From positions 248,001 through 312,000 of the forward strand of contig NC_021184.1 of assembly GCF_000233715.2 (NCBI RefSeq): a stretch of DNA of 64,000 nt. Reading direction: 5' to 3'. The notes beneath the pieces are model-generated. The model ran no database searches and was not told the DNA's origin. It saw only the letters and a list, made by a program, of their open reading frames with translations. Positions 1 through 64,000 of the stretch are shown piece by piece. The translations under genes were made by a program, and so were the position numbers. The first letter of the stretch is position 1. Each line of letters opens with the position of its first letter. Source of the stretch: Desulfoscipio gibsoniae DSM 7213. Its GTDB lineage: Bacteria; Bacillota; Desulfotomaculia; Desulfotomaculales; Desulfallaceae.

Positions 1-365
1 GGATATTCCTGAAGTAAACTTGGTTAGTTCAAAAAGAAAGGGGACATACCTGCTGAAGTTTGGGTATTTTTTTGAAAAAGGTAAGGGATACACCTGCTGG
101 AGCTAGGGTATTTCTTTGGGGACAGGAATGTCCCCAACTAATGGAAGTCTCTAACTAATGCAGACAAGCAGTGCTGAATTCTCTAAATAGCATCTTCTAA
201 GATTCGGGTGGGGTTTAACCCCACCTGAATCAAGGAATGTTTTATTTATGAATTAAAAATTTAAATTTTACTAATGAGACAATTTGCCTAAAATGAACTT
301 ACCTTATCCCTGCTTTTAGTTCGTTTTAGGTTGCTTGTGTTTTATAGTGGAAATGGTGGGGTAAA
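1..365. other. intergenic region with repeat remnants
   Basis: No gene is supported here. The stretch holds copies of the 'ggggacat...cctg' repeat family near 40-60 and 117-136, where a short 'ggggaca/tgtcccc' inverted repeat is followed by two units related to the 17-bp tandem repeat seen at 2743-2827. It also holds a hairpin at 201-231. The last 60 bases before the first gene are AT-rich and must contain its promoter, but no clear -35/-10 pair stands out. Confidence 0.6.
201..231. repeat. palindromic repeat, gattc-type hairpin
   Basis: Inverted repeat with 13-base arms (gattcgggtgggg against ccccacctgaatc, one G-U pair) around a five-base loop. Related arms occur at 11280-11311 and, degenerate, at 19250-19275, so it is a dispersed element rather than a gene-specific terminator. 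It has no T-run on either side. Confidence 0.6.
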
Positions 366-2690
366 ATGGATCAAAAACGGATAATTGAATTTGAAGAAAA
401 ATGTACCCAGGAGCACCCCCCGGCTTGTATGACAGCCTGTCCCGTTCATGTGGATGTAAGAAGTTTTGTGGCGGAAATAAAGGCTGGAAATTTTGATCAG
501 GCATGGCAGATTTTCAGTAAAACCGTTCGTTTTCCCGGGATTATTGGTCGTGTCTGCGACCATCCCTGTCAGGCTGCCTGCAAGCGGCAGGAGGCAGGAG
601 ACGCCATCTCCATAGCTGCTTTGGAGAAAGCCTGCGTTGAAATGAATTCCGCCCCGCCAGTTAAGCTTACCATATCCTCAAAAAAAGATAAGCGGGTGGC
701 GGTGGTTGGCGGAGGGCTGAGCGGTTTGGGGGCAGCCGTTGACCTGGCCGGAAAGGGCTACAGTATAGTGATTTTCGAGGCCACTGATCGTTTAGGAGGC
801 AGACTGTGGGAAATACCGGCGGAGGTTTTACCGCGGCAGATTATTCAGGAAGATACCGCTGTACTGGATTCCCTTGATGTAGAAATTCAGTTTAACACCA
901 CAGTGGGGCAAACACTTTCCATTATGGATTTGTGCCGCGAATTTGATGCAGTTTATCTGGGCTCCGGGAAGATTGCCTTGGACATTCCCGGCTTGAATTT
1001 AAACCGGGAGGGGCTGATTATTGTTGACCCGGTTACCCTGGCCACCGGACTGGATGGAGTTTTTGCCGGGGGCGGCCTGCTGCGCGGGTCCGGGTATTCG
1101 CCCATTGGTTCCCTTTCCGACGGCAGACGGGCCGCCATATCCATTGACCGTTACCTTCAGCAGGTGTCACTGACCGCTGCCCGTGAAAATGAGGGGCCTT
1201 ACCGGACCAGACTTTTTACCGGCACCAAGGGGGCTAAGCCGCTTCCTGCTGTTGTACCGGCCAATCTTGCCCTGGGATACACCCGGGAGGAAGCTATCAT
1301 GGAAGCCGGGCGCTGCCTTGTGTGCCAGTGTTTGGAGTGCGTGAAAGCCTGCCCCTACCTGGACCATTTTAAAGCTTATCCTAAAAAGTATGTTCGCCAA
1401 ATTAGCCATAACCTTAAAATGATCATGGGGCTGCACGAAGCCAACACTTTAATAAATTCCTGCAGCCTGTGCGGCCTTTGCCAGGAGGTTTGCCCGGAAA
1501 GTTTTAACATGGCGGACCTGTGCCGGGAAGCCCGAAGTGAGATGTTTAAAAAAGGGAAAATGCCGCCTTCCACCCATGATTTTCCCATCCGAGACATGGA
1601 TTTCAGCAATAGTGAGCTATGTATGCTGACCCGCCACCAACCGGGTTACGAGTCAAGCAGCCACATCTTTTTCCCGGGATGCCAGTTAAGCGCTTCCAAG
1701 CCTGACCATGTGATCAAGGCTTATGCTGATTTGACGGAGCGGGTTACCGGAGGGGTTGGCCTGATGTTGCGCTGTTGCGGCGCCCCGGCGGAATGGTCCG
1801 GGCGAACCGAGCTGTTTCAGACGGGGCTGCACGAAATAAAGAATCAGTGGCAGGAAATGGGGAGACCGGGCCTGATTTTGGCCTGTTCCACATGCTATCA
1901 GATGTTTAAGAAGTACTTACCCGAGATTGATATTGTATCTCTATGGGAATTATATGACCAAATTGGCCTGCCGGAGATTGCTGTGTCGCAAAAGCCGGGG
2001 TTGGTGGCTGTGCAGGACGCTTGTACTACCAGGCATGAAAAACATGTCCACCAAAGCGTCAGAAATATATTACAAAAGCTCGGTATCGAAATTGAAGAAT
2101 TACCGACCAGTCGCGAAACAACGGAATGCTGTGGATACGGAGGTTTGATGTCGTTTGCCAACCGAAAACTGGCGGATGATACCATCAGGCGGCGTATCGA
2201 CGAAAGCCCTGCCGATTATGTGGCCTACTGCGCCATGTGCCGGGATAATTTTGCAGCTAAGGGTAAAAAGACATACCACCTCCTGGATTTGATTTATGGT
2301 GAGGCAGACATGATCTCGGCAGCGAAACGAGGGCCGGGCTATTCACAGAGGCGTGAAAACAAAGCCAGGCTTAAAAATACAATGCTCAAGGAAGTTTGGG
2401 GGGATAAGTTGGCGGTGGAGCAAAGCTCGTATGAAGCAATCAATTTGATTATTCCCGACGAAGTGAGCGAAATCATGGAGGATCGCCTGATCTTGAAGGA
2501 AGATGTTCAGAAAGTGATAGAACATGCCGAAGGGACGGGCCAAAAACTATTAAATCGCAATAACGGTCATGTTATGGCCTGTCACAGGCCGGTAAGCGTT
2601 ACTTATTGGGTGGAGTATACCCGGCAGGAGGACGGGTTTGTTGTCCATAATGTTTACTCGCACCGGATGAAAGTAGAAGGTAATAGTTAA
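366..2690 (+). CDS. pyridine nucleotide-disulfide oxidoreductase / dicluster-binding protein
   Basis: A 774-residue multidomain redox protein, probably cytoplasmic. Residues 1-105 form a glutamate-synthase-small-subunit-like FeS domain (PACMTACPVHVD, then VCDHPCQAAC). A Rossmann nucleotide-binding motif (VVGGGLSGLGAA) follows at about 112. Two ferredoxin-type cysteine clusters lie near 318-332 (CLVCQCLECVKAC) and 366-380 (CSLCGLCQEVC). Two CCG domains of the HdrB/HdrD type follow (CCGAPAE near 475, ECCGYGG near 592). The architecture suggests electron transfer between NAD(P)H, flavin and several FeS clusters. It opens an operon whose other members match the DVU_1551-1557 set linked to molybdenum hydroxylases, so it may deliver electrons to that maturation pathway or its enzyme. 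The electron partners are not known from the sequence. The ATG follows a ggtgggg Shine-Dalgarno. Confidence 0.85.
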   Translation: MDQKRIIEFEEKCTQEHPPACMTACPVHVDVRSFVAEIKAGNFDQAWQIFSKTVRFPGIIGRVCDHPCQAACKRQEAGDAISIAALEKACVEMNSAPPVKLTISSKKDKRVAVVGGGLSGLGAAVDLAGKGYSIVIFEATDRLGGRLWEIPAEVLPRQIIQEDTAVLDSLDVEIQFNTTVGQTLSIMDLCREFDAVYLGSGKIALDIPGLNLNREGLIIVDPVTLATGLDGVFAGGGLLRGSGYSPIGSLSDGRRAAISIDRYLQQVSLTAARENEGPYRTRLFTGTKGAKPLPAVVPANLALGYTREEAIMEAGRCLVCQCLECVKACPYLDHFKAYPKKYVRQISHNLKMIMGLHEANTLINSCSLCGLCQEVCPESFNMADLCREARSEMFKKGKMPPSTHDFPIRDMDFSNSELCMLTRHQPGYESSSHIFFPGCQLSASKPDHVIKAYADLTERVTGGVGLMLRCCGAPAEWSGRTELFQTGLHEIKNQWQEMGRPGLILACSTCYQMFKKYLPEIDIVSLWELYDQIGLPEIAVSQKPGLVAVQDACTTRHEKHVHQSVRNILQKLGIEIEELPTSRETTECCGYGGLMSFANRKLADDTIRRRIDESPADYVAYCAMCRDNFAAKGKKTYHLLDLIYGEADMISAAKRGPGYSQRRENKARLKNTMLKEVWGDKLAVEQSSYEAINLIIPDEVSEIMEDRLILKEDVQKVIEHAEGTGQKLLNRNNGHVMACHRPVSVTYWVEYTRQEDGFVVHNVYSHRMKVEGNS

Positions 2691-2720
2691 GGAAAAGGAA
2701 TACACCTCCAGTTAATGAAA

Positions 2721-2750
2721 GGGGACACACCTCCTTCGGAGGAATGTCCC
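2721..2750. repeat. ggggaca-type palindromic element
   Basis: Imperfect hairpin with arms ggggacacacctcc and ggaggaatgtcccc around a ttcg loop, between the first and second genes of the operon. Relatives lie at 117-136, 3051-3120 and 19281-19309. No poly-T follows, so it is unlikely to terminate transcription. Confidence 0.6.
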
Positions 2751-2827
2751 CAATGTATGAATGTCCCCAATGTATGAATGTCTCTAACATGTGAATATTC
2801 CCAACATATGAATGTCCCCAATTAAGG
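2743..2827. repeat. 17-bp direct tandem repeat, five units
   Basis: Five contiguous 17-base units begin at 2743, 2760, 2777, 2794 and 2811. The first two are identical (aatgtccccaatgtatg) and the others diverge at two to six positions. The array begins inside the right arm of the neighbouring palindrome and ends ten bases before the GTG of the next gene; its last unit supplies that gene's aagga ribosome-binding site. Confidence 0.8.
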
Positions 2828-2837
2828 ATGTGAAAAA

Positions 2838-3047
2838 GTGGCTGGTAAAGATACGCAGGCGGAAGGTGTTTTTGAGTGTCTTAAATGCAATATGCCGATG
2901 GAGTCGGGCAAGGTTACGGTATCCTATATGGGCAGTGATTTTCCGGTGGAATTGTTAAAATGTAAAAAATGCGGGTTTGTCTTAATTACAGAGGAACTGG
3001 CCCTGGGTAAGATGCTGGAAGTGGAAAAAACTTTGGAAGACAAATAA
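2838..3047 (+). CDS. DVU_1557-like small redox protein
   Basis: A 69-residue cytoplasmic protein with two CxxC motifs (FECLKCNMPM and LKCKKCGFV), the arrangement of a small zinc ribbon or rubredoxin-like metal site. It resembles the DVU_1557 family of small redox proteins found beside molybdenum hydroxylase maturation genes. The GTG start is chosen because aagga lies ten bases upstream and the first CxxC begins about 14 residues later. It is the second gene of the operon, with repeat elements on both sides. The metal bound (Zn or Fe) cannot be told from sequence. Confidence 0.75.
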   Translation: MAGKDTQAEGVFECLKCNMPMESGKVTVSYMGSDFPVELLKCKKCGFVLITEELALGKMLEVEKTLEDK

Positions 3048-3050
3048 TTT

Positions 3051-3120
3051 GAGGGGACATTCCTTTCCTGAGTATGTATAAAAGTTGCGATAATTGATAG
3101 TAGGAAGGTGTGTCTCCTTT
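3051..3120. repeat. ggggaca-type inverted repeat
   Basis: Arms 'ggggacattccttt' (from 3051) and 'aggaaggtgtgtctcc' (to about 3117) are roughly complementary and flank an AT-rich loop. It is a third copy of the element seen upstream, placed just before the methyltransferase gene. Confidence 0.5.
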
Positions 3121-3141
3121 TCTACTGAAGGAGTGAGGGTA

Positions 3142-3903
3142 GTGCATTCTACTGTATCGTGCCCGCTGTACGAGGGTAGACCGATCCGGGATGTGACTGG
3201 AGATGCCATCAGGCCGGGCGGGTTTATAATCACGGACCGGGCACTTGCTTTTTGTTCCTTTGCTGCCGGGGCCAGGGTTTTGGATGTGGGCTGCGGCGTT
3301 GGTGCCACGGTGGAGCATTTGATATGCAATTACCATCTGGATGCCGTCGGGGTGGATCCCTCCCCTGTGCTGCTGGAGCAAGGCCGCCGGAGGCATCCCG
3401 GCCTGCCGCTTGTGGAGGCGGCCGGAGAAAGTTTACCCTTCGGGGATGGAGAAATGGACGGTGTTTTTGCGGAATGCACTCTTTCCGTGATGAAAAGCCC
3501 GGACAAGGCTTTGGCGGAATTCTACCGGGTATTGAAGGACGCCGGGTGGTTGGTGATTACCGATGTTTACGCCCGTAACCCGGCGGGGGTGGATGAGCTG
3601 CGTAAACTTCCTTTGACCGGCTGTTTGACCGGTGCTATGTCCGTCCAGACACTGATCCAAAAAATTAGCGCCCGGGGTTTTGAAGTTGTCTTATGGGAAG
3701 ATCATTCCAGGCTTTTGGGTGAGCTAACCGCCAGGTTAATCCTGGCCCATGGTTCCATGGCCATGTTCTGGGGCTGTGTGTCCGATAAGTCCATTTCCTG
3801 TGAGGAGATTCAAAATACAGTTCAAAAAGCCCGGCCGGGGTATGTTTTAGTCCTGGCTAAAAAGCCCGGTAGCAGTAAGGAGGGAAATTGTCGCCATGAC
3901 TAA
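3142..3903 (+). CDS. DVU_1556-like class I SAM-dependent methyltransferase
   Basis: A 253-residue cytoplasmic methyltransferase. The SAM-binding motif I is VLDVGCGVGATVE near residue 44, followed by an acidic motif II region (AVGVDPSP) and a motif near LPFGDGEMDGVF, the usual order of Methyltransf_11 proteins. In the DVU_1551-1557 type cluster this family accompanies the radical SAM and C-GCAxxG-C-C proteins; the substrate is unknown. The GTG at 3142 is preferred because gaaggag sits eight bases upstream; the reading frame is open from 3094 (TTG) but lacks a ribosome-binding site there. Its last eight bases overlap the next gene, indicating translational coupling. Confidence 0.8.
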   Translation: MHSTVSCPLYEGRPIRDVTGDAIRPGGFIITDRALAFCSFAAGARVLDVGCGVGATVEHLICNYHLDAVGVDPSPVLLEQGRRRHPGLPLVEAAGESLPFGDGEMDGVFAECTLSVMKSPDKALAEFYRVLKDAGWLVITDVYARNPAGVDELRKLPLTGCLTGAMSVQTLIQKISARGFEVVLWEDHSRLLGELTARLILAHGSMAMFWGCVSDKSISCEEIQNTVQKARPGYVLVLAKKPGSSKEGNCRHD

Positions 3904-4351
3904 TGAACTAATGCGCATGCTGGAATTGCACCGCCAGGGGTTTAACTGCAGCCAGATACTGCTTGCCCTTGGCCTGGAAAGCCGGGGTGAAGATAATCCC
4001 GGCTTGATCCGGTCCATGACAGGCCTGGGCGGCGGGTTGGGGTTTTCCGGTAAAACTTGTGGCGCGCTTACCGGCGGCGTCTGCCTGCTGAGTTTGTACG
4101 CTGGCAGGGGAACGCCGGAGGAAAAGGAACACGATGAGTTTTTGCTGATGGTCGATGAGCTGGTGCAATGGTTTGAAGGGGAAATCGGCCAGGCTTATGG
4201 TGGAATTAACTGTGGGGATATCCTGGGCGAAGACCTGGCGGAAAAAATCGTTTCTCCCAGGTGCAGCAGTATTGTTATTGAAACCTACAACAAGGTTAAG
4301 GAAATTATGCTTACCCACGGGGTCGGCTTGGCTGGTGAAAAAGATGACTGA
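3896..4351 (+). CDS. C-GCAxxG-C-C family protein (DVU_1555-like)
   Basis: A 151-residue protein of the C_GCAxxG_C_C family. Conserved cysteines appear in GFNCSQ (about residue 18), KTCGALTGG (about 60, the family's signature), INCGD and PRCSS. The family is associated with redox or metal chemistry, but its reaction has not been established here. It overlaps the methyltransferase by eight bases upstream and the radical SAM gene by eight bases downstream, so the three are tightly coupled. The DVU_1555 subfamily occurs in the same gene neighbourhood in Desulfovibrio. Confidence 0.8.
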   Translation: MTNELMRMLELHRQGFNCSQILLALGLESRGEDNPGLIRSMTGLGGGLGFSGKTCGALTGGVCLLSLYAGRGTPEEKEHDEFLLMVDELVQWFEGEIGQAYGGINCGDILGEDLAEKIVSPRCSSIVIETYNKVKEIMLTHGVGLAGEKDD

Positions 4352-5738
4352 TGCAGGGCATGTTCTCTCGGTAACGGAAAGTCTTTGCCCTTATTGCCTG
4401 AGTAAAATCCCGGCCAGGCGGGTGGCGCGGGGAGATGAGGTGTTTTTGGAAAAGGACTGCCCGGAGCACGGGAGTTTTAGTGTACCGGTATGGCGTGGCC
4501 GGCCGCTTTTTCAGTCCTGGGTAAGACCGAAAATTCCGGCTGATATAAAAGTCCCTCTAACCCGGGTTGAGCGTGGTTGTCCCTTTGATTGCGGCCTTTG
4601 TCCCGACCACCGCCAGCATACCTGTACTGCGGTGCTGGAAGTAACCGGCCGCTGCAATTTGCGCTGCTCTTTTTGTTTTGCCGATTCCGGGGAGGTTACC
4701 CCGGACCCCGACCTGGAAACCGTCAGGGGCTGGTACCAGCGTCTCCTGGACGTTGGGGGGCCATATAATATCCAGCTTTCCGGCGGTGAGCCCACCATGC
4801 GGGATGATTTACCGGAACTGGTTTCCATGGGGCGGGACATGGGCTTTGGCTTTATTCAGCTCAACACCAATGGCCTGAGGTTGAGCCGTGAGCCGCAGTT
4901 TCTGGAAGATTTGAAACAGGCCGGGCTTGCCTCTTTATTTCTTCAGTTTGACGGGACGCAAGAGGAAATATATCGTAAACTGAGGGGCGGCGATTTTTTG
5001 GCCGCCAAGCTGGAAACAATTCGGCTGTGCGGGGAGTTGGGCATTGGAGTGATTCTGGTGCCTACCGTGGTTCCGGGTGTTAATGACCATAATCTTGGCA
5101 GTATCATCGACCTGGCCCTGGAATGGTTGCCGGTGGTGCGGGGGGTGCATTTCCAACCCGTTAGCTACTTCGGGCGTTATCCCCAGCCGCCGTCGGACCG
5201 GATGCGCATTACCCTGCCGGAAGTTATTAGTAATATTGAACATCAAACGGCCGGCCGGATTAAAATAGAAAATTTCCGTCCGCCGGGTTGTGAAAACGCC
5301 CTGTGCTCATTTCACGGCAACTTCATTTTAATGCCGGATGGAGGGCTAATGGCCACTAGCAGGCATGACCCCGCCCGGCAAGCGTCAAGTTGCTGCTGCA
5401 CGCCGGAGCTGGCGGTTGATGGGTCAAGGAAAGCGAGGAAATTTGTAGCGAACCACTGGTCGGCAATTCAGCTATTGCCAAGCCGGCAAGCAGGCAGTTG
5501 TAAATGCGGTGGCGTTGAGCAAAATGAACAACCGGATAGTATGGATTTATTCTTGGAAAGGGCTAAAACCCATACTTTCTGCATTTCGGGCATGGCTTTT
5601 CAGGATGTGTGGAACATTGACCTGGAACGGGTTAAGGACTGCTGTATTCACACGGTTTCTCCCGACGGGAAGCTTATCCCTTTTTGTGCCTATAACCTTA
5701 CGGATAATCAGGGCAGATCCATCTACAGGGGGCGGTAG
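4344..5738 (+). CDS. trsS: radical SAM protein, TrsS-like
   Basis: A 464-residue radical SAM enzyme. The [4Fe-4S] motif CNLRCSFC places Cys104, Cys108 and Cys111; LSGGEP follows about 30 residues later as the SAM-binding GGE motif. The N-terminus carries CPYC and a DCPEHG motif, typical of the tetraether-synthase/TrsS group, and the C-terminus has cysteine-rich stretches (SSCCCTPE, CCIHTV, FCAYN). TrsS relatives in other genomes can be selenoproteins; here the frame has no internal TGA, so this is the cysteine form. The start at 4344 gives a protein beginning just before the CPYC motif; an open frame extends upstream to 4155 but runs across the previous gene. Neighbouring genes suggest a role in maturing a molybdenum hydroxylase; the reaction is unknown. 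Confidence 0.8.
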   Translation: MTDAGHVLSVTESLCPYCLSKIPARRVARGDEVFLEKDCPEHGSFSVPVWRGRPLFQSWVRPKIPADIKVPLTRVERGCPFDCGLCPDHRQHTCTAVLEVTGRCNLRCSFCFADSGEVTPDPDLETVRGWYQRLLDVGGPYNIQLSGGEPTMRDDLPELVSMGRDMGFGFIQLNTNGLRLSREPQFLEDLKQAGLASLFLQFDGTQEEIYRKLRGGDFLAAKLETIRLCGELGIGVILVPTVVPGVNDHNLGSIIDLALEWLPVVRGVHFQPVSYFGRYPQPPSDRMRITLPEVISNIEHQTAGRIKIENFRPPGCENALCSFHGNFILMPDGGLMATSRHDPARQASSCCCTPELAVDGSRKARKFVANHWSAIQLLPSRQAGSCKCGGVEQNEQPDSMDLFLERAKTHTFCISGMAFQDVWNIDLERVKDCCIHTVSPDGKLIPFCAYNLTDNQGRSIYRGR

Positions 5739-5743
5739 GCGGT

Positions 5744-7093
5744 TTGATTAGCAAAACACCTTTGGAACAGTGGATTTTCAATAAAATAACAGGTAGAGCC
5801 GGGGAGTCAGGGAGGCTGACCCCTGCTCTGATCGAAGACTATCAGCTGATGAAGTTACAGGAAACCATCGCTCTGGCCCGTGAAAAAAGCTCCTTTTATC
5901 GGCATGCTTTGGGCTGTTTCCCTGCGGATAAAATCAGTTCATTAAAAGATTTGCAAAGTCTCCCTTTTACAACGGCAAATGATATCAGCCAAAATCCATT
6001 GCGGTTTTTATGCTGTTCCCAGGATGAAATAAAGCGGGTGGTCACCCTGGAAAGCTCCGGCACTACGGGCTTGCCCAAAAGGATTTTTTTTACGGCTGCC
6101 GATCAGGAGCTGACGAAAGATTATTTTCACCATGGCATGACCGTTATTGCCCGGCCGGGTGATAAGGTGCTGATCCTGCTTCCCTATGAGCGGCCCGGAA
6201 GCGTTGGCGATTTGTTTGCGGAAAGCGTGCGGCGCATGAATATTATGCCCGTACCGCACGGCATTATAAGGGATCCCGAATACACCCTGAAAGTAATGGC
6301 TGCAGAACAGGTAGACACTTTGTTGGGGATACCGACCCAGGTGCTGGCATTGGCTTGTCATGAACCGCCGGGTGAAAGCAAATTCCAGGTTAATATCAAA
6401 AATGTAATACTGAATACCGACCATGTTCCCCGGGCCATCGTCAATTGGATTAAAAAGAGGTGGCCTTGCCGGGTGTTCAACCACTACGCCATGACCGAAA
6501 TGGGACTGGGCGGTGGGTTGGAATGCGCAGCGCTGGCGGGCTATCATATGAGAGAGGCCGACTTCATATTTGAGATAGTTAACCCCGTAACCGGTGAAGT
6601 GCTGCCGGAAGGTGCAGAGGGTGAAGTTGTTTTCACCACCTTAACTCGCAGGGGCATGCCTCTGATCCGGTATCGTACCGGAGATCTTGCCCGGTTCATC
6701 CCCGGCCCGTGTCCCTGTGGCACCGTGCTGAGGCGCATGGCCCCGGTGAAGGATCGGGTTAAAGGACGGGTTCCTTTAGCCGGGGGCGGCCTGCTCAGCA
6801 TGTCCATGCTGGATGATGCTTTGTTTGCGGTAATGGGAGTGCTTGATTTTACTGCTACCATTTCATCTGGCAGCGGTGTTGACCATCTGGCCGTAAAAGC
6901 CCGGTTGGCCGGTTGGGCCGGAGAAAAAATAACGGCATCTATTCAAAAAGCGCTGCTATCCATCCCCGTGGTTGCCCAAAATATCAAGCAAGGTTCTTTG
7001 ACTTTGGCACCCATTGAAGCGGACCGGTCCGGGATGCTCTGGAAACCGTCCAAGCGAATAATCCGGGATTTGCGTTCCCCAAGTAGTGCTTGA
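5744..7093 (+). CDS. AMP-dependent CoA ligase, phenylacetate-CoA ligase-like (DVU_1553-like)
   Basis: A 449-residue adenylate-forming enzyme of the phenylacetate-CoA ligase (PaaK) type. The ATP-binding loop ESSGTTGLPKR is near residue 105, and a later motif (NHYAMTEMG near 248, YRTGDLA near 310) matches the adenylation core motifs. Members normally activate an aryl or acyl acid with ATP and transfer it to CoA. In the DVU_1551-1557 type cluster this protein is a constant partner of the radical SAM and XdhC genes, so it may activate a cofactor precursor rather than a catabolic substrate; that is inference. The TTG start lies five bases after the previous stop, with ggcgg upstream. Confidence 0.8.
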   Translation: MISKTPLEQWIFNKITGRAGESGRLTPALIEDYQLMKLQETIALAREKSSFYRHALGCFPADKISSLKDLQSLPFTTANDISQNPLRFLCCSQDEIKRVVTLESSGTTGLPKRIFFTAADQELTKDYFHHGMTVIARPGDKVLILLPYERPGSVGDLFAESVRRMNIMPVPHGIIRDPEYTLKVMAAEQVDTLLGIPTQVLALACHEPPGESKFQVNIKNVILNTDHVPRAIVNWIKKRWPCRVFNHYAMTEMGLGGGLECAALAGYHMREADFIFEIVNPVTGEVLPEGAEGEVVFTTLTRRGMPLIRYRTGDLARFIPGPCPCGTVLRRMAPVKDRVKGRVPLAGGGLLSMSMLDDALFAVMGVLDFTATISSGSGVDHLAVKARLAGWAGEKITASIQKALLSIPVVAQNIKQGSLTLAPIEADRSGMLWKPSKRIIRDLRSPSSA

Positions 7094-7174
7094 TATATGA
7101 AGGAACAGCTTACCGGCGGAGTATGGCCGGTGTTGTGGAATGCCCGTCCATGGCGAATTAGAAGGAGTTAACTA

Positions 7175-8224
7175 ATGGTTAAAATTTTTCAGGATGTTTT
7201 ACGTTTACTTGAGCAGGGCGAAAGTTTTGTTTTAGCCACAATTCTAGCCAATTACGGTTCTACTCCGCGCACGGCGGGATCTAAAATGATCATCCGCCGG
7301 GATGGTTCAATTATCGGTACCATTGGCGGTGGTTTGGTAGAGGCCAAGGTTATCGAACTGGCTGCCCGGGTTATGACAGAGGGAAAAGCCCTGGTTAAAG
7401 AGTTTAATCTGAACAAAAAAATCACCGATAAGATGGACATGATCTGCGGCGGTCACCTCAGAGTACTGTTGGATTATATGAGCGCGGACAGGGTAGATTT
7501 ACTGGACATTTATCGTTCGCTGGGCGATGCTATGACAGCCAGGCGGAGGGCTGTGCTGATCAGCCCCGTTCCCGACGGGGAGGTAGACGCACCCGCCGGA
7601 AGGCAGTGCCTGGTGGTTGCGGAAAGACAGCCGGTGGGCACATTTTCCCCACAACCTGCTGAAATGGATGAGCTGCTGCGCGTGGCCGAAAGCCGTTACC
7701 CGCAGGTGGTGACATTGGGGGATCGCAGTTTCCTGGTGGAACAAATCAGCAGTTATGGTACTGTCTATATTTTCGGTGCCGGCCATGTGTCACTGCAGGT
7801 GGCCCGGCTGGCTAAAACGGTGGATTTCAGCGTAGTAGTGCTTGATGACCGGCCGGAATTTGCCAACCGGAAGCGCTTTCCCGATGCCGACAGGGTGGTG
7901 GTATTGCCTACTTTGGCCGCGGATCTTGCCGACTTAGGGGTTGACGAAGATAGTTATGTGGTTATAGTAACCCGGGGCCATGCGCATGATAAAACAGTGC
8001 TGGCACGGGCGCTGCGTTCCAAAGCTTGCTATATAGGGATGATTGGCAGCAAAACCAAGCGGGATGCCATATACAATGCACTGGAAAATGAAGGTTACGA
8101 TAGTGCGGAACTGGCGCTGGTGCACAGCCCCATCGGTTTGGCCATAGGTGCTCAAACACCTGAGGAAATCGCCGTGAGTATAGTGGGTGAATTAATCAAA
8201 TTCAGAGCGGAGCGTATGTCATGA
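7175..8224 (+). CDS. XdhC/CoxI family molybdenum hydroxylase maturation protein
   Basis: A 349-residue protein with an N-terminal XdhC_CoxI domain (LATILANYGSTPRTAG near residue 21, IGGGLVEAK near 48) and a C-terminal XdhC Rossmann domain (VYIFGAGHVSLQVA near 200, VVVLDDRPEFA, GMIGSKTKR near 288). XdhC proteins bind the molybdenum cofactor, promote its sulfuration and insert it into xanthine dehydrogenase-type enzymes. The ATG has a strong aaggagtt ten bases upstream. Its last four bases overlap the next gene (ATGA). This is the strongest evidence in the operon that its purpose is maturation of a molybdenum hydroxylase. Confidence 0.9.
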   Translation: MVKIFQDVLRLLEQGESFVLATILANYGSTPRTAGSKMIIRRDGSIIGTIGGGLVEAKVIELAARVMTEGKALVKEFNLNKKITDKMDMICGGHLRVLLDYMSADRVDLLDIYRSLGDAMTARRRAVLISPVPDGEVDAPAGRQCLVVAERQPVGTFSPQPAEMDELLRVAESRYPQVVTLGDRSFLVEQISSYGTVYIFGAGHVSLQVARLAKTVDFSVVVLDDRPEFANRKRFPDADRVVVLPTLAADLADLGVDEDSYVVIVTRGHAHDKTVLARALRSKACYIGMIGSKTKRDAIYNALENEGYDSAELALVHSPIGLAIGAQTPEEIAVSIVGELIKFRAERMS

Positions 8225-9384
8225 GCAGTGTAGCCGCAGTGGTGCTGGCGGCCGGTTACTCTTCCCGCATGGGTAAATTCAAGCCCCTTTTGCCGCTGGG
8301 AGGAACCACTGTCATGGCCAGGGCTGTAAACATATTTTTCGAGGCCGATATACGTCAGGTGCTGGTGGTGACAGGCCACCGGGCGACTGAACTGCAGCCT
8401 GTGCTGGAGGAACTGGGCCTGCCGGCTGTTTATAATCCCGATTACCGGCAGGGCATGTTTTCTTCCGTTCGCGCCGGTATAGCCGGTCTTCCACCCCGCT
8501 CGGAGGCTTTCTTTCTGCTGCCCGCCGACAATCCACTGGTAAGAGCGCAAACCGTTAAATTATTGCTGAACGCCTGGCGGAAGAACAAGGCGGGCATTGT
8601 TTACCCTTGTTTTGCCGGAAAACGGGGCCATCCCCCTTTGATTTCAAGTAAATACATTGGGGAGATCTTAAGCTGTTCGGCGGATGGTAACTTGCGGGAA
8701 ATCCTTGCCCGGCACGAGGTGGATGCCCTTGATGTGGAGGTGGCCGACCGGGGAGTGCTATTGGATATGGACACGCCGGAGGATTACCGCTGTCTTTTGC
8801 AGCGTGCTGCGGCCATTGACATACCCGACCAAATGGAATGTGAGGTTATCTTTCGGTCGGCCGGTACTCCTCCCCGGGTGATCGCTCACGGCAGGGCCGT
8901 GGCGTCGTTGGCCTCATCTTTGGGCATATGTCTTAACCGGTGTGGATACGACCTGCAGCCTGCTTTAATTGAGGCGGCAGGCTTATTGCATGACGTGCGT
9001 AAAGGAATGCCGAATCATGCTGTAGCCGGTGCGGGTTTGCTGGCGTCCATGGGCTTTCCCCGGGTGGCCGGGATTGTAGCCTGTCACATGGGGGATGGTT
9101 TAAAAACCGGTGTCAGGATTGGTGAAAAAGAGCTGGTTTATTTGGCGGACAAGTTATTATGTGGTGAAAAATTAGTTACTCTTGAGCATAGATTTATGAA
9201 GTCCATGAAGCGTTTTGCCGCCGAGCCTGAAGTTCAACAAGCGGTGCGGGAGCGCTGGCAGCGGGCGGAATCAATTAAAAAAAATGTTGAGCAGGTGCTG
9301 GGAAAGCAATTGGATACGTGGCTAAAAGAATGGGACAGGAGGGTATATAAAGTCGATGTTGATTTACCTGGTGCGGCACGGTGA
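8221..9384 (+). CDS. MobA-like nucleotidyltransferase fused to HD domain (DVU_1551-like)
   Basis: A 387-residue fusion. Residues 1-195 are a MobA/MocA-type nucleotidyltransferase (VVLAAGYSSRMGKFKPLL at the N-terminus, LLPADNP near 100). MocA-like enzymes attach CMP or GMP to molybdopterin, MCD being the form used by many hydroxylases. Residues about 225-340 are an HD-like domain (AHGRAVASLA near 222, GLLHDVRKG near 258, IVACHMGDG near 283), as in metal-dependent phosphohydrolases. It overlaps xdhC by four bases and the histidine phosphatase by 29 bases. Whether it makes MCD or MGD cannot be decided from sequence alone; the XdhC neighbour favours MCD. Confidence 0.85.
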   Translation: MSSVAAVVLAAGYSSRMGKFKPLLPLGGTTVMARAVNIFFEADIRQVLVVTGHRATELQPVLEELGLPAVYNPDYRQGMFSSVRAGIAGLPPRSEAFFLLPADNPLVRAQTVKLLLNAWRKNKAGIVYPCFAGKRGHPPLISSKYIGEILSCSADGNLREILARHEVDALDVEVADRGVLLDMDTPEDYRCLLQRAAAIDIPDQMECEVIFRSAGTPPRVIAHGRAVASLASSLGICLNRCGYDLQPALIEAAGLLHDVRKGMPNHAVAGAGLLASMGFPRVAGIVACHMGDGLKTGVRIGEKELVYLADKLLCGEKLVTLEHRFMKSMKRFAAEPEVQQAVRERWQRAESIKKNVEQVLGKQLDTWLKEWDRRVYKVDVDLPGAAR

Positions 9385-9973
9385 GATTGATACAGGCCGG
9401 CAAAAACGTTTCATTGGCCAAATTGACCTCCCGTTGACCAGCGCCGGGGTGCGGCAAGCGGAGATGTTGCGGGACCGGTTGGCGGGCATAACCCTGGCGG
9501 GTATATATTGCAGTGATCTTAGCCGTTCACTGCTAACAGCCCAAATAATCGCCGAGGTGCATTCAGTATCACCCGTGGCCGACATTGATTTACGGGAAAT
9601 TTGCCTGGGTGAGTGGGAGGGGCGCAGTTTTGCAGATATGCGTCAAAAAAATCCTGCTGAATTCGCCAGGCGCGGGGCCGATATAGCAGGATACATTCCT
9701 CCCGGCGGTGAAAGTTTCTCCGCTTTTAGCTGCAGGATTATGACTGCCTTTAATCGCTTAGTGAACAGTGTTGACGGAGATCTGCTTTTGGTAGGTCATG
9801 CCGGGGTTAACCGGGTTATTATCAGTCAATTACTAGGAATGCCATTACATAACATTTTTCATATTTGTCAGGATTACGGGTGTCTGAATATCCTTTACCG
9901 GAACAACGGCGGTTACCGGTTAAAGCTGTTAAACAGCTTGGAACACATTGATCGATCCCTGTTTTGCAAATAA
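9356..9973 (+). CDS. histidine phosphatase (phosphoglycerate mutase-like)
   Basis: A 205-residue histidine phosphatase. The catalytic phosphohistidine motif is VRHGEID at residues 6-12; a second basic motif (CSDLSRSLLTA near 52) and the later VGHAGVNR (near 147) complete the active site. Relatives include alpha-ribazole phosphatase (CobC) and nonspecific sugar-phosphate phosphatases. Its 29-base overlap with the nucleotidyltransferase and its position as last gene before a terminator make it part of the same operon, so it may remove a phosphate from a cofactor intermediate. No cobalamin genes are nearby to support a CobC role. Confidence 0.75.
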   Translation: MLIYLVRHGEIDTGRQKRFIGQIDLPLTSAGVRQAEMLRDRLAGITLAGIYCSDLSRSLLTAQIIAEVHSVSPVADIDLREICLGEWEGRSFADMRQKNPAEFARRGADIAGYIPPGGESFSAFSCRIMTAFNRLVNSVDGDLLLVGHAGVNRVIISQLLGMPLHNIFHICQDYGCLNILYRNNGGYRLKLLNSLEHIDRSLFCK

Positions 9974-10084
9974 AGAATTCACTGTGGAAATTGTCCGTTT
10001 TTGTCCGTTGCAATAGATGGTTATTCAATAAAAGACATCCATGCCGCTTGCACGGCACCATCAGAGGATGAAAATTAGCTTAGT

Positions 10085-10174
10085 CTGTCATTGCGAGGAG
10101 CGAAGCGACGTGGCAATCTCATGTTGGGCTGTTTACGCAGTTTGGGATTGCTTCGCTTGTGCTCGCAATGACAG
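10085..10174. repeat. dispersed palindromic repeat (gtcattgcgag type)
   Basis: The outer arms ctgtcattgcgag and ctcgcaatgacag are perfect complements, and inner segments with gcgaagc and gcttcgc continue the pairing; the centre is unpaired. This is a widespread REP-like sequence of many bacterial genomes. It lies between the last gene of the first operon and its terminator. Confidence 0.75.
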
Positions 10175-10227
10175 TTGAAAGCATACCGGAAGAAAAGCAA
10201 CTTGAGCTTTTTCAGGATAGGTAAATT

Positions 10228-10270
10228 AGGCTGCCCTAGCCGGATACTCTGGCCGGAGCAGCCTTTTTTT
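10228..10270 (+). terminator. intrinsic terminator of the maturation operon
   Basis: An aggctgc/gcagcct stem with an inner ccgg/ccgg pairing is followed by seven T residues. It lies 255 bases after the last gene. The rest of 9974-10458 holds the REP-like element and no recognisable gene. Confidence 0.8.
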
Positions 10271-10458
10271 AAAATGTACTCTTTTTAAAATGTTCAGCAT
10301 GGATTCAATATTTGTAGGGGGAACTCTCTTAATGTTGCATTTTAGTCTGTATAATACATTTTATATTGCTTAAGCAGGAAGCTAAAGACAAAAAAGCTTT
10401 TTCGAAACTAATTTCCTATAGTTAGTTGAGTACGGCAATGAATGTGCTGAACAGATGT

Positions 10459-11196
10459 TTATGCAGACGTCGGGCAAAATCTTTTCAGACCCAGAAGATC
10501 GGCGACTCCGGCGATGGTAGTTCCATAAAAAAACACGGGCTTTTTCATTTTAATAAATGGGTCAATGGTTCCGTTTGCTATGGTGCTTCCCGTGGCAAAA
10601 ACAATGTCGCTCCATGCCTCAATTTCCTGAGGGTCAATATCACCGTCTTCAATGAGGACATTGCATTTTATGTGGCCTATGTTATCGGGATCAAGGTCAA
10701 AGACTCTTGTTTCAAAGTGACCGGCCAGTTGCTCTACGATGGCGGGCTGTAGTCCTATCACAGCAATTTTGGGGTGTCCAAAGGTTTGCTTGACTAGTTG
10801 AACGGCCTGTAAACTGCATTCCTTTGGCCCGGCATCCCTACAGTGAATGGTATTGGAGGCGCGGCCAAGTTTTCTTAGTGCCGCGTTCAGTGAGGCAATA
10901 ATAACCGCACGGCGAAAATTATTGGTGGCTTGCATGGTCAGAGCATTTTCCAGAGTTCCTTCGTAAAGACCGGGCATATCTGTAAACGCTTGGCCCGCAA
11001 AGCCATCAATGTTTGCCTGCATAAGCTTTTCCTTGCCCTTTTGCAGGGGGAAATCGTTTCTTTCCGGTGAACCTATGGCCTCTTGCACGGTTAGTGCTCT
11101 GCAAGTAATTTTAACAGTAGCGTCGCTTAGTTGAGGTTCTTGTAAAATGTCGTTTATATATGGCTCTAAATTCTTAAATATTGTGGGTATTTCCAT
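10459..11196 (-). CDS. DUF364 domain protein (putative heavy-metal chelation)
   Basis: A 245-residue cytoplasmic protein of the DUF364 family, related to proteins described as putative heavy-metal chelators. It has an N-terminal enolase-like segment and a C-terminal Rossmann-like part (IAVIGLQPAIVEQL near 140; DIVFATGSTIANGTID near 195). The family often lies beside molybdate, tungstate or iron transport genes, and here it is 220 bases downstream of the mod-type ABC operon on the same strand, though palindromes separate them. The ATG has aaaggag nine bases upstream. A role in Mo or W homeostasis is inference from location. Confidence 0.8.
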   Translation of the reverse strand: MEIPTIFKNLEPYINDILQEPQLSDATVKITCRALTVQEAIGSPERNDFPLQKGKEKLMQANIDGFAGQAFTDMPGLYEGTLENALTMQATNNFRRAVIIASLNAALRKLGRASNTIHCRDAGPKECSLQAVQLVKQTFGHPKIAVIGLQPAIVEQLAGHFETRVFDLDPDNIGHIKCNVLIEDGDIDPQEIEAWSDIVFATGSTIANGTIDPFIKMKKPVFFYGTTIAGVADLLGLKRFCPTSA

Positions 11197-11279
11197 ATCA
11201 AGTCACTCCTTTAATATATTTAGAAAATCTGATATATGTATAATATACATTATTTGGCATGCTATTGAAGCAAGTTCTT

Positions 11280-11311
11280 AATTCAGGGGGAGATTCAACT
11301 CCCCCTGAATT
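11280..11311. repeat. gattc-type palindromic hairpin
   Basis: Perfect 13-base inverted repeat (aattcagggggag / ctccccctgaatt, six-base loop), related to the hairpin at 201-231. Flanking T-runs on both sides could let it act as a weak bidirectional terminator between the modC-like gene and the DUF364 gene. Confidence 0.6.
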
Positions 11312-11347
11312 TTAGAACTGCAAATGCATGACTTAGTTGGCGTTGTA

Positions 11348-11369
11348 CTCCCACTTATAGAAGTGGGAG
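11348..11369. repeat. ctcccactt hairpin, IS200/IS605-end-like remnant
   Basis: Nine-base perfect arms (ctcccactt / aagtgggag) around an atag loop, followed by 'acttacgcc'. Hairpins of this shape are found at the ends of IS200/IS605-family elements and TnpB guide RNAs, but no transposase or TnpB gene is present, so at most this is a relic. Confidence 0.35.
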
Positions 11370-11416
11370 ACTTACGCCAAGTTAGTCAGGTTAAAAAGTA
11401 TAACGATCAGTAGAAA

Positions 11417-12433
11417 TTATAGGCTGACGCCGGGTTGTTCCATATGTGATTCGGAGGAGCTTATATTGATGTCCTCCGGGTTGATGGACAGTTGCAGGGT
11501 ATCACCCCGGGCTAAATTTAAATCTTGCCATTTGGTTAAAGGTATAATGACTTTCCAGTAACCGTTGCCGCTGCATAAAATTTCTACGTATGATCCGTTG
11601 AAAGATATACTGTCAACGAATACCGGCCAGCAATTAGGTGAACTCCGTATAATTTGCCCGTCATGACATTTAAGGCTTGCTTGTCCGGTCGGTTGGCGAG
11701 TTTTGTGGGAGGTAATGTTCTTCCTGCCGAGAAATTGTGCTGCAAATGGTGTGGCGGGGCGAAAAAATAAATCCCGGGGGGTGTCTACCTGTTCAATTTG
11801 GCCGTTTTTAATGAGTATGATTTGAGTGCCCAGATGCATGGCTTCGGTGAAATCATGGGTTACATGAATAATACCAAGTTTTTCTTTATGGTGAATTTCT
11901 TTTAATAAATTCTGTATTAAGAGGCGTGTTTGTGGATCCAACGCCGAAAGTGGTTCATCTAATAGCAGCAGGGCCGGGCGAGTTAGTAAGGCTCTGGCCA
12001 GTGATACCCGCTGTCTTTCTCCACCGCTTAAAAAATGCGGCGGCCTTTCCAGTAAATGGGTTAATCCCATTGTTTCAATAAGTTGCTCCATATACCGGAG
12101 GGTCTGCTTATCTGATTCCAACTTCCGGGCCCGGGCACCGAATAAAATATTTTCCCTGACCGATAAAAAAGGATACAGAGGGTTATCCTGATAAGCAAAA
12201 CCCAGCTGCCTTTTTTCAGGTGGCAACTTGGTTATATCCTTTCCCTGCATAATTATAGCGCCTTTGTTGGGGGTGTGGTGACCGGCGATGCTTTCCAGTA
12301 AAAGGGTTTTGCCGCACCCGGTGGGACCGAGGATAACCATATAGTCATTGTGTTTAAGGTTAAAGTTAATATTTTGCAATGCGAAATTGCCTGCTTTAAC
12401 GTGCAGGTTGCGCACTGTCAGTAAGTTGTTCAT
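11417..12433 (-). CDS. modC: molybdate/tungstate ABC transporter ATP-binding protein
   Basis: A 338-residue ABC ATPase. Walker A is GPTGCGKTLL near residue 35; the signature is LSGGERQRVSLARALL near 130; Walker B with the D-loop is LLLLDEPLSALD near 152; and VTHDF is the switch histidine. The last ~100 residues form a TOBE-like regulatory domain, as in ModC/WtpC. It powers import of molybdate or tungstate through the adjacent permease. The ATG overlaps the permease stop by four bases. The last gene of the three-gene minus-strand operon. Molybdate versus tungstate preference cannot be told from sequence. Confidence 0.88.
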   Translation of the reverse strand: MNNLLTVRNLHVKAGNFALQNINFNLKHNDYMVILGPTGCGKTLLLESIAGHHTPNKGAIIMQGKDITKLPPEKRQLGFAYQDNPLYPFLSVRENILFGARARKLESDKQTLRYMEQLIETMGLTHLLERPPHFLSGGERQRVSLARALLTRPALLLLDEPLSALDPQTRLLIQNLLKEIHHKEKLGIIHVTHDFTEAMHLGTQIILIKNGQIEQVDTPRDLFFRPATPFAAQFLGRKNITSHKTRQPTGQASLKCHDGQIIRSSPNCWPVFVDSISFNGSYVEILCSGNGYWKVIIPLTKWQDLNLARGDTLQLSINPEDINISSSESHMEQPGVSL

Positions 12434-13224
12434 AAGTGCACCTCGGTTTTAGTGACAATTTTTAATATGGTTAACAGTGCCAGGGCTAATAGCAACATAA
12501 TTATCGCCATAACCAGGGAGAATTGCAGGTCACCGATGGACATATTCAAAAACACAGCCACGGACAGTGTTTCGGTTTTCATTCTGACAATGCCGGCCAG
12601 CATGGCTGTTGCGCCGAACTCACCCAGTGTTCTGGCCCAAGCCATGGTAAGGCCCCCCAATAAGCCATTTTTAGCCAGCGGCAGGCTAACCCTTAAAAAC
12701 ACTTTTTCGGGTGGGTAGCCTAAAGTGCGGGCCATTTTTTCCAGCCGCAGGTCAATGCTGGAAAAAGCATTTTTAAAAGTTTTTATGGCGAACGGTGTAG
12801 CAATAAACCATTGGGCCACCACTACACCCCGTTCGGAAAACACTATGTCAAGGCCGATCTTGGCCAGACTATCACCAAGAATGGGTCCGAAGAGTATCAA
12901 TAGCGCTACTCCGCTAACCAGGGGTGGCAGAACAATTGGTACATCCATCAGGGTATCAACCAGCACCTTGCCTGGAAAGTTATACCGGGCCAGGAGGTAA
13001 CCGCATGGAATAGCCGTTAGCCCTGCCAGCAGGGTAGCCAGCACGGTTGTCCACAGGGTGAAGATAATCGCAAAGTGAAATTCCGCGTTGTGACATATAT
13101 CGGTTATAGCAGTCCAATTACCATAAATAAAAAGGCCGCCGATTAATAGCAGCATGAACACTGTCATTAGTATTAAAACCAGCCAGAAAACCGCATAGTA
13201 TACGTTAAAACGAGCAATTATCAT
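12430..13224 (-). CDS. modB: molybdate/tungstate ABC transporter permease
   Basis: A 264-residue membrane protein with about six hydrophobic segments. The EAA loop that docks on the ATPase is visible as TLGYPPEKVFLRVSLPLAKN near residue 166, followed by the conserved GEFGATAMLAG segment typical of ModB/WtpB permeases. It lies between the binding protein (two-base gap upstream) and the ATPase (four-base overlap), so the three are one transcription unit. It forms the oxyanion channel in the cytoplasmic membrane. Confidence 0.88.
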   Translation of the reverse strand: MIIARFNVYYAVFWLVLILMTVFMLLLIGGLFIYGNWTAITDICHNAEFHFAIIFTLWTTVLATLLAGLTAIPCGYLLARYNFPGKVLVDTLMDVPIVLPPLVSGVALLILFGPILGDSLAKIGLDIVFSERGVVVAQWFIATPFAIKTFKNAFSSIDLRLEKMARTLGYPPEKVFLRVSLPLAKNGLLGGLTMAWARTLGEFGATAMLAGIVRMKTETLSVAVFLNMSIGDLQFSLVMAIIMLLLALALLTILKIVTKTEVHL

Positions 13225-13226
13225 GA

Positions 13227-14048
13227 TTATTTAGTTTGAAAGCCGTATTTGGCAAATACGTCAGGACCATTTTTATACATAAAGTCAAGAAAGTCGTTGG
13301 CCAGTTCTTTATTGTTTGAGTATGTCAGCAAGGCACAGGGTATTTGCTCAGGGGCGTTTATTTCCGGGTCTATTTCCACTAAATCAAGTTTATCGCGGTT
13401 TTTATAGTAGTTGCTGTACTCGGCAATTCCTGCATCACCCTGACCCATGGTAATGGTGGTTATAACCTTGGGTACCGTTTCGACCACGGTTAGTGTATTG
13501 TTTTCAATTTCCCCGGCGATACCCAGCTCGGTGAACATTTTATAAACGGTACGTCCGATGGCAGTAGCTTCTTTGTCCGGTAACACCAGTTTCACTCCCG
13601 GTTTGGCCAGGTCGTTTATATTATGAATCTTTGCCGGATTCCCCCGAGGAACAATTATTACCGGTGTATGGTAGGCGATAGGACTTACATAATCGGCAAT
13701 GTATCCTTTTTCTTGGACCTTTTGAATATAGGTAATGCCTCCGGGCATAAAAATGTCTCCGCGTTCGGTGGTTTCCAACTGGTTGATCAAAGCCCCCGCA
13801 TTATTAAAAGTCATTTCCACTTTGTTGCCGGTATTCTCTTCATATTCCCTCGCTAATTCAACCACCGGCTCTTTGATGTTGGCACCTACGTAAGCAAACA
13901 ACACGGCCTTATCTTTATCCGTTTGTTCAGCGGCGGAATTTTCCCCGGGGGATTCCTTCGGGCTGCCGCCGCTGCATCCGGCGAGCTGTGCCGACGCAAT
14001 TAATATCATTAAAAGCACTAAAAGGTGTTTAATCGGTTTAATATTCAA
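13227..14048 (-). CDS. modA: molybdate/tungstate ABC transporter substrate-binding lipoprotein
   Basis: A 273-residue exported solute-binding protein. The N-terminus has a lipoprotein signal with lipobox LAGC at about residue 25 followed by a Gly/Ser-rich linker, so it is tethered outside the membrane. The mature part resembles ModA-type proteins: VGANIKEPVVELAREYE near 55, NAGALINQLE near 83 and GDIFMPGG near 98. The TTG start follows a ggggag Shine-Dalgarno. It is first in the operon; the 56-codon ORF at 14141-14311 and the palindrome at 14412-14449 lie upstream on the same strand. Confidence 0.88.
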   Translation of the reverse strand: MNIKPIKHLLVLLMILIASAQLAGCSGGSPKESPGENSAAEQTDKDKAVLFAYVGANIKEPVVELAREYEENTGNKVEMTFNNAGALINQLETTERGDIFMPGGITYIQKVQEKGYIADYVSPIAYHTPVIIVPRGNPAKIHNINDLAKPGVKLVLPDKEATAIGRTVYKMFTELGIAGEIENNTLTVVETVPKVITTITMGQGDAGIAEYSNYYKNRDKLDLVEIDPEINAPEQIPCALLTYSNNKELANDFLDFMYKNGPDVFAKYGFQTK

Positions 14049-14140
14049 ATTGCTCTCCCCTTTTGTGGATGTGATTTAATAACATATACACTATTATTAT
14101 GTTTGTTTTTTTGTGCTTATAAAGCGGCTGCCAATGTGTA

Positions 14141-14311
14141 TTACATTAGAGTTATGTAAACTTTGTCGCGATATTCGCCTGCTTTGGTATGGTTGTTGCC
14201 TGATTGGTAAAGGTATGCTTTTATCAGGCAAGCGTCTATAATTATGGAAAGACATGCTAATACAAGAATCCGCACAATAATAAGCGGGAGCGAAGTGAAT
14301 GCAGTTTCCAA
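14141..14311 (-). CDS. 56-residue single-pass membrane protein ORF upstream of modA
   Basis: An unrecognised short ORF (56 codons, TTG start) that begins seven bases after an almost ideal ggaggtg ribosome-binding site. The product begins METAFTSLPL, has one hydrophobic segment (about residues 8-31, rich in Ile/Leu and with two cysteines), and ends in a polar, charged tail. It lies 92 bases upstream of modA on the same strand, so it is probably the first gene of the transporter transcript. It could be a small membrane subunit or regulator of the transporter, or a translated leader. No family is recognised. Confidence 0.55.
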   Translation of the reverse strand: METAFTSLPLIIVRILVLACLSIIIDACLIKAYLYQSGNNHTKAGEYRDKVYITLM

Positions 14312-14411
14312 TTTATCCACCTCCTCGTCACTGGAATACCAGCTAAATATATAGTTAATTGATTATTAGTTTGTCATTGTAATAAATAACTTTACATGAC
14401 TTGTCGTTGCT

Positions 14412-14449
14412 TTATGTTATGTTGCATTACAAAAAGCAACATAACATAA
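14412..14449. promoter_or_regulatory. palindromic operator candidate upstream of the mod operon
   Basis: A perfect 14-base inverted repeat (ttatgttatgttgc / gcaacataacataa) with a ten-base AT-rich spacer, 100 bases upstream of the 56-codon ORF. Each arm contains a repeated 'ttatgttatg' pattern. It lacks a T-run and lies in the control region between the mod operon and the decayed HTH gene, so a repressor or activator site is more likely than a terminator. It does not match the classical ModE site. Confidence 0.5.
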
Positions 14450-14700
14450 CTCAGCACTAATAATAATACTAGGTAAAATCAATGTCAATAGATAATAAGT
14501 AATATAAATAAACATAAGACAATTAATAGACGACTGGTGGAGAGTTGTATTAATGCGTGTACTGTTACTGTAAATGGCGGTATAATGGTAGAAAAACGCG
14601 GGTCAATATTATCTTTGCTGCTAAAACAGCTAGCCGGTTATACACTCTTGATGTACTGTCAGCTTTAAAGTAAGATGATAGCAATTGTAAATATAATGAA

Positions 14701-14901
14701 TAATAATTTGCTGGCCAAAACACCTGTACCATCCAATTATAGATAAGGGTTAAGCCATATCTAAGTGTTATGTCAAGCCGGAAAATAAGGATTGAGTTAA
14801 ATGATGTGCTGGCGTATAAAAAACAGGATATTTCAACAGCTATGGCAGTTAACGGAGTAACGCTTGACGGTTTCCATTGTTTTAACAAATTCCTTCAATA
14901 A
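14701..14901 (+). pseudogene. decayed helix-turn-helix (excisionase-type) gene fragment
   Basis: The plus strand at 14770-14901 encodes MSSRKIRIELNDVLAYKKQD and a short tail, resembling the end of an excisionase-type HTH domain (the '..R.I...DL.AYL..' part). Upstream, the same strand gives LLAKT..VPSNYR in another frame, like the preceding helices, but is broken by a stop and a frame change near 14745-14760. This fits a degraded regulator gene. In related bacteria molybdate-responsive regulators of this HTH type sit beside mod operons, so this may be the remnant of one. The match is short and the call is tentative. Confidence 0.35.
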
Positions 14902-15068
14902 ATAAATTTATTTCAATGAAATTTTTCGTGTCCCAGGAGTCCGGCCTTTGACTGTGGACATGAATCCTGGTAATCCATAATAAACCAAAAGTGCCTTAAT
15001 TTAACATTTATATTTTAAAACAAACAAGAGAAACTAGTTTTAAGCATTTAAAAAGGAGGTTTTGTAAA

Positions 15069-15239
15069 TTGCCCAGAATTAAATGTTCAGTAAAAGGTTG
15101 TCTGTACCAGGAAGGTACCGAATGTAGAGCTTCCAGCATCCAAGTTAAACCTACGGATCCTGATCTGATGACCAGCGTTACCGATGATACCGCTTGCCAG
15201 ACATTTAAACCGCGCGTATCTATGATTGAGGACTTATAA
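15069..15239 (+). CDS. DUF1540 domain protein
   Basis: A 56-residue cysteine protein. It begins MPRIKCSVKGCLYQEGTECR and continues through ASSIQV to TACQTF, the spaced cysteines expected of DUF1540, a family of small, probably metal-binding proteins common in spore-forming Firmicutes. The TTG start follows an excellent aaggagg ten bases upstream, and a strong terminator follows 11 bases after the stop. It is monocistronic. The function is not known. Confidence 0.85.
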   Translation: MPRIKCSVKGCLYQEGTECRASSIQVKPTDPDLMTSVTDDTACQTFKPRVSMIEDL

Positions 15240-15250
15240 AACATGTTACT

Positions 15251-15289
15251 ATAACAAACGGCACCCGCATTGGGGTGCCGTTTGTTATA
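15251..15289. terminator. bidirectional terminator between DUF1540 gene and amidohydrolase
   Basis: A perfect 16-base stem (ataacaaacggcaccc against gggtgccgtttgttat) with a short loop; the arms end in T/A-rich tails so it can serve both converging genes. Confidence 0.85.
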
Positions 15290-15311
15290 TGCTCTTCCAG
15301 CATCGTGCTGT

Positions 15312-16565
15312 TCATTCCGGTTGAAAAACATAGGCGATGTTTTGTAAATTGCCGATATCTGCCAGGGGGTTGCCGGATACGGCAATCATAGCGGCGGGGC
15401 GCTCCGGTGCGATACCGCCCCAGTCCAGACCCAGTATGTGGGCGCTGTTTATTGTGGCGCAGCGTATTATTTCATCGGGGGTCAGGCCGGCCTGCCGGTA
15501 AAGGTTCAGTTCTTGCCAGTAGCTGTAACCGTGACGGACTCCGGATGCGCCGGCATCGGTGCCCACCCCCAGGGTAACCCCCAGGGCGTGGGCCTCACTG
15601 ATCATGGACAGCTGGCGTTCCACTGTTTGGGCGATAACATTGGAAGCAGGGGGGGAAGCAAGGGGACGGTTCTCCTGCTTCCCGGCAAGGAAGCGGGAGA
15701 ACCGTCCCCTTGCTTCCTGGGCTGCCACTGGTATTACGGTGGGAATCCAGGCCACTTTATTTTTCGCCATCAGCTCAAGGGTAGCCCGGCTTAAAAAATA
15801 GCCGTGCTCTATTGTGTCTACCCCGGCTTGAACGGCCATGGCCACAGCCTCGTCCGAGCTGGCGTGGGCCATTACGCCCAGTCCCCGGCTGTGGGCTCCC
15901 TCAACGAGGGCCTTCAGCTCATCGGCGGTATACTGCAGCGGTCCCACCCGGGCATATTCCTGAAAGCTAACCACTCCGGATACCAATACTTTAATCTGAT
16001 CTACTTTTAACCGGGTTAGATCATCCAATGTGCTGTCCAGCATTTCGGTGGGGATGCCCCGTCCAAGGAAAGAGCCATATTTTTGCGGCTTGCGTAACGC
16101 ATATCCCGAGGCCCGGATTATAGGCCCGGGTAAACTATCATTCGCCACAAGTTCCCTGTAGCGCAGTCCAATACCCGATAAATCTCCCCCGTCTCGTACT
16201 GCCAGTATACCATGGCATAGAGTATCCCACAGCTGGGCACCAACCTGGGTGTATAATTCGTCTGGTTGGTCCCAGCGCTGGCGGGCGGCCGAAAAATCCA
16301 GGCCGTCCAGGGCCATGTGTACATGACAGTCCACCAGGGGTGGTAATACCGTTAACCCCCCCAGGTCCAGGGAGATGGTTGGGCGGGTAGGCTGCGTAAA
16401 TTGATATGAAGCATCTCCTGCCCCGGTTATGGACGCTATTCGCCCGTTCTCCAGGTAAATATACCGGTCTGCGTATTTTTTTACGGGCGACTCGCTGCCG
16501 CCTTCAATTATATTGCCGATTTTTATTACGTAATTTTGTGTGCTGGTGATTTTAATAAGTTCCAT
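15312..16565 (-). CDS. amidohydrolase, imidazolonepropionase-like, with in-frame repeat insertion
   Basis: A 417-residue metal-dependent hydrolase of the amidohydrolase superfamily. Visible motifs are DCHVHMALDG (metal-binding HxH near residue 80), VMAHASSDEA near 233, DTIEHGYF near 252 and GVGTDAG near 337. These proteins hydrolyse C-N bonds in cyclic or peptide-like substrates; the true substrate is not evident. Between EHGYF and GTDAG the coding sequence contains the palindromic repeat 15654-15717, which adds a basic, family-atypical segment (EARGRFSRFLAGKQENRP) without breaking the frame. ATG start with the gene running toward the terminator at 15251-15289. Confidence 0.82.
   Translation of the reverse strand: MELIKITSTQNYVIKIGNIIEGGSESPVKKYADRYIYLENGRIASITGAGDASYQFTQPTRPTISLDLGGLTVLPPLVDCHVHMALDGLDFSAARQRWDQPDELYTQVGAQLWDTLCHGILAVRDGGDLSGIGLRYRELVANDSLPGPIIRASGYALRKPQKYGSFLGRGIPTEMLDSTLDDLTRLKVDQIKVLVSGVVSFQEYARVGPLQYTADELKALVEGAHSRGLGVMAHASSDEAVAMAVQAGVDTIEHGYFLSRATLELMAKNKVAWIPTVIPVAAQEARGRFSRFLAGKQENRPLASPPASNVIAQTVERQLSMISEAHALGVTLGVGTDAGASGVRHGYSYWQELNLYRQAGLTPDEIIRCATINSAHILGLDWGGIAPERPAAMIAVSGNPLADIGNLQNIAYVFQPE
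15654..15717. repeat. palindromic repeat inserted inside the amidohydrolase coding sequence
   Basis: Two 29-base arms, starting ggaagcaaggggacggttct and ending in its complement, pair with a single mismatch around a six-base loop (cggcaa). The element lies wholly within the amidohydrolase gene and is translated through. It resembles a dispersed intergenic repeat of this bacterial group, although no second copy lies in this window. Confidence 0.85.
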
Positions 16566-16915
16566 GCTTTTAATTTAACACTGCCAATTTGGTTTATCAA
16601 ACAAAATTTAACTGTAGTGAAAATTATAAAAATATTGCCACAACATTATTGGTGTGTTATTATTAATAAAGTATTGGGCGGTATCCGTTACGAACCGCAC
16701 CATTTATTAAATTGGTTTGGGCAATGAATTTGTCAATACTCGAACTATTGTTTATCTTAACTAAAGCGCTTAATAAGCTGTTTCTAAAATAAAGCTGACA
16801 TATCTCCGCTTGGAGCCGATGGGACCGAGACGGGTTGCACTTAGGGAATTATGCCCTTCGGACTTGTCCGGAGGGTTTTTATATTTTAAAGACATTATCA
16901 TAAGGAGTTGTTCCT
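16566..16915. other. divergent intergenic region and panC leader
   Basis: This 350-base gap separates the amidohydrolase start (minus) from panC (plus). The left part is AT-rich and must hold both promoters; no convincing pair was identified. The part from about 16797 is more GC-rich, contains short hairpins such as ctccgcttggag at 16804-16815, and ends in the attenuator-like hairpin at 16854-16880, so panC probably has a structured 5' leader. Confidence 0.5.
16854..16880 (+). terminator. attenuator-like terminator in the panC leader
   Basis: A nine-base stem (cccttcgga / tccggaggg, one G-U pair) with a four-base loop and a T-rich tail lies 36 bases before the panC ATG. An alternative hairpin (taggg around 16842 with the ccctt of the terminator) could compete. 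This arrangement suggests regulated premature termination. The 'pan' RNA motif is known upstream of pantothenate genes; I could not confirm that this leader matches its consensus. Confidence 0.55.
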
Positions 16916-17761
16916 ATGCAGGTTTGCCGTACCATAGGGGAAATCAAAGAGTTTGCAAACAAAGCTCGGGTGGCGGGTAAAACTGTGGGTTTGGTGCCCA
17001 CCATGGGTTATTTTCACGAGGGGCATTTGAATCTAATGCGGGAAGCTAAAAAAAATTGTGATGTTGTAGTGGTTTCCCTGTATGTTAACCCGATCCAGTT
17101 CGGCCCCAAAGAAGACCTGGGTGAATACCCCCGGGATTTTGACCGGGACTGCACCATGGCCCGGTCAGTGGGTGTGGATGCTATTTTTGCCCCCGGCAAT
17201 GATGAAATGTACCCGCCGGGATACAACTCCTTTGTGGAAGTAGCTGGAATAACCAATAAACTTTGCGGGCTGTCCCGGCCCGGACATTTTCGCGGGGTAA
17301 CCACTGTGGTGGCCAAGCTTTTCAATATCGTCAAACCCGACCGGGCTTTCTTTGGACAAAAGGATGCTCAGCAGGCTATGGTTATAGAAAAGATGGTGCG
17401 GGACTTGAACATGGGGCTGGAGGTTGTGACCCTGCCCATTGTGCGGGAAGCAGACGGGCTGGCCATGAGTTCCCGCAATGTTTACTTGAGTGCAGAGCAG
17501 CGCCAGGCTGCGCCTGTACTTTACCGGAGTCTGTGCGCCTTTCGGGATGCCGTAGCCGGCGGTGAAAGGGATGTGCAAAAACTGTGCCGGGGAATAGAGG
17601 AAATGATTTTATCCACTCCCGGTGCCCAAATTGATTATGTCGAAATATTGTCGGTGCCGGATCTGGAACCACTTAACACAATGACGGGCAGATGCATTGC
17701 CGCGCTGGCAGTGCGTTTCGGCAAAACCAGGCTGATTGACAATATAGTTGTGGAGGTATGA
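16916..17761 (+). CDS. panC: pantothenate synthetase
   Basis: A 281-residue pantoate-beta-alanine ligase, the last step of pantothenate synthesis, which uses ATP to join pantoate and beta-alanine. The N-terminal nucleotide-binding motif is [16 protein letters not shown] near residue 28 (HIGH-like), with [12 protein letters not shown] near 55, FGQKDAQQ near 148 and the KMSKS-like MSSRN near 184. The length is normal for the family. The ATG has aaggag upstream. panD follows after four bases, forming a two-gene unit with a leader attenuator upstream. Confidence 0.95.
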
Positions 17762-17765
17762 TAAA

Positions 17766-18146
17766 ATGTTCGTTACTATGTTTAAATCAAAAATCCACCG
17801 TGCCGTGGTAACCCAAGCCAATCTTAATTATGTGGGCAGTATTACCATTGATGAAGCTTTAATGGAGGCTGCGGACATATTGCCCAATGAAAAGGTGCAG
17901 GTGGTTAACAATAACAACGGTGCCCGGTTAGAAACTTACGTCATACCCGGTCCCAGGGATTCCGGAGTAATTTGCCTGAACGGGGCGGCGGCCAGACTGG
18001 TGCAGCCCGGCGATACCGTGATTATCATAACCTACGCCCTTATGGACCGCAACGAAGCACGTAATTTCAAGCCCACGGCGATATTGGTGGATGAGCATAA
18101 TAAAGTTACCCGTGTCATGGAGGAAAAACACGGCGAAACAGCTTAA
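17766..18146 (+). CDS. panD: aspartate 1-decarboxylase precursor
   Basis: A 126-residue pyruvoyl-dependent decarboxylase that makes beta-alanine from aspartate, the second substrate of PanC. The protein is self-processed at Gly-Ser; the site is visible in NYVGSITID near residue 28. Other conserved parts are [13 protein letters not shown] near 54 and the C-terminal segment around HNKVTRV. The ATG at 17766 follows ggaggt by nine bases; an open frame extends to 17748 but overlaps the panC stop and lacks a ribosome-binding site. It is co-transcribed with panC. Confidence 0.95.
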
Positions 18147-18316
18147 TTGTGCCAGTTTTACCCTGATTTGCTGCGCCTGGCAACGGTCTCATTGGCAGCG
18201 GTCTGTGTCGAATTCGATAAATGAAACATTTTGTTGGAATGCAGCAAAAGATATGTGTATAATAGTGGAGATGTTGATTACCGGTGGCTAATTTCGCGTT
18301 ATTAAGGAGTGGTTAT

Positions 18317-19237
18317 GTGGCCAACGTTATCGATTCAAAACAATTAACGGATGAAATAATGCGGCTTAAGCAGCAGCGCAACGCGATTATTTTAAGTCAC
18401 GTCTACCAGCCTCCCGAGATACAGGAAATTGCTGATTTAGTGGGCGATTCCCTGGAACTGTCCCGCCAGGCTGCCGCCACCAACGCCAGTGTGATTGTTT
18501 TTTGTGGAGTGCACTTTATGGCTGAAAGTGCGGCCATACTATCGCCGCAAAAAACCGTGCTGCTGCCCGAGGTAAATGCCGGGTGCCCCATGGCGGATAT
18601 GGTAACGGCGGAGGCGCTGCGGGCCAAAAAGGCGGAACTTCCCGGTGCCCTGGTGGTGTGTTATGTCAATACATCGGCAGAAGTTAAAGCAGAATGTGAT
18701 ATTGCCTGCACATCGGCCAATGCCGTGCAGGTGGTGGCGTCACTGCCCTCCGACAGGCCGGTTATTTTCGTGCCTGACAAAAACCTGGGCCGTTATGTGG
18801 CCAAGCAGTCCGGGCGGGCGATGCACATCTGGGAAGGCTGCTGCCCTATTCATAACCAGCTGGCTGCGGAAGATGTGCTTCAAGTCAAGTCCCGGCATCC
18901 CGGGGCTCTGGTGTTGGTGCATCCTGAATGCCGCCCCGATGTGATAGAACTGGCTGACCATGTAGCCAGTACCACGGGCATGCTGAGGTTTGCCCGGGAA
19001 AACCCGGATGGGGAGTATATTGTGGCCACCGAGAAGGGAATATTGCATCAGTTTAACAAACAGTGCCCCGATAAGAATTTTTATCCCGCTTCGGATAAAC
19101 TTATTTGCCGGGATATGCAAGCCACCACACTGGAAAAGGTGCTTCGCTCATTGCAAACGCTGGAGCCGCGGGTGACCGTTACCCCGGAGATTGGGGAGCG
19201 GGCTCTGAAGTGCCTGGAAAGGATGTTGGCGGTATAA
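18317..19237 (+). CDS. nadA: quinolinate synthase
   Basis: A 306-residue [4Fe-4S] enzyme that condenses iminoaspartate and dihydroxyacetone phosphate to quinolinate. Signature parts are SHVYQPPEIQ near residue 28, the cysteine in NAGCPMADMV near 90, and the later cysteines in EGCCPIHNQ and VHPECRPD, which supply the cluster ligands. The GTG at 18317 is chosen because aaggag lies seven bases upstream, giving the typical family length; an upstream GTG at 18284 lacks a good site. It precedes nadB and nadC in biosynthetic order, with a structured spacer in between. Confidence 0.93.
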   Translation: MANVIDSKQLTDEIMRLKQQRNAIILSHVYQPPEIQEIADLVGDSLELSRQAAATNASVIVFCGVHFMAESAAILSPQKTVLLPEVNAGCPMADMVTAEALRAKKAELPGALVVCYVNTSAEVKAECDIACTSANAVQVVASLPSDRPVIFVPDKNLGRYVAKQSGRAMHIWEGCCPIHNQLAAEDVLQVKSRHPGALVLVHPECRPDVIELADHVASTTGMLRFARENPDGEYIVATEKGILHQFNKQCPDKNFYPASDKLICRDMQATTLEKVLRSLQTLEPRVTVTPEIGERALKCLERMLAV

Positions 19238-19244
19238 TAAACAA

Positions 19245-19309
19245 ATTCTTGATTCAGGTGGGGTTTTAATCCCATAAATTGGGGACATTCCTTGAAGGGG
19301 TGTGTCCCC
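19245..19309. repeat. degenerate gattc-type and ggggaca-type repeats
   Basis: 'cttgattcaggtgggg...atccca' is an eroded copy of the hairpin at 201-231, immediately followed by an inverted repeat 'ggggacattcctt / gaaggggtgtgtcccc' of the family seen at 2721-2750. Both lie between nadA and the structured element before nadB. Confidence 0.55.
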
Positions 19310-19406
19310 TATCCGATAAATCTTAGAAATTGTTGTCCAGGAGCTTAGCGCCGCTTGTCTCCCGCTTGGTAAAGCGAGAGAATTAGCGGCGGTTAGCTAT
19401 CGGATA
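19310..19406 (+). ncRNA. nested three-stem structured leader upstream of nadB
   Basis: Three nested pairings can be read: a perfect nine-base outer stem (tatccgata at 19310-19318 with tatcggata at 19398-19406), a 14-position middle stem with two mismatches (19342-19355 with 19385-19398), and an inner nine-base stem (19359-19367 with 19372-19380). The outer stem ends three bases before the nadB ribosome-binding site. It could be a cis-regulatory RNA controlling nadB translation, or a palindromic mobile repeat. No known riboswitch class is recognised. Confidence 0.5.
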
Positions 19407-19422
19407 AACGGAGGGTTTGCCA

Positions 19423-21006
19423 GTGGCTAACCAATATATTATGAATTTTAATACCCGGGACCTGCCCAGATGTAAAACTGATTATGTAATTCTGGGCAGT
19501 GGTATCGCCGGGTTTTTCACAGCCCTTTTAGCCGGTCGGCTGGGGGCGGGGGTAACCGTGTTGACCAAGCAAAGTATCTTGGACAGCAATACCGATAAGG
19601 CCCAGGGCGGCATTGCCGCCGCCCTGGATACCGACGATTCACCGGAGCTGCATTACCGGGATACGTTGCTTGCGGGTGCAGGGCTTTGTGACCGGGGAGC
19701 GGTGCGCATCCTGGTCAATGAAGGGCCGCGACGGGTTTTACAGTTGATAGACATGGGGGCCCGTTTTGATGTGGAAGGCGGGCGCCTGGCCCTTACCAGA
19801 GAGGGTGCCCACAGCTGCCGGCGTATATTGCACGCCTGTGGCGATGCCACAGGTGCTGAAATTCAGCGGGTGCTCAACCAAAAGGCATTGGCCGAGCAGA
19901 ATATACAGGTGCTGGAGCGGCACCTGGCGGTGGATCTTCTGGTCAAGGACAATGTTTGCTATGGAGTCCTTGCTTATGATTGTGAAACCTGTCGGCTGCA
20001 GGTTTTCCAGAGCCGGGCGGTGGTTTTGGCCACCGGCGGTTTGGGTCAGCTGTATGACCATAGCACCAATCCCGAGGTGGCTACCGGGGACGGTATTGCT
20101 ATGGCTTACCGGGCGGGTGCCGAAGTAATGGACATGGAATTTCTTCAATTTCACCCCACCGTGCTCAATTTGCCCGGCGCTCCACGGTTTTTAATTTCCG
20201 AGGCCGTGCGGGGCGAGGGTGCTTACCTGCGTAACGGGCGGGGCGAGCGATTCATGCCCCGGTACCATGAGCTTGCAGAGTTGGCCCCCCGGGATATTGT
20301 GGTACGGGCAATACTGCAGGAAATGCACCAGGACCCTGAGCAAGGCGTATTTCTGGATTTGAGCCACCTGGATCCTGAACTTGTGCTGCACCGGTTTCCT
20401 AATATTAACCGTACCTGCCAGGGTTACGGACTGGACATCACCCGGGACATGGTACCGGTGGCCCCGGCCGCCCATTACATGATGGGTGGTGTAAAAACCA
20501 ATTATTTTGGGGAAACCAATGTGGAGCGGCTTTACGCATGCGGCGAAGTGGCCTGCCAAGGCGTGCACGGTGCCAATCGTTTGGCCAGCAATTCATTGGT
20601 GGATGGCCTGGTGTTCGGCGGCCGCATTGTGGAGCGTACCGCCGGTCTCTGGCGGGAACCAATGAGCCCCTGGCCCGATTTCGCTTCGGATTTGCCCGAG
20701 CCGGCAGAACCGGTGGATTATCAGTTGCTGCAAAGGAAACTGCAAGTTTTAATGAGCAGGTATGTGGGACCTCTGCGCAATCGGGAGGGCTTGGAAAAGG
20801 TGCTTGGCTATATGGATGAGTGTGCTCAGTCCGTAAATACCGCGGCATTGACCCCGCTGGCTGCTGTAACAGCCAATCGCTTACTGGTGTCCCGCCTGGT
20901 GGCGGAATTTGCGCTAATGCGCACCGAGAGCCGGGGCGGCCATTTCCGCCAGGATTACCCGACACCCCGCAGCAGCTGGTTGAAGCATATTATTTTGCGC
21001 AAGTGA
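19423..21006 (+). CDS. nadB: L-aspartate oxidase
   Basis: A 527-residue FAD flavoprotein that oxidises aspartate to iminoaspartate, the substrate of NadA. The FAD-binding motif is VILGSGIAGFFTAL near residue 21; AQGGIAAAL near 57, EFLQFHPT near 242, the active-site region ISEAVRGEGAYL near 257 and ASNSLVDGLVFG near 388 are the family hallmarks of the fumarate reductase/succinate dehydrogenase flavoprotein group. The GTG at 19423 lies seven bases after ggaggg; a TTG six bases earlier is too close to the site. nadC follows after 52 bases. Confidence 0.94.
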   Translation: MANQYIMNFNTRDLPRCKTDYVILGSGIAGFFTALLAGRLGAGVTVLTKQSILDSNTDKAQGGIAAALDTDDSPELHYRDTLLAGAGLCDRGAVRILVNEGPRRVLQLIDMGARFDVEGGRLALTREGAHSCRRILHACGDATGAEIQRVLNQKALAEQNIQVLERHLAVDLLVKDNVCYGVLAYDCETCRLQVFQSRAVVLATGGLGQLYDHSTNPEVATGDGIAMAYRAGAEVMDMEFLQFHPTVLNLPGAPRFLISEAVRGEGAYLRNGRGERFMPRYHELAELAPRDIVVRAILQEMHQDPEQGVFLDLSHLDPELVLHRFPNINRTCQGYGLDITRDMVPVAPAAHYMMGGVKTNYFGETNVERLYACGEVACQGVHGANRLASNSLVDGLVFGGRIVERTAGLWREPMSPWPDFASDLPEPAEPVDYQLLQRKLQVLMSRYVGPLRNREGLEKVLGYMDECAQSVNTAALTPLAAVTANRLLVSRLVAEFALMRTESRGGHFRQDYPTPRSSWLKHIILRK

Positions 21007-21058
21007 TAAGTTTGCGCTGGTAAGTAGGTGGCTTGTGAGCGGAGATGGAGGAGTATTG

Positions 21059-21922
21059 ATGTTTGTTAACGAAAATTATTTAAATGAAATTATTGACCGC
21101 GCTCTGGCTGAGGATATCGGCCCGGGTGATTTGACCACGAACAGTATCGTACCCGGTGACATTAATGTGGTAGGTTATATCAAAGCTAAACAAAACGGGG
21201 TGATAGCCGGTTTGTCCGTGGCCCGAGCGGTGTTCCGGCGTCTGGATGCGGATTTGCAATACATCCCCCTGGTGGCCGAGGGGGCCCGGGTTAGTGCTGG
21301 TGACGTACTGGTGCAATTGAACGGGCGGGCCCGGACTGTGCTCACCGGGGAAAGGCTGGCCCTTAATTTTTTACAACGTCTGTCCGGGATAGCCACTGTC
21401 ACGGCAGGTCTGGTGGAAATGGTTCGGGATTACCCGGTGCGCATTGTTGATACCCGTAAAACCACTCCCGGCCTGCGCCAGTTGGAGAAACACGCCGTCC
21501 GGGTGGGCGGCGGGCATAACCACCGTTTGGGATTGTTCGATGCCGTGCTGATTAAGGATAACCACATTAGGGTGGCCGGTGGTATAAAACAGGCGGTGGA
21601 AAGGGCCAGAAGCCAGGTCCCCCATACCACTAAAATAGAGGTGGAAACCGAGGATTTGGAAGGTGTGCGGGAAGCACTGGCGGCCGGAGCCGACATTATC
21701 ATGCTGGATAATATGGACCCGTCTACCATGGCCCAGGCAGTGGGGCTGGTAAGTGGCCGGGCAATAGTAGAAGCGTCCGGGGGCATCAGCGTTGATACCA
21801 TCCAGTCGGTGGCGGCCACCGGGGTGGATATCATTTCGGTGGGGGCACTGACCCATTCCGCCGCAGCGCTGGATATTAGTCTGGATGTGGGCGAGCTTAA
21901 ACCTATGCGCGACAAAGTGTAA
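21059..21922 (+). CDS. nadC: nicotinate-nucleotide pyrophosphorylase (carboxylating)
   Basis: A 287-residue quinolinate phosphoribosyltransferase that converts quinolinate and PRPP to nicotinate mononucleotide. Typical motifs are EDIGPGDLTTNS near residue 16, NFLQRLSGIAT near 105, DTRKTTPGLR near 130, VGGGHNHR near 150 and IMLDNM near 217. The ATG at 21059 is five bases after ggaggag. Its place after nadA and nadB completes a NAD de novo pathway. Confidence 0.95.
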   Translation: MFVNENYLNEIIDRALAEDIGPGDLTTNSIVPGDINVVGYIKAKQNGVIAGLSVARAVFRRLDADLQYIPLVAEGARVSAGDVLVQLNGRARTVLTGERLALNFLQRLSGIATVTAGLVEMVRDYPVRIVDTRKTTPGLRQLEKHAVRVGGGHNHRLGLFDAVLIKDNHIRVAGGIKQAVERARSQVPHTTKIEVETEDLEGVREALAAGADIIMLDNMDPSTMAQAVGLVSGRAIVEASGGISVDTIQSVAATGVDIISVGALTHSAAALDISLDVGELKPMRDKV

Positions 21923-22054
21923 TGCAAGATTTCAATGTAAACCCCCCTTTTAACTATGGTTGACAATAATTCTGGCGGGAATTACAATTAATTTGGGTTG
22001 GCGTAACCAAATACAGCGTGCTATAGAAATGGGGCTAGGTGGAGTGGGCGTCAT

Positions 22055-23026
22055 ATGAAGAGCAGTATAATGCATATATTAAAGCAAAGTAATGACTGGG
22101 TATCCGGTGAGTATCTGTGCCGGGAGCTAGGTGTGTCCCGCACTGCGGTATGGAAACATATCCGGGGGCTGCGGGAGGATGGTTATGACATAGAAGCCAG
22201 GGCCAACCTGGGCTATCGCCTGCGCAGTGTGCCCGACATTCCCTATCCCGATGAAGTTACTGTAGACCTGGACACTGTGGTGATGGGCAGCCGGATTGAA
22301 TATTACACCGATTTGCCAACCACCAACGGGGAGGCCAAGAAACTGGCCCGGGCGGGCTGCCCGGAAGGTACAGTGGTTGTGGCTGAAAGCCAGAGCGGCG
22401 GCAAGGGACGGATGGGCCGGTTTTGGTTTTCGCCCCGGGGCAGGGGGCTGTGGTTTTCAGCTGTGCTACGCCCGATGGTTAATCTGGTGGAAACCCCCCA
22501 GGTGACCATGGTGGTCGCCGTAGCGGTGGCGCTGGCGATTCGCGAACATACCGGTGTTGCAGCGGGCATTAAGTGGCCCAATGACCTGCTGGTGGAAGGT
22601 AAAAAAATATGCGGTATACTGGTGGAACTAAACGCTGAAATGGACCGGGTTAATTTTATGGTGGCGGGCATTGGATTGAATGTAAATATCGACAGCAGCC
22701 AATTTCCTCCTGAATTATCGGAGACAGTCACATCATTAAAAATTGCAGCCGGGCACCATATACCCAGGGTGCCCTTACTGAGGACAATACTGCAATCCTT
22801 TGATTTTTGGTACCAGCGCTGGTTGCGCGAGGGTTTTGTCCCCGTGCTGAATAAATGGCGGGAATTGTGTGTTACTTTGGATTGCCCGGTAACAGTACAT
22901 ACCATGAAGGATAGTTATGTCGGCCATGCCCTGGATGTGGATGAAACCGGAGCGCTATTGGTGCAAACGCCGGACGGAGAAGTACAGCGCTTGGTAGCGG
23001 GTGAGGTGTCGCTCCGCAAAATATAG
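22055..23026 (+). CDS. birA: bifunctional biotin-[acetyl-CoA-carboxylase] ligase / biotin repressor
   Basis: A 323-residue two-domain BirA. Residues 1-65 form a winged helix DNA-binding domain (LCRELGVSRTAVWKHIRGLR near residue 21). The ligase domain contains the biotinyl-AMP loop motif SQSGGKGRMGRFW near 115 and IKWPNDLLVEGKK near 172, with a C-terminal SH3-like domain. It attaches biotin to carboxylases and represses biotin genes when charged. A matching palindromic operator lies 47 bases downstream, in front of bioY, so it probably controls biotin uptake. Confidence 0.94.
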   Translation: MKSSIMHILKQSNDWVSGEYLCRELGVSRTAVWKHIRGLREDGYDIEARANLGYRLRSVPDIPYPDEVTVDLDTVVMGSRIEYYTDLPTTNGEAKKLARAGCPEGTVVVAESQSGGKGRMGRFWFSPRGRGLWFSAVLRPMVNLVETPQVTMVVAVAVALAIREHTGVAAGIKWPNDLLVEGKKICGILVELNAEMDRVNFMVAGIGLNVNIDSSQFPPELSETVTSLKIAAGHHIPRVPLLRTILQSFDFWYQRWLREGFVPVLNKWRELCVTLDCPVTVHTMKDSYVGHALDVDETGALLVQTPDGEVQRLVAGEVSLRKI

Positions 23027-23072
23027 TTTCTTACTGCCTAATAAGCAAACGGTCAATTTTTTATATTCTAAT

Positions 23073-23102
23073 GGTTAACCATAACTAACTAATTGGTTAA
23101 CC
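23073..23102 (+). promoter_or_regulatory. BirA operator upstream of bioY
   Basis: Two ggttaacc blocks separated by 14 AT-rich bases give the inverted pattern TTAACC-N14-GGTTAA, the form of Firmicute BirA sites. It lies 43 bases before the bioY start, downstream of birA. Confidence 0.75.
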
Positions 23103-23145
23103 TTTGTAAGGTGGAATATGTAAAAAATGGAAAGGGGTTTTATAG

Positions 23146-23721
23146 ATGAGTAAATTAACACCGCGGGACATGGTACTGGTGGCCATGTTTGCCTCACTGG
23201 CTGTGGTGGCCGCTTTGTTGTTCCGTTTCCTCGGCGGCATGATTGTACCCTTCAGCTTGATGCCATTTGTGGCGCTGCTGGCCGGTGGGTTGTTGGGTGC
23301 CAGATTGGGAGCGTTGAGTATGGGCATATATGTGTTAATGGGTGTTTTGGGGATGCCGGTATTTGAAAAACCGCCCTTTGGTGGCCCGGCGTATATATTA
23401 TCACCCACTTTCGGCTTCTTACTGGGCTTTATACTGGCCGCACTGGTGACTGGATTAATTTTACGTGGCCGGCGGGATGCCGGTCCCCTGCGGCTTTCTC
23501 TGGCTATGCTGGCGGGGGTGGCGATGATTTATGCCGTTGGGCTGCCGTATCTATATGTCATACTGAACTACTATGTGGGTAAACCTTTTGATGTTCTGCA
23601 GATTGTGATGCTCTTTTTTGTGCCCTTTATTGGACTAGATTTACTAAAAGCGCTAGCCGCCGGGGTGCTTGTGCGCATAGTGGGTATGCGCCTCCCGGTG
23701 TTAAAAGAACAGCGGAATTGA
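23146..23721 (+). CDS. bioY: biotin ECF transporter S component BioY
   Basis: A 191-residue integral membrane protein of the BioY family with about six hydrophobic segments. Family features include GARLGALSMGIYVLMGVLG near residue 50 and FGGPAYILSPTFGFLLGF near 78. It binds biotin and needs an energising ECF module (EcfA/A'/T); the ECF genes at 44.9-47.1 kb have their own S component, so BioY may share that module or another elsewhere. The upstream BirA operator indicates repression by biotin. Confidence 0.93.
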   Translation: MSKLTPRDMVLVAMFASLAVVAALLFRFLGGMIVPFSLMPFVALLAGGLLGARLGALSMGIYVLMGVLGMPVFEKPPFGGPAYILSPTFGFLLGFILAALVTGLILRGRRDAGPLRLSLAMLAGVAMIYAVGLPYLYVILNYYVGKPFDVLQIVMLFFVPFIGLDLLKALAAGVLVRIVGMRLPVLKEQRN

Positions 23722-23790
23722 TATGCGTTATGGAAAAATATGTTGACAATCTAGGTCAAAACAGGTAGGATAATGACTAATTAAATAGTA

Positions 23791-23889
23791 ATGATTTCCG
23801 AGTTAACCGGCCTTAGGCAATGGCGATGGCAGTTAACCTGCAGGGTATAAATGGAAACGTTTATGCCTCCCTTTTGGAAAGGAAATCAT
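23791..23889 (+). ncRNA. Moco riboswitch 1 (molybdenum cofactor RNA motif)
   Basis: The outer stem is perfect: atgatttcc at 23791-23799 pairs with ggaaatcat at 23881-23889. Inside are the 'ccga' junction, a gttaac/gttaac stem, a 'ctgcaggg' segment, a hairpin capped by a GAAA tetraloop (aaatgGAAAcgttt) and the conserved GCCTCCC...GGAAAGG segment. These are the marks of the Moco RNA motif; presence of the GAAA-capped P3 stem favours the Moco form over the tungsten (Tuco) form. A terminator follows 47 bases later. Confidence 0.82.
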
Positions 23890-23936
23890 ACCTTGTGTGG
23901 CCTGATTACTATTTGTTGGGATCGCAAGTGATATGA

Positions 23937-23969
23937 GCAGTTTCCCGTGGGAGGGAAACTGCTTTTTAG
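23937..23969 (+). terminator. terminator following riboswitch 1
   Basis: A ten-base perfect stem (gcagtttccc / gggaaactgc) with a T-rich tail. It is the likely expression platform of the first riboswitch. Confidence 0.85.
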
Positions 23970-23993
23970 TTTTTATAACGGTTATTAGATTAG

Positions 23994-24098
23994 GCGGGCT
24001 GGAACTGTCTTTTATGTGGATTTTTAGGAGTTTTAGTAGGGGCAGCCATTTCTTTCGGAAGACGAGCTGATTATAGCCTGTCCTTGGCTGGTTGTTAA
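23994..24098 (+). pseudogene. hydrophobic coding relic between the two riboswitches
   Basis: A stop-to-stop frame of 34 codons encodes a hydrophobic stretch (LLCGFLGVLVGAAISFGRR) followed by a short polar tail, but has no usable start codon or ribosome-binding site. It looks like a fragment of a membrane protein, possibly what remains of the gene once controlled by riboswitch 1. The family is not recognisable. Confidence 0.3.
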
Positions 24099-24218
24099 AG
24101 GATGATCGTGGGACCAGTCAATAAAACGTTATTATTGCCCAAGGTCGTTATTTAAATTTGATCTGGGAGGTGTGGCGAAAAAACTTAATAATTAGTAATT
24201 TTATCAGTCAACAGCATA

Positions 24219-24318
24219 TTACTCCGAGCCCGGTAACCTAAAGGATATCTCTCCAAGATTTCCGGGCCTTAGGGTTCGCCTGGAAACGGACGAGCCTCCC
24301 ATTGTGGAAAGGAGACTT
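24219..24318 (+). ncRNA. Moco riboswitch 2 (molybdenum cofactor RNA motif)
   Basis: Same layout as riboswitch 1: 'actccgag', a six-base stem (gcccgg / ccgggc), 'cttaggg', a GAAA-capped hairpin (cctgGAAAcgga) and GCCTCCC...GGAAAGGAG. The stem sequences differ from copy 1 while the unpaired conserved bases are kept, which supports a real RNA structure. The downstream sequence offers mutually exclusive hairpins before the terminator at 24334. Confidence 0.85.
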
Positions 24319-24333
24319 CACCGGATAAAGTAT

Positions 24334-24370
24334 CCGGCTGGTTTCCTTTTGCCAGCCGGTTCTTTTTTTC
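24334..24370 (+). terminator. terminator following riboswitch 2
   Basis: Stem ccggctgg / ccagccgg followed by ttcttttttt. A competing hairpin, ccggata at 24321-24327 with tatccgg at 24331-24337, uses four of the same bases and could act as the antiterminator. The first gene starts 37 bases later. Confidence 0.88.
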
Positions 24371-24406
24371 ATCCAACAAGGAATGAGAATAATAAGGGAG
24401 GGCAAA

Positions 24407-25987
24407 ATGAGCTTTATGCCGGGCATTAAGCCCATTGCAGTAAAAACTATAATCTTTCTGGCACTTTCGTCACTGCTGTTTGTTTTTTTCTCAATTGTAA
24501 ATCCTTGTTTTGCAGAGCCTGGCAGCGGCAGCCTCAACAGTAACCTGTCCGAACACATTATCCTCTCGTGGACGGAAGACCCCGGGACTACCCAAACCAT
24601 CACCTGGAGTACAGGGGATGCCACCCGGGACCGGATGCAGTACCAGCCCGCTGCCGGTTTTAGCGGCAGCTTTGATGGTGCCCTGGAAGTGATTGCTGAC
24701 GGATCTGGTTCCAACAATGGACTATTTCACTTTGAAGCGACCATCCGGGGACTGACCCCCGGCACAGGTTACGTCTATCGCATTGGTAAAGAAGGGGCCT
24801 GGAGTGCACCGGCTACCTTCACCACCGCCACAACTGATGATGAGTTTTCCTTTATTTACATGGGCGATGTCCAGGAAGGCTATGAGTTCTGGGGGGAAAT
24901 GCTTGAAAAGGTTTATGAAGATCACCCTGGCATCAAATTCGGACTGCTGGGTGGGGATTTAGTCAATTACGCCGGCAGTATCGAGGAATGGCAGCAGTTT
25001 TTCGCCGCTGCCTCGCCTGTTTTCAGCCAAATCCCGTTGATGCCGGCTGCGGGCAACCACGATGATACTGAGCTTTTCTGGAATTACTTTGCCCTGCCTC
25101 GGAACGGGCCCGGGGGATACGAAGAAAAATTTTATTCCTTTGACTACGGAAACTGCCATATTGCTGTGCTGAACAGCAATTATCTGGGTGCTTCCGGGAT
25201 CGGCGATTACGAAAAGATAACTAAATGGTTGCAAAACGATCTAAACAATAGTAAGCAGCAGTGGAAACTGCTGGTCCTTCATCACCCGCCCTACCCGGTG
25301 GTCCACGATTGGCGTGCAGATCACCTGCAGGCAAATTGGGTTCCGCTTTTTGAACAATGCGGGGTGGATATGGTCCTGGTAGGACACCAGCACGTCTACA
25401 TGCGGACCAAGCCCCTGCGGGACGGCGCGATCCAGGCCGATGGAGAGGGTATTGTCTATATCATGGGCAATGCAGGGACAAAGTATTATGGTCCCGGACC
25501 TGATTACGACTATATTGCGAAACAAATAGCCTACGTTAGTAACTATCAAGTAATCAACATTAACGGGGAAAACCTTACCCTGATCGCTAAAGATGCCGGT
25601 GGGCAAGTGATTGACAGTTGCGTAATAGCTAAGCAGTCTGTTGCCGTTAAGCCCGTATATACAATCACCCCGGTGGCTGATGCTGCTTATAAAATCGAGG
25701 CCGCCAACGATGGGATAACAACTATGTCCGTAAACAGCGGCGTTTCCGGGATGAAGTATTTTAATGTGCAGTTGGCTCCCATAAAAGCACATACAGGGTT
25801 GGAGACAGTAGTATTTACGCATCTAAGAGACGGTACCCAACTGGGACTCAATGCAACCAAAGCTGACTTTGACGTGGTAGACATTGCTCAGGCCGGCTTC
25901 AACGTCCAGCCGGGTGATATGGTCAAGGTTTATATGGTTGATGACCTGACCAGTATGGTTAAGCAGAACCCGATTTTTTTACAATAG
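24407..25987 (+). CDS. exported metallophosphoesterase with FN3-like N-terminus
   Basis: A 526-residue secreted protein. A Sec signal peptide ends near residue 36 (NPCFA-EPGS). An FN3-like purple acid phosphatase N-terminal domain (about 40-145) precedes a calcineurin-type phosphoesterase domain with MGDVQ near 153, GGDLVN near 184, GNHDD near 221, HHPPYP near 291 and VGHQH near 327, which supply the two-metal site. The last ~110 residues form a domain shared with the C-terminus of the 1550-residue protein at 33893-38545, both ending in LQ. It is the first gene after the tandem Moco riboswitches. Whether its substrate is a phosphorylated cofactor such as molybdopterin is speculation. The ATG at 24407 follows gggaggg; an in-frame ATG at 24383 has no site. 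Confidence 0.85.
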   Translation: MSFMPGIKPIAVKTIIFLALSSLLFVFFSIVNPCFAEPGSGSLNSNLSEHIILSWTEDPGTTQTITWSTGDATRDRMQYQPAAGFSGSFDGALEVIADGSGSNNGLFHFEATIRGLTPGTGYVYRIGKEGAWSAPATFTTATTDDEFSFIYMGDVQEGYEFWGEMLEKVYEDHPGIKFGLLGGDLVNYAGSIEEWQQFFAAASPVFSQIPLMPAAGNHDDTELFWNYFALPRNGPGGYEEKFYSFDYGNCHIAVLNSNYLGASGIGDYEKITKWLQNDLNNSKQQWKLLVLHHPPYPVVHDWRADHLQANWVPLFEQCGVDMVLVGHQHVYMRTKPLRDGAIQADGEGIVYIMGNAGTKYYGPGPDYDYIAKQIAYVSNYQVININGENLTLIAKDAGGQVIDSCVIAKQSVAVKPVYTITPVADAAYKIEAANDGITTMSVNSGVSGMKYFNVQLAPIKAHTGLETVVFTHLRDGTQLGLNATKADFDVVDIAQAGFNVQPGDMVKVYMVDDLTSMVKQNPIFLQ

Positions 25988-26048
25988 CACCCCTGCAGTG
26001 CGCTTATACGCAACAAGGATGACAAAGCAGGGGAAGGGGGATAGCAAA

Positions 26049-29000
26049 GTGCGTGAACACAAAATATTTAGTAAATTCAGCATTTTATTCCTGGCCGGAC
26101 TATTTTTGCTGGCTGGTGTATTTGGCCTGTTGCCCACAGCTGCCCATGCCGTTGGGGACTCGATTACCATTACGGGGAACGGAGTGTATAATCCCGGTGT
26201 GACCTTTACCCAAGATGAACTTCAGGACGATAATATATTACCGCAACATACGGTACTTTACAGTACCATCAACACCTGGCCCACCAAGAGCTGGTGCAGG
26301 GGAGAAGGCGTTAAGGTTAGTGATCTCCTGGCAGCGGCGGGGGGGCTTAAGCCCGAGGCTGTGCTGATTAAATTTACTTCCCGCGATGGCTTTACCACCA
26401 CTTTTACGATACAGGAATTTATACATGACCCGCGTTATTGTTTCCCGCATTTCATGGACAATGGAATCGCCGGGCATATTCCCGGTGATCCGGCGGAGGC
26501 GGTAGCTGTAGAGCCCATCATTGCTCACAGGAGTTGCTCCGCTCAAAATATTGCTGATGTGATGAACGACGATAATATGAGCCAAGGGGACGCCAACCAC
26601 CTGTTGTTTGGGCAGCGGGCAGTCACCGAGCAGACGAATGCCATATTTGTCAAATATGTAACCACCATTGAAGTGCTTACTACCGAGCCGGATCAATGGG
26701 ATGAACCGACGGCTAATCCGGATAGCGGCACAGTATCCGCGGGAACCATGGTCGAGCTGCAGGGCCCTTTCAATGACCTGGATAAAGTTCATTATACCGT
26801 CGATGGCAGTACCCCGACCGTGAGTAGCCCGATGTATAACTGGATTGCCAGCCGGTGGTCATCACGTGAAGACTTTGATGAAGTTAACCACCCAATCGAA
26901 ATTACAGGGGATACTGCCATTAAAGCGTTGGTTATCGGTCCCGGCAAGGAAAACAGCGATATTGTTACCTTCAACTACCGGGTGCAAACTGTAGCCATCA
27001 CGGGCGTAGGTATCGCAGAGGGCGACCAGCAGCTGGAGGTAAACCAGACGGTTCAGGTTACTGCCGAAGTGCAGCCGGAGAATGCCACGGATAAGGGCGT
27101 CACCTGGTCCACCAGTGACCAGTCAGTGGCCACCGTCAATGAGACCGGGTTAGTCACCGCGATTGCTGCAGGAACAGCCACTATCACTGTTACCACTAAC
27201 GATGGTGAGTTCAGCGACACCATCACCGTGACCGTCGCCAACGAACCGACGGGGTCCGATCTGGTCATCAACAAAGCTAACCCTGCCAAAGCTACCAAGA
27301 ACAAAGCATACGCCGGGCATACCTTTACGGTAACGGGCGGAGTAGAGCCTTACAGCTTTGCTGTTACTGATGGAGCATTGCCGAAAGGGACGAGCCTAAA
27401 CGGTGCAGCGTTAGAAGGAACGCCGACTGAGAGCGGTACATTTGTCTTTATCATAACCGTAACCGACAATGCAGACCCGGCAAAGACAGTCAACCATGAA
27501 TTTACCCTGGTGGTAGAGGCCGACGGAGTACCCTATGATGAGGAAGTTGTATTAACCATTAAAGGCGACGGGGTGACGAACCCCGGGGAATTTACCCTTT
27601 CCCAGCTTGAGGGAATGCAGCAGCACCAATATGTATACAGTGTGATTAACACCTGGCCCTCTAAAAAATGGTACGTAGGCAAAGGGGTTAAAGTGAAAGA
27701 CTTGCTCGATGAGGCGGGGGTGAAAGGAAACGCCCGGCAAATACGATTTAGTTCCAGCGATGGCTACTACATGACCCTGACGGTGCAGGAATTATTAGAA
27801 GAAAGGCGTTATCGTTTTCCAAACTTCATGGCCGGCGGGGATGACGGCGGGCATATTCCCGGTTCCTCATCAGGCGCGGTAGAGGTGGAGTCCATTCTCG
27901 CCTTGGTTGGTGCCGATACAGATAACCCATCCTATATGAACGACGCCAATGCCCTCCAGTTGATGGTGGGGCAGCGGGCAGTTACCGAGCAAACCGACCC
28001 CATGTTTGTAAAATATGTAAATGAAGTTGAGGTACTCACCTCTGCACCGGGAAAATGGGACAAACCAAAGGCCGATCCCGATGGTGGTACAGTGCCCGCA
28101 GGTACGCTGGTTGAACTGAAAAACAACAATATGGATATGGATAAGATTTATTACACTGTGGACGACAGTACCCCGACCATGGATAGTACCATGTATAATC
28201 CGGTTGCCAAGCGGTGGTGGCCGGCACGCGGTAAGGAAGTGGTGGCTGAGATCAACCACCCGTTAGAACTGACCAAAGACACTACCATCAAGGCCGTCAC
28301 CATTGGTCCCGGCAGGTCAAACAGCGACATAGTAACCTTTACCTATAAGATTACCGAAGCCACGGCTGCTGCAACCGACGCAATCATACCCGGTAAAGGC
28401 GGCGCTGTAAGCCTTGGTAGTGAGGTTACCATTGAGATACCGGCTAATGCGCTGACCGGAACAAACCCGGTGGAGGTAATGATAGAGCGCGTGACCACGC
28501 CTCCCACCGCACCCGCAGGTTTCAAGATTCTTGGAAGTGTGTTTGAATTCAGCGTGGATGGCAATAACAGCTACAGCTTTGCCAAGGAAGTTATCATCAA
28601 ACTCAGCTTCGACCCCGAAGCGGTCACTGCCGGCGAGACCCTGGCCGTCCACTGCTACGACAAAACCGCGCAGCAGTGGGTCAACATTGGCGGCGAGGTA
28701 TCCGGCGATACCGTAACCGTGCAAGTGAACCACTGTACCAAGTTTGCTGTAATGGTATTTGATAAACTTGCAGCCGCTGAAACAATCACACCCGGTAAAG
28801 GCGGCATCGTAAGTCTTGAGGATGAAGCTGCCATGGAGATACCGGCCAATGCATTGGCGGGAACCAGACCGGTGGAAATAACGATAGAGCGCGTGACCAT
28901 GCCTCCAACTGCGCTCGCAGGCTTTAAAATTCTTGGTAATGTATACGAGTTCAGCGTAGATGGTAAGGCCAGTTATAACTTTGAAAAGGAAGTGACCATC

Positions 29001-29714
29001 AAACTCGGCTTTGATCCCGAGGTTATTAACGTGGACGAGATTCCTTCCATCCACTACTATGACGAAACTGAGAAGAAGTGGGTCAATATCGGCGGCGAGG
29101 TATCCGGCAATACTGTAATCGTGCAGGTGGACCATTTTACTAAATTCGCTGTAATGGTTGCAATGCAAATGAAGGGGCAAGAGCAAATATTAACCGACAT
29201 CGTCGGACACTGGGCGGAAGATAGCATCAAAGAACTGGTTGCCCTCGGGGCTGTAGCCGGTTACCCGGATGGCAGCTTCAAACCCAACAATAAAATTACC
29301 CGGGCCGAATTTGCTTCGATTCTGGTGAAAGCATTAAAACTGGAGCTCCAAAGAGGTAAAGTCTTTGCCGATACTACCGGGCATTGGGCGAAAGATACCA
29401 TAGCCACCGCAACATACCACGGTATCGTCAGCGGCTATGGCGCTGATATGTTTGGGCCGAACGATGTTATCACTCGTGAGCAGATGGCGGCCATGGTTGT
29501 TAATGTGGCCAAACTGACTCCCGTGACGGAAGGGATGTCGTTTAAAGACAGCAGCAGTATCTCGGACTGGGCCGGAACAGCCGTTGCCACGGCGATACAG
29601 CATGGGATTATCAACGGGTATCCCGATAACACCGTCCGATCCCGGGGCAACGCAACCAGGGCCGAGGCAGCGGAGGTTATTGTAAATGCGTTGCACAGTA
29701 TATTAAATGATTAA
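26049..29714 (+). CDS. SLH-anchored surface protein with two MPT-fold-like domains
   Basis: A 1221-residue cell-surface protein. A signal peptide ends near residue 35 (AAHA). Domains in order: MPT-fold-like (about 36-218), chitobiase C-terminal-like beta domain (VHYTVDGSTPT, 219-312), Big_2 Ig-like (313-399), putative Ig (400-494), a second MPT-fold-like domain (498-673), a second chitobiase-like domain (673-767), two ZU5-like repeats each starting near PGKGG (778-903 and 911-1037) and three SLH repeats (1049-1217; GHWAED, GHWAKD) for attachment to the cell wall. The MPT-like domains resemble the sulfite oxidase family fold but replace the expected cysteine region with YSTINTWPTK or YSVINTWPSK. 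GTG start after a ggggaaggggg site. Confidence 0.8.
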   Translation: MREHKIFSKFSILFLAGLFLLAGVFGLLPTAAHAVGDSITITGNGVYNPGVTFTQDELQDDNILPQHTVLYSTINTWPTKSWCRGEGVKVSDLLAAAGGLKPEAVLIKFTSRDGFTTTFTIQEFIHDPRYCFPHFMDNGIAGHIPGDPAEAVAVEPIIAHRSCSAQNIADVMNDDNMSQGDANHLLFGQRAVTEQTNAIFVKYVTTIEVLTTEPDQWDEPTANPDSGTVSAGTMVELQGPFNDLDKVHYTVDGSTPTVSSPMYNWIASRWSSREDFDEVNHPIEITGDTAIKALVIGPGKENSDIVTFNYRVQTVAITGVGIAEGDQQLEVNQTVQVTAEVQPENATDKGVTWSTSDQSVATVNETGLVTAIAAGTATITVTTNDGEFSDTITVTVANEPTGSDLVINKANPAKATKNKAYAGHTFTVTGGVEPYSFAVTDGALPKGTSLNGAALEGTPTESGTFVFIITVTDNADPAKTVNHEFTLVVEADGVPYDEEVVLTIKGDGVTNPGEFTLSQLEGMQQHQYVYSVINTWPSKKWYVGKGVKVKDLLDEAGVKGNARQIRFSSSDGYYMTLTVQELLEERRYRFPNFMAGGDDGGHIPGSSSGAVEVESILALVGADTDNPSYMNDANALQLMVGQRAVTEQTDPMFVKYVNEVEVLTSAPGKWDKPKADPDGGTVPAGTLVELKNNNMDMDKIYYTVDDSTPTMDSTMYNPVAKRWWPARGKEVVAEINHPLELTKDTTIKAVTIGPGRSNSDIVTFTYKITEATAAATDAIIPGKGGAVSLGSEVTIEIPANALTGTNPVEVMIERVTTPPTAPAGFKILGSVFEFSVDGNNSYSFAKEVIIKLSFDPEAVTAGETLAVHCYDKTAQQWVNIGGEVSGDTVTVQVNHCTKFAVMVFDKLAAAETITPGKGGIVSLEDEAAMEIPANALAGTRPVEITIERVTMPPTALAGFKILGNVYEFSVDGKASYNFEKEVTIKLGFDPEVINVDEIPSIHYYDETEKKWVNIGGEVSGNTVIVQVDHFTKFAVMVAMQMKGQEQILTDIVGHWAEDSIKELVALGAVAGYPDGSFKPNNKITRAEFASILVKALKLELQRGKVFADTTGHWAKDTIATATYHGIVSGYGADMFGPNDVITREQMAAMVVNVAKLTPVTEGMSFKDSSSISDWAGTAVATAIQHGIINGYPDNTVRSRGNATRAEAAEVIVNALHSILND

Positions 29715-29763
29715 GTAGTTATATCAGGCTAGCAGCGAGGGGGGAAGTGCGATTACGCAGACT

Positions 29764-31407
29764 GTGAAGCATAATTGGCTTCATCAACTCTCAATATCCA
29801 TACTGGGCTTACTGGCTCTTGTTGGCTTGCTTAACCTGATGGTGCCCGCAGTAGCTTTTGGCAGCCAGACGGAATCGCTGGAAATTACCGGAGAAGGGGT
29901 CGTGAATCCAGTAACCTTAACTATGGCCGAATTGGAGAACACGCCGATGTATGAACATGTATATAGCACGTTAAATACTTGGCCTACTAAAAGGTGGTAC
30001 ACGGGAAAAGGGGTTAAACTTAGAGATCTACTTGCTTTAGCGGGGATCAAGGAAGAGGCCACATTGGTTCGTTTTGTCTCAAGCGATGGCTATGATGTTA
30101 CCCTTACGGTTAAGGAGTTGTTAAAGGATAGACGTTACTGTTTCCCGCGTTTTAAAGAAAACCACCCCCATGACGGGACTATCCCGGGTCCTACTGATGG
30201 TGCGATGGAGGTGGAGCCCATTTTGGCCTTGCTCAGTGCCGAGGATAGTGACGATCCCGCTGATATGAACGACAGGGATTCACTGCTGCTGATATTTGGG
30301 CAGCGGGCCATAACTGAACAGACAAACAATTTATTTCTAAAATATGTAAGTAAAATTGAGGTGCTCACCACGGCTCCGGAAAAATGGGATCATCCGAAGG
30401 CTAATATAGAAAGTGGAGCTACTGTACCCGTGGGCACCATGCTAAAACTCAGCAATAAGGGCAACAACGAGGACAAGATTTATTACACAACGGACGGCAG
30501 TACGCCGACGGTGAATAGCCCGATGTTTAACTGGAGCGCCAGTCGCTGGTGGCCTTTACGGGGAGATGATTTAGACAGTGTTAATTCCCCCATCGAAATT
30601 ACTGAGGACACTGTCATCAAAGCCGTCACCATTGGACCCGGAAGGGAAGACAGCGATGTGGTCACCTTTACCTTCAAGGCTGATGCCACGGGCCTGGCGG
30701 TCGACCCCACGCAGGTGCCGGGTGGGCCGCCAACCGGAGTTACCCTCGACCAAAACAAAATCAATCTCAATATTGGTGGTACTTTCCAGCTAGCAGCAAA
30801 CATAGCCCCGTTTAATGCCACTAACCAAAATGTAACCTGGAGTTCTAGTGATACCCGTGTGGCTACAGTGGATAATTACGGTCTGGTAACGGTGGTCGGC
30901 CCGGGTACGGCGACGGTTACCGTAAAAACAGTGGATGGTAGCCATACGGCCACTTGCGTTGTAAATGGTCCGGATGGGGGCGATAGCAGTCAGGATGCGG
31001 CACCTGTCATTAGTTATCAAGGGAATCAGCTCCCGGAGGTTCCTGTGGAACCGTTGCTGCTGGAAGCCGAACGTCCGGAACCGGTGGAAGAGATCGAGCC
31101 AGATGTCGATTCAACGGCTTCCGGCGAGGTACCGGATACTCCCGCCGAGCTCCCGGTGCCGGAAGATAGAGGGCGCTACCTGACGGAAAGAAGTGATTTG
31201 GCCGTTGCTTCAACAATTACCCCCGGCGTCTCCTCGGAACATCAGGGCAGCCAGACCTGGCAGGTGTTCGAAATGTCAACCGAATCTGTACCTTTTCCGT
31301 TGCAGAATAAGAAAAATAAGCTGAATATTTACACAGCTGCGCTATTGCTGATTATCTTTCTGTCAGGGGCCGCCAAAAGATACGCAGATTATATAAAGGA
31401 GCTATAA
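29764..31407 (+). CDS. membrane-anchored surface protein with MPT-fold-like and Big_2 domains
   Basis: A 547-residue exported protein. A signal segment (about 10-35) precedes one MPT-fold-like domain (about 38-205, with YSTLNTWPTKRWYTGKGVKL), a chitobiase-like domain (IYYTTDGSTPT near 240), a Big_2 domain (about 320-400), an acidic Pro/Glu-rich linker and a C-terminal hydrophobic helix (ALLLIIFLSGA) followed by KRYADYIKEL, which fixes it in the membrane. It directly precedes the ExbB-like gene with a ten-base gap. The start is uncertain: GTG at 29764 lies 17 bases from the gggggaag site, while an in-frame ATT at 29752 is better spaced. Confidence 0.78.
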   Translation: MKHNWLHQLSISILGLLALVGLLNLMVPAVAFGSQTESLEITGEGVVNPVTLTMAELENTPMYEHVYSTLNTWPTKRWYTGKGVKLRDLLALAGIKEEATLVRFVSSDGYDVTLTVKELLKDRRYCFPRFKENHPHDGTIPGPTDGAMEVEPILALLSAEDSDDPADMNDRDSLLLIFGQRAITEQTNNLFLKYVSKIEVLTTAPEKWDHPKANIESGATVPVGTMLKLSNKGNNEDKIYYTTDGSTPTVNSPMFNWSASRWWPLRGDDLDSVNSPIEITEDTVIKAVTIGPGREDSDVVTFTFKADATGLAVDPTQVPGGPPTGVTLDQNKINLNIGGTFQLAANIAPFNATNQNVTWSSSDTRVATVDNYGLVTVVGPGTATVTVKTVDGSHTATCVVNGPDGGDSSQDAAPVISYQGNQLPEVPVEPLLLEAERPEPVEEIEPDVDSTASGEVPDTPAELPVPEDRGRYLTERSDLAVASTITPGVSSEHQGSQTWQVFEMSTESVPFPLQNKKNKLNIYTAALLLIIFLSGAAKRYADYIKEL

Positions 31408-31417
31408 AAGAAATAAA

Positions 31418-32098
31418 ATGACCGCAACTATTTTGGAACCCTTAAAGGATACGATGAACATCATTTCATCCGGTTTATTGATGCCCACCATTGCCGTTCT
31501 GCTGCTCTTGTTAGCTTTGTCTGTGCTCGAGTTGGGTGGTGTGCTGGTGGAAGCCTTTATGGAACGGCGTAAGATGAATGTCAATGTACCCGACCTGGTG
31601 GGTACTTTTCAGGGGAAAGATGCCGGGGAGATCATGAACGAGATTGAGCACAGCCGGCTGTTTCGACGCCAGAAAACTGCTCTTGGCGAAATGATCAAGC
31701 ATAAAAGCTTGCCCACTGTTTCCCGGCAGGCCTTGGCCCGCCGGCTGCTGGCCGGCGAGGAACTGCATTATGCCCGGATTACCAACAGGACCGATCTGGT
31801 GGCCCGCCTGGGACCTATGTTGGGATTGATGGCCACGCTGATTCCATTGGGGCCGGGCATGATCGCCCTGGGTCAGGGCGATACCAAAACCCTCGCCGAT
31901 TCGCTGCTGACGGCCTTTGACGCCACGGTTACCGGGCTGGCCGCCGCCGGCATCGCCTTTGCCATCTCCCGGCTCAGAAAAAGGTGGTATGAGGATTATG
32001 TAAGCTCCCTGGAAGCCATAATGGAAAGTTTGCTGGAGGTGTTTGCCCGTGAACAGCGGATTAAGGAGCAGGAGGCACCGGACGGACGAAGAGGTTAA
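31418..32098 (+). CDS. MotA/TolQ/ExbB proton channel family protein
   Basis: A 226-residue membrane protein. A first TM helix (about 18-42, IAVLLLLLALSVLELGG) is followed by a cytoplasmic stretch and two helices in the region RLGPMLGLMATLIPLGPGMIAL (about 128-150) and AFDATVTGLAAAGIAFAI (about 168-186), the conserved order of ExbB/TolQ/MotA. Such proteins form a proton-driven motor with an ExbD/TolR/MotB partner. The partner here is the overlapping DUF2149 gene. It lies within a block of surface proteins, suggesting that ion flow is used to act on something outside the membrane. Confidence 0.85.
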   Translation: MTATILEPLKDTMNIISSGLLMPTIAVLLLLLALSVLELGGVLVEAFMERRKMNVNVPDLVGTFQGKDAGEIMNEIEHSRLFRRQKTALGEMIKHKSLPTVSRQALARRLLAGEELHYARITNRTDLVARLGPMLGLMATLIPLGPGMIALGQGDTKTLADSLLTAFDATVTGLAAAGIAFAISRLRKRWYEDYVSSLEAIMESLLEVFAREQRIKEQEAPDGRRG

Positions 32099-32357
32099 CC
32101 CCCTTGAGGGTGCTATCAACATCGTGGATGCCATGCTGGTTTTTGCCTGCGGCTTGATGCTTGCTCTGGCCATTCACTGGGATGTCGACCTGGGACTGGG
32201 ACAGCGGGTTAACCTTGAGCAAGGGCAGGAGGTGACCGACGCCCCGGAAATACGTGACGACCTGATCGAAACCCAGGGTGAGGGCAGGCTTTACGAGGAA
32301 CTGGGAACGGTGTACAAAGACCCCGAAACGGGGCAGTTGTTTATGCTGACCAAGTAA
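32049..32357 (+). CDS. DUF2149 protein, ExbD-like partner
   Basis: A 102-residue protein with a short cytoplasmic N-terminus (NPLEGAINIVDAMLV), one TM helix (about 25-45, VFACGLMLALAIHWDV) and an external acidic tail. It resembles DUF2149, a family found beside ExbB-like genes in methanogens and some Firmicutes, with the topology of ExbD/TolR. An aspartate (INIVDAML) lies at the edge of the helix. The GTG at 32049 follows ggaggt by eight bases and overlaps the upstream gene by 50 bases, indicating coupled translation of a two-protein motor. Confidence 0.75.
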   Translation: MNSGLRSRRHRTDEEVNPLEGAINIVDAMLVFACGLMLALAIHWDVDLGLGQRVNLEQGQEVTDAPEIRDDLIETQGEGRLYEELGTVYKDPETGQLFMLTK

Positions 32358-32383
32358 AAAGAACGGCGAAAGGGGTATGATCG

Positions 32384-33766
32384 ATGCAAATTGTAAAGAC
32401 GAGATGGTTACATAGATTCTTTATGATGGTCCTGGCTGTAATGCTGTTTTCTCTATCGTCACCTGCGGCGACCACTGCCGCACCGGACTCCCTTGAAATC
32501 GCGGGAGACGGAGTGACCACTCCGGCAACCTTTACCCTGGATCAATTGGCAGCAATGCCACAACACCAGTATGTTTACAGTGCGATTAATACCTGGCCGA
32601 CTAAAAAATGGTATGTGGGGAAAGGGGTTGAATTGGGCTATCTGCTCGCAGAGGTAGGGCTCAAAGAGGAGGCTAATCTGATCAGATTTACTTCCAACGA
32701 CGGTTACACCGTGACGCTTACGGTTAAAGAGCTGCTTAAAGACAAGCGTTATCTATTCCCTAATTTTAAGGCCGGCAACGACAACGACGGGCATACCCCC
32801 GGTTCCCCGGCAGGTGCCGTAGAGGTGGAAGCAATCATTAGCCTGATTGGTGCCGAGGGTAGTGATAATCCCAAGTACATGAATGACATGAATTCTCCCA
32901 TGCTGATGCTCGGACAGAGGGCTGTTACCGAACAGACGGGAAACTTATTTGTTAAGTACTTAACTAAGATCGAGGTACTCACCGCCGAGCCTGGAAAATG
33001 GGATAATCCGCAAGCCAATCCAGGCAGCGGTTCGGTGCCTGCGGGTACGATGGTTACCCTGAGTAATGCCCACAGCGATGATGATAAGATTTATTACACC
33101 ACTGACGACAGTACCCCAACCCTGGAAAGTCCAATATACAACTGGATTGCCAAACGGTGGTGGCCGGCGCGGGCCGACGTTTTGGGCACCATTAATCACC
33201 CCATCGGACCTATTAATAAAAATACAACCATCAAGGCGATCACCATCGGTCCCGGCAAGCTGGACAGCGATGTTGTCACCTTCAACTACCATGTTGCAGG
33301 TACGGAGCCTGCTGAAGGTGACGGTACTCCCAGGGACGACCAGAAGCCGGCTGATAACGAGGATAAAATACCAGGCAAGCCGTCGCTGAAGGTAATTAAG
33401 CTTACCATCGGCGGGATGGAAGCCGTAGCCGACGGCGGGACCTACACCCTGGACGCGGCACCGTACGTTGATTCCCGGGCCGGACGCACACTGGTACCGG
33501 TGCGTTTTGTAAGCGAGGCTTTGGGTGCCGGGGTTGATTGGGATCCTGATACCGGCCGGGTAACCATTATAGATGGCGATAAGGAAATTATACTGACTCT
33601 GGGCTCGGGCAAGGTTCAAATCAATGGTGTGGAGCAAACTATTGACTGCGCCCCGTCGACGGCTCCGCCTGGTCGTACTTTTATCCCACTGCGGTTCGTG
33701 AGTGAGACTTTGGGAGCGCTGGTGGATTACGAAGCCGAGACCAATGGGGTTACGATCACAAGGTAA
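32384..33766 (+). CDS. surface protein with MPT-fold-like, chitobiase-like and stalk domains
   Basis: A 460-residue exported protein. A signal peptide (about 1-32, ending ATTAA) is followed by an MPT-fold-like domain (about 35-205; YSAINTWPTKKWYVGKGVEL), a chitobiase-like domain (IYYTTDDSTPT near 233) and, after a Pro/Asp linker, a C-terminal copper amine oxidase N-terminal-like (stalk) domain with the repeat GRTLVPVRFVSEALGA / GRTFIPLRFVSETLGA. The stalk domain is often used for wall association and does not imply amine oxidase activity. Its MPT-like domain is a close paralogue of those in its neighbours. Confidence 0.8.
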   Translation: MQIVKTRWLHRFFMMVLAVMLFSLSSPAATTAAPDSLEIAGDGVTTPATFTLDQLAAMPQHQYVYSAINTWPTKKWYVGKGVELGYLLAEVGLKEEANLIRFTSNDGYTVTLTVKELLKDKRYLFPNFKAGNDNDGHTPGSPAGAVEVEAIISLIGAEGSDNPKYMNDMNSPMLMLGQRAVTEQTGNLFVKYLTKIEVLTAEPGKWDNPQANPGSGSVPAGTMVTLSNAHSDDDKIYYTTDDSTPTLESPIYNWIAKRWWPARADVLGTINHPIGPINKNTTIKAITIGPGKLDSDVVTFNYHVAGTEPAEGDGTPRDDQKPADNEDKIPGKPSLKVIKLTIGGMEAVADGGTYTLDAAPYVDSRAGRTLVPVRFVSEALGAGVDWDPDTGRVTIIDGDKEIILTLGSGKVQINGVEQTIDCAPSTAPPGRTFIPLRFVSETLGALVDYEAETNGVTITR

Positions 33767-33892
33767 CATACCGGTTAGAGCCTGGTGAAAAAAGATGCCA
33801 ATAAGGGGGTGTTTTGTCTTAATCGTCATATGGTAAAGAGCGATAACAATAAACACCAATTTTAATCAATTAACGAAAGGAGCTTATGAATA

Positions 33893-36800
33893 ATGCCAAC
33901 TATTCACAGGCGATGGTTTAGTTTGTTACCCTTTGTTCTGGGTATATTTCTTCTTGCCGGTTCTTTATGCCTGTTGGCGCCTCCGGTCGCCCAGGCTGAA
34001 GAGGCGACAACTCCTCCGGCTTTGATCGCCGATACTATTGATAACATGTTGGACAAACCGATAGAAATCACCTTTGAAGATGATCCAAATTGGAGAGCGG
34101 CAATCAATACCGTATACGTTGATGATGTGGAATTAGATGCTTCGGAATATACGAAAGATACTGCTGGAAAAATCATTTTCAGTGAAGACGTGTTCGATAC
34201 AGAAAAGGATTATGACGTTGTTATCAAAGCTGATGGATATTTAGACGTGAGCGTGACGCAGAAAATTGAAAGGGTTGAGCTGGAAGTCAAAGGGGATGGG
34301 GTAACGACACCCAAGGAGTATACCATGTCTCATCTCCAGGGGATGGAACAATATCGTTACCTGTATAGTACTATTAACACTTACCCCACTAAGAATTGGT
34401 ATGTGGCTGAAGGGGTGAAGTTAAGGGAACTACTCGAGGAAGCGGGAATAAGGGATGAAGCGAAGCAAGTAAGGTTTACCAGTCATGACGGCTTTATGGT
34501 AACCTTTACTGTTCAGGAATTATTAAATGACGACCGTTCCCTTTTCCCTAATTTTAAGGAAAATCATGAATATTTCGGTTATATTCCAGGCTCGTCGGAG
34601 GGTGCGGAAAAGGTAGAGACTATCCTTGCTCTAAGAAGTGATGGAAGCGACGATTTTGACAATATGAGCAGCAAAGATGCATTACATTTGATCTTTGGGC
34701 AAAGAGCGTTAACAGAGCAAACGAATGCAGTTTTTGCTAAATCTGTTGCCAAGGTGGAAGTAATTACCGCCGTGCCGGTTAAATGGGCTGCTCCCACGGC
34801 AAATATAAACAGCGGTGAGGTGCCCGCGGGGACACTGGTAAAGCTGGACGGCCCCAACAACGATACAGATAAAGTGCATTATACCTTGGACGGCAGCGAG
34901 CCGACCGTGGATAGTCCGATGTATAACTGGATTGCCCAACGGTGGTCGTCACGGCCAGACTTTGATGAAATTAACCACCCAATCGAAATCACAAATGACA
35001 CTACTATTAAGGCTGCTGTTATCGGCCCCGGCAAGGAAGACAGCGATGTTGTTGAATTTAACTATATGGTAGATGGACCGGATCCCATACCGGTTACCAA
35101 TGTTAGCATTACCGAAGGCGACCAGGAGCTGGAGGAAGGCCAGACGGTTCAGCTCACCGCCGAAGTGGTGCCCGGGGATGCCACGAACAAAAACGTTACT
35201 TGGAGCAGCGGTGATGAAACTGTTGCCACCGTCAGTGAAACCGGCCTGGTAACCGCGGTGGCAGAGGGCATGGCGACCATCACTGTTACCACTGATGATA
35301 GAAACTTCACCGACAGTATAACCGTGACTGTTGTGTCGGCAGTGTCGACAATTGATGTTCTATACGATGGTGAAGTCGCTTTGACATCAGGTGAAACCTT
35401 TACAGTGACCGCCTACAACTCCGGGTTGAATTATACTGTGAACAAAACCACACCCCTTGGGGCTCTTCAGGCAGCCGCAGCCGCCGGTGGCTTCACCTAT
35501 GGTGTTACCGACAAGAATTACGAAGCATCAGGCGCTCTTCTTTTGGACAATGTAGGTAATTACAACCGCAAAGACCCGGGCTACTGGTACGCATATGTCA
35601 ACGATGTTTATAAAGATGGCTACAACAATGCCGCCGGCGCCCTGAACTTGATTGAACTTGTTGATGGTGACAGGGTTGAGTTCTACTATGCTGCTGATGT
35701 AACCGACGGAACTGACCTCAATGCTGTTAAGGCAGCGGCTACTGCAGCAGTGAAAACTGTTGTGGATACCGATGCTGCTACACCGACGATCTGGACTCTC
35801 CAACTTTCGGGTGCAAAGGATGCAACCGTTACCAAAGCCGAGTTCGAGGAAGGCCTTGCTTGCCAGGCATCAGGTCACCAGGTGTCCTGGACCGATGATG
35901 ACGGTAATGTCTGGGGAGGCGTACCACTATGGTTGCTCGTTGCCATGGTTGATGATGACCCCGATGTTGGTTCTCACCACTTCAACTTTAACGACGACCT
36001 TGCTGTCCAGAACTATGAAGTTAATGTTATAGCCGGCGACGGATGGAAAACAACCCTTGATAGCGCGGCTATCGCCCACAACGATGGTTATATCGTCGCC
36101 AATACACTTAACGGAGAACCCCTTCCCGTCAAGACTGAAGGGGGGAAAAACTGCTGGCCGCTCTATCTGAAAGGTTCAGCTGTTTTTGGCGGGCAACAGG
36201 TGGGCAACATTGTTCGAATCGAGCTGTCCGGTCTTCCAGAACCACCCGCAGGATGGACCTTGGAGATGATCGGAGATGTAGGGGATACCATCACCCAAGA
36301 GGAGTTTGAAGAAGGACTGGCCTGCACGGGTTCAGGCCATTACAAGGAATGGACTGATAATGAAGGCAACGTCTGGTCCGGCGTGCCCCTGTGGGTGCTC
36401 TTAGGTACGGTGGATGACATCGAGTCAAGCGGCCATTGGACTTTCAATGACGAGGTCGCCAACGACGGTTATTCTGTGCAAGTGGTGGCGGGAGATGGTT
36501 TTTCCAAAACCTTTGCCAGCACGGATGTAGCCCGAAGTGATGATTATATCATTGCCAATAAATGCAACGATGCACCACTTACCGGTTCAGCGGGGCCATT
36601 GCGCTTAGTTGGTGACGGTGTTGCCAACCCCGATGGGTCCCTTGGGGGCTCTGCCGTGGGTAATGTCGTAAAGATAGCCATACCCGAACTACAGATACCG
36701 GAGGCCGCGCCCGGCAGTTGGAACCTTACTCTGAATGGCAAGATCAGTGATGTTATTTCCCAGGCTGAGTTTGAGGCTGGCATGGCATGCCCAAATTCGG

Positions 36801-38545
36801 GACACCTAAAAGAATGGACTGACGGTGACGGTAATGTCTGGTCAGGTATTCCCCTTTGGTTACTGACAGGCTGGGTAGATGACCGTCAGCCACACAATTA
36901 TAACGCTAATCAGGCAATGAGCGGTTACAAAGTCTTAGTGAAAGCCGGAGACGGATACACCGTCGATTTTGCCAGCGCGGATGTAGTACGGGACAACGAC
37001 TATATCATTGCAGATAAATGCAACAATGAACCCCTTACCGGTTCATCATGGCCGCTGCGCCTGGTCGGTGACGGCGTTGCCAAAGAAGATGGATCCCTTA
37101 GCGGTATCAGCGTTGGTAATATCGTGGAAATTGAACTAACATCTTTTGAGACCGCCCAGCCCCAGCCCATACCCGAAGTCCATATCATCAAGTATGCTGA
37201 AGATGGTACCACCGTCCTTGACGAGAAGACAGTCGATTATCAATGGATGGAGGAAAACCTCGACGTAATTGGAGATGGGGAAACAGTATGCAAATTCGAG
37301 GGAATCACAAACAATCCTGATGATGTATGGGATGCTGATGAGACCTATCCCGGCGGTTTTAAGGTAGCTAATGCCGTGAAGGGTACCCGCATCCAAGATC
37401 TTTGTGATCTTGTGGGCGGCATGGGGGCAGGAACCGAAATCGTACTGGTAGCAAGAGATGGCTGGGAAACCAGGCTTCCCTATTCCTCCATATATACCGA
37501 TCCCTCGGTGCAAGAACGCCAGGGAGATGCTATTCTGGCTTGGTGGGGTGATGGAGAATACGTACCCGATTATGCAGATGGTATGCGTTTATTCTTTACC
37601 CCGGGCGGTGACAACGTCTACGGCCAATGGGATATGCACGAGACACTTCCGGAAAACTACTGGCACTACTTTTATGGCGGTGGTGTTCAGTATCCTTCTT
37701 GTGCCGGCTTGGCAGCCAAGTGGATTACGGAAATCAAGGTATACACTATACCCCAGGGTGATTGGAAACTAGAGCTCGATGGCCGGGATATCGGCGGTAT
37801 GAACTGCGATGTAAGCAAAACCTATTTCGAACAGGCTCTCGCCTGTCAATTCGGCGCTAATCACAAGGCAACCTATACCGATTCTGAAGAACGGGTTTGG
37901 GAAGGCATGCCCCTATGGTTCCTAGTGGGATTCATCGATGATGCCGACCAACATTCCGATAACGCTTTTAATGATGAACTGGCTATGGCCGGATACCAGG
38001 TGAAGATTACCGCGGCAGACGGCTATACGGTAACTATCGATAGCGCGGATATTGTCCGGAACAGCGACTACATTATCGCCAATTCGCTGAACGGAACGCC
38101 CATACCCGAATCCGGCAGTGACTGGCCGCTCCGGCTCGTTGGACCTGCTGTCACCGGGTCAACATCTATTTCACAGATTGAAAGTATCAAGTTGGTAAGC
38201 ACCAATAAACCGGTTTACACAGTTGATCCTATCCCCAATGATTCTTACAATGCAGGGACTACGCCGGATGGTATCAGCACCATGACGGTGAGTGACGGTG
38301 TATCCGGGTTCAAATATTTCACCGTCGGTATCGAACCGGTGAATCCCCATATTGGTGAGGAATCTGTGGTCTTTACCCATTTAAGAAACGGCAGTCAGCT
38401 GGAACACAATGCCACCAGGGCTGATTTTGACCAAGTCGAAACCGCTCAGGCAGGCTTTAATGTACAACCCGGCGATGTGGTCAAAGCTTACATTGTTGAT
38501 GAACTAACCAATTCAACAGATCATAACCCGGAGATCCTGCAATAA
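33893..38545 (+). CDS. giant exported protein with repeated MPT-fold-like domains
   Basis: A 1550-residue secreted protein. After a signal peptide (to about 36, VAQA) come a DUF1533-like domain (50-122), an MPT-fold-like domain (130-296), a chitobiase-like domain (297-394), Big_2 (396-481), a DUF4430-like domain (483-603), and four repeats of about 150 residues (630-781, 783-932, 936-1083, 1286-1433) with the pattern LAC...W/YTD...W.G.PLW.L, plus a different MPT-like domain at 1091-1284 (VYGQWDMHETLPENYWHYFY). The final ~110 residues match the C-terminus of the phosphoesterase at 24407-25987. The repeats keep a cysteine near the position of the molybdenum ligand in the sulfite oxidase family; cofactor binding is inference. 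The ATG follows aaaggag by ten bases. Confidence 0.78.
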   Translation: MPTIHRRWFSLLPFVLGIFLLAGSLCLLAPPVAQAEEATTPPALIADTIDNMLDKPIEITFEDDPNWRAAINTVYVDDVELDASEYTKDTAGKIIFSEDVFDTEKDYDVVIKADGYLDVSVTQKIERVELEVKGDGVTTPKEYTMSHLQGMEQYRYLYSTINTYPTKNWYVAEGVKLRELLEEAGIRDEAKQVRFTSHDGFMVTFTVQELLNDDRSLFPNFKENHEYFGYIPGSSEGAEKVETILALRSDGSDDFDNMSSKDALHLIFGQRALTEQTNAVFAKSVAKVEVITAVPVKWAAPTANINSGEVPAGTLVKLDGPNNDTDKVHYTLDGSEPTVDSPMYNWIAQRWSSRPDFDEINHPIEITNDTTIKAAVIGPGKEDSDVVEFNYMVDGPDPIPVTNVSITEGDQELEEGQTVQLTAEVVPGDATNKNVTWSSGDETVATVSETGLVTAVAEGMATITVTTDDRNFTDSITVTVVSAVSTIDVLYDGEVALTSGETFTVTAYNSGLNYTVNKTTPLGALQAAAAAGGFTYGVTDKNYEASGALLLDNVGNYNRKDPGYWYAYVNDVYKDGYNNAAGALNLIELVDGDRVEFYYAADVTDGTDLNAVKAAATAAVKTVVDTDAATPTIWTLQLSGAKDATVTKAEFEEGLACQASGHQVSWTDDDGNVWGGVPLWLLVAMVDDDPDVGSHHFNFNDDLAVQNYEVNVIAGDGWKTTLDSAAIAHNDGYIVANTLNGEPLPVKTEGGKNCWPLYLKGSAVFGGQQVGNIVRIELSGLPEPPAGWTLEMIGDVGDTITQEEFEEGLACTGSGHYKEWTDNEGNVWSGVPLWVLLGTVDDIESSGHWTFNDEVANDGYSVQVVAGDGFSKTFASTDVARSDDYIIANKCNDAPLTGSAGPLRLVGDGVANPDGSLGGSAVGNVVKIAIPELQIPEAAPGSWNLTLNGKISDVISQAEFEAGMACPNSGHLKEWTDGDGNVWSGIPLWLLTGWVDDRQPHNYNANQAMSGYKVLVKAGDGYTVDFASADVVRDNDYIIADKCNNEPLTGSSWPLRLVGDGVAKEDGSLSGISVGNIVEIELTSFETAQPQPIPEVHIIKYAEDGTTVLDEKTVDYQWMEENLDVIGDGETVCKFEGITNNPDDVWDADETYPGGFKVANAVKGTRIQDLCDLVGGMGAGTEIVLVARDGWETRLPYSSIYTDPSVQERQGDAILAWWGDGEYVPDYADGMRLFFTPGGDNVYGQWDMHETLPENYWHYFYGGGVQYPSCAGLAAKWITEIKVYTIPQGDWKLELDGRDIGGMNCDVSKTYFEQALACQFGANHKATYTDSEERVWEGMPLWFLVGFIDDADQHSDNAFNDELAMAGYQVKITAADGYTVTIDSADIVRNSDYIIANSLNGTPIPESGSDWPLRLVGPAVTGSTSISQIESIKLVSTNKPVYTVDPIPNDSYNAGTTPDGISTMTVSDGVSGFKYFTVGIEPVNPHIGEESVVFTHLRNGSQLEHNATRADFDQVETAQAGFNVQPGDVVKAYIVDELTNSTDHNPEILQ

Positions 38546-38646
38546 TACTTTAGCCGAAGCATTTACGAGCAACCACTCCAACAATGGAAAGTTGTTCAGC
38601 CTTTTGAACAATGCCAAGGTGAATTAACTTTAAAGGAGTGACCAAA

Positions 38647-40164
38647 ATGAAGTACAAATTTATTGTATTTTTGCAAATAGCATTGCTGCTGTTATGTGTC
38701 CCGGCTATTGCCGCAGCCAATGGCGCGGATATAAGTTTGGATTTGAGTAAAAACGCGGTCTTAGTTGGTGATACTGTTACCGCTTCCGGTAAAACGATTC
38801 CAAATGCCTGGGTGCCCCTTAAAATTATTGATGCTGCCCAAAATATAATTGTGTTTGATGCGCATAAAGCCGACGCCGGCGGAAATTACGGCATTGAGTT
38901 CAAAACACCCCCTGGTGCTTACGGCACACTAAGGGTTGTTGTTGGTGAAGGCAGCAATGTCGCTACTGGGACACTGACTGCGGGATCGGATACGCCGACA
39001 GACACGGAAGCTCCGGCCTGGCCGTCAGGCAGCACATTAGACGCGAGCAACGTGGCCCGAACCGGGCTGACCCTAACCTGGACTGCTGCAAATGACAACG
39101 TGGGCGTTACAGGGTACAGGGTATATAAGGATGATGTCGTCATCGACACCGTTAGTTCCACAACAAGGACTTACAGCGTTACCGGGCTTAGCTCCGACAC
39201 CAGCTACACATTCAAGGTAGAAGCAGGAGATGCGGCCAATAACTGGAGCACAACCGGGCCAAGTGCGACTGTAAGTACGGATAAAGCCAGCGGTGGCGGT
39301 GGCGGCGGTGGTGGCGGTGGAGGTACATCTACTACTTCATCAGTAAGCAAAGTAAGCAAGTTTATCACGGCCACAGCCGGGGGATCGGTAAGCTGTGATC
39401 AGCTTACCGTAAAAATTCCCGCCGGTGCCCTGCCCGGAAACGCCACGGTCAGCGCCAGTAAGTTAAAGTCAACCGAAATCAACGAGGTTGTCCCCGAAGG
39501 CATGCTCGTAAAGCTCGGCAGCGATGTGTACGAGATTACTATCACGGGCAGCAAAGAATTTGGTGACCAGACCATAACCATCAAACTAAGCTACGATTCA
39601 TCCAAGATCGCCGCGGAAGAACAGCCGGTGCTGCATTACTATGATGAGTCCTCCGGGAAGTGGGTGGCTCTGGAAACCACGGTGGTACAGGAAAACGGCA
39701 AATGGTATGCTGTCACCCGGGTTAATCATCTGACCAAGTTTGCCGTCTTTAGCACCGTAGTTGACGTAGTTGAAGTGGTCCGGGAAGTAAACGTCATCAA
39801 GCTTGCCATCGGGCAGCTGGCGGCGAGTATTAATGGCACATCGTATACCCTGGATGTAAAGCCGTATATTGATACCAAGGCCGGTAGAACTCTGGTTCCG
39901 ATCCGCTTCATCAGCGAGGCGCTTGGAGCTGATGTGGAATGGATCACCACCGACCGTCAGGTCAAAATTAAGGATGCCGGTAAGGTGCTCACCCTGACCA
40001 TAGGTTCCCCTAACGTCCTGGTTGACGGTGTGCAGTCAACAATTGACTGCACACCGGAAATCGTATCCGAAAGAACCTTCCTCCCTTTGAGATTCGTGAG
40101 TGAGAATCTGGGGGCGCAAGTGAGTTACGAAGACCAGACCAAAGAGATTATAATCACCAGGTAA
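38647..40164 (+). CDS. exported FN3 / ZU5-like / stalk-domain protein
   Basis: A 505-residue exported protein. A signal peptide (about 1-24, PAIAAA) is followed by a carboxypeptidase-like or Ig-like segment, an FN3 domain (LTWTAANDNVGVTGYRVY near 145), a linker of eleven glycines, a ZU5-like domain (about 237-375; VKIPAGALPGNATV) and a C-terminal stalk domain (GRTLVPIRFISEALGA near 417; ERTFLPLRFVSENLGA near 475). It lacks an MPT-like domain but shares modules with its neighbours. The ATG at 38647 lies nine bases after aaggag; an upstream in-frame GTG overlaps the site. Confidence 0.78.
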   Translation: MKYKFIVFLQIALLLLCVPAIAAANGADISLDLSKNAVLVGDTVTASGKTIPNAWVPLKIIDAAQNIIVFDAHKADAGGNYGIEFKTPPGAYGTLRVVVGEGSNVATGTLTAGSDTPTDTEAPAWPSGSTLDASNVARTGLTLTWTAANDNVGVTGYRVYKDDVVIDTVSSTTRTYSVTGLSSDTSYTFKVEAGDAANNWSTTGPSATVSTDKASGGGGGGGGGGGTSTTSSVSKVSKFITATAGGSVSCDQLTVKIPAGALPGNATVSASKLKSTEINEVVPEGMLVKLGSDVYEITITGSKEFGDQTITIKLSYDSSKIAAEEQPVLHYYDESSGKWVALETTVVQENGKWYAVTRVNHLTKFAVFSTVVDVVEVVREVNVIKLAIGQLAASINGTSYTLDVKPYIDTKAGRTLVPIRFISEALGADVEWITTDRQVKIKDAGKVLTLTIGSPNVLVDGVQSTIDCTPEIVSERTFLPLRFVSENLGAQVSYEDQTKEIIITR

Positions 40165-40243
40165 CAATAACTGCTTTTATAATGGCAAGCGTCACCGCAA
40201 GGGAATGGGGTAAGCAAAAATCCCGTCCATGTTAGCGATAATA

Positions 40244-40287
40244 CAAAGGTATTCGAGCGGGTTTTTAAAACCCGCTTAATACCTTTG
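40244..40287. repeat. long hairpin before the small lipoprotein gene
   Basis: Arms caaaggtatt and aatacctttg enclose a second stem gcgggtttt / aaaacccgc, giving a tall hairpin that ends 17 bases before the TTG start. There is no T-run. It may be an RNA stabiliser, a processing site or a repeat element. Confidence 0.5.
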
Positions 40288-40303
40288 GAAGGGGAGTGCT
40301 AAA

Positions 40304-40882
40304 TTGCTTACAATGAATAAACAGTTGGCTATAAGAGTAGCTGTGCTGGCATTAATGACGGCGCTGGTGCTGATTGGCTGTGGGGACCGGGGTAATAACC
40401 AGGCACCGGTAAAAGAGACGGGTCCGGTGGACGAGGAAAGTGTGCTTACCATAGAAGGCAGCGGGGTAGCCAATAATACCCGGCTGACTTTGCAGGAAAT
40501 ACAGGGTATGCAGTCAGCCATTATCCAGGATGAGTATTTTTCCCTGAATAATTGGGGTACTAAGCAATATTTCTCCTTTAAAGGTGTGTCCCTGTGGCAG
40601 TTGTTAAGCGAGGCCGGTGTAAAGGATACTGCCCGGCAGGTGGTGATTACTGCGGATGATGGTTATTGCATCTCCTATGACATTGCTGATGTTAAACGTG
40701 AAGATTATATAGATGAAACAAATCTCGATAAAAAATACAAAATGATTATTGCCTGGGAAGAAGACGGTAAGGCCTATGATCCGACAAAATACCCCTTTCG
40801 CTTAGTGGTGGGGCAAAGGGAACCGGGAGATATCAACAAACAAAACTGGGTAGCAAAGGTGAAAACCATCAAAGTAGATTAA
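40304..40882 (+). CDS. lipoprotein with MPT-fold-like domain
   Basis: A 192-residue lipoprotein with lipobox LIGC at about residue 26. The mature part is a single MPT-fold-like domain: VLTIEGSGVANNTRLTLQEI near 50, FSLNNWGTKQYFSFKGVSL near 81, then a DDGY motif near 120 and a C-terminal WVAKVKTIKVD strand. It is a minimal version of the domain repeated in the surface proteins. The TTG has a well-spaced ggaaggggag; an ATG nine bases later is less well placed. It precedes the FMN-binding protein gene by 18 bases. Confidence 0.8.
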   Translation: MLTMNKQLAIRVAVLALMTALVLIGCGDRGNNQAPVKETGPVDEESVLTIEGSGVANNTRLTLQEIQGMQSAIIQDEYFSLNNWGTKQYFSFKGVSLWQLLSEAGVKDTARQVVITADDGYCISYDIADVKREDYIDETNLDKKYKMIIAWEEDGKAYDPTKYPFRLVVGQREPGDINKQNWVAKVKTIKVD

Positions 40883-40900
40883 TTAGAGGAGTAGGTATAT

Positions 40901-42502
40901 TTGAATAAAAAGAGGCTTTACCTGGGTTTATGCATAGTGTTGATTATGCTGACTTTTGTTTTTACCCGATTTTACGCCGGAGATAGCGCAGCCGGTATAC
41001 TGGCTGATCTTTGTGATGAAAAGGTAACGGTAGAGGAAATAACCAGTGAGGTTATACATGGTTACATTGAGGAAAATTTCCCGGCGGTACAGCAAATTTA
41101 TCAAATCCAGGACGATGGGCAGAATCAAATCGGGCATGGATTCATTGTTAAAACAGCAGGTTATAACGGGCCAATCACAATTGCGGTGGTGGTTGACGGC
41201 CGGACTAATCAAATGACAGGTATTAAAGTGCTGGATCATGTGGAAACCCCTGATTATGCTGAGTATCTTTCAGAACGGTGGTTTACAGATCGTTTTAAAG
41301 GAAAAAGCTTGAAGGAATACTTAAATTTAGTGGTGCTTGATCCGGAAAAACCCGAGGATATTGTGCAAATCACCGGGGCTACCATAAGCAGTCAGGCGGT
41401 GGTCAATGGTGTAAACTCAGCTATTGGTGCCCACAACTTTTTAAATAATGGCCTGAGGATGGCCGCAGTGCCGGCTGTGGTGGATAAACTGATTGCCCGG
41501 GATGAAAACAGCTTCACTGTCCACTGGGGAACCGAGGAATTCATTAGGTTTACCGTGGATGAGCTGAAAAAATACCCCACCGTTAAAGTATCCACTGTGC
41601 TGATTAAAACCACCGGCACCGAAGAGGATATTATGGCTGAAGGACCATTGCTAAATGATGTGTTAGAGAGGCAAGGTATCCATTTGGGTGACTATCAAGG
41701 GATAGGGGTCACCGGCCGGGATGGTTATTATGTACTGATGCCCAAGGAACTACTGGACAAACGCCAGGTAATTTTGGCCTATCGAGTGAACAACCAGGAT
41801 ATTATTAAAGAAGATAAGCCCGTACGCGTGGTAGTTCCTGATGAGATGGGTGTTTACTGGGTCAGAATGGTTTCAAACATTGACTTATATGCTGATATCC
41901 CATCCAAGGACATTAAATCGGTTAAAATTTTTGACCCCTTAGTCAGGGATATTGAACCTTATATGTATGAATACTATGGCAGCAAGGACAAGGCTATAGA
42001 AATCGGCAAGATACTGGCTAAATTCGAGCATGTCAACCCCGAAGGTTTTTTCACCATGGTATCATCTGACGGCCTGGCCAAGAACGAGGTGATCAACATG
42101 GTCAGACAGCGCTATTACATCAAGGTATCCGGGAATGACGCGCCGATGAATATTGCACCGAACTTCAAATTAGGAATGAACGTCAAATTTATGGCTTATT
42201 TTTCCACCACTTCGGATGCTGTTATTTTCCCCCGGGAAATGCAAAAGATAACCGGTTTATCTGAATTGGGTACTCATAAGGGTATGATATTGGAAAAAGT
42301 TTTGGAAGGTGTAGGTGTTATAACCCCCCGGGAAAAGCAGTTTGAACTGCTGAACACCGCAGGCCGGTCCATACGGATTCCCGGTCAGGATTTAAGCAAA
42401 TGCATTCTGGTTTATGAGGGGGAAAAGGTTTCAGCCTTCTACCAGGGGGCTGACGGCTTAGTGCAGCTGGCAGACCTGTTAGAAATAAACGAATTAAGCT
42501 AA
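40901..42502 (+). CDS. FMN-binding protein with MPT-fold-like domains
   Basis: A 533-residue membrane-anchored exported protein. One N-terminal helix (YLGLCIVLIMLTFVFTRFY) is followed by an FMN-binding domain (about 40-180) that contains the flavinylation motif TGATISS near residue 155; the serine can accept FMN from ApbE. Two MPT-fold-like domains follow (about 204-336, GRDGYY; and about 365-530, SDGLAKNE). The combination of covalent flavin with MPT-like modules outside the membrane suggests an extracytosolic electron carrier. The next gene, 14 bases downstream, encodes an FeS-FMN membrane protein that could be its electron donor. Confidence 0.82.
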   Translation: MNKKRLYLGLCIVLIMLTFVFTRFYAGDSAAGILADLCDEKVTVEEITSEVIHGYIEENFPAVQQIYQIQDDGQNQIGHGFIVKTAGYNGPITIAVVVDGRTNQMTGIKVLDHVETPDYAEYLSERWFTDRFKGKSLKEYLNLVVLDPEKPEDIVQITGATISSQAVVNGVNSAIGAHNFLNNGLRMAAVPAVVDKLIARDENSFTVHWGTEEFIRFTVDELKKYPTVKVSTVLIKTTGTEEDIMAEGPLLNDVLERQGIHLGDYQGIGVTGRDGYYVLMPKELLDKRQVILAYRVNNQDIIKEDKPVRVVVPDEMGVYWVRMVSNIDLYADIPSKDIKSVKIFDPLVRDIEPYMYEYYGSKDKAIEIGKILAKFEHVNPEGFFTMVSSDGLAKNEVINMVRQRYYIKVSGNDAPMNIAPNFKLGMNVKFMAYFSTTSDAVIFPREMQKITGLSELGTHKGMILEKVLEGVGVITPREKQFELLNTAGRSIRIPGQDLSKCILVYEGEKVSAFYQGADGLVQLADLLEINELS

Positions 42503-42516
42503 CGGGGTGTGGTTAG

Positions 42517-43743
42517 TTGATTAAAAAGCAAAGCAATCTGGAAAATTTACGCCTGACCATCCAGCTGGTAATTTTTTTGGTGGTCTGCCTTTCCTTTGTC
42601 CTTTACAGGCTGTATATTAATGGCCTGATAAACTTTAAGCTGTTCAGCATACACAGTTTAATCCCCTTTGGGGGATTAAATATGATGTATGATTGGGTGA
42701 CAGATAAAAGTTATGTGTTAAATTATACCGCACCGGCATTTCTACTGGCCACAGCTATCATAGTGCTGGCACTGCTGGGAACCCGTTTCTTTTGCGGCTG
42801 GCTATGCCCCTTTGGTGCGTTAAACGATTACATGAGCCTTGTGGGCCAAAGAATCTTTGGGAAAAACTATGAACTGCCCCGGGGATTTGATGTTCGCTTG
42901 CGCTGCGTCAAATATTTGGTGCTATTTTTTATTCTTGCTTCTAAAATATTTATAGGGTCATGTATATTAACCGGCTTTGACCCCTGGGTTGCCTTTGCTA
43001 ATTTACCCGGTTTGCCCGGCACGTTTAAGGAGATACCCTTTGCCTTTCTGGTTTTGTTGATGGTTATTGCCGGGGCTTTTTTTATCAGGCGGTTTTTCTG
43101 CCGTTATCTTTGCCCCCTGGGGGCTTTGCAGGGCATATTGGTGGGCACCGGCCTTGTGCAATTAAAAAGGAGCGGGACAATAACAAACTGCCATAATTGC
43201 AGGAATTGCTCTTTGAAGTGTCCTGTAAATATACAACTTGGCGACCTAAGGATTATAGATACACCGGAATGTATTCATTGCTTAAGATGTGTAGGCGGCA
43301 GTTGCCCCAGGGGGACACTCCCCTTTGAGCTGACCTTTGCAAAAAGGCGGCTGAAAACTTATCCCTATGTGCTGGGGACTCTTGCACTTTTTGGGGGTAT
43401 TTATGCCGGCTTTGGTATCAGCGCTGTCCTGGGTGCTGCTGATACCGCCGGTGTTGGCCTGATGCCCCGGAGTGTCTACCATGATGGGGTTTATTATGGC
43501 ACTGGATTTGGTTTTGCCCCCGGGCTGAAGGTGCAGGTGGAAGTGGCTGACGGTCGGATCATAGAAATTGATGTCGTGGAACACTCTGAAACCAGCGGTT
43601 ATTATGAAGAAGCTTTTATAAAAATAACTGATAAGATTATTAAAAACCAGTTCACCGAAGTGGATGTTGTGTCCGGTGCCACTTATACCAGTAACGGTCT
43701 TATGGAGGCGGTTGAGGATGCATTGGAAAAGGCAAAACCTTAA
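42517..43743 (+). CDS. NapH/NosR-like 4Fe-4S and FMN-binding membrane protein
   Basis: A 408-residue membrane protein with about five or six TM helices. Two CxxxCP motifs of the NapH/NosR type are visible (CGWLCPFGAL near 91, CRYLCPLGAL near 195), followed by a two-cluster ferredoxin part (CHNCRNCSLKCP near 226, CIHCLRCVGGSCP near 251). After another helix, the C-terminus is an FMN-binding domain with SGATYTS near residue 390, a full ApbE flavinylation motif. It can carry electrons across the membrane to an external flavin, as in NosR and related flavin-based systems. The start is TTG at 42517. Confidence 0.87.
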   Translation: MIKKQSNLENLRLTIQLVIFLVVCLSFVLYRLYINGLINFKLFSIHSLIPFGGLNMMYDWVTDKSYVLNYTAPAFLLATAIIVLALLGTRFFCGWLCPFGALNDYMSLVGQRIFGKNYELPRGFDVRLRCVKYLVLFFILASKIFIGSCILTGFDPWVAFANLPGLPGTFKEIPFAFLVLLMVIAGAFFIRRFFCRYLCPLGALQGILVGTGLVQLKRSGTITNCHNCRNCSLKCPVNIQLGDLRIIDTPECIHCLRCVGGSCPRGTLPFELTFAKRRLKTYPYVLGTLALFGGIYAGFGISAVLGAADTAGVGLMPRSVYHDGVYYGTGFGFAPGLKVQVEVADGRIIEIDVVEHSETSGYYEEAFIKITDKIIKNQFTEVDVVSGATYTSNGLMEAVEDALEKAKP

Positions 43744-43780
43744 CTGCATTAAGCCACTTATGTATACAGGTGGTGAAATT

Positions 43781-44341
43781 ATGTTTTGGCAAAAATTTAT
43801 CGAAAAATTCTCTGTGTTGGATTTGATTATCATAGCTATGCTGTCTGCCCTGGGTATTGCCACCAAACCAATTGTTGTGCCCATTACCCACATTATCACC
43901 GGCCCTTTACTAATACCCGGCGGTGTTGTTGCCGGTGGATTTTATATGATGTGGCTGGTACTGGGGGTCGGTTTAACAGGTAAATGCGGAACAGCTACTT
44001 TAATTGGCCTTGTCCAGGCATTAATGGTCTTTGGTACTGGTATTTTCGGCTCCCACGGGGCGATGACGCTGCTAAGTTATACCTTGCCCGGAGTAGCTAT
44101 TGACCTGGCATTGTGGTTTACCAGACACAGGGTTTGCTGTTTGCCCTGTTCCTTTTTGGCAGGTGTGTTGGCTAATATTTGTGGTTCCGGTCTGGTGAAT
44201 ATATTGTATTTTCGCTTGCCCCTGGTGCCTTTAATGCTTGCTCTCACAGTGGCGGCGTTATCCGGCGGGTTAGGCGGTATTATTGCCTATAAAATATTGC
44301 ATCAGTTAAAGAAAACCGGGTTTGGACATAAAACAGCTTAA
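43781..44341 (+). CDS. ECF transporter S component
   Basis: A 186-residue integral membrane protein with about five or six helices and few charged residues (IIIAMLSALGIATKP near residue 15, VGLTGKCGTATLIGLVQAL near 66, GSHGAMTLLSYTLPG near 90). It resembles substrate-binding S components of energy-coupling factor transporters, and the A, A' and T subunits are encoded downstream. The substrate is unknown; linked FMN-binding genes suggest a flavin, linked MobB and Moco riboswitches suggest a pterin, and both are inference. The ATG at 43781 follows aggtggtg; the frame is open upstream across the previous stop. Confidence 0.75.
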   Translation: MFWQKFIEKFSVLDLIIIAMLSALGIATKPIVVPITHIITGPLLIPGGVVAGGFYMMWLVLGVGLTGKCGTATLIGLVQALMVFGTGIFGSHGAMTLLSYTLPGVAIDLALWFTRHRVCCLPCSFLAGVLANICGSGLVNILYFRLPLVPLMLALTVAALSGGLGGIIAYKILHQLKKTGFGHKTA

Positions 44342-44442
44342 GTAGGTAGTGGGGATTGGCAACACGGAAACCAACACGTTTGGCAATCATATAGAATTCT
44401 CTAAGGATTTGTTTGTTCCGCTGGTGGTAGGGGGGTAAGTAA

Positions 44443-44949
44443 ATGATAATCAACAACAGGTTGGTTTATTGGTCAATAGGCTTGTTACTGGTGCTCGTCG
44501 GGGTATTGGCATATCTGAACACGCCAGGTAAACGGGAAAGTGCAAGTTTAACTATTATCAGTAAAGGGCAGCCGGTAAAAACATTTAGCTTGGAAGAAAT
44601 TAAAGAACTGCCGGCGGTTGATAGGGAGGTAACCATCCGCTCATCCAGCGAAGGAATAAAAACCTACGTCTTTACAGGTACGCCTGTACGGGAAATATTA
44701 ACAGGCCTTGATAATGCTATATTAACTGAGGCTAATAAGGTTACCGCCAGGGGCTTGGACACTTACACAGTTGTCTTTAACGGTGAGGAGATACTCTCCA
44801 GTGACCACGTGCTGTTAGTTTATGCCCGGGATGGGATGCCTTTGGGAAGCAAAAGTGAAGGCGGTACAGGGCCGTTCCGCATAATTATTCCAGGCGATCA
44901 GTTCGGCCTGCGGGCTGTAAAATATGTAACTGAATTGGAGGTTAATTGA
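44443..44949 (+). CDS. membrane-anchored MPT-fold-like domain protein
   Basis: A 168-residue protein with an N-terminal membrane anchor (WSIGLLLVLVGVLAYL) and one external MPT-fold-like domain: TIISKGQPVKTFSLEEIKEL near 42, a VFTGTPVREIL segment near 83, YTVVFNGEEI near 110 and a C-terminal LRAVKYVTELEVN strand. It lies in front of the ECF ATPase genes with a one-base overlap, so it may be a partner of the transporter. The 101-base gap before it holds no recognised signal. Confidence 0.75.
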   Translation: MIINNRLVYWSIGLLLVLVGVLAYLNTPGKRESASLTIISKGQPVKTFSLEEIKELPAVDREVTIRSSSEGIKTYVFTGTPVREILTGLDNAILTEANKVTARGLDTYTVVFNGEEILSSDHVLLVYARDGMPLGSKSEGGTGPFRIIIPGDQFGLRAVKYVTELEVN

Positions 44950-45683
44950 TGGCCGCCGCCGCAGTAGTAGTAGTTAATAAGCTCAGTTACTGCTACCAAC
45001 AGGGTGGAAAACAAATTTTAAAAGACTTAAGCTTCACAGTGGAGCAGGGGCAGATTGTGGCTATTTTAGGTTTGAGTGGCTGTGGTAAAAGTACCCTCTG
45101 CCTGTGTTTGGGGGGCATAATCCCCCACTACCTTGGCGGTGCAATAACCGGGCAAGTGCTTATTAACGGCCGGGACACTGTGGATTGTAAAATTGCCCGG
45201 CTGGCCCTGGAGGTGGGTATGGTTTTCCAGGATGCCGATACCCAGTTGTTTTCACCCACTGTGGAAGATGAAATAGCCTTTGCCCCGGAAAATTTGTGTT
45301 TGCCCCCGGAGCGAATCAGGCAGCTGGTGGATGCCGTCATTGGTATGGTGGGAATTAACCATTTGCGTTATGAAAACCCCAATAATTTATCCGGTGGTCA
45401 AAAACATTTGGTAGCTCTGGCTGCGGTTTTGGCCATGGGCCCTTCTATTTTGGTTTTGGATGAAGTGCTGGCCCAGTTAGATGCGGCGGTTAAAAAAAAT
45501 ATTACCGAGTTATTGCTGGAACTGCGCCGGAGGGGTAAAACCATTATCCTTGTGGAACATGACCTGGAAGCGGTAACTATTGCCGACAGGGTGTTGCTGC
45601 TGGAAGGGGGGATGTTGGTAATGGACGGACCATCCTCAATATTGCGGAATAAAGAATTATTAGCCGGACATAAATTGTTGTAA
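44949..45683 (+). CDS. ECF transporter ATP-binding protein A
   Basis: A 244-residue ABC ATPase. Walker A is GLSGCGKSTL near residue 41, the signature LSGGQKHLVAL near 142 and Walker B LVLDEVLAQLD near 165, with EHD as switch histidine region. It is paired with a second ATPase and a T subunit, the normal ECF energising module. The ATG at 44949 follows ggagg by seven bases and overlaps the upstream stop. Confidence 0.87.
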   Translation: MAAAAVVVVNKLSYCYQQGGKQILKDLSFTVEQGQIVAILGLSGCGKSTLCLCLGGIIPHYLGGAITGQVLINGRDTVDCKIARLALEVGMVFQDADTQLFSPTVEDEIAFAPENLCLPPERIRQLVDAVIGMVGINHLRYENPNNLSGGQKHLVALAAVLAMGPSILVLDEVLAQLDAAVKKNITELLLELRRRGKTIILVEHDLEAVTIADRVLLLEGGMLVMDGPSSILRNKELLAGHKLL

Positions 45684-45711
45684 TTTAAGCTTTTACGTGG
45701 GGATGAGAAAT

Positions 45712-46377
45712 ATGGCCTTTATCGAAATGGTTCAGGTGAGCTTTAAATATCCCGGGCAAAAAAAGACCCTTTTGCATGATATTAATTTAAGTATTCGTAA
45801 AGATGGTATCACGGCACTAACGGGACCCAATGGTACAGGTAAGACAACCCTGTCCAAGCTGATGGTGGGCATACTGGTGCCATCAACGGGCTATATCACC
45901 TTAAAGGGGCAAAAGATGTCCGGTATGACACTGGCTCAAATTGGTCGATGGGTGGGATACGTTTTTCAAAACCCGGAAAAACAACTTTTTTGCCCCACTG
46001 TGGCGGAAGAAATTAGTTTTGGCCTGCAAAATCTGGAATTGCCCGGCCATGAGGTGCAACGGTTGGTTAAAGAAAGCCTGGCCTATTTTGAACTGGAACA
46101 CCTGGCCCAAAGTTTCCCTTTGCAATTAAGCCAGGGTGAAAAAAGGCGCCTGGCTATCGCAGCGGTTTTAGCGTTGGAACCCGAGTTACTTGTCCTTGAT
46201 GAACCTACCACAGGGTTAGATGCCTACCGTAAACATTTACTGGGAGAATGCCTGGATAAAATAGTGACATCAGAACGAGGTGTATTCATGATTAGTCATG
46301 ATAACAACTTCATTAAAAAATATGCCTCCCGTATAATCAAACTCGAAAATGGACGGTTAACAGAATATGTGTGTTAG
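45712..46377 (+). CDS. ECF transporter ATP-binding protein A'
   Basis: A 221-residue ABC ATPase. Walker A is GPNGTGKTTL near residue 38, the signature LSQGEKRRLAIA near 137 and Walker B LVLDEPTTGLD near 160. It partners the preceding ATPase. The ATG at 45712 is preferred because of the gggga site; in-frame GTG 45697 and ATG 45703 lie too close to it or in front of it. Its stop overlaps the T subunit start by 11 bases. Confidence 0.85.
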   Translation: MAFIEMVQVSFKYPGQKKTLLHDINLSIRKDGITALTGPNGTGKTTLSKLMVGILVPSTGYITLKGQKMSGMTLAQIGRWVGYVFQNPEKQLFCPTVAEEISFGLQNLELPGHEVQRLVKESLAYFELEHLAQSFPLQLSQGEKRRLAIAAVLALEPELLVLDEPTTGLDAYRKHLLGECLDKIVTSERGVFMISHDNNFIKKYASRIIKLENGRLTEYVC

Positions 46378-47122
46378 ACCGGCGGCAAAAAAAATTAACC
46401 TTGACCCCAGGACTAAAATAATTATTGTTTTGTGCCTTTCTACTTTGGCTGTTTTTTTTAATAGCCCGGTTCCATTAATCATGACATTATCTATTACTTT
46501 ACTCTTGCTGCACATGTTTCAGGTTAACTATATAAGCTTAATTTATAAGTTTCGCCGCTTATTACCGGCGTTAGTAGTACTTTTAATCGTGCAAAGTGTC
46601 TTCACAGGACACGGTCAAGCGCTCATCGCCCTGGGGGATGTGTACATACTTACTACCGGTGGGTTAAGCGCTGCCGGTTGTGTTTTATTAAGAATGCTGA
46701 TATTATTCGGTTCGGCAATGATTATTGCCACCAGTAACTCTAGAGATTATGTACTGGCTCTGGTGCAATTAAAGATTCCATATGAAATAGCCTTTATGGT
46801 TTTGATAGCGCTGCGCTTTTTGCCCATCTTTCTCCAGGAGGCTAAGGATACCATGATTGCCATACAATTGCGGGGCGTTGATATACAAAGGGTACCCTGG
46901 GGAAAAAAGATGAAGGTTTTTACCTACATCTTTTCACCTTTGATAGGCAATGTGTTGATCAAAGCCAACCAGCTTGCTATTTCCATGGAGGCCAGGGGAT
47001 TTAGGGTTTATCCCCGGAGAACATACCTGCGTGTTTTGAAATATAACTTGTGGGATTACATAGTGACCGTATTATCTTTAAGTTTAACCCTTGTCGTATT
47101 AACTCTGACAATAGTTAGGTGA
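46367..47122 (+). CDS. ECF transporter T component
   Basis: A 251-residue membrane protein with about five helices. The cytoplasmic coupling motifs of EcfT are visible (QLRGVDIQ near 163 and MEARGFR near 206), which dock on the two ATPases. It starts inside the A' gene (11-base overlap) and its stop overlaps the next start by four bases, so A-A'-T and the NusG-domain gene form one operon. Confidence 0.85.
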   Translation: MCVRPAAKKINLDPRTKIIIVLCLSTLAVFFNSPVPLIMTLSITLLLLHMFQVNYISLIYKFRRLLPALVVLLIVQSVFTGHGQALIALGDVYILTTGGLSAAGCVLLRMLILFGSAMIIATSNSRDYVLALVQLKIPYEIAFMVLIALRFLPIFLQEAKDTMIAIQLRGVDIQRVPWGKKMKVFTYIFSPLIGNVLIKANQLAISMEARGFRVYPRRTYLRVLKYNLWDYIVTVLSLSLTLVVLTLTIVR

Positions 47123-47508
47123 AACCAATGCAAAACATTAATAAATACATAACTCTCGGTTTATTACTGCTGACCCTCGTCAGCATTGCAGTTGGTTATA
47201 TACTAAACCAACGGGAGCCGGGGGACAATCTGGTACTTGAGATATACCAGGATGGCGACCTGGTCCAACAAATAGACTTGTCTGTCGTACGAAATGATCA
47301 AATTAAGATTACAAGTAAAGACGGCCATTTTAATACGGTGGAAATAAAAGACGGACAGGTCAGGGTTAAAGAAGCCGACTGCCCAAATCAAATTTGCGTA
47401 AAAACAGGTTGGCTGAGCAGGCCCGGTCAAACCTCCTTTTGTGCACCAAACCGGTTAATGGTAACAATAAAAGGCCAAACAAGTCAGGTTGACGCCATTA
47501 CAAATTAA
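47119..47508 (+). CDS. NusG domain II-containing membrane protein
   Basis: A 129-residue protein with an N-terminal helix (YITLGLLLLTLVSIAVGYIL) and an external NusG-domain-II-like beta domain: VLEIYQDGDLVQQIDL near 36 and EADCPNQICVKTGWLS near 91 with two conserved cysteines. In Firmicutes these proteins commonly occur with ApbE, FMN-binding and Gx-transporter genes, which are also in this window at 56-58.4 kb. The biochemical role is not known; the cysteine pair suggests redox chemistry. Confidence 0.83.
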   Translation: MKPMQNINKYITLGLLLLTLVSIAVGYILNQREPGDNLVLEIYQDGDLVQQIDLSVVRNDQIKITSKDGHFNTVEIKDGQVRVKEADCPNQICVKTGWLSRPGQTSFCAPNRLMVTIKGQTSQVDAITN

Positions 47509-47522
47509 AAGAGGTGGCACAT

Positions 47523-48290
47523 TTGAAAGTTTTTTCCGTTTTTGGAGTTTCTCAATCCGGCAAAACCACTACTGTGGAAAGTATTATAGGTGAATTGAGC
47601 AGAAGAGGTTACCGGGTTGGGTCAATAAAAAATATACATTTTCAGGATTTTGCCATTGATGTACCGGGTACAAATACCTGGCGACACAGGTTGGCCGGTG
47701 CGGAAATTGTGGTGGCCAGGGGGTTGACAGAAACAGATGTGCTCATTCCCCGGCAGTTAAGTATAGAAGAGATATTAACTTTTTTTGACCAGGATTATGT
47801 AGTCATCGAGGGTGTATCCAATACGCTGGTGCCTAAAATTCTCTGCGCCAGAAATGAAACTGAGATTGAGGAACGGTTAAATGATCTGGTGCTGGCTATT
47901 TCCGGATGTATATCAAATAGAATATCGGATTACCGAAATATCCCGGTAATTAATGCCCTTTCAGAGGTTGAACGATTGGTTGATTTAATTGAGGCTAAAA
48001 TGAAGGGCTATTTACCACTTATCAATGAGGTTGAGCAATGCCGGGCCTGCGGCAGCAGCTGCCGAAGCCTGGCCTCCCGCATATTGCATAACCAAGCTAA
48101 AGGCTCGGAATGCCTGGTTGGAAATGAAGTCATTGTAAAAGTTGGCAGCCAGGAATTACAAGTGGACTATTTACAGCAAATGAACATCAAAAACTCATTA
48201 AAAAAGATTTTGGTGCAGCTGGACAGCTATGCCGGAGATGATGATATCACTGTTGAAATAAGGAAGAGGAACAATGGAATGGCAGTTTAA
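47523..48290 (+). CDS. mobB: MobB-like molybdopterin-guanine dinucleotide biosynthesis protein with cysteine-rich extension
   Basis: A 255-residue protein. The N-terminal ~165 residues match MobB: a P-loop (GVSQSGKTTTVESI near residue 7) and the KNIHFQDFAIDVPGTNTWRH segment near 38. MobB binds GTP and assists formation or delivery of MGD-type cofactor. The C-terminal ~80 residues are an extension with four cysteines (CRACGSSCRS then SECLVG), which may bind zinc or an FeS cluster. The TTG at 47523 has aagaggtgg eight bases upstream; an in-frame GTG at 47514 lies within that site. It overlaps the next gene by 17 bases. Confidence 0.82.
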   Translation: MKVFSVFGVSQSGKTTTVESIIGELSRRGYRVGSIKNIHFQDFAIDVPGTNTWRHRLAGAEIVVARGLTETDVLIPRQLSIEEILTFFDQDYVVIEGVSNTLVPKILCARNETEIEERLNDLVLAISGCISNRISDYRNIPVINALSEVERLVDLIEAKMKGYLPLINEVEQCRACGSSCRSLASRILHNQAKGSECLVGNEVIVKVGSQELQVDYLQQMNIKNSLKKILVQLDSYAGDDDITVEIRKRNNGMAV

Positions 48291-49020
48291 GTTGGAACAT
48301 TTACTAAAGGTAAAGATTTTAGACTATCATCAAAAATTTAGTTTCCGTAATAACGTTTACCTGGTTGATGCAATAAACCGGTATGGCGTAAAGTTACAAT
48401 ATATAGTTAAGGAATATGTCAAGCTAGGGGCTGGGAATGAGGCTTTTATTATCAACAGCCTGCGCAACCAGGGGTTATTGGTGCCGCGGATTGTTTGGAA
48501 TGACAATAGTTCAATTATTATGGAGTATATTGACGGTATTCTGTTAACAGACCTGTTAACTGATAAAACCATCAGTCACCGGGACTGGATTAATCCTCTT
48601 GCCCGGTGGCTATATCAATTGCATGATACCATGAAGCATGGGAATAAAAATTGTTTATCTAAATTAGACTTAAACCTGCGTAATTTTATTTTCACAGGTG
48701 AGCATTTTTATGGTATTGATTTTGAAGAGGTATGTTTTTATCCTCCGGAAAGGGATTTAGGGGTCCTGTGTGCCTTTATATTAAATAATGATCCCATGTT
48801 TTGCGAATGGAAATTTACAATCTGTTCATTGCTAGTTAAAACCTATCAAAGGATGTATGCCAGTACAGCTAATGATCAGCTGGATTACCAGGCCATACAG
48901 TACTATTTAATAGATGAGTTAAGGGCCGCCGCAGAAAGAAGGGAAAAACAGCGTCCTTACCTGCTTGCAAAGATAGAGGAATTGAGTCGTGAAGCTCAAA
49001 TAATCAGCCATGGGGGTTAA
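48274..49020 (+). CDS. protein kinase-like (APH/RIO fold) protein
   Basis: A 248-residue cytoplasmic protein resembling lipopolysaccharide or aminoglycoside kinase-fold proteins. A beta-strand lysine (IVKEYVKLG near residue 48), a hinge-like IIMEYIDGI near 89, a catalytic-loop-like LDLNLRNFIF near 130 and a DFEE motif near 149 parallel the kinase core, although the usual HxD histidine is replaced by leucine. It overlaps mobB by 17 bases, so the two are co-translated. The substrate is unknown; a link to cofactor metabolism is inferred only from context. Confidence 0.65.
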   Translation: MEWQFKLEHLLKVKILDYHQKFSFRNNVYLVDAINRYGVKLQYIVKEYVKLGAGNEAFIINSLRNQGLLVPRIVWNDNSSIIMEYIDGILLTDLLTDKTISHRDWINPLARWLYQLHDTMKHGNKNCLSKLDLNLRNFIFTGEHFYGIDFEEVCFYPPERDLGVLCAFILNNDPMFCEWKFTICSLLVKTYQRMYASTANDQLDYQAIQYYLIDELRAAAERREKQRPYLLAKIEELSREAQIISHGG

Positions 49021-49217
49021 ATAAAATACGATCGGAAATACCCGTTGAGGAAGCGCCAGGGGTGGGTTATTTTTTTTGCGCAAGAGAAAGCTTGGAAGTT
49101 GGTAAAATATAACAGCGGTGTACGGATTCCTGTAAGTTATTTTATTGCGTGTGAGCATGGGTTTTGTTAAAATTGGCATAGTTATAATAGTGAGATAAGG
49201 AAAAGAGGGAACTGCCG

Positions 49218-49994
49218 TTGATACTGGTATTTGATGTGGGTAACACAAATATTGTACTGGGTGTTTTCAGGGGGCAAGAATTGGTGGAAAACTGGCGGCT
49301 GTCCACAGCACGGCATCGCACCGCTGATGAGTACGGAATGTTATTGAGAGATTTATTTGAAACTACCACCGTGTCCATGGATGATATCAAGGCCACGTTA
49401 TTATCTTCGGTAGTGCCGCCAATAAATCCGACATTAGAAGAGACCTGCCAAAAATATTTTGGTTTAACCCCTTATATAGTGGGGCCGGGTACCAAGACCG
49501 GTATGCCTATTAAATATGAGAATCCAAGGGAGGTGGGGGCCGACCGCATTGTCAATGCCGTGGCGGGTTATGAGCAGTATGGCGGGCCCTTGATAATAGT
49601 GGATTTCGGTACCGCAACCACATTCTGCGTTATATCGGCCAAGGGAGAATACCTGGGCGGAGCTATTGCACCCGGCATCGGTATATCAACCGAGGCCTTG
49701 TTTGCCCGGGCCGCTAAACTACCCAGGGTGGAACTGGTCAAACCTCCTTCAATAATAGGCAAAAACACAGTAAATAGCATGCAGTCGGGTATCGTATACG
49801 GCTTTGTGGGACAAGTGAATGAAATTGTCCGCAGGATTAAACATGAAATTTCCGGTAACCCTCTGGTGGTGGCCACCGGTGGGCTGGCTGAGTTGATTGC
49901 CGGAGAAACACCTGCCATTGACCGGGTGGATAAGTATTTAACATTAAACGGGCTGCGTATTATTTATGAACGTAACAGTGGTGCCAGGTGTTGA
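49218..49994 (+). CDS. coaX: type III pantothenate kinase
   Basis: A 258-residue pantothenate kinase that begins coenzyme A synthesis. The phosphate-binding motif [13 protein letters not shown] is at residues 4-16; [13 protein letters not shown] near 56, [13 protein letters not shown] near 106 and [11 protein letters not shown] near 129 are typical of CoaX. The TTG start gives the N-terminus expected for the family. The last codons (GARC and the stop) lie inside the palindromic repeat 49980-50037, so the repeat has set the C-terminus. A TATAAT at 49183-49188 may be its -10 element. Confidence 0.94.
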
Positions 49995-50037
49995 AAGGTT
50001 GAAAGTTTTGATTTTCAACTTTTTAACACCTGGCACC
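49980..50037. repeat. ggtgccaggtgttga palindrome, copy 1
   Basis: Inverted repeat with arms starting ggtgccaggtgttgaaaggt and ending acacctggcacc. It shares both arms and the downstream 'tatcaaggcgacgaaggctttga' region (to about 50060) with copy 2 at 55935-56015. The left arm contains the stop codon of coaX. Confidence 0.85.
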
Positions 50038-50239
50038 TATCAAGGCGACGAAGGCTTTGACGGACGGATCCTATGCGGAAATAAGTGAGCACCGCGGAAG
50101 TCGAGCCAACTCAGAAATTCGAAGTGGATTCTCGTGCGGACTTTTCGAATAGACTCTTAAAGTCCGAGTTCCGGCAGCTTTTCAAAAGTAGGTCGTAGCT
50201 GCTATAACTTAATGAAAAGATATAAAAGGATGAAACAGT

Positions 50240-51253
50240 TTGCCCAATAATTCCCCTGTACTCAGCAATAATAGACCAACTATCCTTCAAATAGGTCATG
50301 TTGCCATTTCTAATCCCGTGGTGGCGGCACCCATGGCGGGGGTGACCGACCGGGCTTTCAGAATACTGGCCGCCGAACATGGCTGTGGCCTGGTATACAC
50401 TGAAATGATCAGCGACCAAGCTCTTCTTTATGGTAACCCTAAAACCAATATACTATTGGACTGCAGCGGTGAAAAGGGACCCATCTGCGTGCAGATATTC
50501 GGCAGCCAGGTTGAGTACATGGCCAGCGCTGCTGAGATAGTAGCCGGCCGGGGCGCTGACATAATTGATATTAACATGGGCTGCCCTACGCCCAAAATAG
50601 TGAAAAACGGCGAGGGTGCAGCGCTGATGCGTAATCCGGAGCTGGCCGTTCGTATTGTTGAGGCGGTGGTGGACCGGGTGAGCTGCCCGGTAACGGTGAA
50701 AATGCGCAAGGGTTGGGACGAGGCATCGGTTAATGCGGTGGAGCTGGCCCGCCTGGTGATGCAGGCCGGGGCAGCGGCGGTGGCGGTACACGGTCGCACT
50801 CGTGAACAGTTTTACAGCGGGAAGGCCGACTGGGGGATTATCAGGCAGGTGCGCGAGGCTGTGGCTGTGCCGGTAATCGGCAACGGGGATGTACGTACCC
50901 CCGAGGACGCGAACCGCATGCTGAGGGAAACGGGCTGCCATGCTGTGATGATTGGCCGGGCTGCCGCGGGTAATCCCTGGATTTTTAGCCGCACGGCGCA
51001 TTATTTAGCCACCGGTGAGCTGCTGCCCGGGCCAACGCCTGAAATGGGGCGGGAAACCGCTGTAAGACATTACAAATTGCTGGTGGAAACCAAAGGGGAG
51101 GACGTGGCCAACCGGGAAATGCGCAAGCACCTGGCCTGGTACACCAGGGGGCTGCGCGGCGCGGCCAGTCTTCGGGCGCGGATTTATAAAGGCTGCAGTT
51201 ATAAGTTTTATACGGAGGAGTTTTGGGAATTATTAACCGAGCAGCAAATTTAA
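50240..51253 (+). CDS. dusB: tRNA-dihydrouridine synthase
   Basis: A 337-residue FMN enzyme that reduces uridines in tRNA D-loops. Family motifs are VVAAPMAGVTDRAFR near residue 29, the catalytic cysteine region DINMGCPTPKIVKNGEG near 112, VKMRKGWD near 153, AVHGRTREQFYSG near 183, GNGDVRTPED near 213 and the C-terminal MRKHLAWY near 289. The TTG start follows a weak site. The 245 bases upstream hold palindrome copy 1 and smaller inverted sequences but no gene. Confidence 0.92.
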   Translation: MPNNSPVLSNNRPTILQIGHVAISNPVVAAPMAGVTDRAFRILAAEHGCGLVYTEMISDQALLYGNPKTNILLDCSGEKGPICVQIFGSQVEYMASAAEIVAGRGADIIDINMGCPTPKIVKNGEGAALMRNPELAVRIVEAVVDRVSCPVTVKMRKGWDEASVNAVELARLVMQAGAAAVAVHGRTREQFYSGKADWGIIRQVREAVAVPVIGNGDVRTPEDANRMLRETGCHAVMIGRAAAGNPWIFSRTAHYLATGELLPGPTPEMGRETAVRHYKLLVETKGEDVANREMRKHLAWYTRGLRGAASLRARIYKGCSYKFYTEEFWELLTEQQI

Positions 51254-51283
51254 TTTGTGTTTTATATGGGGTACTTAAAAATG

Positions 51284-51312
51284 AAACCGGTGCGTAACCC
51301 GGTTTTTTTTTA
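51284..51312 (+). terminator. terminator after dusB
   Basis: Stem aaaccgg / ccggttt with an eight-base loop followed by a run of T residues, 30 bases after the dusB stop. Confidence 0.85.
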
Positions 51313-51368
51313 TTAGCATCCAGCAACTAAGCCGGATGGTCTTGGGGTAAGACGATTTAGAAACATCT

Positions 51369-51397
51369 TTGACTTATCTGGTAAGTGCTGTTAGAAT
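51369..51397 (+). promoter_or_regulatory. promoter of the HTH-AAR-like operon
   Basis: TTGACT (-35) and TAGAAT (-10) are separated by 17 bases. The -10 box is followed at once by the palindrome at 51402-51423. Confidence 0.65.
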
Positions 51398-51401
51398 ATA
51401 C

Positions 51402-51423
51402 TTGTACACAATATTGTGCACAA
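51402..51423. promoter_or_regulatory. near-perfect 22-bp operator-like palindrome
   Basis: ttgtacacaat followed by attgtgcacaa is an inverted repeat with a single mismatched pair. It covers the likely transcription start, so a bound protein would block the promoter. The HTH protein encoded 59 bases downstream is the natural candidate for autoregulation. Confidence 0.6.
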
Positions 51424-51481
51424 ATCCTGGTTGAGATCCTGATGTTAAAAAAGGCAAGTCAAGCGTTGGCGGGGGGAGAAC

Positions 51482-52015
51482 ATGGATTTAGTACGCATTG
51501 GCGATAAAGTGATTAGCAGACACAAAATAGACAGCTTTTTAACGGAAATTTTACAGCTCCGTTCCATGGGGTTATCCCAAACAGATGTAGCGGCCCGGCT
51601 GGGTATAGACCGTACTTTGGTGTCACGCCTGGAAAACATGGGTGAATTGCGTAAAGGTAAAAGTGTAGCTGTGATTGGTTTCCCCATTGCCAATCGTGAT
51701 GAAATATACGCCTTGATGCAGGCCGAAGGCGTTGATTATGTCATGCTGATGAGTGAATCCGAACGCTGGGATTTTGTCAGGCAAAAAAGCGGCATAGAAC
51801 TTTTCAATGCCATTATGGAGCTGATTGCCCTGGCACATTCATATGATCAGGTGGTAGTTATAGGGTCCGGAAAAAGAATTAAAATTATTCGGGCCGCGCT
51901 GGATAAAGAAGTGGTAGGACTGGAAATAGGTGAATCACCCATCCAAGAAGATAAGTATGTCGATCCGGCGGAGTTGGTGGCGGTGATCAGAGCCATTAAA
52001 GGAGGCAATGTTTGA
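51482..52015 (+). CDS. helix-turn-helix transcriptional regulator
   Basis: A 177-residue protein with a Cro/C1-like HTH near residues 25-50 (LSQTDVAARLGIDRTLVSRL) and a C-terminal alpha/beta domain (KSVAVIGFPIANRDEI near 59; DQVVVIGSGKRIKIIRAAL near 121) that may sense a ligand. The family is not characterised to my knowledge. It is cotranscribed with the dehydrogenase below (stop and start overlap by one base) and has a palindromic operator at its promoter. The ATG follows gggggga. Confidence 0.78.
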   Translation: MDLVRIGDKVISRHKIDSFLTEILQLRSMGLSQTDVAARLGIDRTLVSRLENMGELRKGKSVAVIGFPIANRDEIYALMQAEGVDYVMLMSESERWDFVRQKSGIELFNAIMELIALAHSYDQVVVIGSGKRIKIIRAALDKEVVGLEIGESPIQEDKYVDPAELVAVIRAIKGGNV

Positions 52016-53103
52016 TGAATACGTTTGCGTTCATGATCCACCCTCTGGATATAAGTGATTTTGCCCGTAAGTTTGGATTGCTGGGCAAACTGCCGCCCCG
52101 CCTGCTGGAGGGGTTATTTAAATATTCGCCACCCATTAAAGTGTCTAAGATCACCGGTGTGTATTCAGAGCATGCCCTGGCCGAGGGGTGGTTTGTGGCC
52201 TGTCCCATTACGGCCCGCTTGATGATGGAACTGCCCGAGCAATATGTTATGGGCAAAATTATTCAGGCCGGTAAACTGGCTCAGAGGATGGGGGCCAAAA
52301 TACTGGGACTCGGTGCCTTTACCTCGGTGGTGGGGGACGCAGGCATTACAGTGGCCAAAAATTTGGATATAGCCGTTACCACCGGCAACAGCTATACCGT
52401 AGCTACGGCGGTGGAGGGCACCAGGGAGGCGGCCCGATTGATGGGGCATGACCTAAAAAGATGTCATGCCGTGGTGGTGGGGGCTACAGGGTCCATCGGG
52501 CAGGTTTGCGCCCGCATGCTGGCCCGTGACGTGCGGTCCCTGACGCTGGTGGCACGACAGAAAAAACGGTTGGAGGATCTGGCCCACAAGATTATGTATG
52601 AAACCGGCGTGGCGGCCAGGATCACCTCGGATATCCAACAGGCACTGAGGGATGCCCAGATAGTGATCACTGTAACCAGTGCGGTGGATACCATTATTGG
52701 CCCGGAGGATTTAATGCCCGGTGCTGTGGTGTGCGATGTCAGCCGTCCCCGCAATGTATCCAAACAAGTGGCGGAAAAACGCCGGGATGTACTGGTTATT
52801 GAAGGCGGCGTGGTTGAAGTGCCCGGTAAGGTTAATTTTAACTTTAACTTTGGTTTTCCCGCGGGTACATCCTATGCCTGCATGGCTGAGACTATGATGC
52901 TGGCCATGGAGGGGCGCTATGAGAACTTTACCCTGGGCCGGGATTTAAGCCTTGCGCAAGTGGAACAAATATCGGCACTGGCCGGCAAACATGGTTTTCG
53001 GTTGGCTGGTTTTCGAAGTTTTGAGAGGGCGGTCAGCCCCGAGGAAATAGTTCGTATCAGGGAGCGGGCCCGGGCTAAGTTAGCATTGCCCAAAGCCAGG
53101 TGA
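52015..53103 (+). CDS. long-chain acyl-ACP reductase-like dehydrogenase
   Basis: A 362-residue Rossmann dehydrogenase often labelled shikimate dehydrogenase-like. It shows the layout of cyanobacterial long-chain acyl-ACP reductase: an N-terminal FMIHPLDISDFARKFG, GLGAFTSVVGD near 98, TTGNSYTVA near 123, the nucleotide-binding VVVGATGSIGQ at about 153-163, and NGGVVE-like EGGVVEVPGK near 264. Cys289 in YACMAET matches the position of the catalytic cysteine of that enzyme family. This suggests reduction of an acyl thioester to an aldehyde, but no aldehyde-consuming gene is nearby. ATG 52015 follows ggagg by nine bases; a TTG three bases earlier is also possible. Confidence 0.75.
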   Translation: MNTFAFMIHPLDISDFARKFGLLGKLPPRLLEGLFKYSPPIKVSKITGVYSEHALAEGWFVACPITARLMMELPEQYVMGKIIQAGKLAQRMGAKILGLGAFTSVVGDAGITVAKNLDIAVTTGNSYTVATAVEGTREAARLMGHDLKRCHAVVVGATGSIGQVCARMLARDVRSLTLVARQKKRLEDLAHKIMYETGVAARITSDIQQALRDAQIVITVTSAVDTIIGPEDLMPGAVVCDVSRPRNVSKQVAEKRRDVLVIEGGVVEVPGKVNFNFNFGFPAGTSYACMAETMMLAMEGRYENFTLGRDLSLAQVEQISALAGKHGFRLAGFRSFERAVSPEEIVRIRERARAKLALPKAR

Positions 53104-53122
53104 ATTGAGCCATTAACAAACC

Positions 53123-53151
53123 TTGACAAAAAATAGTGGCCTACATATAAT
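53123..53151 (+). promoter_or_regulatory. consensus sigma-A promoter upstream of greA
   Basis: TTGACA at 53123-53128 and TATAAT at 53146-53151, exactly 17 bases apart, are perfect consensus boxes. A hairpin (gcactgcaaa / tttgcagtgc, 53178-53201) lies in the leader, which runs about 170 bases to greA. Confidence 0.9.
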
Positions 53152-53329
53152 GTTATGGATGAACGGAGGTATTTTTGGCACTGCAAATTTTTTTGCAGTG
53201 CTTTAATAGTAACTGGGAGGCTTTGTGAAACTCTACTAAATATCCTAAATATCCCTGTTTTTTTGAATAATTCAATGGGAACAACCTATAGTGTTTTGTA
53301 AAACTTTTAAGTTAAGGAGAAGGAATTAA

Positions 53330-53806
53330 ATGAGTGATAAGGAAGTTATTCTTACTATAGAAGGCCTTAAAAAGCTGGAACAGGAATTGGAAGAGTTAAA
53401 ATCGGTGCGTCGCCGGGAGGTCGCTCAGCGGATTAAGCAGGCCATAGAATTTGGCGATATTAGCGAGAACTCGGAATACGAGGACGCCAAAAATGAGCAG
53501 GCCTTTAATGAGGGGCGCATCTTAACACTGGAAAAAATGCTGCGTAACGCCAAAATTATTGATGACGAAAACCTGGGCACCGAGGTGGTATCCATTGGGT
53601 CTACCGTGCTTTTGCGTGATATAGAATTTGATGAAGAGTTTCAGTGTACTATAGTTGGCTCTGCGGAAGCCGACCCCGGGGAGAATAAAATATCCAATGA
53701 ATCTCCAGTTGGTAAAGCCATACTGGGCAGGTCAAAGGGTGAAACCGTGGAAGTTACCGTCCCGGCGGGGGTCTTAAAGTACCATATAGTAGATATTGTT
53801 AAGTAG
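53330..53806 (+). CDS. greA: transcription elongation factor GreA
   Basis: A 158-residue elongation factor that rescues backtracked RNA polymerase by stimulating transcript cleavage. The N-terminal coiled coil carries the acidic tip ([15 protein letters not shown] near residue 43, including the DxxE pair), and the C-terminal FKBP-like domain ends with [13 protein letters not shown] near 120. The ATG follows aaggagaagg. lysS lies 29 bases downstream and is probably cotranscribed from the strong promoter. Confidence 0.96.
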
Positions 53807-53835
53807 TTTTTAGTGCATCGGAGGTAAGCACATAA

Positions 53836-55347
<1,512 letters not shown>

Positions 55348-55452
55348 GTTAAACGGTGTAAGCGGTATAATTTGTTTATTGACACTTTTCGAGCATTATG
55401 ATAATATTTAAAACCGAGGCGGCAATGAAATGCAGCCAAAGCAACCAAGTTG

Positions 55453-55529
<77 letters not shown>

Positions 55530-55706
55530 ATTTAAGTTGCTAGTTAATTGAGCCCTCTGGTTAAGCTAAAAAGAACATGTTAGTAAAAAATTAAAGCTTG
55601 CCAATTGGTTTTAAATGTGGTAATATATCGAATTGTAGGGCAAAAGCTAAAGAATCAGGTTGCAATGTTTCTATAATTAAAGATTAATAACCAAATCACC
55701 CAAAGC

Positions 55707-55782
55707 GGGGGTGTAGCTCAGTTGGGAGAGCACCTGCCTTGCAAGCAGGGGGTCACCGGTTCGAGTCCGGTCATCTCCACCA
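55707..55782 (+). tRNA. tRNA-Ala (TGC)
   Basis: Acceptor GGGGGTG pairs CATCTCC with wobble; anticodon TGC at 55740-55742 within ctgcct/agcag; T-loop GGTTCGAGTCC; encoded CCA. It lies five bases before tRNA-Asn. Confidence 0.96.
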
Positions 55783-55787
55783 GTTAT

Positions 55788-55862
55788 TCCTCGATAGCTC
55801 AACGGTAGAGCATCCGGCTGTTAACCGGAGGGTTGCTGGTTCGAATCCAGCTCGGGGAGCCA
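55788..55862 (+). tRNA. tRNA-Asn (GTT)
   Basis: Acceptor TCCTCGA pairs TCGGGGA; anticodon GTT at 55820-55822 in stem ccggct/accgg; T-loop GGTTCGAATCC; encoded CCA. Confidence 0.96.
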
Positions 55863-55866
55863 AAAA

Positions 55867-55905
55867 AAGGGAACCGCAGAGTACTATCTCTGCGGTTCCC
55901 TTTTG
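55867..55905 (+). terminator. terminator of the tRNA cluster
   Basis: A 15-base stem (aagggaaccgcagag / ctctgcggttccctt) with a short loop and TTTT tail directly after tRNA-Asn. Confidence 0.88.
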
Positions 55906-55934
55906 TATATATGATTAAAGTTAAGGCAGGCTTT

Positions 55935-56015
55935 GGTGCCAGGTGTTGAAAGGTTGAAAATCTTTGATTTTCAACCTTTCAACACCTGGCACCTATCAAG
56001 GAGACGAAAGCTTTG
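55935..56015. repeat. ggtgccaggtgttga palindrome, copy 2
   Basis: A perfect 27-base inverted repeat (55935-55961 with 55967-55993) around a five-base loop, followed by 'tatcaaggagacgaaagctttga', which is nearly the same as the sequence following copy 1 at 50038-50060. It lies between the tRNA terminator and the converging Gx-transporter gene. Confidence 0.88.
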
Positions 56016-56043
56016 AGGGACTTTTTTTATAGATCTTTAACTG

Positions 56044-56556
56044 CTAAAAGGGTTGTTTATTTTGCTTGAGTAATACATTATAGGTTTGGGTTGTAACAAA
56101 GCCGACAATATAGCCTGTTATAAGCGCCGACACCAACAAAACAGGCAGGTAAACATAAATGCGAAAATCCTGTATCATTAAACTGGCTACAAATAATTGA
56201 CCTATATTATGTCCAACGGCTCCCATCAGGCTGATAGTTACGATGCTAATGTGCCTGCCTAAATATTTCCACATTAAAACCATAATTAATGTACTTAACA
56301 AACCTCCGCTGATGCTGAATAAAAACCCCACCGGGTTGCCACCGTACAGGGCGGCCAGCAGGCACCGCAGGGTGACGATTAAAAATGCGTCTTTCCATCC
56401 CAGGATTAATAAAGCCAGCAGGGTAATTATATTGGCCAGTCCCAGCTTTACGCCCTGAACGGCAATGGGCAGTGTGATAAAATTTTCAACTATATTTAGT
56501 GCCGTTGCCTGGGCAATAAACAAAGCTATTATAACCAGTCGCTTGGTCTTAGACAT
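56044..56556 (-). CDS. Gx transporter family protein (heptaprenyl diphosphate synthase component I-like)
   Basis: A 170-residue integral membrane protein with five or six helices (IVENFITLPIAVQGVKLGLANIITLLAL near residue 20; GGNPVGFLFSISGGLLSTLIM near 72). It belongs to the family named after heptaprenyl diphosphate synthase component I, now often called Gx transporters and usually linked with NusG-domain-II, ApbE and FMN-binding genes. The ATG at 56556 has ggagag upstream; a TTG further upstream overlaps that site. It lies 66 bases after apbE on the same strand. The substrate is unknown. Confidence 0.83.
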   Translation of the reverse strand: MSKTKRLVIIALFIAQATALNIVENFITLPIAVQGVKLGLANIITLLALLILGWKDAFLIVTLRCLLAALYGGNPVGFLFSISGGLLSTLIMVLMWKYLGRHISIVTISLMGAVGHNIGQLFVASLMIQDFRIYVYLPVLLVSALITGYIVGFVTTQTYNVLLKQNKQPF

Positions 56557-56622
56557 GTAATTACTCTCCAAAACGTTTTTTGTTAAAACAGTTTAGACGG
56601 TTTAGAATATCAGCGTGTTTAG

Positions 56623-57669
56623 CTATTCATCATAACTAAAATCTTCATCAGTTAATTGAAAATAATTGTTTTTTAGTCCCTGGCTTATATAAACTTTTTT
56701 ATCGTTGGTGACAAAGATGGCTTCTACTCCATCCAGGCTGTCGATAAGCTTCATGCCCTCTGTCAGGCCCAAAACATATGCCCCGGTGGATAAAGCATCG
56801 GCATCAATGCCCATTTTAGTGACCACGGTAACGCTAATCAAACTATTATCTGCAGGGTACCCCGTAGCGGGGTCAATAATATGGTGGTAGCGCCGGCCAT
56901 CTTTAATAAAATAACGCTCATAGCCGCCGGAGGTTACTACAGCCTTATCGGTTACGTAAACAATGCCCAGGTATGTACCCCTGGGTGCCAGTGGATTTTG
57001 GATACCCACGCGCCAAGGACTGCCGTCTTTTTTACTGCCTATAGCCATAACATTGCCGCCCAGGTTAATTATGCCTCGCAGTACTCCGTGTTCCAACAGT
57101 ATTCTTTTGGCCTCGTCCCCTGCATAACCCTTGGCAATGCCCCCTAAATCCACCACCTGCCCCGGGCGAGTGACCAGAACTGAAGGCCCGCTGTCATTGT
57201 TGATTTGCAATGATTTGTAATCCACCAGGGCCTTTGCCTTTTGTATACCGGTAGCACTAGGTACGGTGGCAAGGCCTGAACCAATGTCCCAAAGTTTAAC
57301 CAGCGGCCCGATGGTAGGGTCATAAGCACCCTGTGTCAAGGTGCTTATGAATACGGCCCTGGACAATACATAATGGGTATCTGTACTGACCTCTACTGAT
57401 TTTAACCCGGCCTGTGCGTTAAGCCTGGCAATTTCACTGTCATTACTAAAAAGGGTCATCTTTTTTTCTATTTGAGTTATCCTTTGTAATATATGGGAGC
57501 AGATTTTGGGGGCCTGGCTATCTTCAATGGTAATAATTATTTCGGTGTCCAGCTTAAAGTCCCGGGCGGTATATGGTTCTTGTTTTTCTGTTGTTGAGCA
57601 GCCGGCGCAGGAAAAAGCTAAAAAAATAAAAGCGGTTGCCCATCCGGCAAGCTTACGGTTAACGACCAT
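56623..57669 (-). CDS. apbE: FAD:protein FMN transferase
   Basis: A 348-residue ApbE lipoprotein (lipobox CAGC near residue 22) that uses FAD to attach FMN to Ser/Thr of extracytosolic proteins. Motifs include TRPGQVVDLGGIAKGYAGDEA near 160, NLGGNVMAIG near 200 and the metal-binding region TVVTKMGIDADALSTGAYVLG near 285. Two proteins in this window carry full flavinylation motifs (40901-42502 and 42517-43743) and are its likely targets. The ATG at 57669 is seven bases after gaggag; the frame extends further upstream without a site. Confidence 0.9.
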   Translation of the reverse strand: MVVNRKLAGWATAFIFLAFSCAGCSTTEKQEPYTARDFKLDTEIIITIEDSQAPKICSHILQRITQIEKKMTLFSNDSEIARLNAQAGLKSVEVSTDTHYVLSRAVFISTLTQGAYDPTIGPLVKLWDIGSGLATVPSATGIQKAKALVDYKSLQINNDSGPSVLVTRPGQVVDLGGIAKGYAGDEAKRILLEHGVLRGIINLGGNVMAIGSKKDGSPWRVGIQNPLAPRGTYLGIVYVTDKAVVTSGGYERYFIKDGRRYHHIIDPATGYPADNSLISVTVVTKMGIDADALSTGAYVLGLTEGMKLIDSLDGVEAIFVTNDKKVYISQGLKNNYFQLTDEDFSYDE

Positions 57670-57775
57670 TTTACATCTCCTCATTTTTCTGCATCCAGTA
57701 TGATAAAAGCCCACGAGCAAGGAACTCATGGGCTTATATATGTTTATAATGGTTATTGCTCAATAATAATAGCTA

Positions 57776-58393
57776 TTATTGACCTTCTAAAAGCGGTCCG
57801 GCGGTCAGGGCTTCGTTGGCCAGCATTTTAAAATTATTTGATGCACCGGTGGCTCCGGAGACCGTGTCAACCATATCCGGATTTTGCACTTCAATTAATG
57901 AATTTTGCAGTGTGGTGTAGGATTGTATTAAATCAACTTTGGTAATTTCTTTAAACTGCTGCAGATATGCTTCGTCAGCGCTTTTGTACACCCCTTGCTC
58001 ATTGATCTCATCGTATTTGGCATTGTCAATTTTGCCATCAACTACAGTTATCTCCACTTCGCCCTTCCAGCCATGTTCATCAAAATCGTCTCCGGCTGCT
58101 TTGTATATACCATCTTGCAGTAAATCGCCCACGTAAACAGTTTTGGTTTGTTGATTCCAGCCGATTCTTTTTTCCAATACTTCGCCCATAGCCCGCACGG
58201 GCAGGTAGGTTTTACCGTCAATAACAACGGGCTGTTGCTGTTCAGGCAGGGTAATATTTTGACCATTGATATTAAAATTAAATTTGGCGGCAATGGCTTG
58301 TAAGCCTTCCGTGCCTGCTGAAACCAGGCCTGTACAAGCGAAAATGGCAATTGCCGTGATGATGGCGGCTGTGCATATCTTTCTACTTTTCAC
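57776..58393 (-). CDS. exported FMN-binding domain protein with stalk-like domain
   Basis: A 205-residue secreted protein. A signal peptide ends near residue 26 (LVSAG). Residues about 30-95 resemble the stalk (copper amine oxidase N-terminal) domain (YLPVRAMGEVLEKRIGWN). The rest is an FMN-binding domain with the motif VSGATGASNNF near 183. In the flavinylation motif [ST]GATx[ST] the last position is normally the acceptor; here it is alanine with serine following, so covalent attachment is doubtful. It lies 106 bases upstream of apbE on the same strand. Confidence 0.8.
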   Translation of the reverse strand: MKSRKICTAAIITAIAIFACTGLVSAGTEGLQAIAAKFNFNINGQNITLPEQQQPVVIDGKTYLPVRAMGEVLEKRIGWNQQTKTVYVGDLLQDGIYKAAGDDFDEHGWKGEVEITVVDGKIDNAKYDEINEQGVYKSADEAYLQQFKEITKVDLIQSYTTLQNSLIEVQNPDMVDTVSGATGASNNFKMLANEALTAGPLLEGQ

Positions 58394-58720
58394 TTATCTC
58401 CCCCCTGTTTTAAATTATTATTTTTAGTTATTTTACAGCCCAAGGTAACTATTGGCAATGATATACTGATATGTTTTTTTATTATATATTAAGAAATTTA
58501 AATATGTGGTGATAATAATATTTTAAGTAACAATTAATTATATTAAGAAAAAGCGTGATATTTACATGCCAATGGCTTGAATAACTCTTTTTGGTTATTG
58601 ATAAATATCAATCAAATGGTGTTATACTATAGTTAAGGTAAGTTAAAGTCAAGATCAACGGCTGGGTGTCCAAAAGGGGTGCGATAGCTAAATATATTCT
58701 ACATTGGGAGGTCAACCATA
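58394..58720. other. divergent control region of the FMN-binding gene and ctsR
   Basis: This 327-base AT-rich gap has no gene. On the plus strand TTGATA at 58598 and TATACT at 58623 could be a promoter (19-base spacing, longer than ideal). 'gttaaagtcaagatcaa' just after it recalls the CtsR heptad pattern only loosely. The minus-strand promoter for the FMN-binding gene was not identified. Confidence 0.5.
58598..58628 (+). promoter_or_regulatory. possible ctsR operon promoter
   Basis: TTGATA and TATACT, 19 bases apart, 93 bases before ctsR. The wide spacing would suit a regulated promoter, but the call is weak. Confidence 0.4.
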
Positions 58721-59191
58721 ATGTCCAGCCTGTCCAACATTATCGAGCAGTATTTAAATAAATTGTTCCAGCAAAGCGGTGAAAAAATCGTGGAAATACA
58801 GCGCAATGAGCTGGCAGAAAAATTTGATTGTGCTCCCTCACAAATTAATTACGTTTTGGCCACCAGGTTTACCATTGAAAAGGGGTACGTGGTGGAAAGC
58901 CGCCGGGGTGGCGGGGGGTTTGTGCGGATAGTTAAGGTGCCGCTTAACGCCGGGGAGCTGGACCTGGTTAGTGAAGTGGTCAATTTGGTGGGTGACCGTA
59001 TCTCCGAGCGTGGTGCCGGCGCCATTTTATCCCGGCTGCTGGAGGAGGAAATGGTTTCTCCCCGGGAGGCAGCTATTGTTAAGGCGTGTCTTGCCCGGAA
59101 TGTATTGCGTATCGGTCTGCCGGCCCGGGATCAATTGCGAGCCAATATTCTTAAATCTGTATTAATGGTTATATTTAAAAACTATAAATAA
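58721..59191 (+). CDS. ctsR: transcriptional repressor CtsR
   Basis: A 156-residue heat-shock repressor of clp genes. The N-terminal winged HTH contains RNELAEKFDCAPSQINYVLATRF near residue 27 and the glycine-rich wing SRRGGGGFVRI near 60, which touches DNA and senses heat. The C-terminal dimerisation region contains LLEEEMVSPREA near 107. The ATG follows gggaggt. It begins the operon ctsR-mcsA-mcsB-clpC, the usual Firmicute order, and is expected to repress it. Confidence 0.94.
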   Translation: MSSLSNIIEQYLNKLFQQSGEKIVEIQRNELAEKFDCAPSQINYVLATRFTIEKGYVVESRRGGGGFVRIVKVPLNAGELDLVSEVVNLVGDRISERGAGAILSRLLEEEMVSPREAAIVKACLARNVLRIGLPARDQLRANILKSVLMVIFKNYK

Positions 59192-59210
59192 TATTCCGGG
59201 GGGATTATTA

Positions 59211-59744
59211 ATGCTTTGTGACAGATGTCATGAAAGACCCGCTACCGTACACTATACAGAGATTGTAAACGGGCATAAGGCCAAGCTGCATTTATGCGAG
59301 GTCTGTGCCGCTCAGATACAGACCGGGGGATCGGGTTTTATGCCTCAAATCAATTTGCATAATATATTGGCCAGTTTCTTGAGCCAGGCACCGCCGGCGC
59401 ATCCGTTTACCGCTAAAAACCGCCAGGAAGCGAGCTGTCCCACGTGTGGCACCACCGAGGGTTTATTTGCCCAAAAGGGTTTATTGGGATGCGGTGACTG
59501 TTACCATTATTTTGGTGACCGTCTGGAACCTCTGATGCGTAGAATCCATGGTTCCAGCAGCCATGCGGGCAAGGTGCCCGAGCGCACCGGCGGGCGGGCC
59601 AAAATAATCAGACAAATAAACGAAATAAAAGGCCGGCTGCAACAGGCCGTGGCGCGGGAAGAATTTGAACAGGCGGCTCAGCTGCGTGACCAAATCCGGC
59701 AATTGGAGCAGGAGCTATCAGGGGGTGAGCACAGTGGGCATTAA
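59211..59744 (+). CDS. mcsA: McsA, activator of the McsB arginine kinase
   Basis: A 177-residue zinc protein. Four CxxC motifs are visible: CDRCHE at residue 3, CEVCA near 29, CPTCG near 80 and CGDCYHYF near 99. The C-terminus is a UVR motif (AVAREEFEQAAQLRDQIRQL near 150). McsA stimulates McsB and links it to stress control. The ATG follows gggggg. The stop overlaps mcsB by 11 bases. Confidence 0.93.
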   Translation: MLCDRCHERPATVHYTEIVNGHKAKLHLCEVCAAQIQTGGSGFMPQINLHNILASFLSQAPPAHPFTAKNRQEASCPTCGTTEGLFAQKGLLGCGDCYHYFGDRLEPLMRRIHGSSSHAGKVPERTGGRAKIIRQINEIKGRLQQAVAREEFEQAAQLRDQIRQLEQELSGGEHSGH

Positions 59745-60801
59745 GGAAACGATGAACAGTGCTAAAAGCGGCTGGATGGCAGGAGGCGGCCCCGAGGGGG
59801 ATATATTGATCAGCAGCCGGGTCAGGGTGGCCCGCAACCTGAAGGGATATGCTTATCCTCATTTGCTGGATCAGGAAAAAGCTGAACAAGTTATTCATGC
59901 GGTACAGTTGGCACTGGACAGCCAGGCCATTAAAAGCCGGTTGGATGAACTGGAAACTATACGCATGTCTGAATTGAGCCCCGTGGAGAGGCAAATACTA
60001 GTTGAGAAACATTTAATTAGCCCCAACCTTTTAGAGGAATACAGTAAAAAAGCCGTGGTTTTGCAGGATGATGAAGTGATCAGCATTATGATCAATGAAG
60101 AGGATCATTTGCGTATTCAGTGCTTGTTGCCTGGACTGCAGCTGGAAAAGGCCTGGGCACTGGTAAACCAAATAGATGATGGCTTGGAGAACACGCTGGA
60201 TTATGCATTTTCCGAAAAATTCGGCTACCTTACCGCTTGTCCCACAAATACCGGCACGGGTATGCGGGCATCGGTTATGCTGCATTTGCCCGGCTTGGTG
60301 CTGGTGGACCAGGTGGGCGCGGTGCTTACCACTGTCTCCAAGCTGGGTTTTACGGTGCGGGGACTGTATGGTGAGGGCACCGAGGCGCTGGGTAATTTAT
60401 TTCAGCTGAGCAACCAGGTTACGATGGGGCATTCAGAACAGGAAATTATCAATAGCTTAAATTCGGTTACCGGGCAGATCCTGGCCCAGGAGCGGGAGGC
60501 CCGCAAAGCATTAATGCAGCAACGTAAAGATCAGCTGGAAGATAAAATGGGGCGTTCCTATGGCATATTGAAATATGCACATATGATATCTTCCGAAGAA
60601 GCCATGCGCCGTATATCCGATGTCAGAATGGGGGTTGATCTGCAGCTGATAGATGGCCTTACGGCGGAACAATTAACGGAATTAATGGTTATGACACGCC
60701 CGGCGTATCTGGCCAAGGAGGGGAATAATAAGTTGGACCCCCTGCGCCGGGATATTTTAAGGGCCGAGATTATCCGTAACAAGTTAAATAAGGGAGGTTG
60801 A
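59734..60801 (+). CDS. mcsB: protein-arginine kinase McsB
   Basis: A 355-residue guanido kinase-like enzyme that phosphorylates arginine residues and so marks proteins for ClpCP. Motifs are [14 protein letters not shown] near residue 25, NEEDHLRIQ near 118, [20 protein letters not shown] near 169 with the catalytic cysteine, and GLYGEGTEA near 210. The GTG at 59734 is eight bases after ggggg and gives the normal length; the frame is open upstream inside mcsA. Confidence 0.94.
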
Positions 60802-60806
60802 TGGAT

Positions 60807-63254
60807 GTGTTATTCGGCAGATTTACGCAAAGAGCGCAGAAAGTACTCATGCTGGCCCAGGAAGAGGCTAAACGATTTAATCACCCCTATGTGGGTACTG
60901 AACATATACTATTAGGGCTGATTAGTGAGGGTGAAGGGGTGGCGGCCAAGGCTTTGGCCAGTTTAGGCGTACAGGCCGACAAGGTGCGGGCCATGGTTGA
61001 ACAGTCCATTGGTCAAGGCGAAGGAACGCCCCGTGAAATGGCTCTGACGCCTCGGGTAAAAAGGGTATTGGAGCTATCAGTTGATGAGGCGCGCCGTATG
61101 GGCACCAATTACGTGGGCACTGAACACCTGCTTTTGGGTTTGATCCGGGAGGGAGAAGGTGTGGCGGCCCAGGTATTGGGTGCTTTGGACGTCAACCAGG
61201 AAAGGGTGCGTCAAATAGTTATCCAATTGCTGGGCGGAGCCGGGGGCATGTCCCAGGGACAGCAACCCCAACCGGGCTGCGCCGGGGGGGCCTGTGGCAC
61301 CAAGACAGCTACCCTGGACCAGTATGGACGGGATTTGACCTCTATGGCCCGCGAGGACAACCTGGATCCCGTGGTTGGCCGGGAAAAGGAAATTGAGCGG
61401 GTGGTGCAAATTTTAAGCCGTCGCACCAAAAACAACCCCGTGCTCATCGGTGACCCCGGGGTAGGCAAAACCGCTGTTGTGGAAGGCTTGGCCCAGCGTA
61501 TTGTAGCTGGAAACGTACCAGAGATACTGCTGCAAAAGCGCCTGGTTACCCTGGATCTGGCCTCATTAGTGGCAGGCACCAAGTACCGGGGCGAGTTTGA
61601 GGAACGGCTAAAAAAAGTGGTTGAGGAAATCACCCGGGAAAAAGATGTTATCGTTTTTATTGACGAGCTGCACACCATTATTGGTGCCGGGGCTGCCGAG
61701 GGTGCCATTGATGCCGCCAATATATTAAAACCCGCTCTGGCCAGAGGGGAGCTGCAGTGTATTGGGGCTACCACTTTGGATGAATACCGTAAACATATTG
61801 AGCGGGACTCGGCATTGGAACGCCGTTTTCAGCCCATTACGGTGGAGGAACCCAGTGTGGAGGAAACGGTGCAGATTTTAACGGGGCTGCGCGATAAATA
61901 CGAGGCTCATCACCGGGTGCGCATCACCGATGATGCCTTAAAAGCCGCGGCCCGGCTAAGCGATCGTTATATTACCGACCGCTTCTTGCCTGACAAGGCC
62001 ATTGACTTGATGGATGAGGCGGGTTCCCGGGTGCGGTTGCAAGCTTTTACAGCACCCCCTGACGTAAAGGACCTGGAACAGCGCATTGAGGAGATCTGCA
62101 AGGAAAAAGAGGCTGCGGTAAATAATCAGGAATTTGAAAAAGCGGCCCAGCTGCGGGACGAGGAAAGTAAGTTAAGGCAGGAGCTGGATGGCAAACGCAG
62201 CACTTGGCAGCAGCAAAAGGGCGGCAAGAAACTGGAAGTAACCGCAGAGGATATCGCTCAAATTGTGGCCAGTTGGACGGGTATACCGGTTAAAAAACTG
62301 GCAGAGGAAGAATCAGACCGGCTGCTGCGTATGGAGGAAATACTGCACCAGCGGGTAGTCGGCCAGGATGAAGCTGTTGCGGCGGTATCCAGGGCTATTC
62401 GCCGTGCCCGGGCCGGGTTGAAGGATCCTAAGCGGCCCATTGGTTCATTTATCTTTTTGGGACCCACAGGGGTGGGTAAAACTGAGCTGGCCAGGGCGCT
62501 GGCCGAGGCTATGTTCGGCGATGAGGATGCAATGGTACGCATTGACATGAGCGAGTATATGGAAAAGTTTGCAGTTAGCCGGTTGGTGGGCGCGCCCCCT
62601 GGATACGTGGGTTATGATGAGGGTGGGCAATTAACCGACGCGGTACGGCGCAAACCCTATTCCGTAGTGCTGTTGGATGAAATTGAAAAAGCTCATCCGG
62701 ATGTATTTAATATACTGCTGCAAGTGCTGGAGGATGGTCGTCTCACCGATGCCAAGGGCCGTACAGTGGATTTTCGCAACACGGTAATTATCATGACCTC
62801 CAATGTGGGTGTAGGATTGATTAAACGGGAAACCACAATGGGCTTTAAAACCAATGAGGGGGCCAATACAAGTTACGAAAATATGAAAAAAAGGGTTATG
62901 GATGACTTGCGCCGCGCCTTTAGGCCGGAGTTCTTAAATCGTATTGATGATATAATTGTCTTTCACGGGCTGAGTCAGGTCCATATTAAGGAAATTGTGG
63001 GACTGATGGTACAGGAAGTGGCCGGGCGTCTGGCTGAAAATGAGATAGCCATTGAAGTTACCGATGCGGCCGGGGAGTACCTGGCCCGGGAAGGGTTTGA
63101 CGAAGAATATGGTGCCAGGCCGCTGCGCCGGGCCATTCAGAAGGAGATCGAAGACCGCCTGTCGGAGGAAATGCTGCGTGGAACCTTTAGGCGTGGCGAC
63201 CGGGTACTAATTGACAAAGAAACCGGCGGGGGTTTGAAAGTAGTCAAAATTTAA
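60807..63254 (+). CDS. clpC: ATP-dependent Clp protease ATP-binding subunit ClpC
   Basis: An 815-residue Hsp100 unfoldase for the ClpP protease. Two N-domain repeats (about 1-145), AAA1 with Walker [14 protein letters not shown] near 211, a UVR motif with coiled coil ([16 protein letters not shown] near 442), and AAA2 with Walker [14 protein letters not shown] near 551 and the ClpP-loop region after VGVGL. The GTG at 60807 ([11 protein letters not shown]) lies nine bases after gggagg and matches the usual N-terminus; an ATG two codons earlier overlaps the mcsB stop but is too near the site. Confidence 0.96.
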
Positions 63255-63308
63255 GTGATAGGCAAATAATAGTGTCATCAAGGAAGTAAATTAAATATGA
63301 TGTGAGTA

Positions 63309-63350
63309 GGGGTAAGGGTGGAGGTTAATCCCTTTTACCCCTTTTTTATT
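63309..63350 (+). terminator. terminator of the ctsR-clpC operon
   Basis: Stem ggggtaaggg / cccttttacccc (one bulge) followed by tttttt. It separates the clp operon from radA. Confidence 0.82.
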
Positions 63351-63437
63351 ATAGACACAATTACCAGGGCTGTTGGTGCTGCAGTTGCGGCTGTACTATG
63401 ATATAATTATTAGATAATTTTTGGGGGAGAATTGGCT

Positions 63438-64000
63438 GTGACTGCAAAAAAAACAGGTTATTATTGCCAGCAATGCGGGCATTTTACTTCCCGGTGGATG
63501 GGTCGCTGTTCCGGTTGCGGGGGATGGAACACCTACGTGGAAGAGGTTGCTGTACCCGCGCGGCATGGCCGGGCGTCGGGGCACCGGGAGGAAGATCCCC
63601 GTCCCCTGATAGAGGTTCCCCTGATGGATGGCGAACGCCGGTCCACGGGTATGGCTGAATTAAATCGTGTGCTGGGCGGCGGTGTGGTGCCGGGTTCGCT
63701 AATATTATTGGGCGGCGACCCGGGCATTGGTAAATCAACTTTGCTTTTGCAAGTCGCCGGTGCGGTGGGCTCTGCCGGTCACCGGGTGCTTTATGTGTCG
63801 GGGGAGGAATCACCTCACCAGCTGAAGCTGCGCGCTGAACGGCTTGGGGTAAACAGTACCGAGCTTTACGTATATCCACAAACTAATCTGGAAACCGTGG
63901 AAGAGCAGTTGGCCAGGGTAAATCCTTCGCTGGTAGTGGTAGATTCCATCCAGACGATGTTTTTATCCGATATTTCATCTGCTCCCGGCAGTGTGAGCCA
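63438..64000 (+). CDS. radA: DNA repair protein RadA (5' part, cut by window end)
   Basis: The first 187 codons of RadA/Sms, a recombination branch-migration ATPase. The N-terminal zinc finger is visible (YYCQQCGHF, then GRCSGCGGWN), followed by MAELNRVLGGGVVPGSL near 74, Walker A GDPGIGKSTLLLQ near 94 and the VSGEES motif near 116, with VVVDSIQTM near 172. The GTG start follows ggggga by seven bases. It lies after clpC as in other Firmicutes. The rest lies beyond the window. Confidence 0.95.
   Translation, partial: MTAKKTGYYCQQCGHFTSRWMGRCSGCGGWNTYVEEVAVPARHGRASGHREEDPRPLIEVPLMDGERRSTGMAELNRVLGGGVVPGSLILLGGDPGIGKSTLLLQVAGAVGSAGHRVLYVSGEESPHQLKLRAERLGVNSTELYVYPQTNLETVEEQLARVNPSLVVVDSIQTMFLSDISSAPGSVS

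Follow-up and report, generated by a model that had tools for sequence, protein, structure and literature searches.

Organization of the gene cluster

The window (the whole stretch of DNA analyzed here, 64,000 nucleotides from Desulfoscipio gibsoniae) contains two tandem Moco/Tuco riboswitches, both of which score above the gathering score of RF01055 and are followed by intrinsic-terminator-like hairpins (Table 1). Every gene from 24383 to 49020 lies on the plus strand with short gaps, forming a co-directional run of approximately 24 kb. This agrees with the sequence-only reading, which had described a 24-kb run of exported MPT-fold proteins behind Moco riboswitches. The SLH and stalk anchors, ExbB/DUF2149 pair, FMN_bind and NapH-like proteins, ECF transporter, NusG domain II protein, MobB, and kinase that it had listed were found by Pfam, and the ApbE and Gx-type proteins that it had placed further on are encoded there on the minus strand. 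Pfam assigned PF00174 to seven ORFs in the window (starting at 25998, 29764, 32384, 33893, 40304, 40901, and 44443), and all eight PF00174 matches in the 4.86-Mb D. gibsoniae genome are located inside the cluster. This genome has 17 Moco riboswitches, and the regulon to which the cluster belongs also includes tungstate/molybdate uptake, MoeA, and Mo/W enzymes. The sequence itself shows that the Moco riboswitches are followed by a joint set of genes for surface-, lipid-, and membrane-anchored MPT-fold proteins, a secreted phosphatase, an ECF transporter, MobB, and a cytosolic kinase.

Table 1 Features of the D. gibsoniae cluster and of the ApbE locus in the window.
Feature	Position	Strand	Basis or remark
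Moco/Tuco riboswitch 1 (RF01055)	23784..23900	+	69.5 bits, covariance model; gathering score 36
Intrinsic-terminator-like hairpin behind riboswitch 1	23935..23964	+	12 pairs and T-run
Moco/Tuco riboswitch 2 (RF01055), tandem	24210..24330	+	66.1 bits, covariance model; gathering score 36
Intrinsic-terminator-like hairpin behind riboswitch 2	24334..24359	+	9 pairs, T-rich tail
Secreted purple-acid-phosphatase-like metallophosphatase, first gene	24383..25987	+	Pur_ac_phosph_N and Metallophos
SLH-anchored MPT-fold surface protein, Big_2/Fn3_assoc/He_PIG stalk	25998..29714	+	PF00174; second similar copy by eye
MPT-fold surface protein, Big_2/Fn3_assoc stalk, C-terminal TM	29764..31407	+	Pfam
ExbB/MotA-like protein	31418..32098	+	PF01618
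DUF2149 protein, partner of ExbB-like protein	32043..32357	+	PF09919; pair conserved
MPT-fold, Fn3_assoc, and Cu_amine_oxidN1 protein	32384..33766	+	Pfam
1550-aa surface protein: Shr-like_HID, MPT-fold, Big_2, four Cys/His MPT-fold repeats	33893..38545	+	
Cys/His MPT-fold repeat 1 of 1550-aa protein	35792..36241	+	
Cys/His MPT-fold repeat 2 of 1550-aa protein	36254..36703	+	AlphaFold2 model, pLDDT 87.9
Cys/His MPT-fold repeat 3 of 1550-aa protein	36719..37168	+	
Cys/His MPT-fold repeat 4 of 1550-aa protein	37763..38212	+	
fn3 and Cu_amine_oxidN1 exported protein	38638..40164	+	Pfam
MPT-fold lipoprotein	40304..40882	+	Sole Cys is that of the lipobox; none conserved in domain
Membrane-anchored RnfG-like FMN_bind (TGAT motif) fused to MPT-fold region	40901..42502	+	Pfam
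NapH-like FeS membrane protein (Fer4_5), C-terminal FMN_bind	42517..43743	+	DVVSGAT motif
ECF S-component	43781..44341	+	PF09819; start inferred
TM-anchored small MPT-fold protein beside ECF genes	44443..44949	+	Candidate delivery protein
ECF ATPase A	44946..45683	+	Pfam
ECF ATPase A'	45697..46377	+	Pfam
ECF T-component (CbiQ family)	46367..47122	+	Pfam
NusG domain II protein	47119..47508	+	Pfam
MobB	47514..48290	+	Walker A intact; Cys-rich C-terminal extension
APH/Bud32-like kinase, proposed cofactor kinase	48274..49020	+	Catalytic Asp/Asn and DFE conserved
Hpre_diP_synt_I (Gx-type) membrane protein	56044..56571	-	Adjoins ApbE
ApbE flavin transferase	56623..57729	-	Genome's only one
Cu_amine_oxidN1 and FMN_bind protein	57776..58393	-	Adjoins ApbE

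Exported MPT-fold proteins

The 1550-aa surface protein shares the C-terminal domain of the purple-acid-phosphatase-like protein and carries four repeats whose Cys and His are invariant (33 of 33 repeat copies). Distant capture proteins retain both residues as well, even in genomes lacking MoaC. The best PDB matches of the AlphaFold2 model of repeat 2 were PruR (7kos, E 3e-5) and YedY (1xdq), and the profile alignment of the repeats with sulfite oxidases was too weak to place the Cys against the Mo ligand. The MPT-fold domains of the lipoprotein, the small TM-anchored protein, and the FMN-fused protein have no conserved Cys. Most of the MPT-fold domains resemble PruR in this respect, so binding is a more likely role for them than Mo catalysis.

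PruR shares with the cluster proteins an extracytosolic location and, according to the modeled repeat, the sulfite-oxidase fold. It has no Mo-ligating Cys, as is the case for most MPT-fold domains of the cluster, but the four repeats do carry a Cys. PruR is a signaling partner of DcpA in Proteobacteria, whereas the cluster proteins are multi-domain, anchored to the S-layer or membrane, and encoded beside an importer; no dcpA-like gene was present among the Pfam-scanned neighbors. The sulfite-oxidase/MsrP (YedY) family has the same fold and PF00174 profile, but the cluster proteins mostly lack a conserved Cys, have no clear Tat signal, and occur in multiple copies on stalks.

A search by regular expression and by eye found no convincing twin-arginine motif in the exported proteins or in orthologs of the 1550-aa protein. 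Together with the invariant Cys and His, this would suit surface Mo/W enzymes, namely the Cys/His repeats, that are exported unfolded by Sec and loaded with cofactor outside the cell with the help of the other proteins. Such loading requires an exporter, whereas ECF transporters import, and carriers unable to make Moco would have nothing to export. We regard this explanation as extremely improbable.

The ECF importer, MobB, and the kinase

The S-component (PF09819), T-component (CbiQ), and two ABC_tran ATPases occur together, and the arrangement is conserved in relatives. The known ECF vitamin transporters are similar in that S, A, A', and T are found together under the control of a cofactor riboswitch, with a kinase that possibly traps the import. 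The cluster differs in its Moco riboswitch, the small MPT-fold protein in the operon, the capture proteins, and the phosphatases. In addition, the proposed substrate class is unreported for ECF transporters, and a sequence search of the S-component against solved structures gave no credible match. Uptake of a cofactor fits the cluster because a vitamin-type importer, a kinase, and secreted phosphatases are encoded together, and the gene context suggests Moco/Tuco as the substrate.

Distribution of the cluster

The neighborhood, whose conservation in other Peptococcaceae the sequence-only reading had asked to be checked, recurs in other genera, other families, and distant Clostridia; the arrangement is therefore not due to chance. 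Riboswitches also recur at the cluster in other genera and families, which supports the proposed control by Moco. The most widely conserved part consists of the ECF S-component, the MPT-fold membrane protein, the two ECF ATPases, the T-component, MobB, and the APH-type kinase; it is accompanied by secreted phosphatases and MPT-fold capture proteins and often lies behind a Moco riboswitch. Among 30 kinase loci, MobB was present in 23, MPT-fold proteins in 22, both ECF ATPases in 21, the S-component in 20, the T-component in 19, and a Moco riboswitch in 15. The first 20 loci had 10 riboswitches against 0.48 expected from the genome-wide density (Poisson p ~1e-10). A shared core of the cluster recurs in distant Firmicutes. 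Secreted phosphodiesterase/phosphatase genes are found inside related clusters, in two cases (L155 and L157) as a single ORF with PF00174, and some relatives also have nucleotide-pyrophosphatase-type secreted enzymes.

Flavin and ExbB components

A Fer4_5 membrane protein, FMN_bind domains with the [S/T]GA[S/T] motif, and ApbE, which define NapH-like flavinylation systems, are all present in the window. The structural matches of the FMN/MPT fusion protein are sulfite dehydrogenases and PruR (7kom), with TMt 0.77. In relatives, ApbE is encoded within the cluster, with its own Moco riboswitch in front. The FeS/covalent-flavin path that had been proposed does reach MPT-fold domains, as indicated by the fusion protein (40901-42502), the SGAT and TGAT motifs, and the riboswitch-preceded ApbE genes of relatives. 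These features, and the precedent of NapH-like flavinylation systems as a known kind (PMC8238504), would accord with an extracytosolic redox system in which FeS and covalent flavin deliver electrons to surface MPT-like enzymes or acceptors, expressed according to cofactor supply. However, most homologous clusters lack NapH and FMN parts, unlike the ECF, MobB, kinase, and MPT-fold parts: FMN_bind domains were found in 6 of the 30 kinase loci and NapH-like proteins in none. The variants with ExbB/DUF2149 and phosphatases (G033, G074, the second copy in G096, G101, and G102) have no FMN or NapH genes nearby, which weighs against a redox part as the core of the cluster. The absence of a conserved Cys from most MPT-fold domains also speaks against such a system, and the importer, kinase, MobB, phosphatases, and carriers without MoaA, MoaC, and MoeA would be left unexplained. 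Whereas these flavin parts are often missing, the importer, MobB, kinase, and capture proteins persist even in genomes without Moco synthesis. The evidence does not support electron export to a surface layer as the main function of the cluster, and we consider a redox system of this kind unlikely.

The cluster resembles the NapH-like flavinylation systems of Meheust (2021, PMC8238504) in its Fer4_5 membrane protein with FMN_bind, FMN_bind partner, and ApbE. Its flavin part differs in being tied to MPT-fold capture and an importer under Moco control, and in being accessory rather than universal. Molybdopterin domains, NusG, and ECF go unmentioned in the flavinylation papers. In contrast to the ExbB-ExbD-TonB and TolQR energy transducers, the cluster has DUF2149 (with PF01618) where ExbD would be expected, and no TonB was detected in it by Pfam.

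Carriers without Moco synthesis genes

The first 28 genomes searched, D. gibsoniae among them, comprised cluster carriers and two genomes of the same genus that gave no query match. All 28 have MoaC, and salvage as a replacement for synthesis was thus rejected for them. Since D. gibsoniae retains MoaC and de novo synthesis, salvage would be supplementary rather than essential in this species.

A phylum-wide sample collected with the kinase profile contained ten kinase-bearing genomes, from five families and including two single-contig assemblies, without MoaA, MoaC, and MoeA. The same searches recovered both MoeA and MoaA from all comparison genomes that were included, and MoaC from the other 21. 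AOR-family W/Mo-pterin enzymes are nonetheless encoded by each of the ten, and PF00384 enzymes by five of them. The whole module (ECF S, A, A', and T, MobB, kinase, and MPT-fold proteins) is present in seven (G211, G154, G406, G419, G447, G460, and G497), and in every one of them a Moco riboswitch lies directly upstream of a cluster gene on the same strand; in G211, it is the sole Moco riboswitch in the genome. The remaining three have a partial module, either located at contig ends or consisting of MobB and the kinase, which counts against salvage. Some relatives without cofactor-synthesis genes seem to depend on the proposed salvage route.

Co and Ni are known substrates of ECF transporters, and high-affinity uptake of molybdate, tungstate, or a metal complex, with MPT-fold proteins binding a metal-pterin chelator, was considered. 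The kinase loci have neighboring genes for the MOT1 molybdate transporter, for binding proteins of the tungstate/molybdate type, and for MoeA, which also favors cofactor salvage; MOT1 and tungstate/molybdate-type transporters adjoin several clusters. Moco riboswitches control metal uptake as well (PMC2408646). However, the known pathway would offer genomes without MoaA, MoaC, and MoeA no way of using imported metal, and these genomes nonetheless retain AOR-type enzymes; the kinase, MobB, and secreted phosphatases suit an organic phosphorylated ligand. Metal uptake is a rather unlikely function.

Salvage or sensing of a metal-free pterin (cPMP, dephospho-MPT, or folate-type pterins) instead of Moco/Tuco would match PruR, the nearest fold, which binds small pterins in the periplasm. 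Against this, the cluster is associated with Moco riboswitches and Mo/W genes, and the absence of MoeA from the ten carriers points to an imported compound that already contains the metal. An unrecognized metal-insertion enzyme would rescue this explanation, which appears very unlikely to us.

Proposed salvage pathway

We propose, with a probability of roughly 75%, that the cluster serves to salvage the molybdenum/tungsten-pterin cofactor by capture and import, under the control of Moco riboswitches. It is also fairly probable that it represents the first prokaryotic salvage of intact Moco/Tuco, comprising harvest, trimming, reductive release in some lineages, ECF import, and reactivation by a kinase, with some carriers being obligate auxotrophs. 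The MPT-fold domains would serve as binding sites for released Moco/Tuco or for its pterin; the Cys/His repeats might contact the ligand via the metal, and the Cys-less domains would bind it in the way PruR binds pterins. Secreted phosphatases, and in relatives the nucleotide-pyrophosphatase-type enzymes, may trim nucleotide and phosphate, after which the small MPT-fold protein would pass the ligand on to the importer. The kinase presumably puts the phosphate back, and MobB may feed nucleotide attachment. Electrons from the NapH-like/covalent-flavin part could be a lineage-specific helper, perhaps for reductive release or for keeping the pterin reduced, and the ExbB/DUF2149 motor may be another. 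When Moco is sufficient, the riboswitches and terminators would turn the genes off. PruR is thought to be too small for the whole Moco (PMC13259868), which counts against salvage.

In the literature searched, we found neither an importer or salvage route for Moco, nor an ECF transporter linked to Moco, nor a described system with this combination of parts, the last in agreement with the sequence-only reading. The mechanism by which pterins pass through bacterial membranes is unknown (PMC13259868). Caenorhabditis elegans takes Moco from food and likewise uses an external supply; this is an animal system with an unknown transport mechanism, in which membrane crossing and harvest from donor proteins are open (PMC9793310). 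If the proposal is correct, the existence of an importer for Moco and of bacteria that are naturally auxotrophic for it would open cofactor sharing in anaerobic communities to testing and offer a genetic means of studying Moco transport. It would also account for the large families of exported "molybdopterin oxidoreductase" proteins, which are perhaps binders and not enzymes.

In heme and cobalamin scavenging (Isd/Shr and BtuG), surface binding domains relay the cofactor to an importer. The putative relay of the cluster differs in its other domains and ligand, and the 1550-aa protein shares with these systems a Shr-like_HID domain.

Gene cluster and Moco regulon of D. gibsoniae

The genome of Desulfotomaculum gibsoniae is a single contig of 4,855,529 bp, of which the window spans G000:C1:248001-312000, and all genes between 24383 and 49020 of the window are encoded on the plus strand behind tandem Moco riboswitches. 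The sequence-only reading had listed MPT-fold-like exported proteins, ExbB-like/DUF2149, FMN-binding and NapH-like proteins, an ECF transporter, MobB, and a kinase-like protein as the parts of this cluster. Pfam bore out this list and showed that the first cluster gene encodes a further part, a secreted purple-acid-phosphatase-like protein. All PF00174 (MPT-fold) matches of the genome fall within the cluster. The genome carries 17 Moco riboswitches, several of them in tandem or triple arrays; the highest number given by Regulski 2008 is at least 15, in Syntrophomonas wolfei (PMC2408646). The remaining riboswitches precede genes for tungstate/molybdate uptake, MoeA, and AOR-, FDH-, and XDH-like enzymes, as annotated by eye in the neighboring ORFs and in agreement with profile searches for MoeA, PF00384, and AOR. 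The cluster is therefore part of a Moco regulon.

Features in and around the cluster (window positions; genomic positions for L068)
Feature	Position	Strand	Remarks
First Moco riboswitch of tandem pair (RF01055)	23784-23900	+	terminator-like hairpin with T-run behind
Second Moco riboswitch of tandem pair (RF01055)	24210-24330	+	terminator-like hairpin with T-run behind
1550-aa protein	33893-38545	+	MPT-fold repeats
Lipoprotein	40304-40882	+	MPT-fold
FMN-fused protein	40901-42502	+	FMN_bind/MPT-fold
Small membrane protein	44443-44949	+	MPT-fold
MobB	47514-48290	+	Cys-rich C-terminal extension (CxxCGxxC...C)
Pantothenate, NAD, and biotin genes	16916-23721		panC, panD, nadA, fumarate-reductase-type FAD protein, nadC, birA, bioY; directly 5' of cluster
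coaX	49218		after cluster
Flavinylation mini-cluster	56044-58393	-	adjoins tRNA group
L068, just 5' of window	G000:C1:240122-247983		three Moco riboswitches ahead of two large XDH-like genes

The mini-cluster is separate and encodes a Cu_amine_oxidN1+FMN_bind protein, the sole ApbE, and an Hpre_diP_synt_I/Gx-type protein. D. gibsoniae Groll reportedly grows without any vitamin requirement (PMC4148979).

Conservation of the neighborhood

Full-length copies of the FMN_bind/MPT-fold fusion protein occur elsewhere in the genus and in one genome from another family; a further family of the same order encodes it as two adjacent genes. Gene order around it is preserved in these relatives. Moco riboswitches recur at the homologous clusters, some inside them; the clusters of the genus and of another family include ApbE, preceded by a Moco riboswitch of its own. 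Among distant Clostridia, the cluster is found in Lutispora saccharofermentans and several MAGs, in the order ECF S, small MPT-fold protein, ECF A, A', T, MobB, and kinase, followed by a Moco riboswitch, large surface protein, MPT-fold lipoprotein, FMN_bind/MPT-fold protein, and NapH-like protein; the stretch covered at the Lutispora locus displays the second half only. MobB of distant Clostridia (L089, L090, and L092) is shorter and has no Cys-rich C-terminal extension. In a cluster of G096, a surface protein (L057:4417-8481) combines RCC1-type propeller repeats with three Shr-like_HID domains.

Other clusters contain ExbB, DUF2149, MPT-fold proteins, and phosphatases without FMN/NapH. Seven variant clusters (L084, L085, L086, L102, L103, L104, and L107) encode MPT-fold proteins, a phosphatase, and a PF01663-type phosphodiesterase of approximately 500 aa, most of them also with ExbB and DUF2149 and none with FMN/NapH nearby; these variants may have the same function or represent a paralogous uptake route. 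Genes resembling TrmO/TsaA by eye adjoin variant clusters at L086:2123-2980 and L100:9563-10375.

A kinase-centered core and carriers without Moco synthesis genes

A search of 398 genomes from the phylum with the kinase profile (A5) gave matches in 33. Apart from D. gibsoniae and G019, we counted neighbors in 30 recovered kinase loci; some of the absences at these 30 loci are due to contig ends. MobB (23/30), MPT-fold proteins (22/30), both ECF ATPases (21/30), the S-component (20/30), and the T-component (19/30) are frequent near the kinase, and a Moco riboswitch is present at 15 loci. The sequence-only reading had proposed electron export to a surface layer; of its redox parts, an FMN_bind domain occurs near the kinase at six of the 30 loci and a NapH-like protein at none. 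The first 20 loci contain ten Moco riboswitches in 336 kb versus 0.48 expected from the genome-wide density in those genomes (76 in 53.6 Mb; Poisson p ~1e-10). Neighbors also include MOT1 molybdate transporters and tungstate/molybdate-type binding proteins, and at one locus MoeA lies between MobB and the kinase. Phosphodiesterases (PF01663) of approximately 500 aa are encoded in many of the operons, and metallophosphatase and PF00174 share one ORF at two loci (L157 and L155).

Ten of the 31 kinase-bearing genomes outside the genus have no match to the MoaC Pfam profile. The same ten, spanning five families, lack MoaA and MoeA matches, three independent Pfam profiles being concordant, and comparison genomes in those searches were positive. 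Two of them, G211 (judged 99% complete) and G419 (97%), are assembled as single contigs. Nevertheless, all ten encode AOR-family enzymes, which require a W/Mo-pterin cofactor, and five encode PF00384 enzymes. Seven (G211, G154, G406, G419, G447, G460, and G497) have ECF S, A, A', T, MobB, kinase, and MPT-fold proteins, each with a same-strand Moco riboswitch upstream of a cluster gene; in G211, this is the sole Moco riboswitch of the genome. A salvage pathway would predict just such organisms, unable to make Moco yet retaining Moco enzymes and a Moco sensor before an importer. Because MoeA is also missing, the imported species probably carries its metal already. D. gibsoniae possesses MoaA, MoaC, and MoeA, and the predicted system would thus supplement synthesis there.

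MPT-fold proteins

The lipoprotein profile matches the sulfite dehydrogenase SorA, and that of the small membrane protein matches the Oxidored_molyb structure 7kom, which the fold library lists as PruR. In a model of the FMN-fused protein, the MPT-fold regions match sulfite dehydrogenases and PruR, alongside an RnfG-like flavin domain. The MPT-fold domains of these three proteins have no conserved Cys. PruR proteins likewise lack this Cys; their pterin site is truncated, and they bind pterins in the periplasm (PMC13259868). The 1550-aa protein contains four additional MPT-fold repeats, in which Cys24 and His29 are invariant (33/33 copies); the repeat model (pLDDT 87.9) matches PruR and YedY. 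In MoaC-less genomes, capture proteins encoded immediately after Moco riboswitches retain this Cys/His motif. No convincing Tat signal was seen in the exported proteins, making cofactor loading in the cytosol unlikely.

Proposed salvage mechanism

Moco riboswitches (Regulski 2008, PMC2408646), NapH-like flavinylation systems (PMC8238504), ECF vitamin transporters, and PruR were previously known, and riboswitch-controlled ECF cofactor uptake, surface capture, and flavinylated electron transfer are known kinds. In the open-access literature, we found no description of a Moco importer, of an ECF transporter under Moco regulation, or of capture proteins with the MPT fold, and Sun et al. 2013, in their survey of regulons, include no Moco or molybdopterin transporters in the coenzyme-uptake categories. 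The predicted ligand, the putative capture domains, and their combination are new.

We propose that the cluster probably salvages Moco or its tungsten counterpart as follows, judging entirely from sequence. Outside the cell, MPT-fold domains anchored to the S-layer, lipid, or the membrane would collect cofactor that lysed cells or donor proteins have released. Secreted phosphatases would strip off the nucleotide and phosphate, since the vitamins that ECF transporters import are generally unphosphorylated. The S-component would receive the ligand from the small MPT-fold protein, which is encoded next to the ECF genes. In the cytosol, the kinase, whose catalytic residues are retained, would put the phosphate back, and MobB would serve nucleotide attachment. 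The two weakest parts of the proposal concern the redox chain and ExbB/DUF2149: the chain of NapH-like protein and covalent flavin, which is fused to MPT-fold domains, probably frees the bound cofactor by reducing it or its ligand bonds, or else keeps the pterin reduced, and ExbB/DUF2149 may energize release at the surface. Under high Moco, transcription would be halted at the two terminators.
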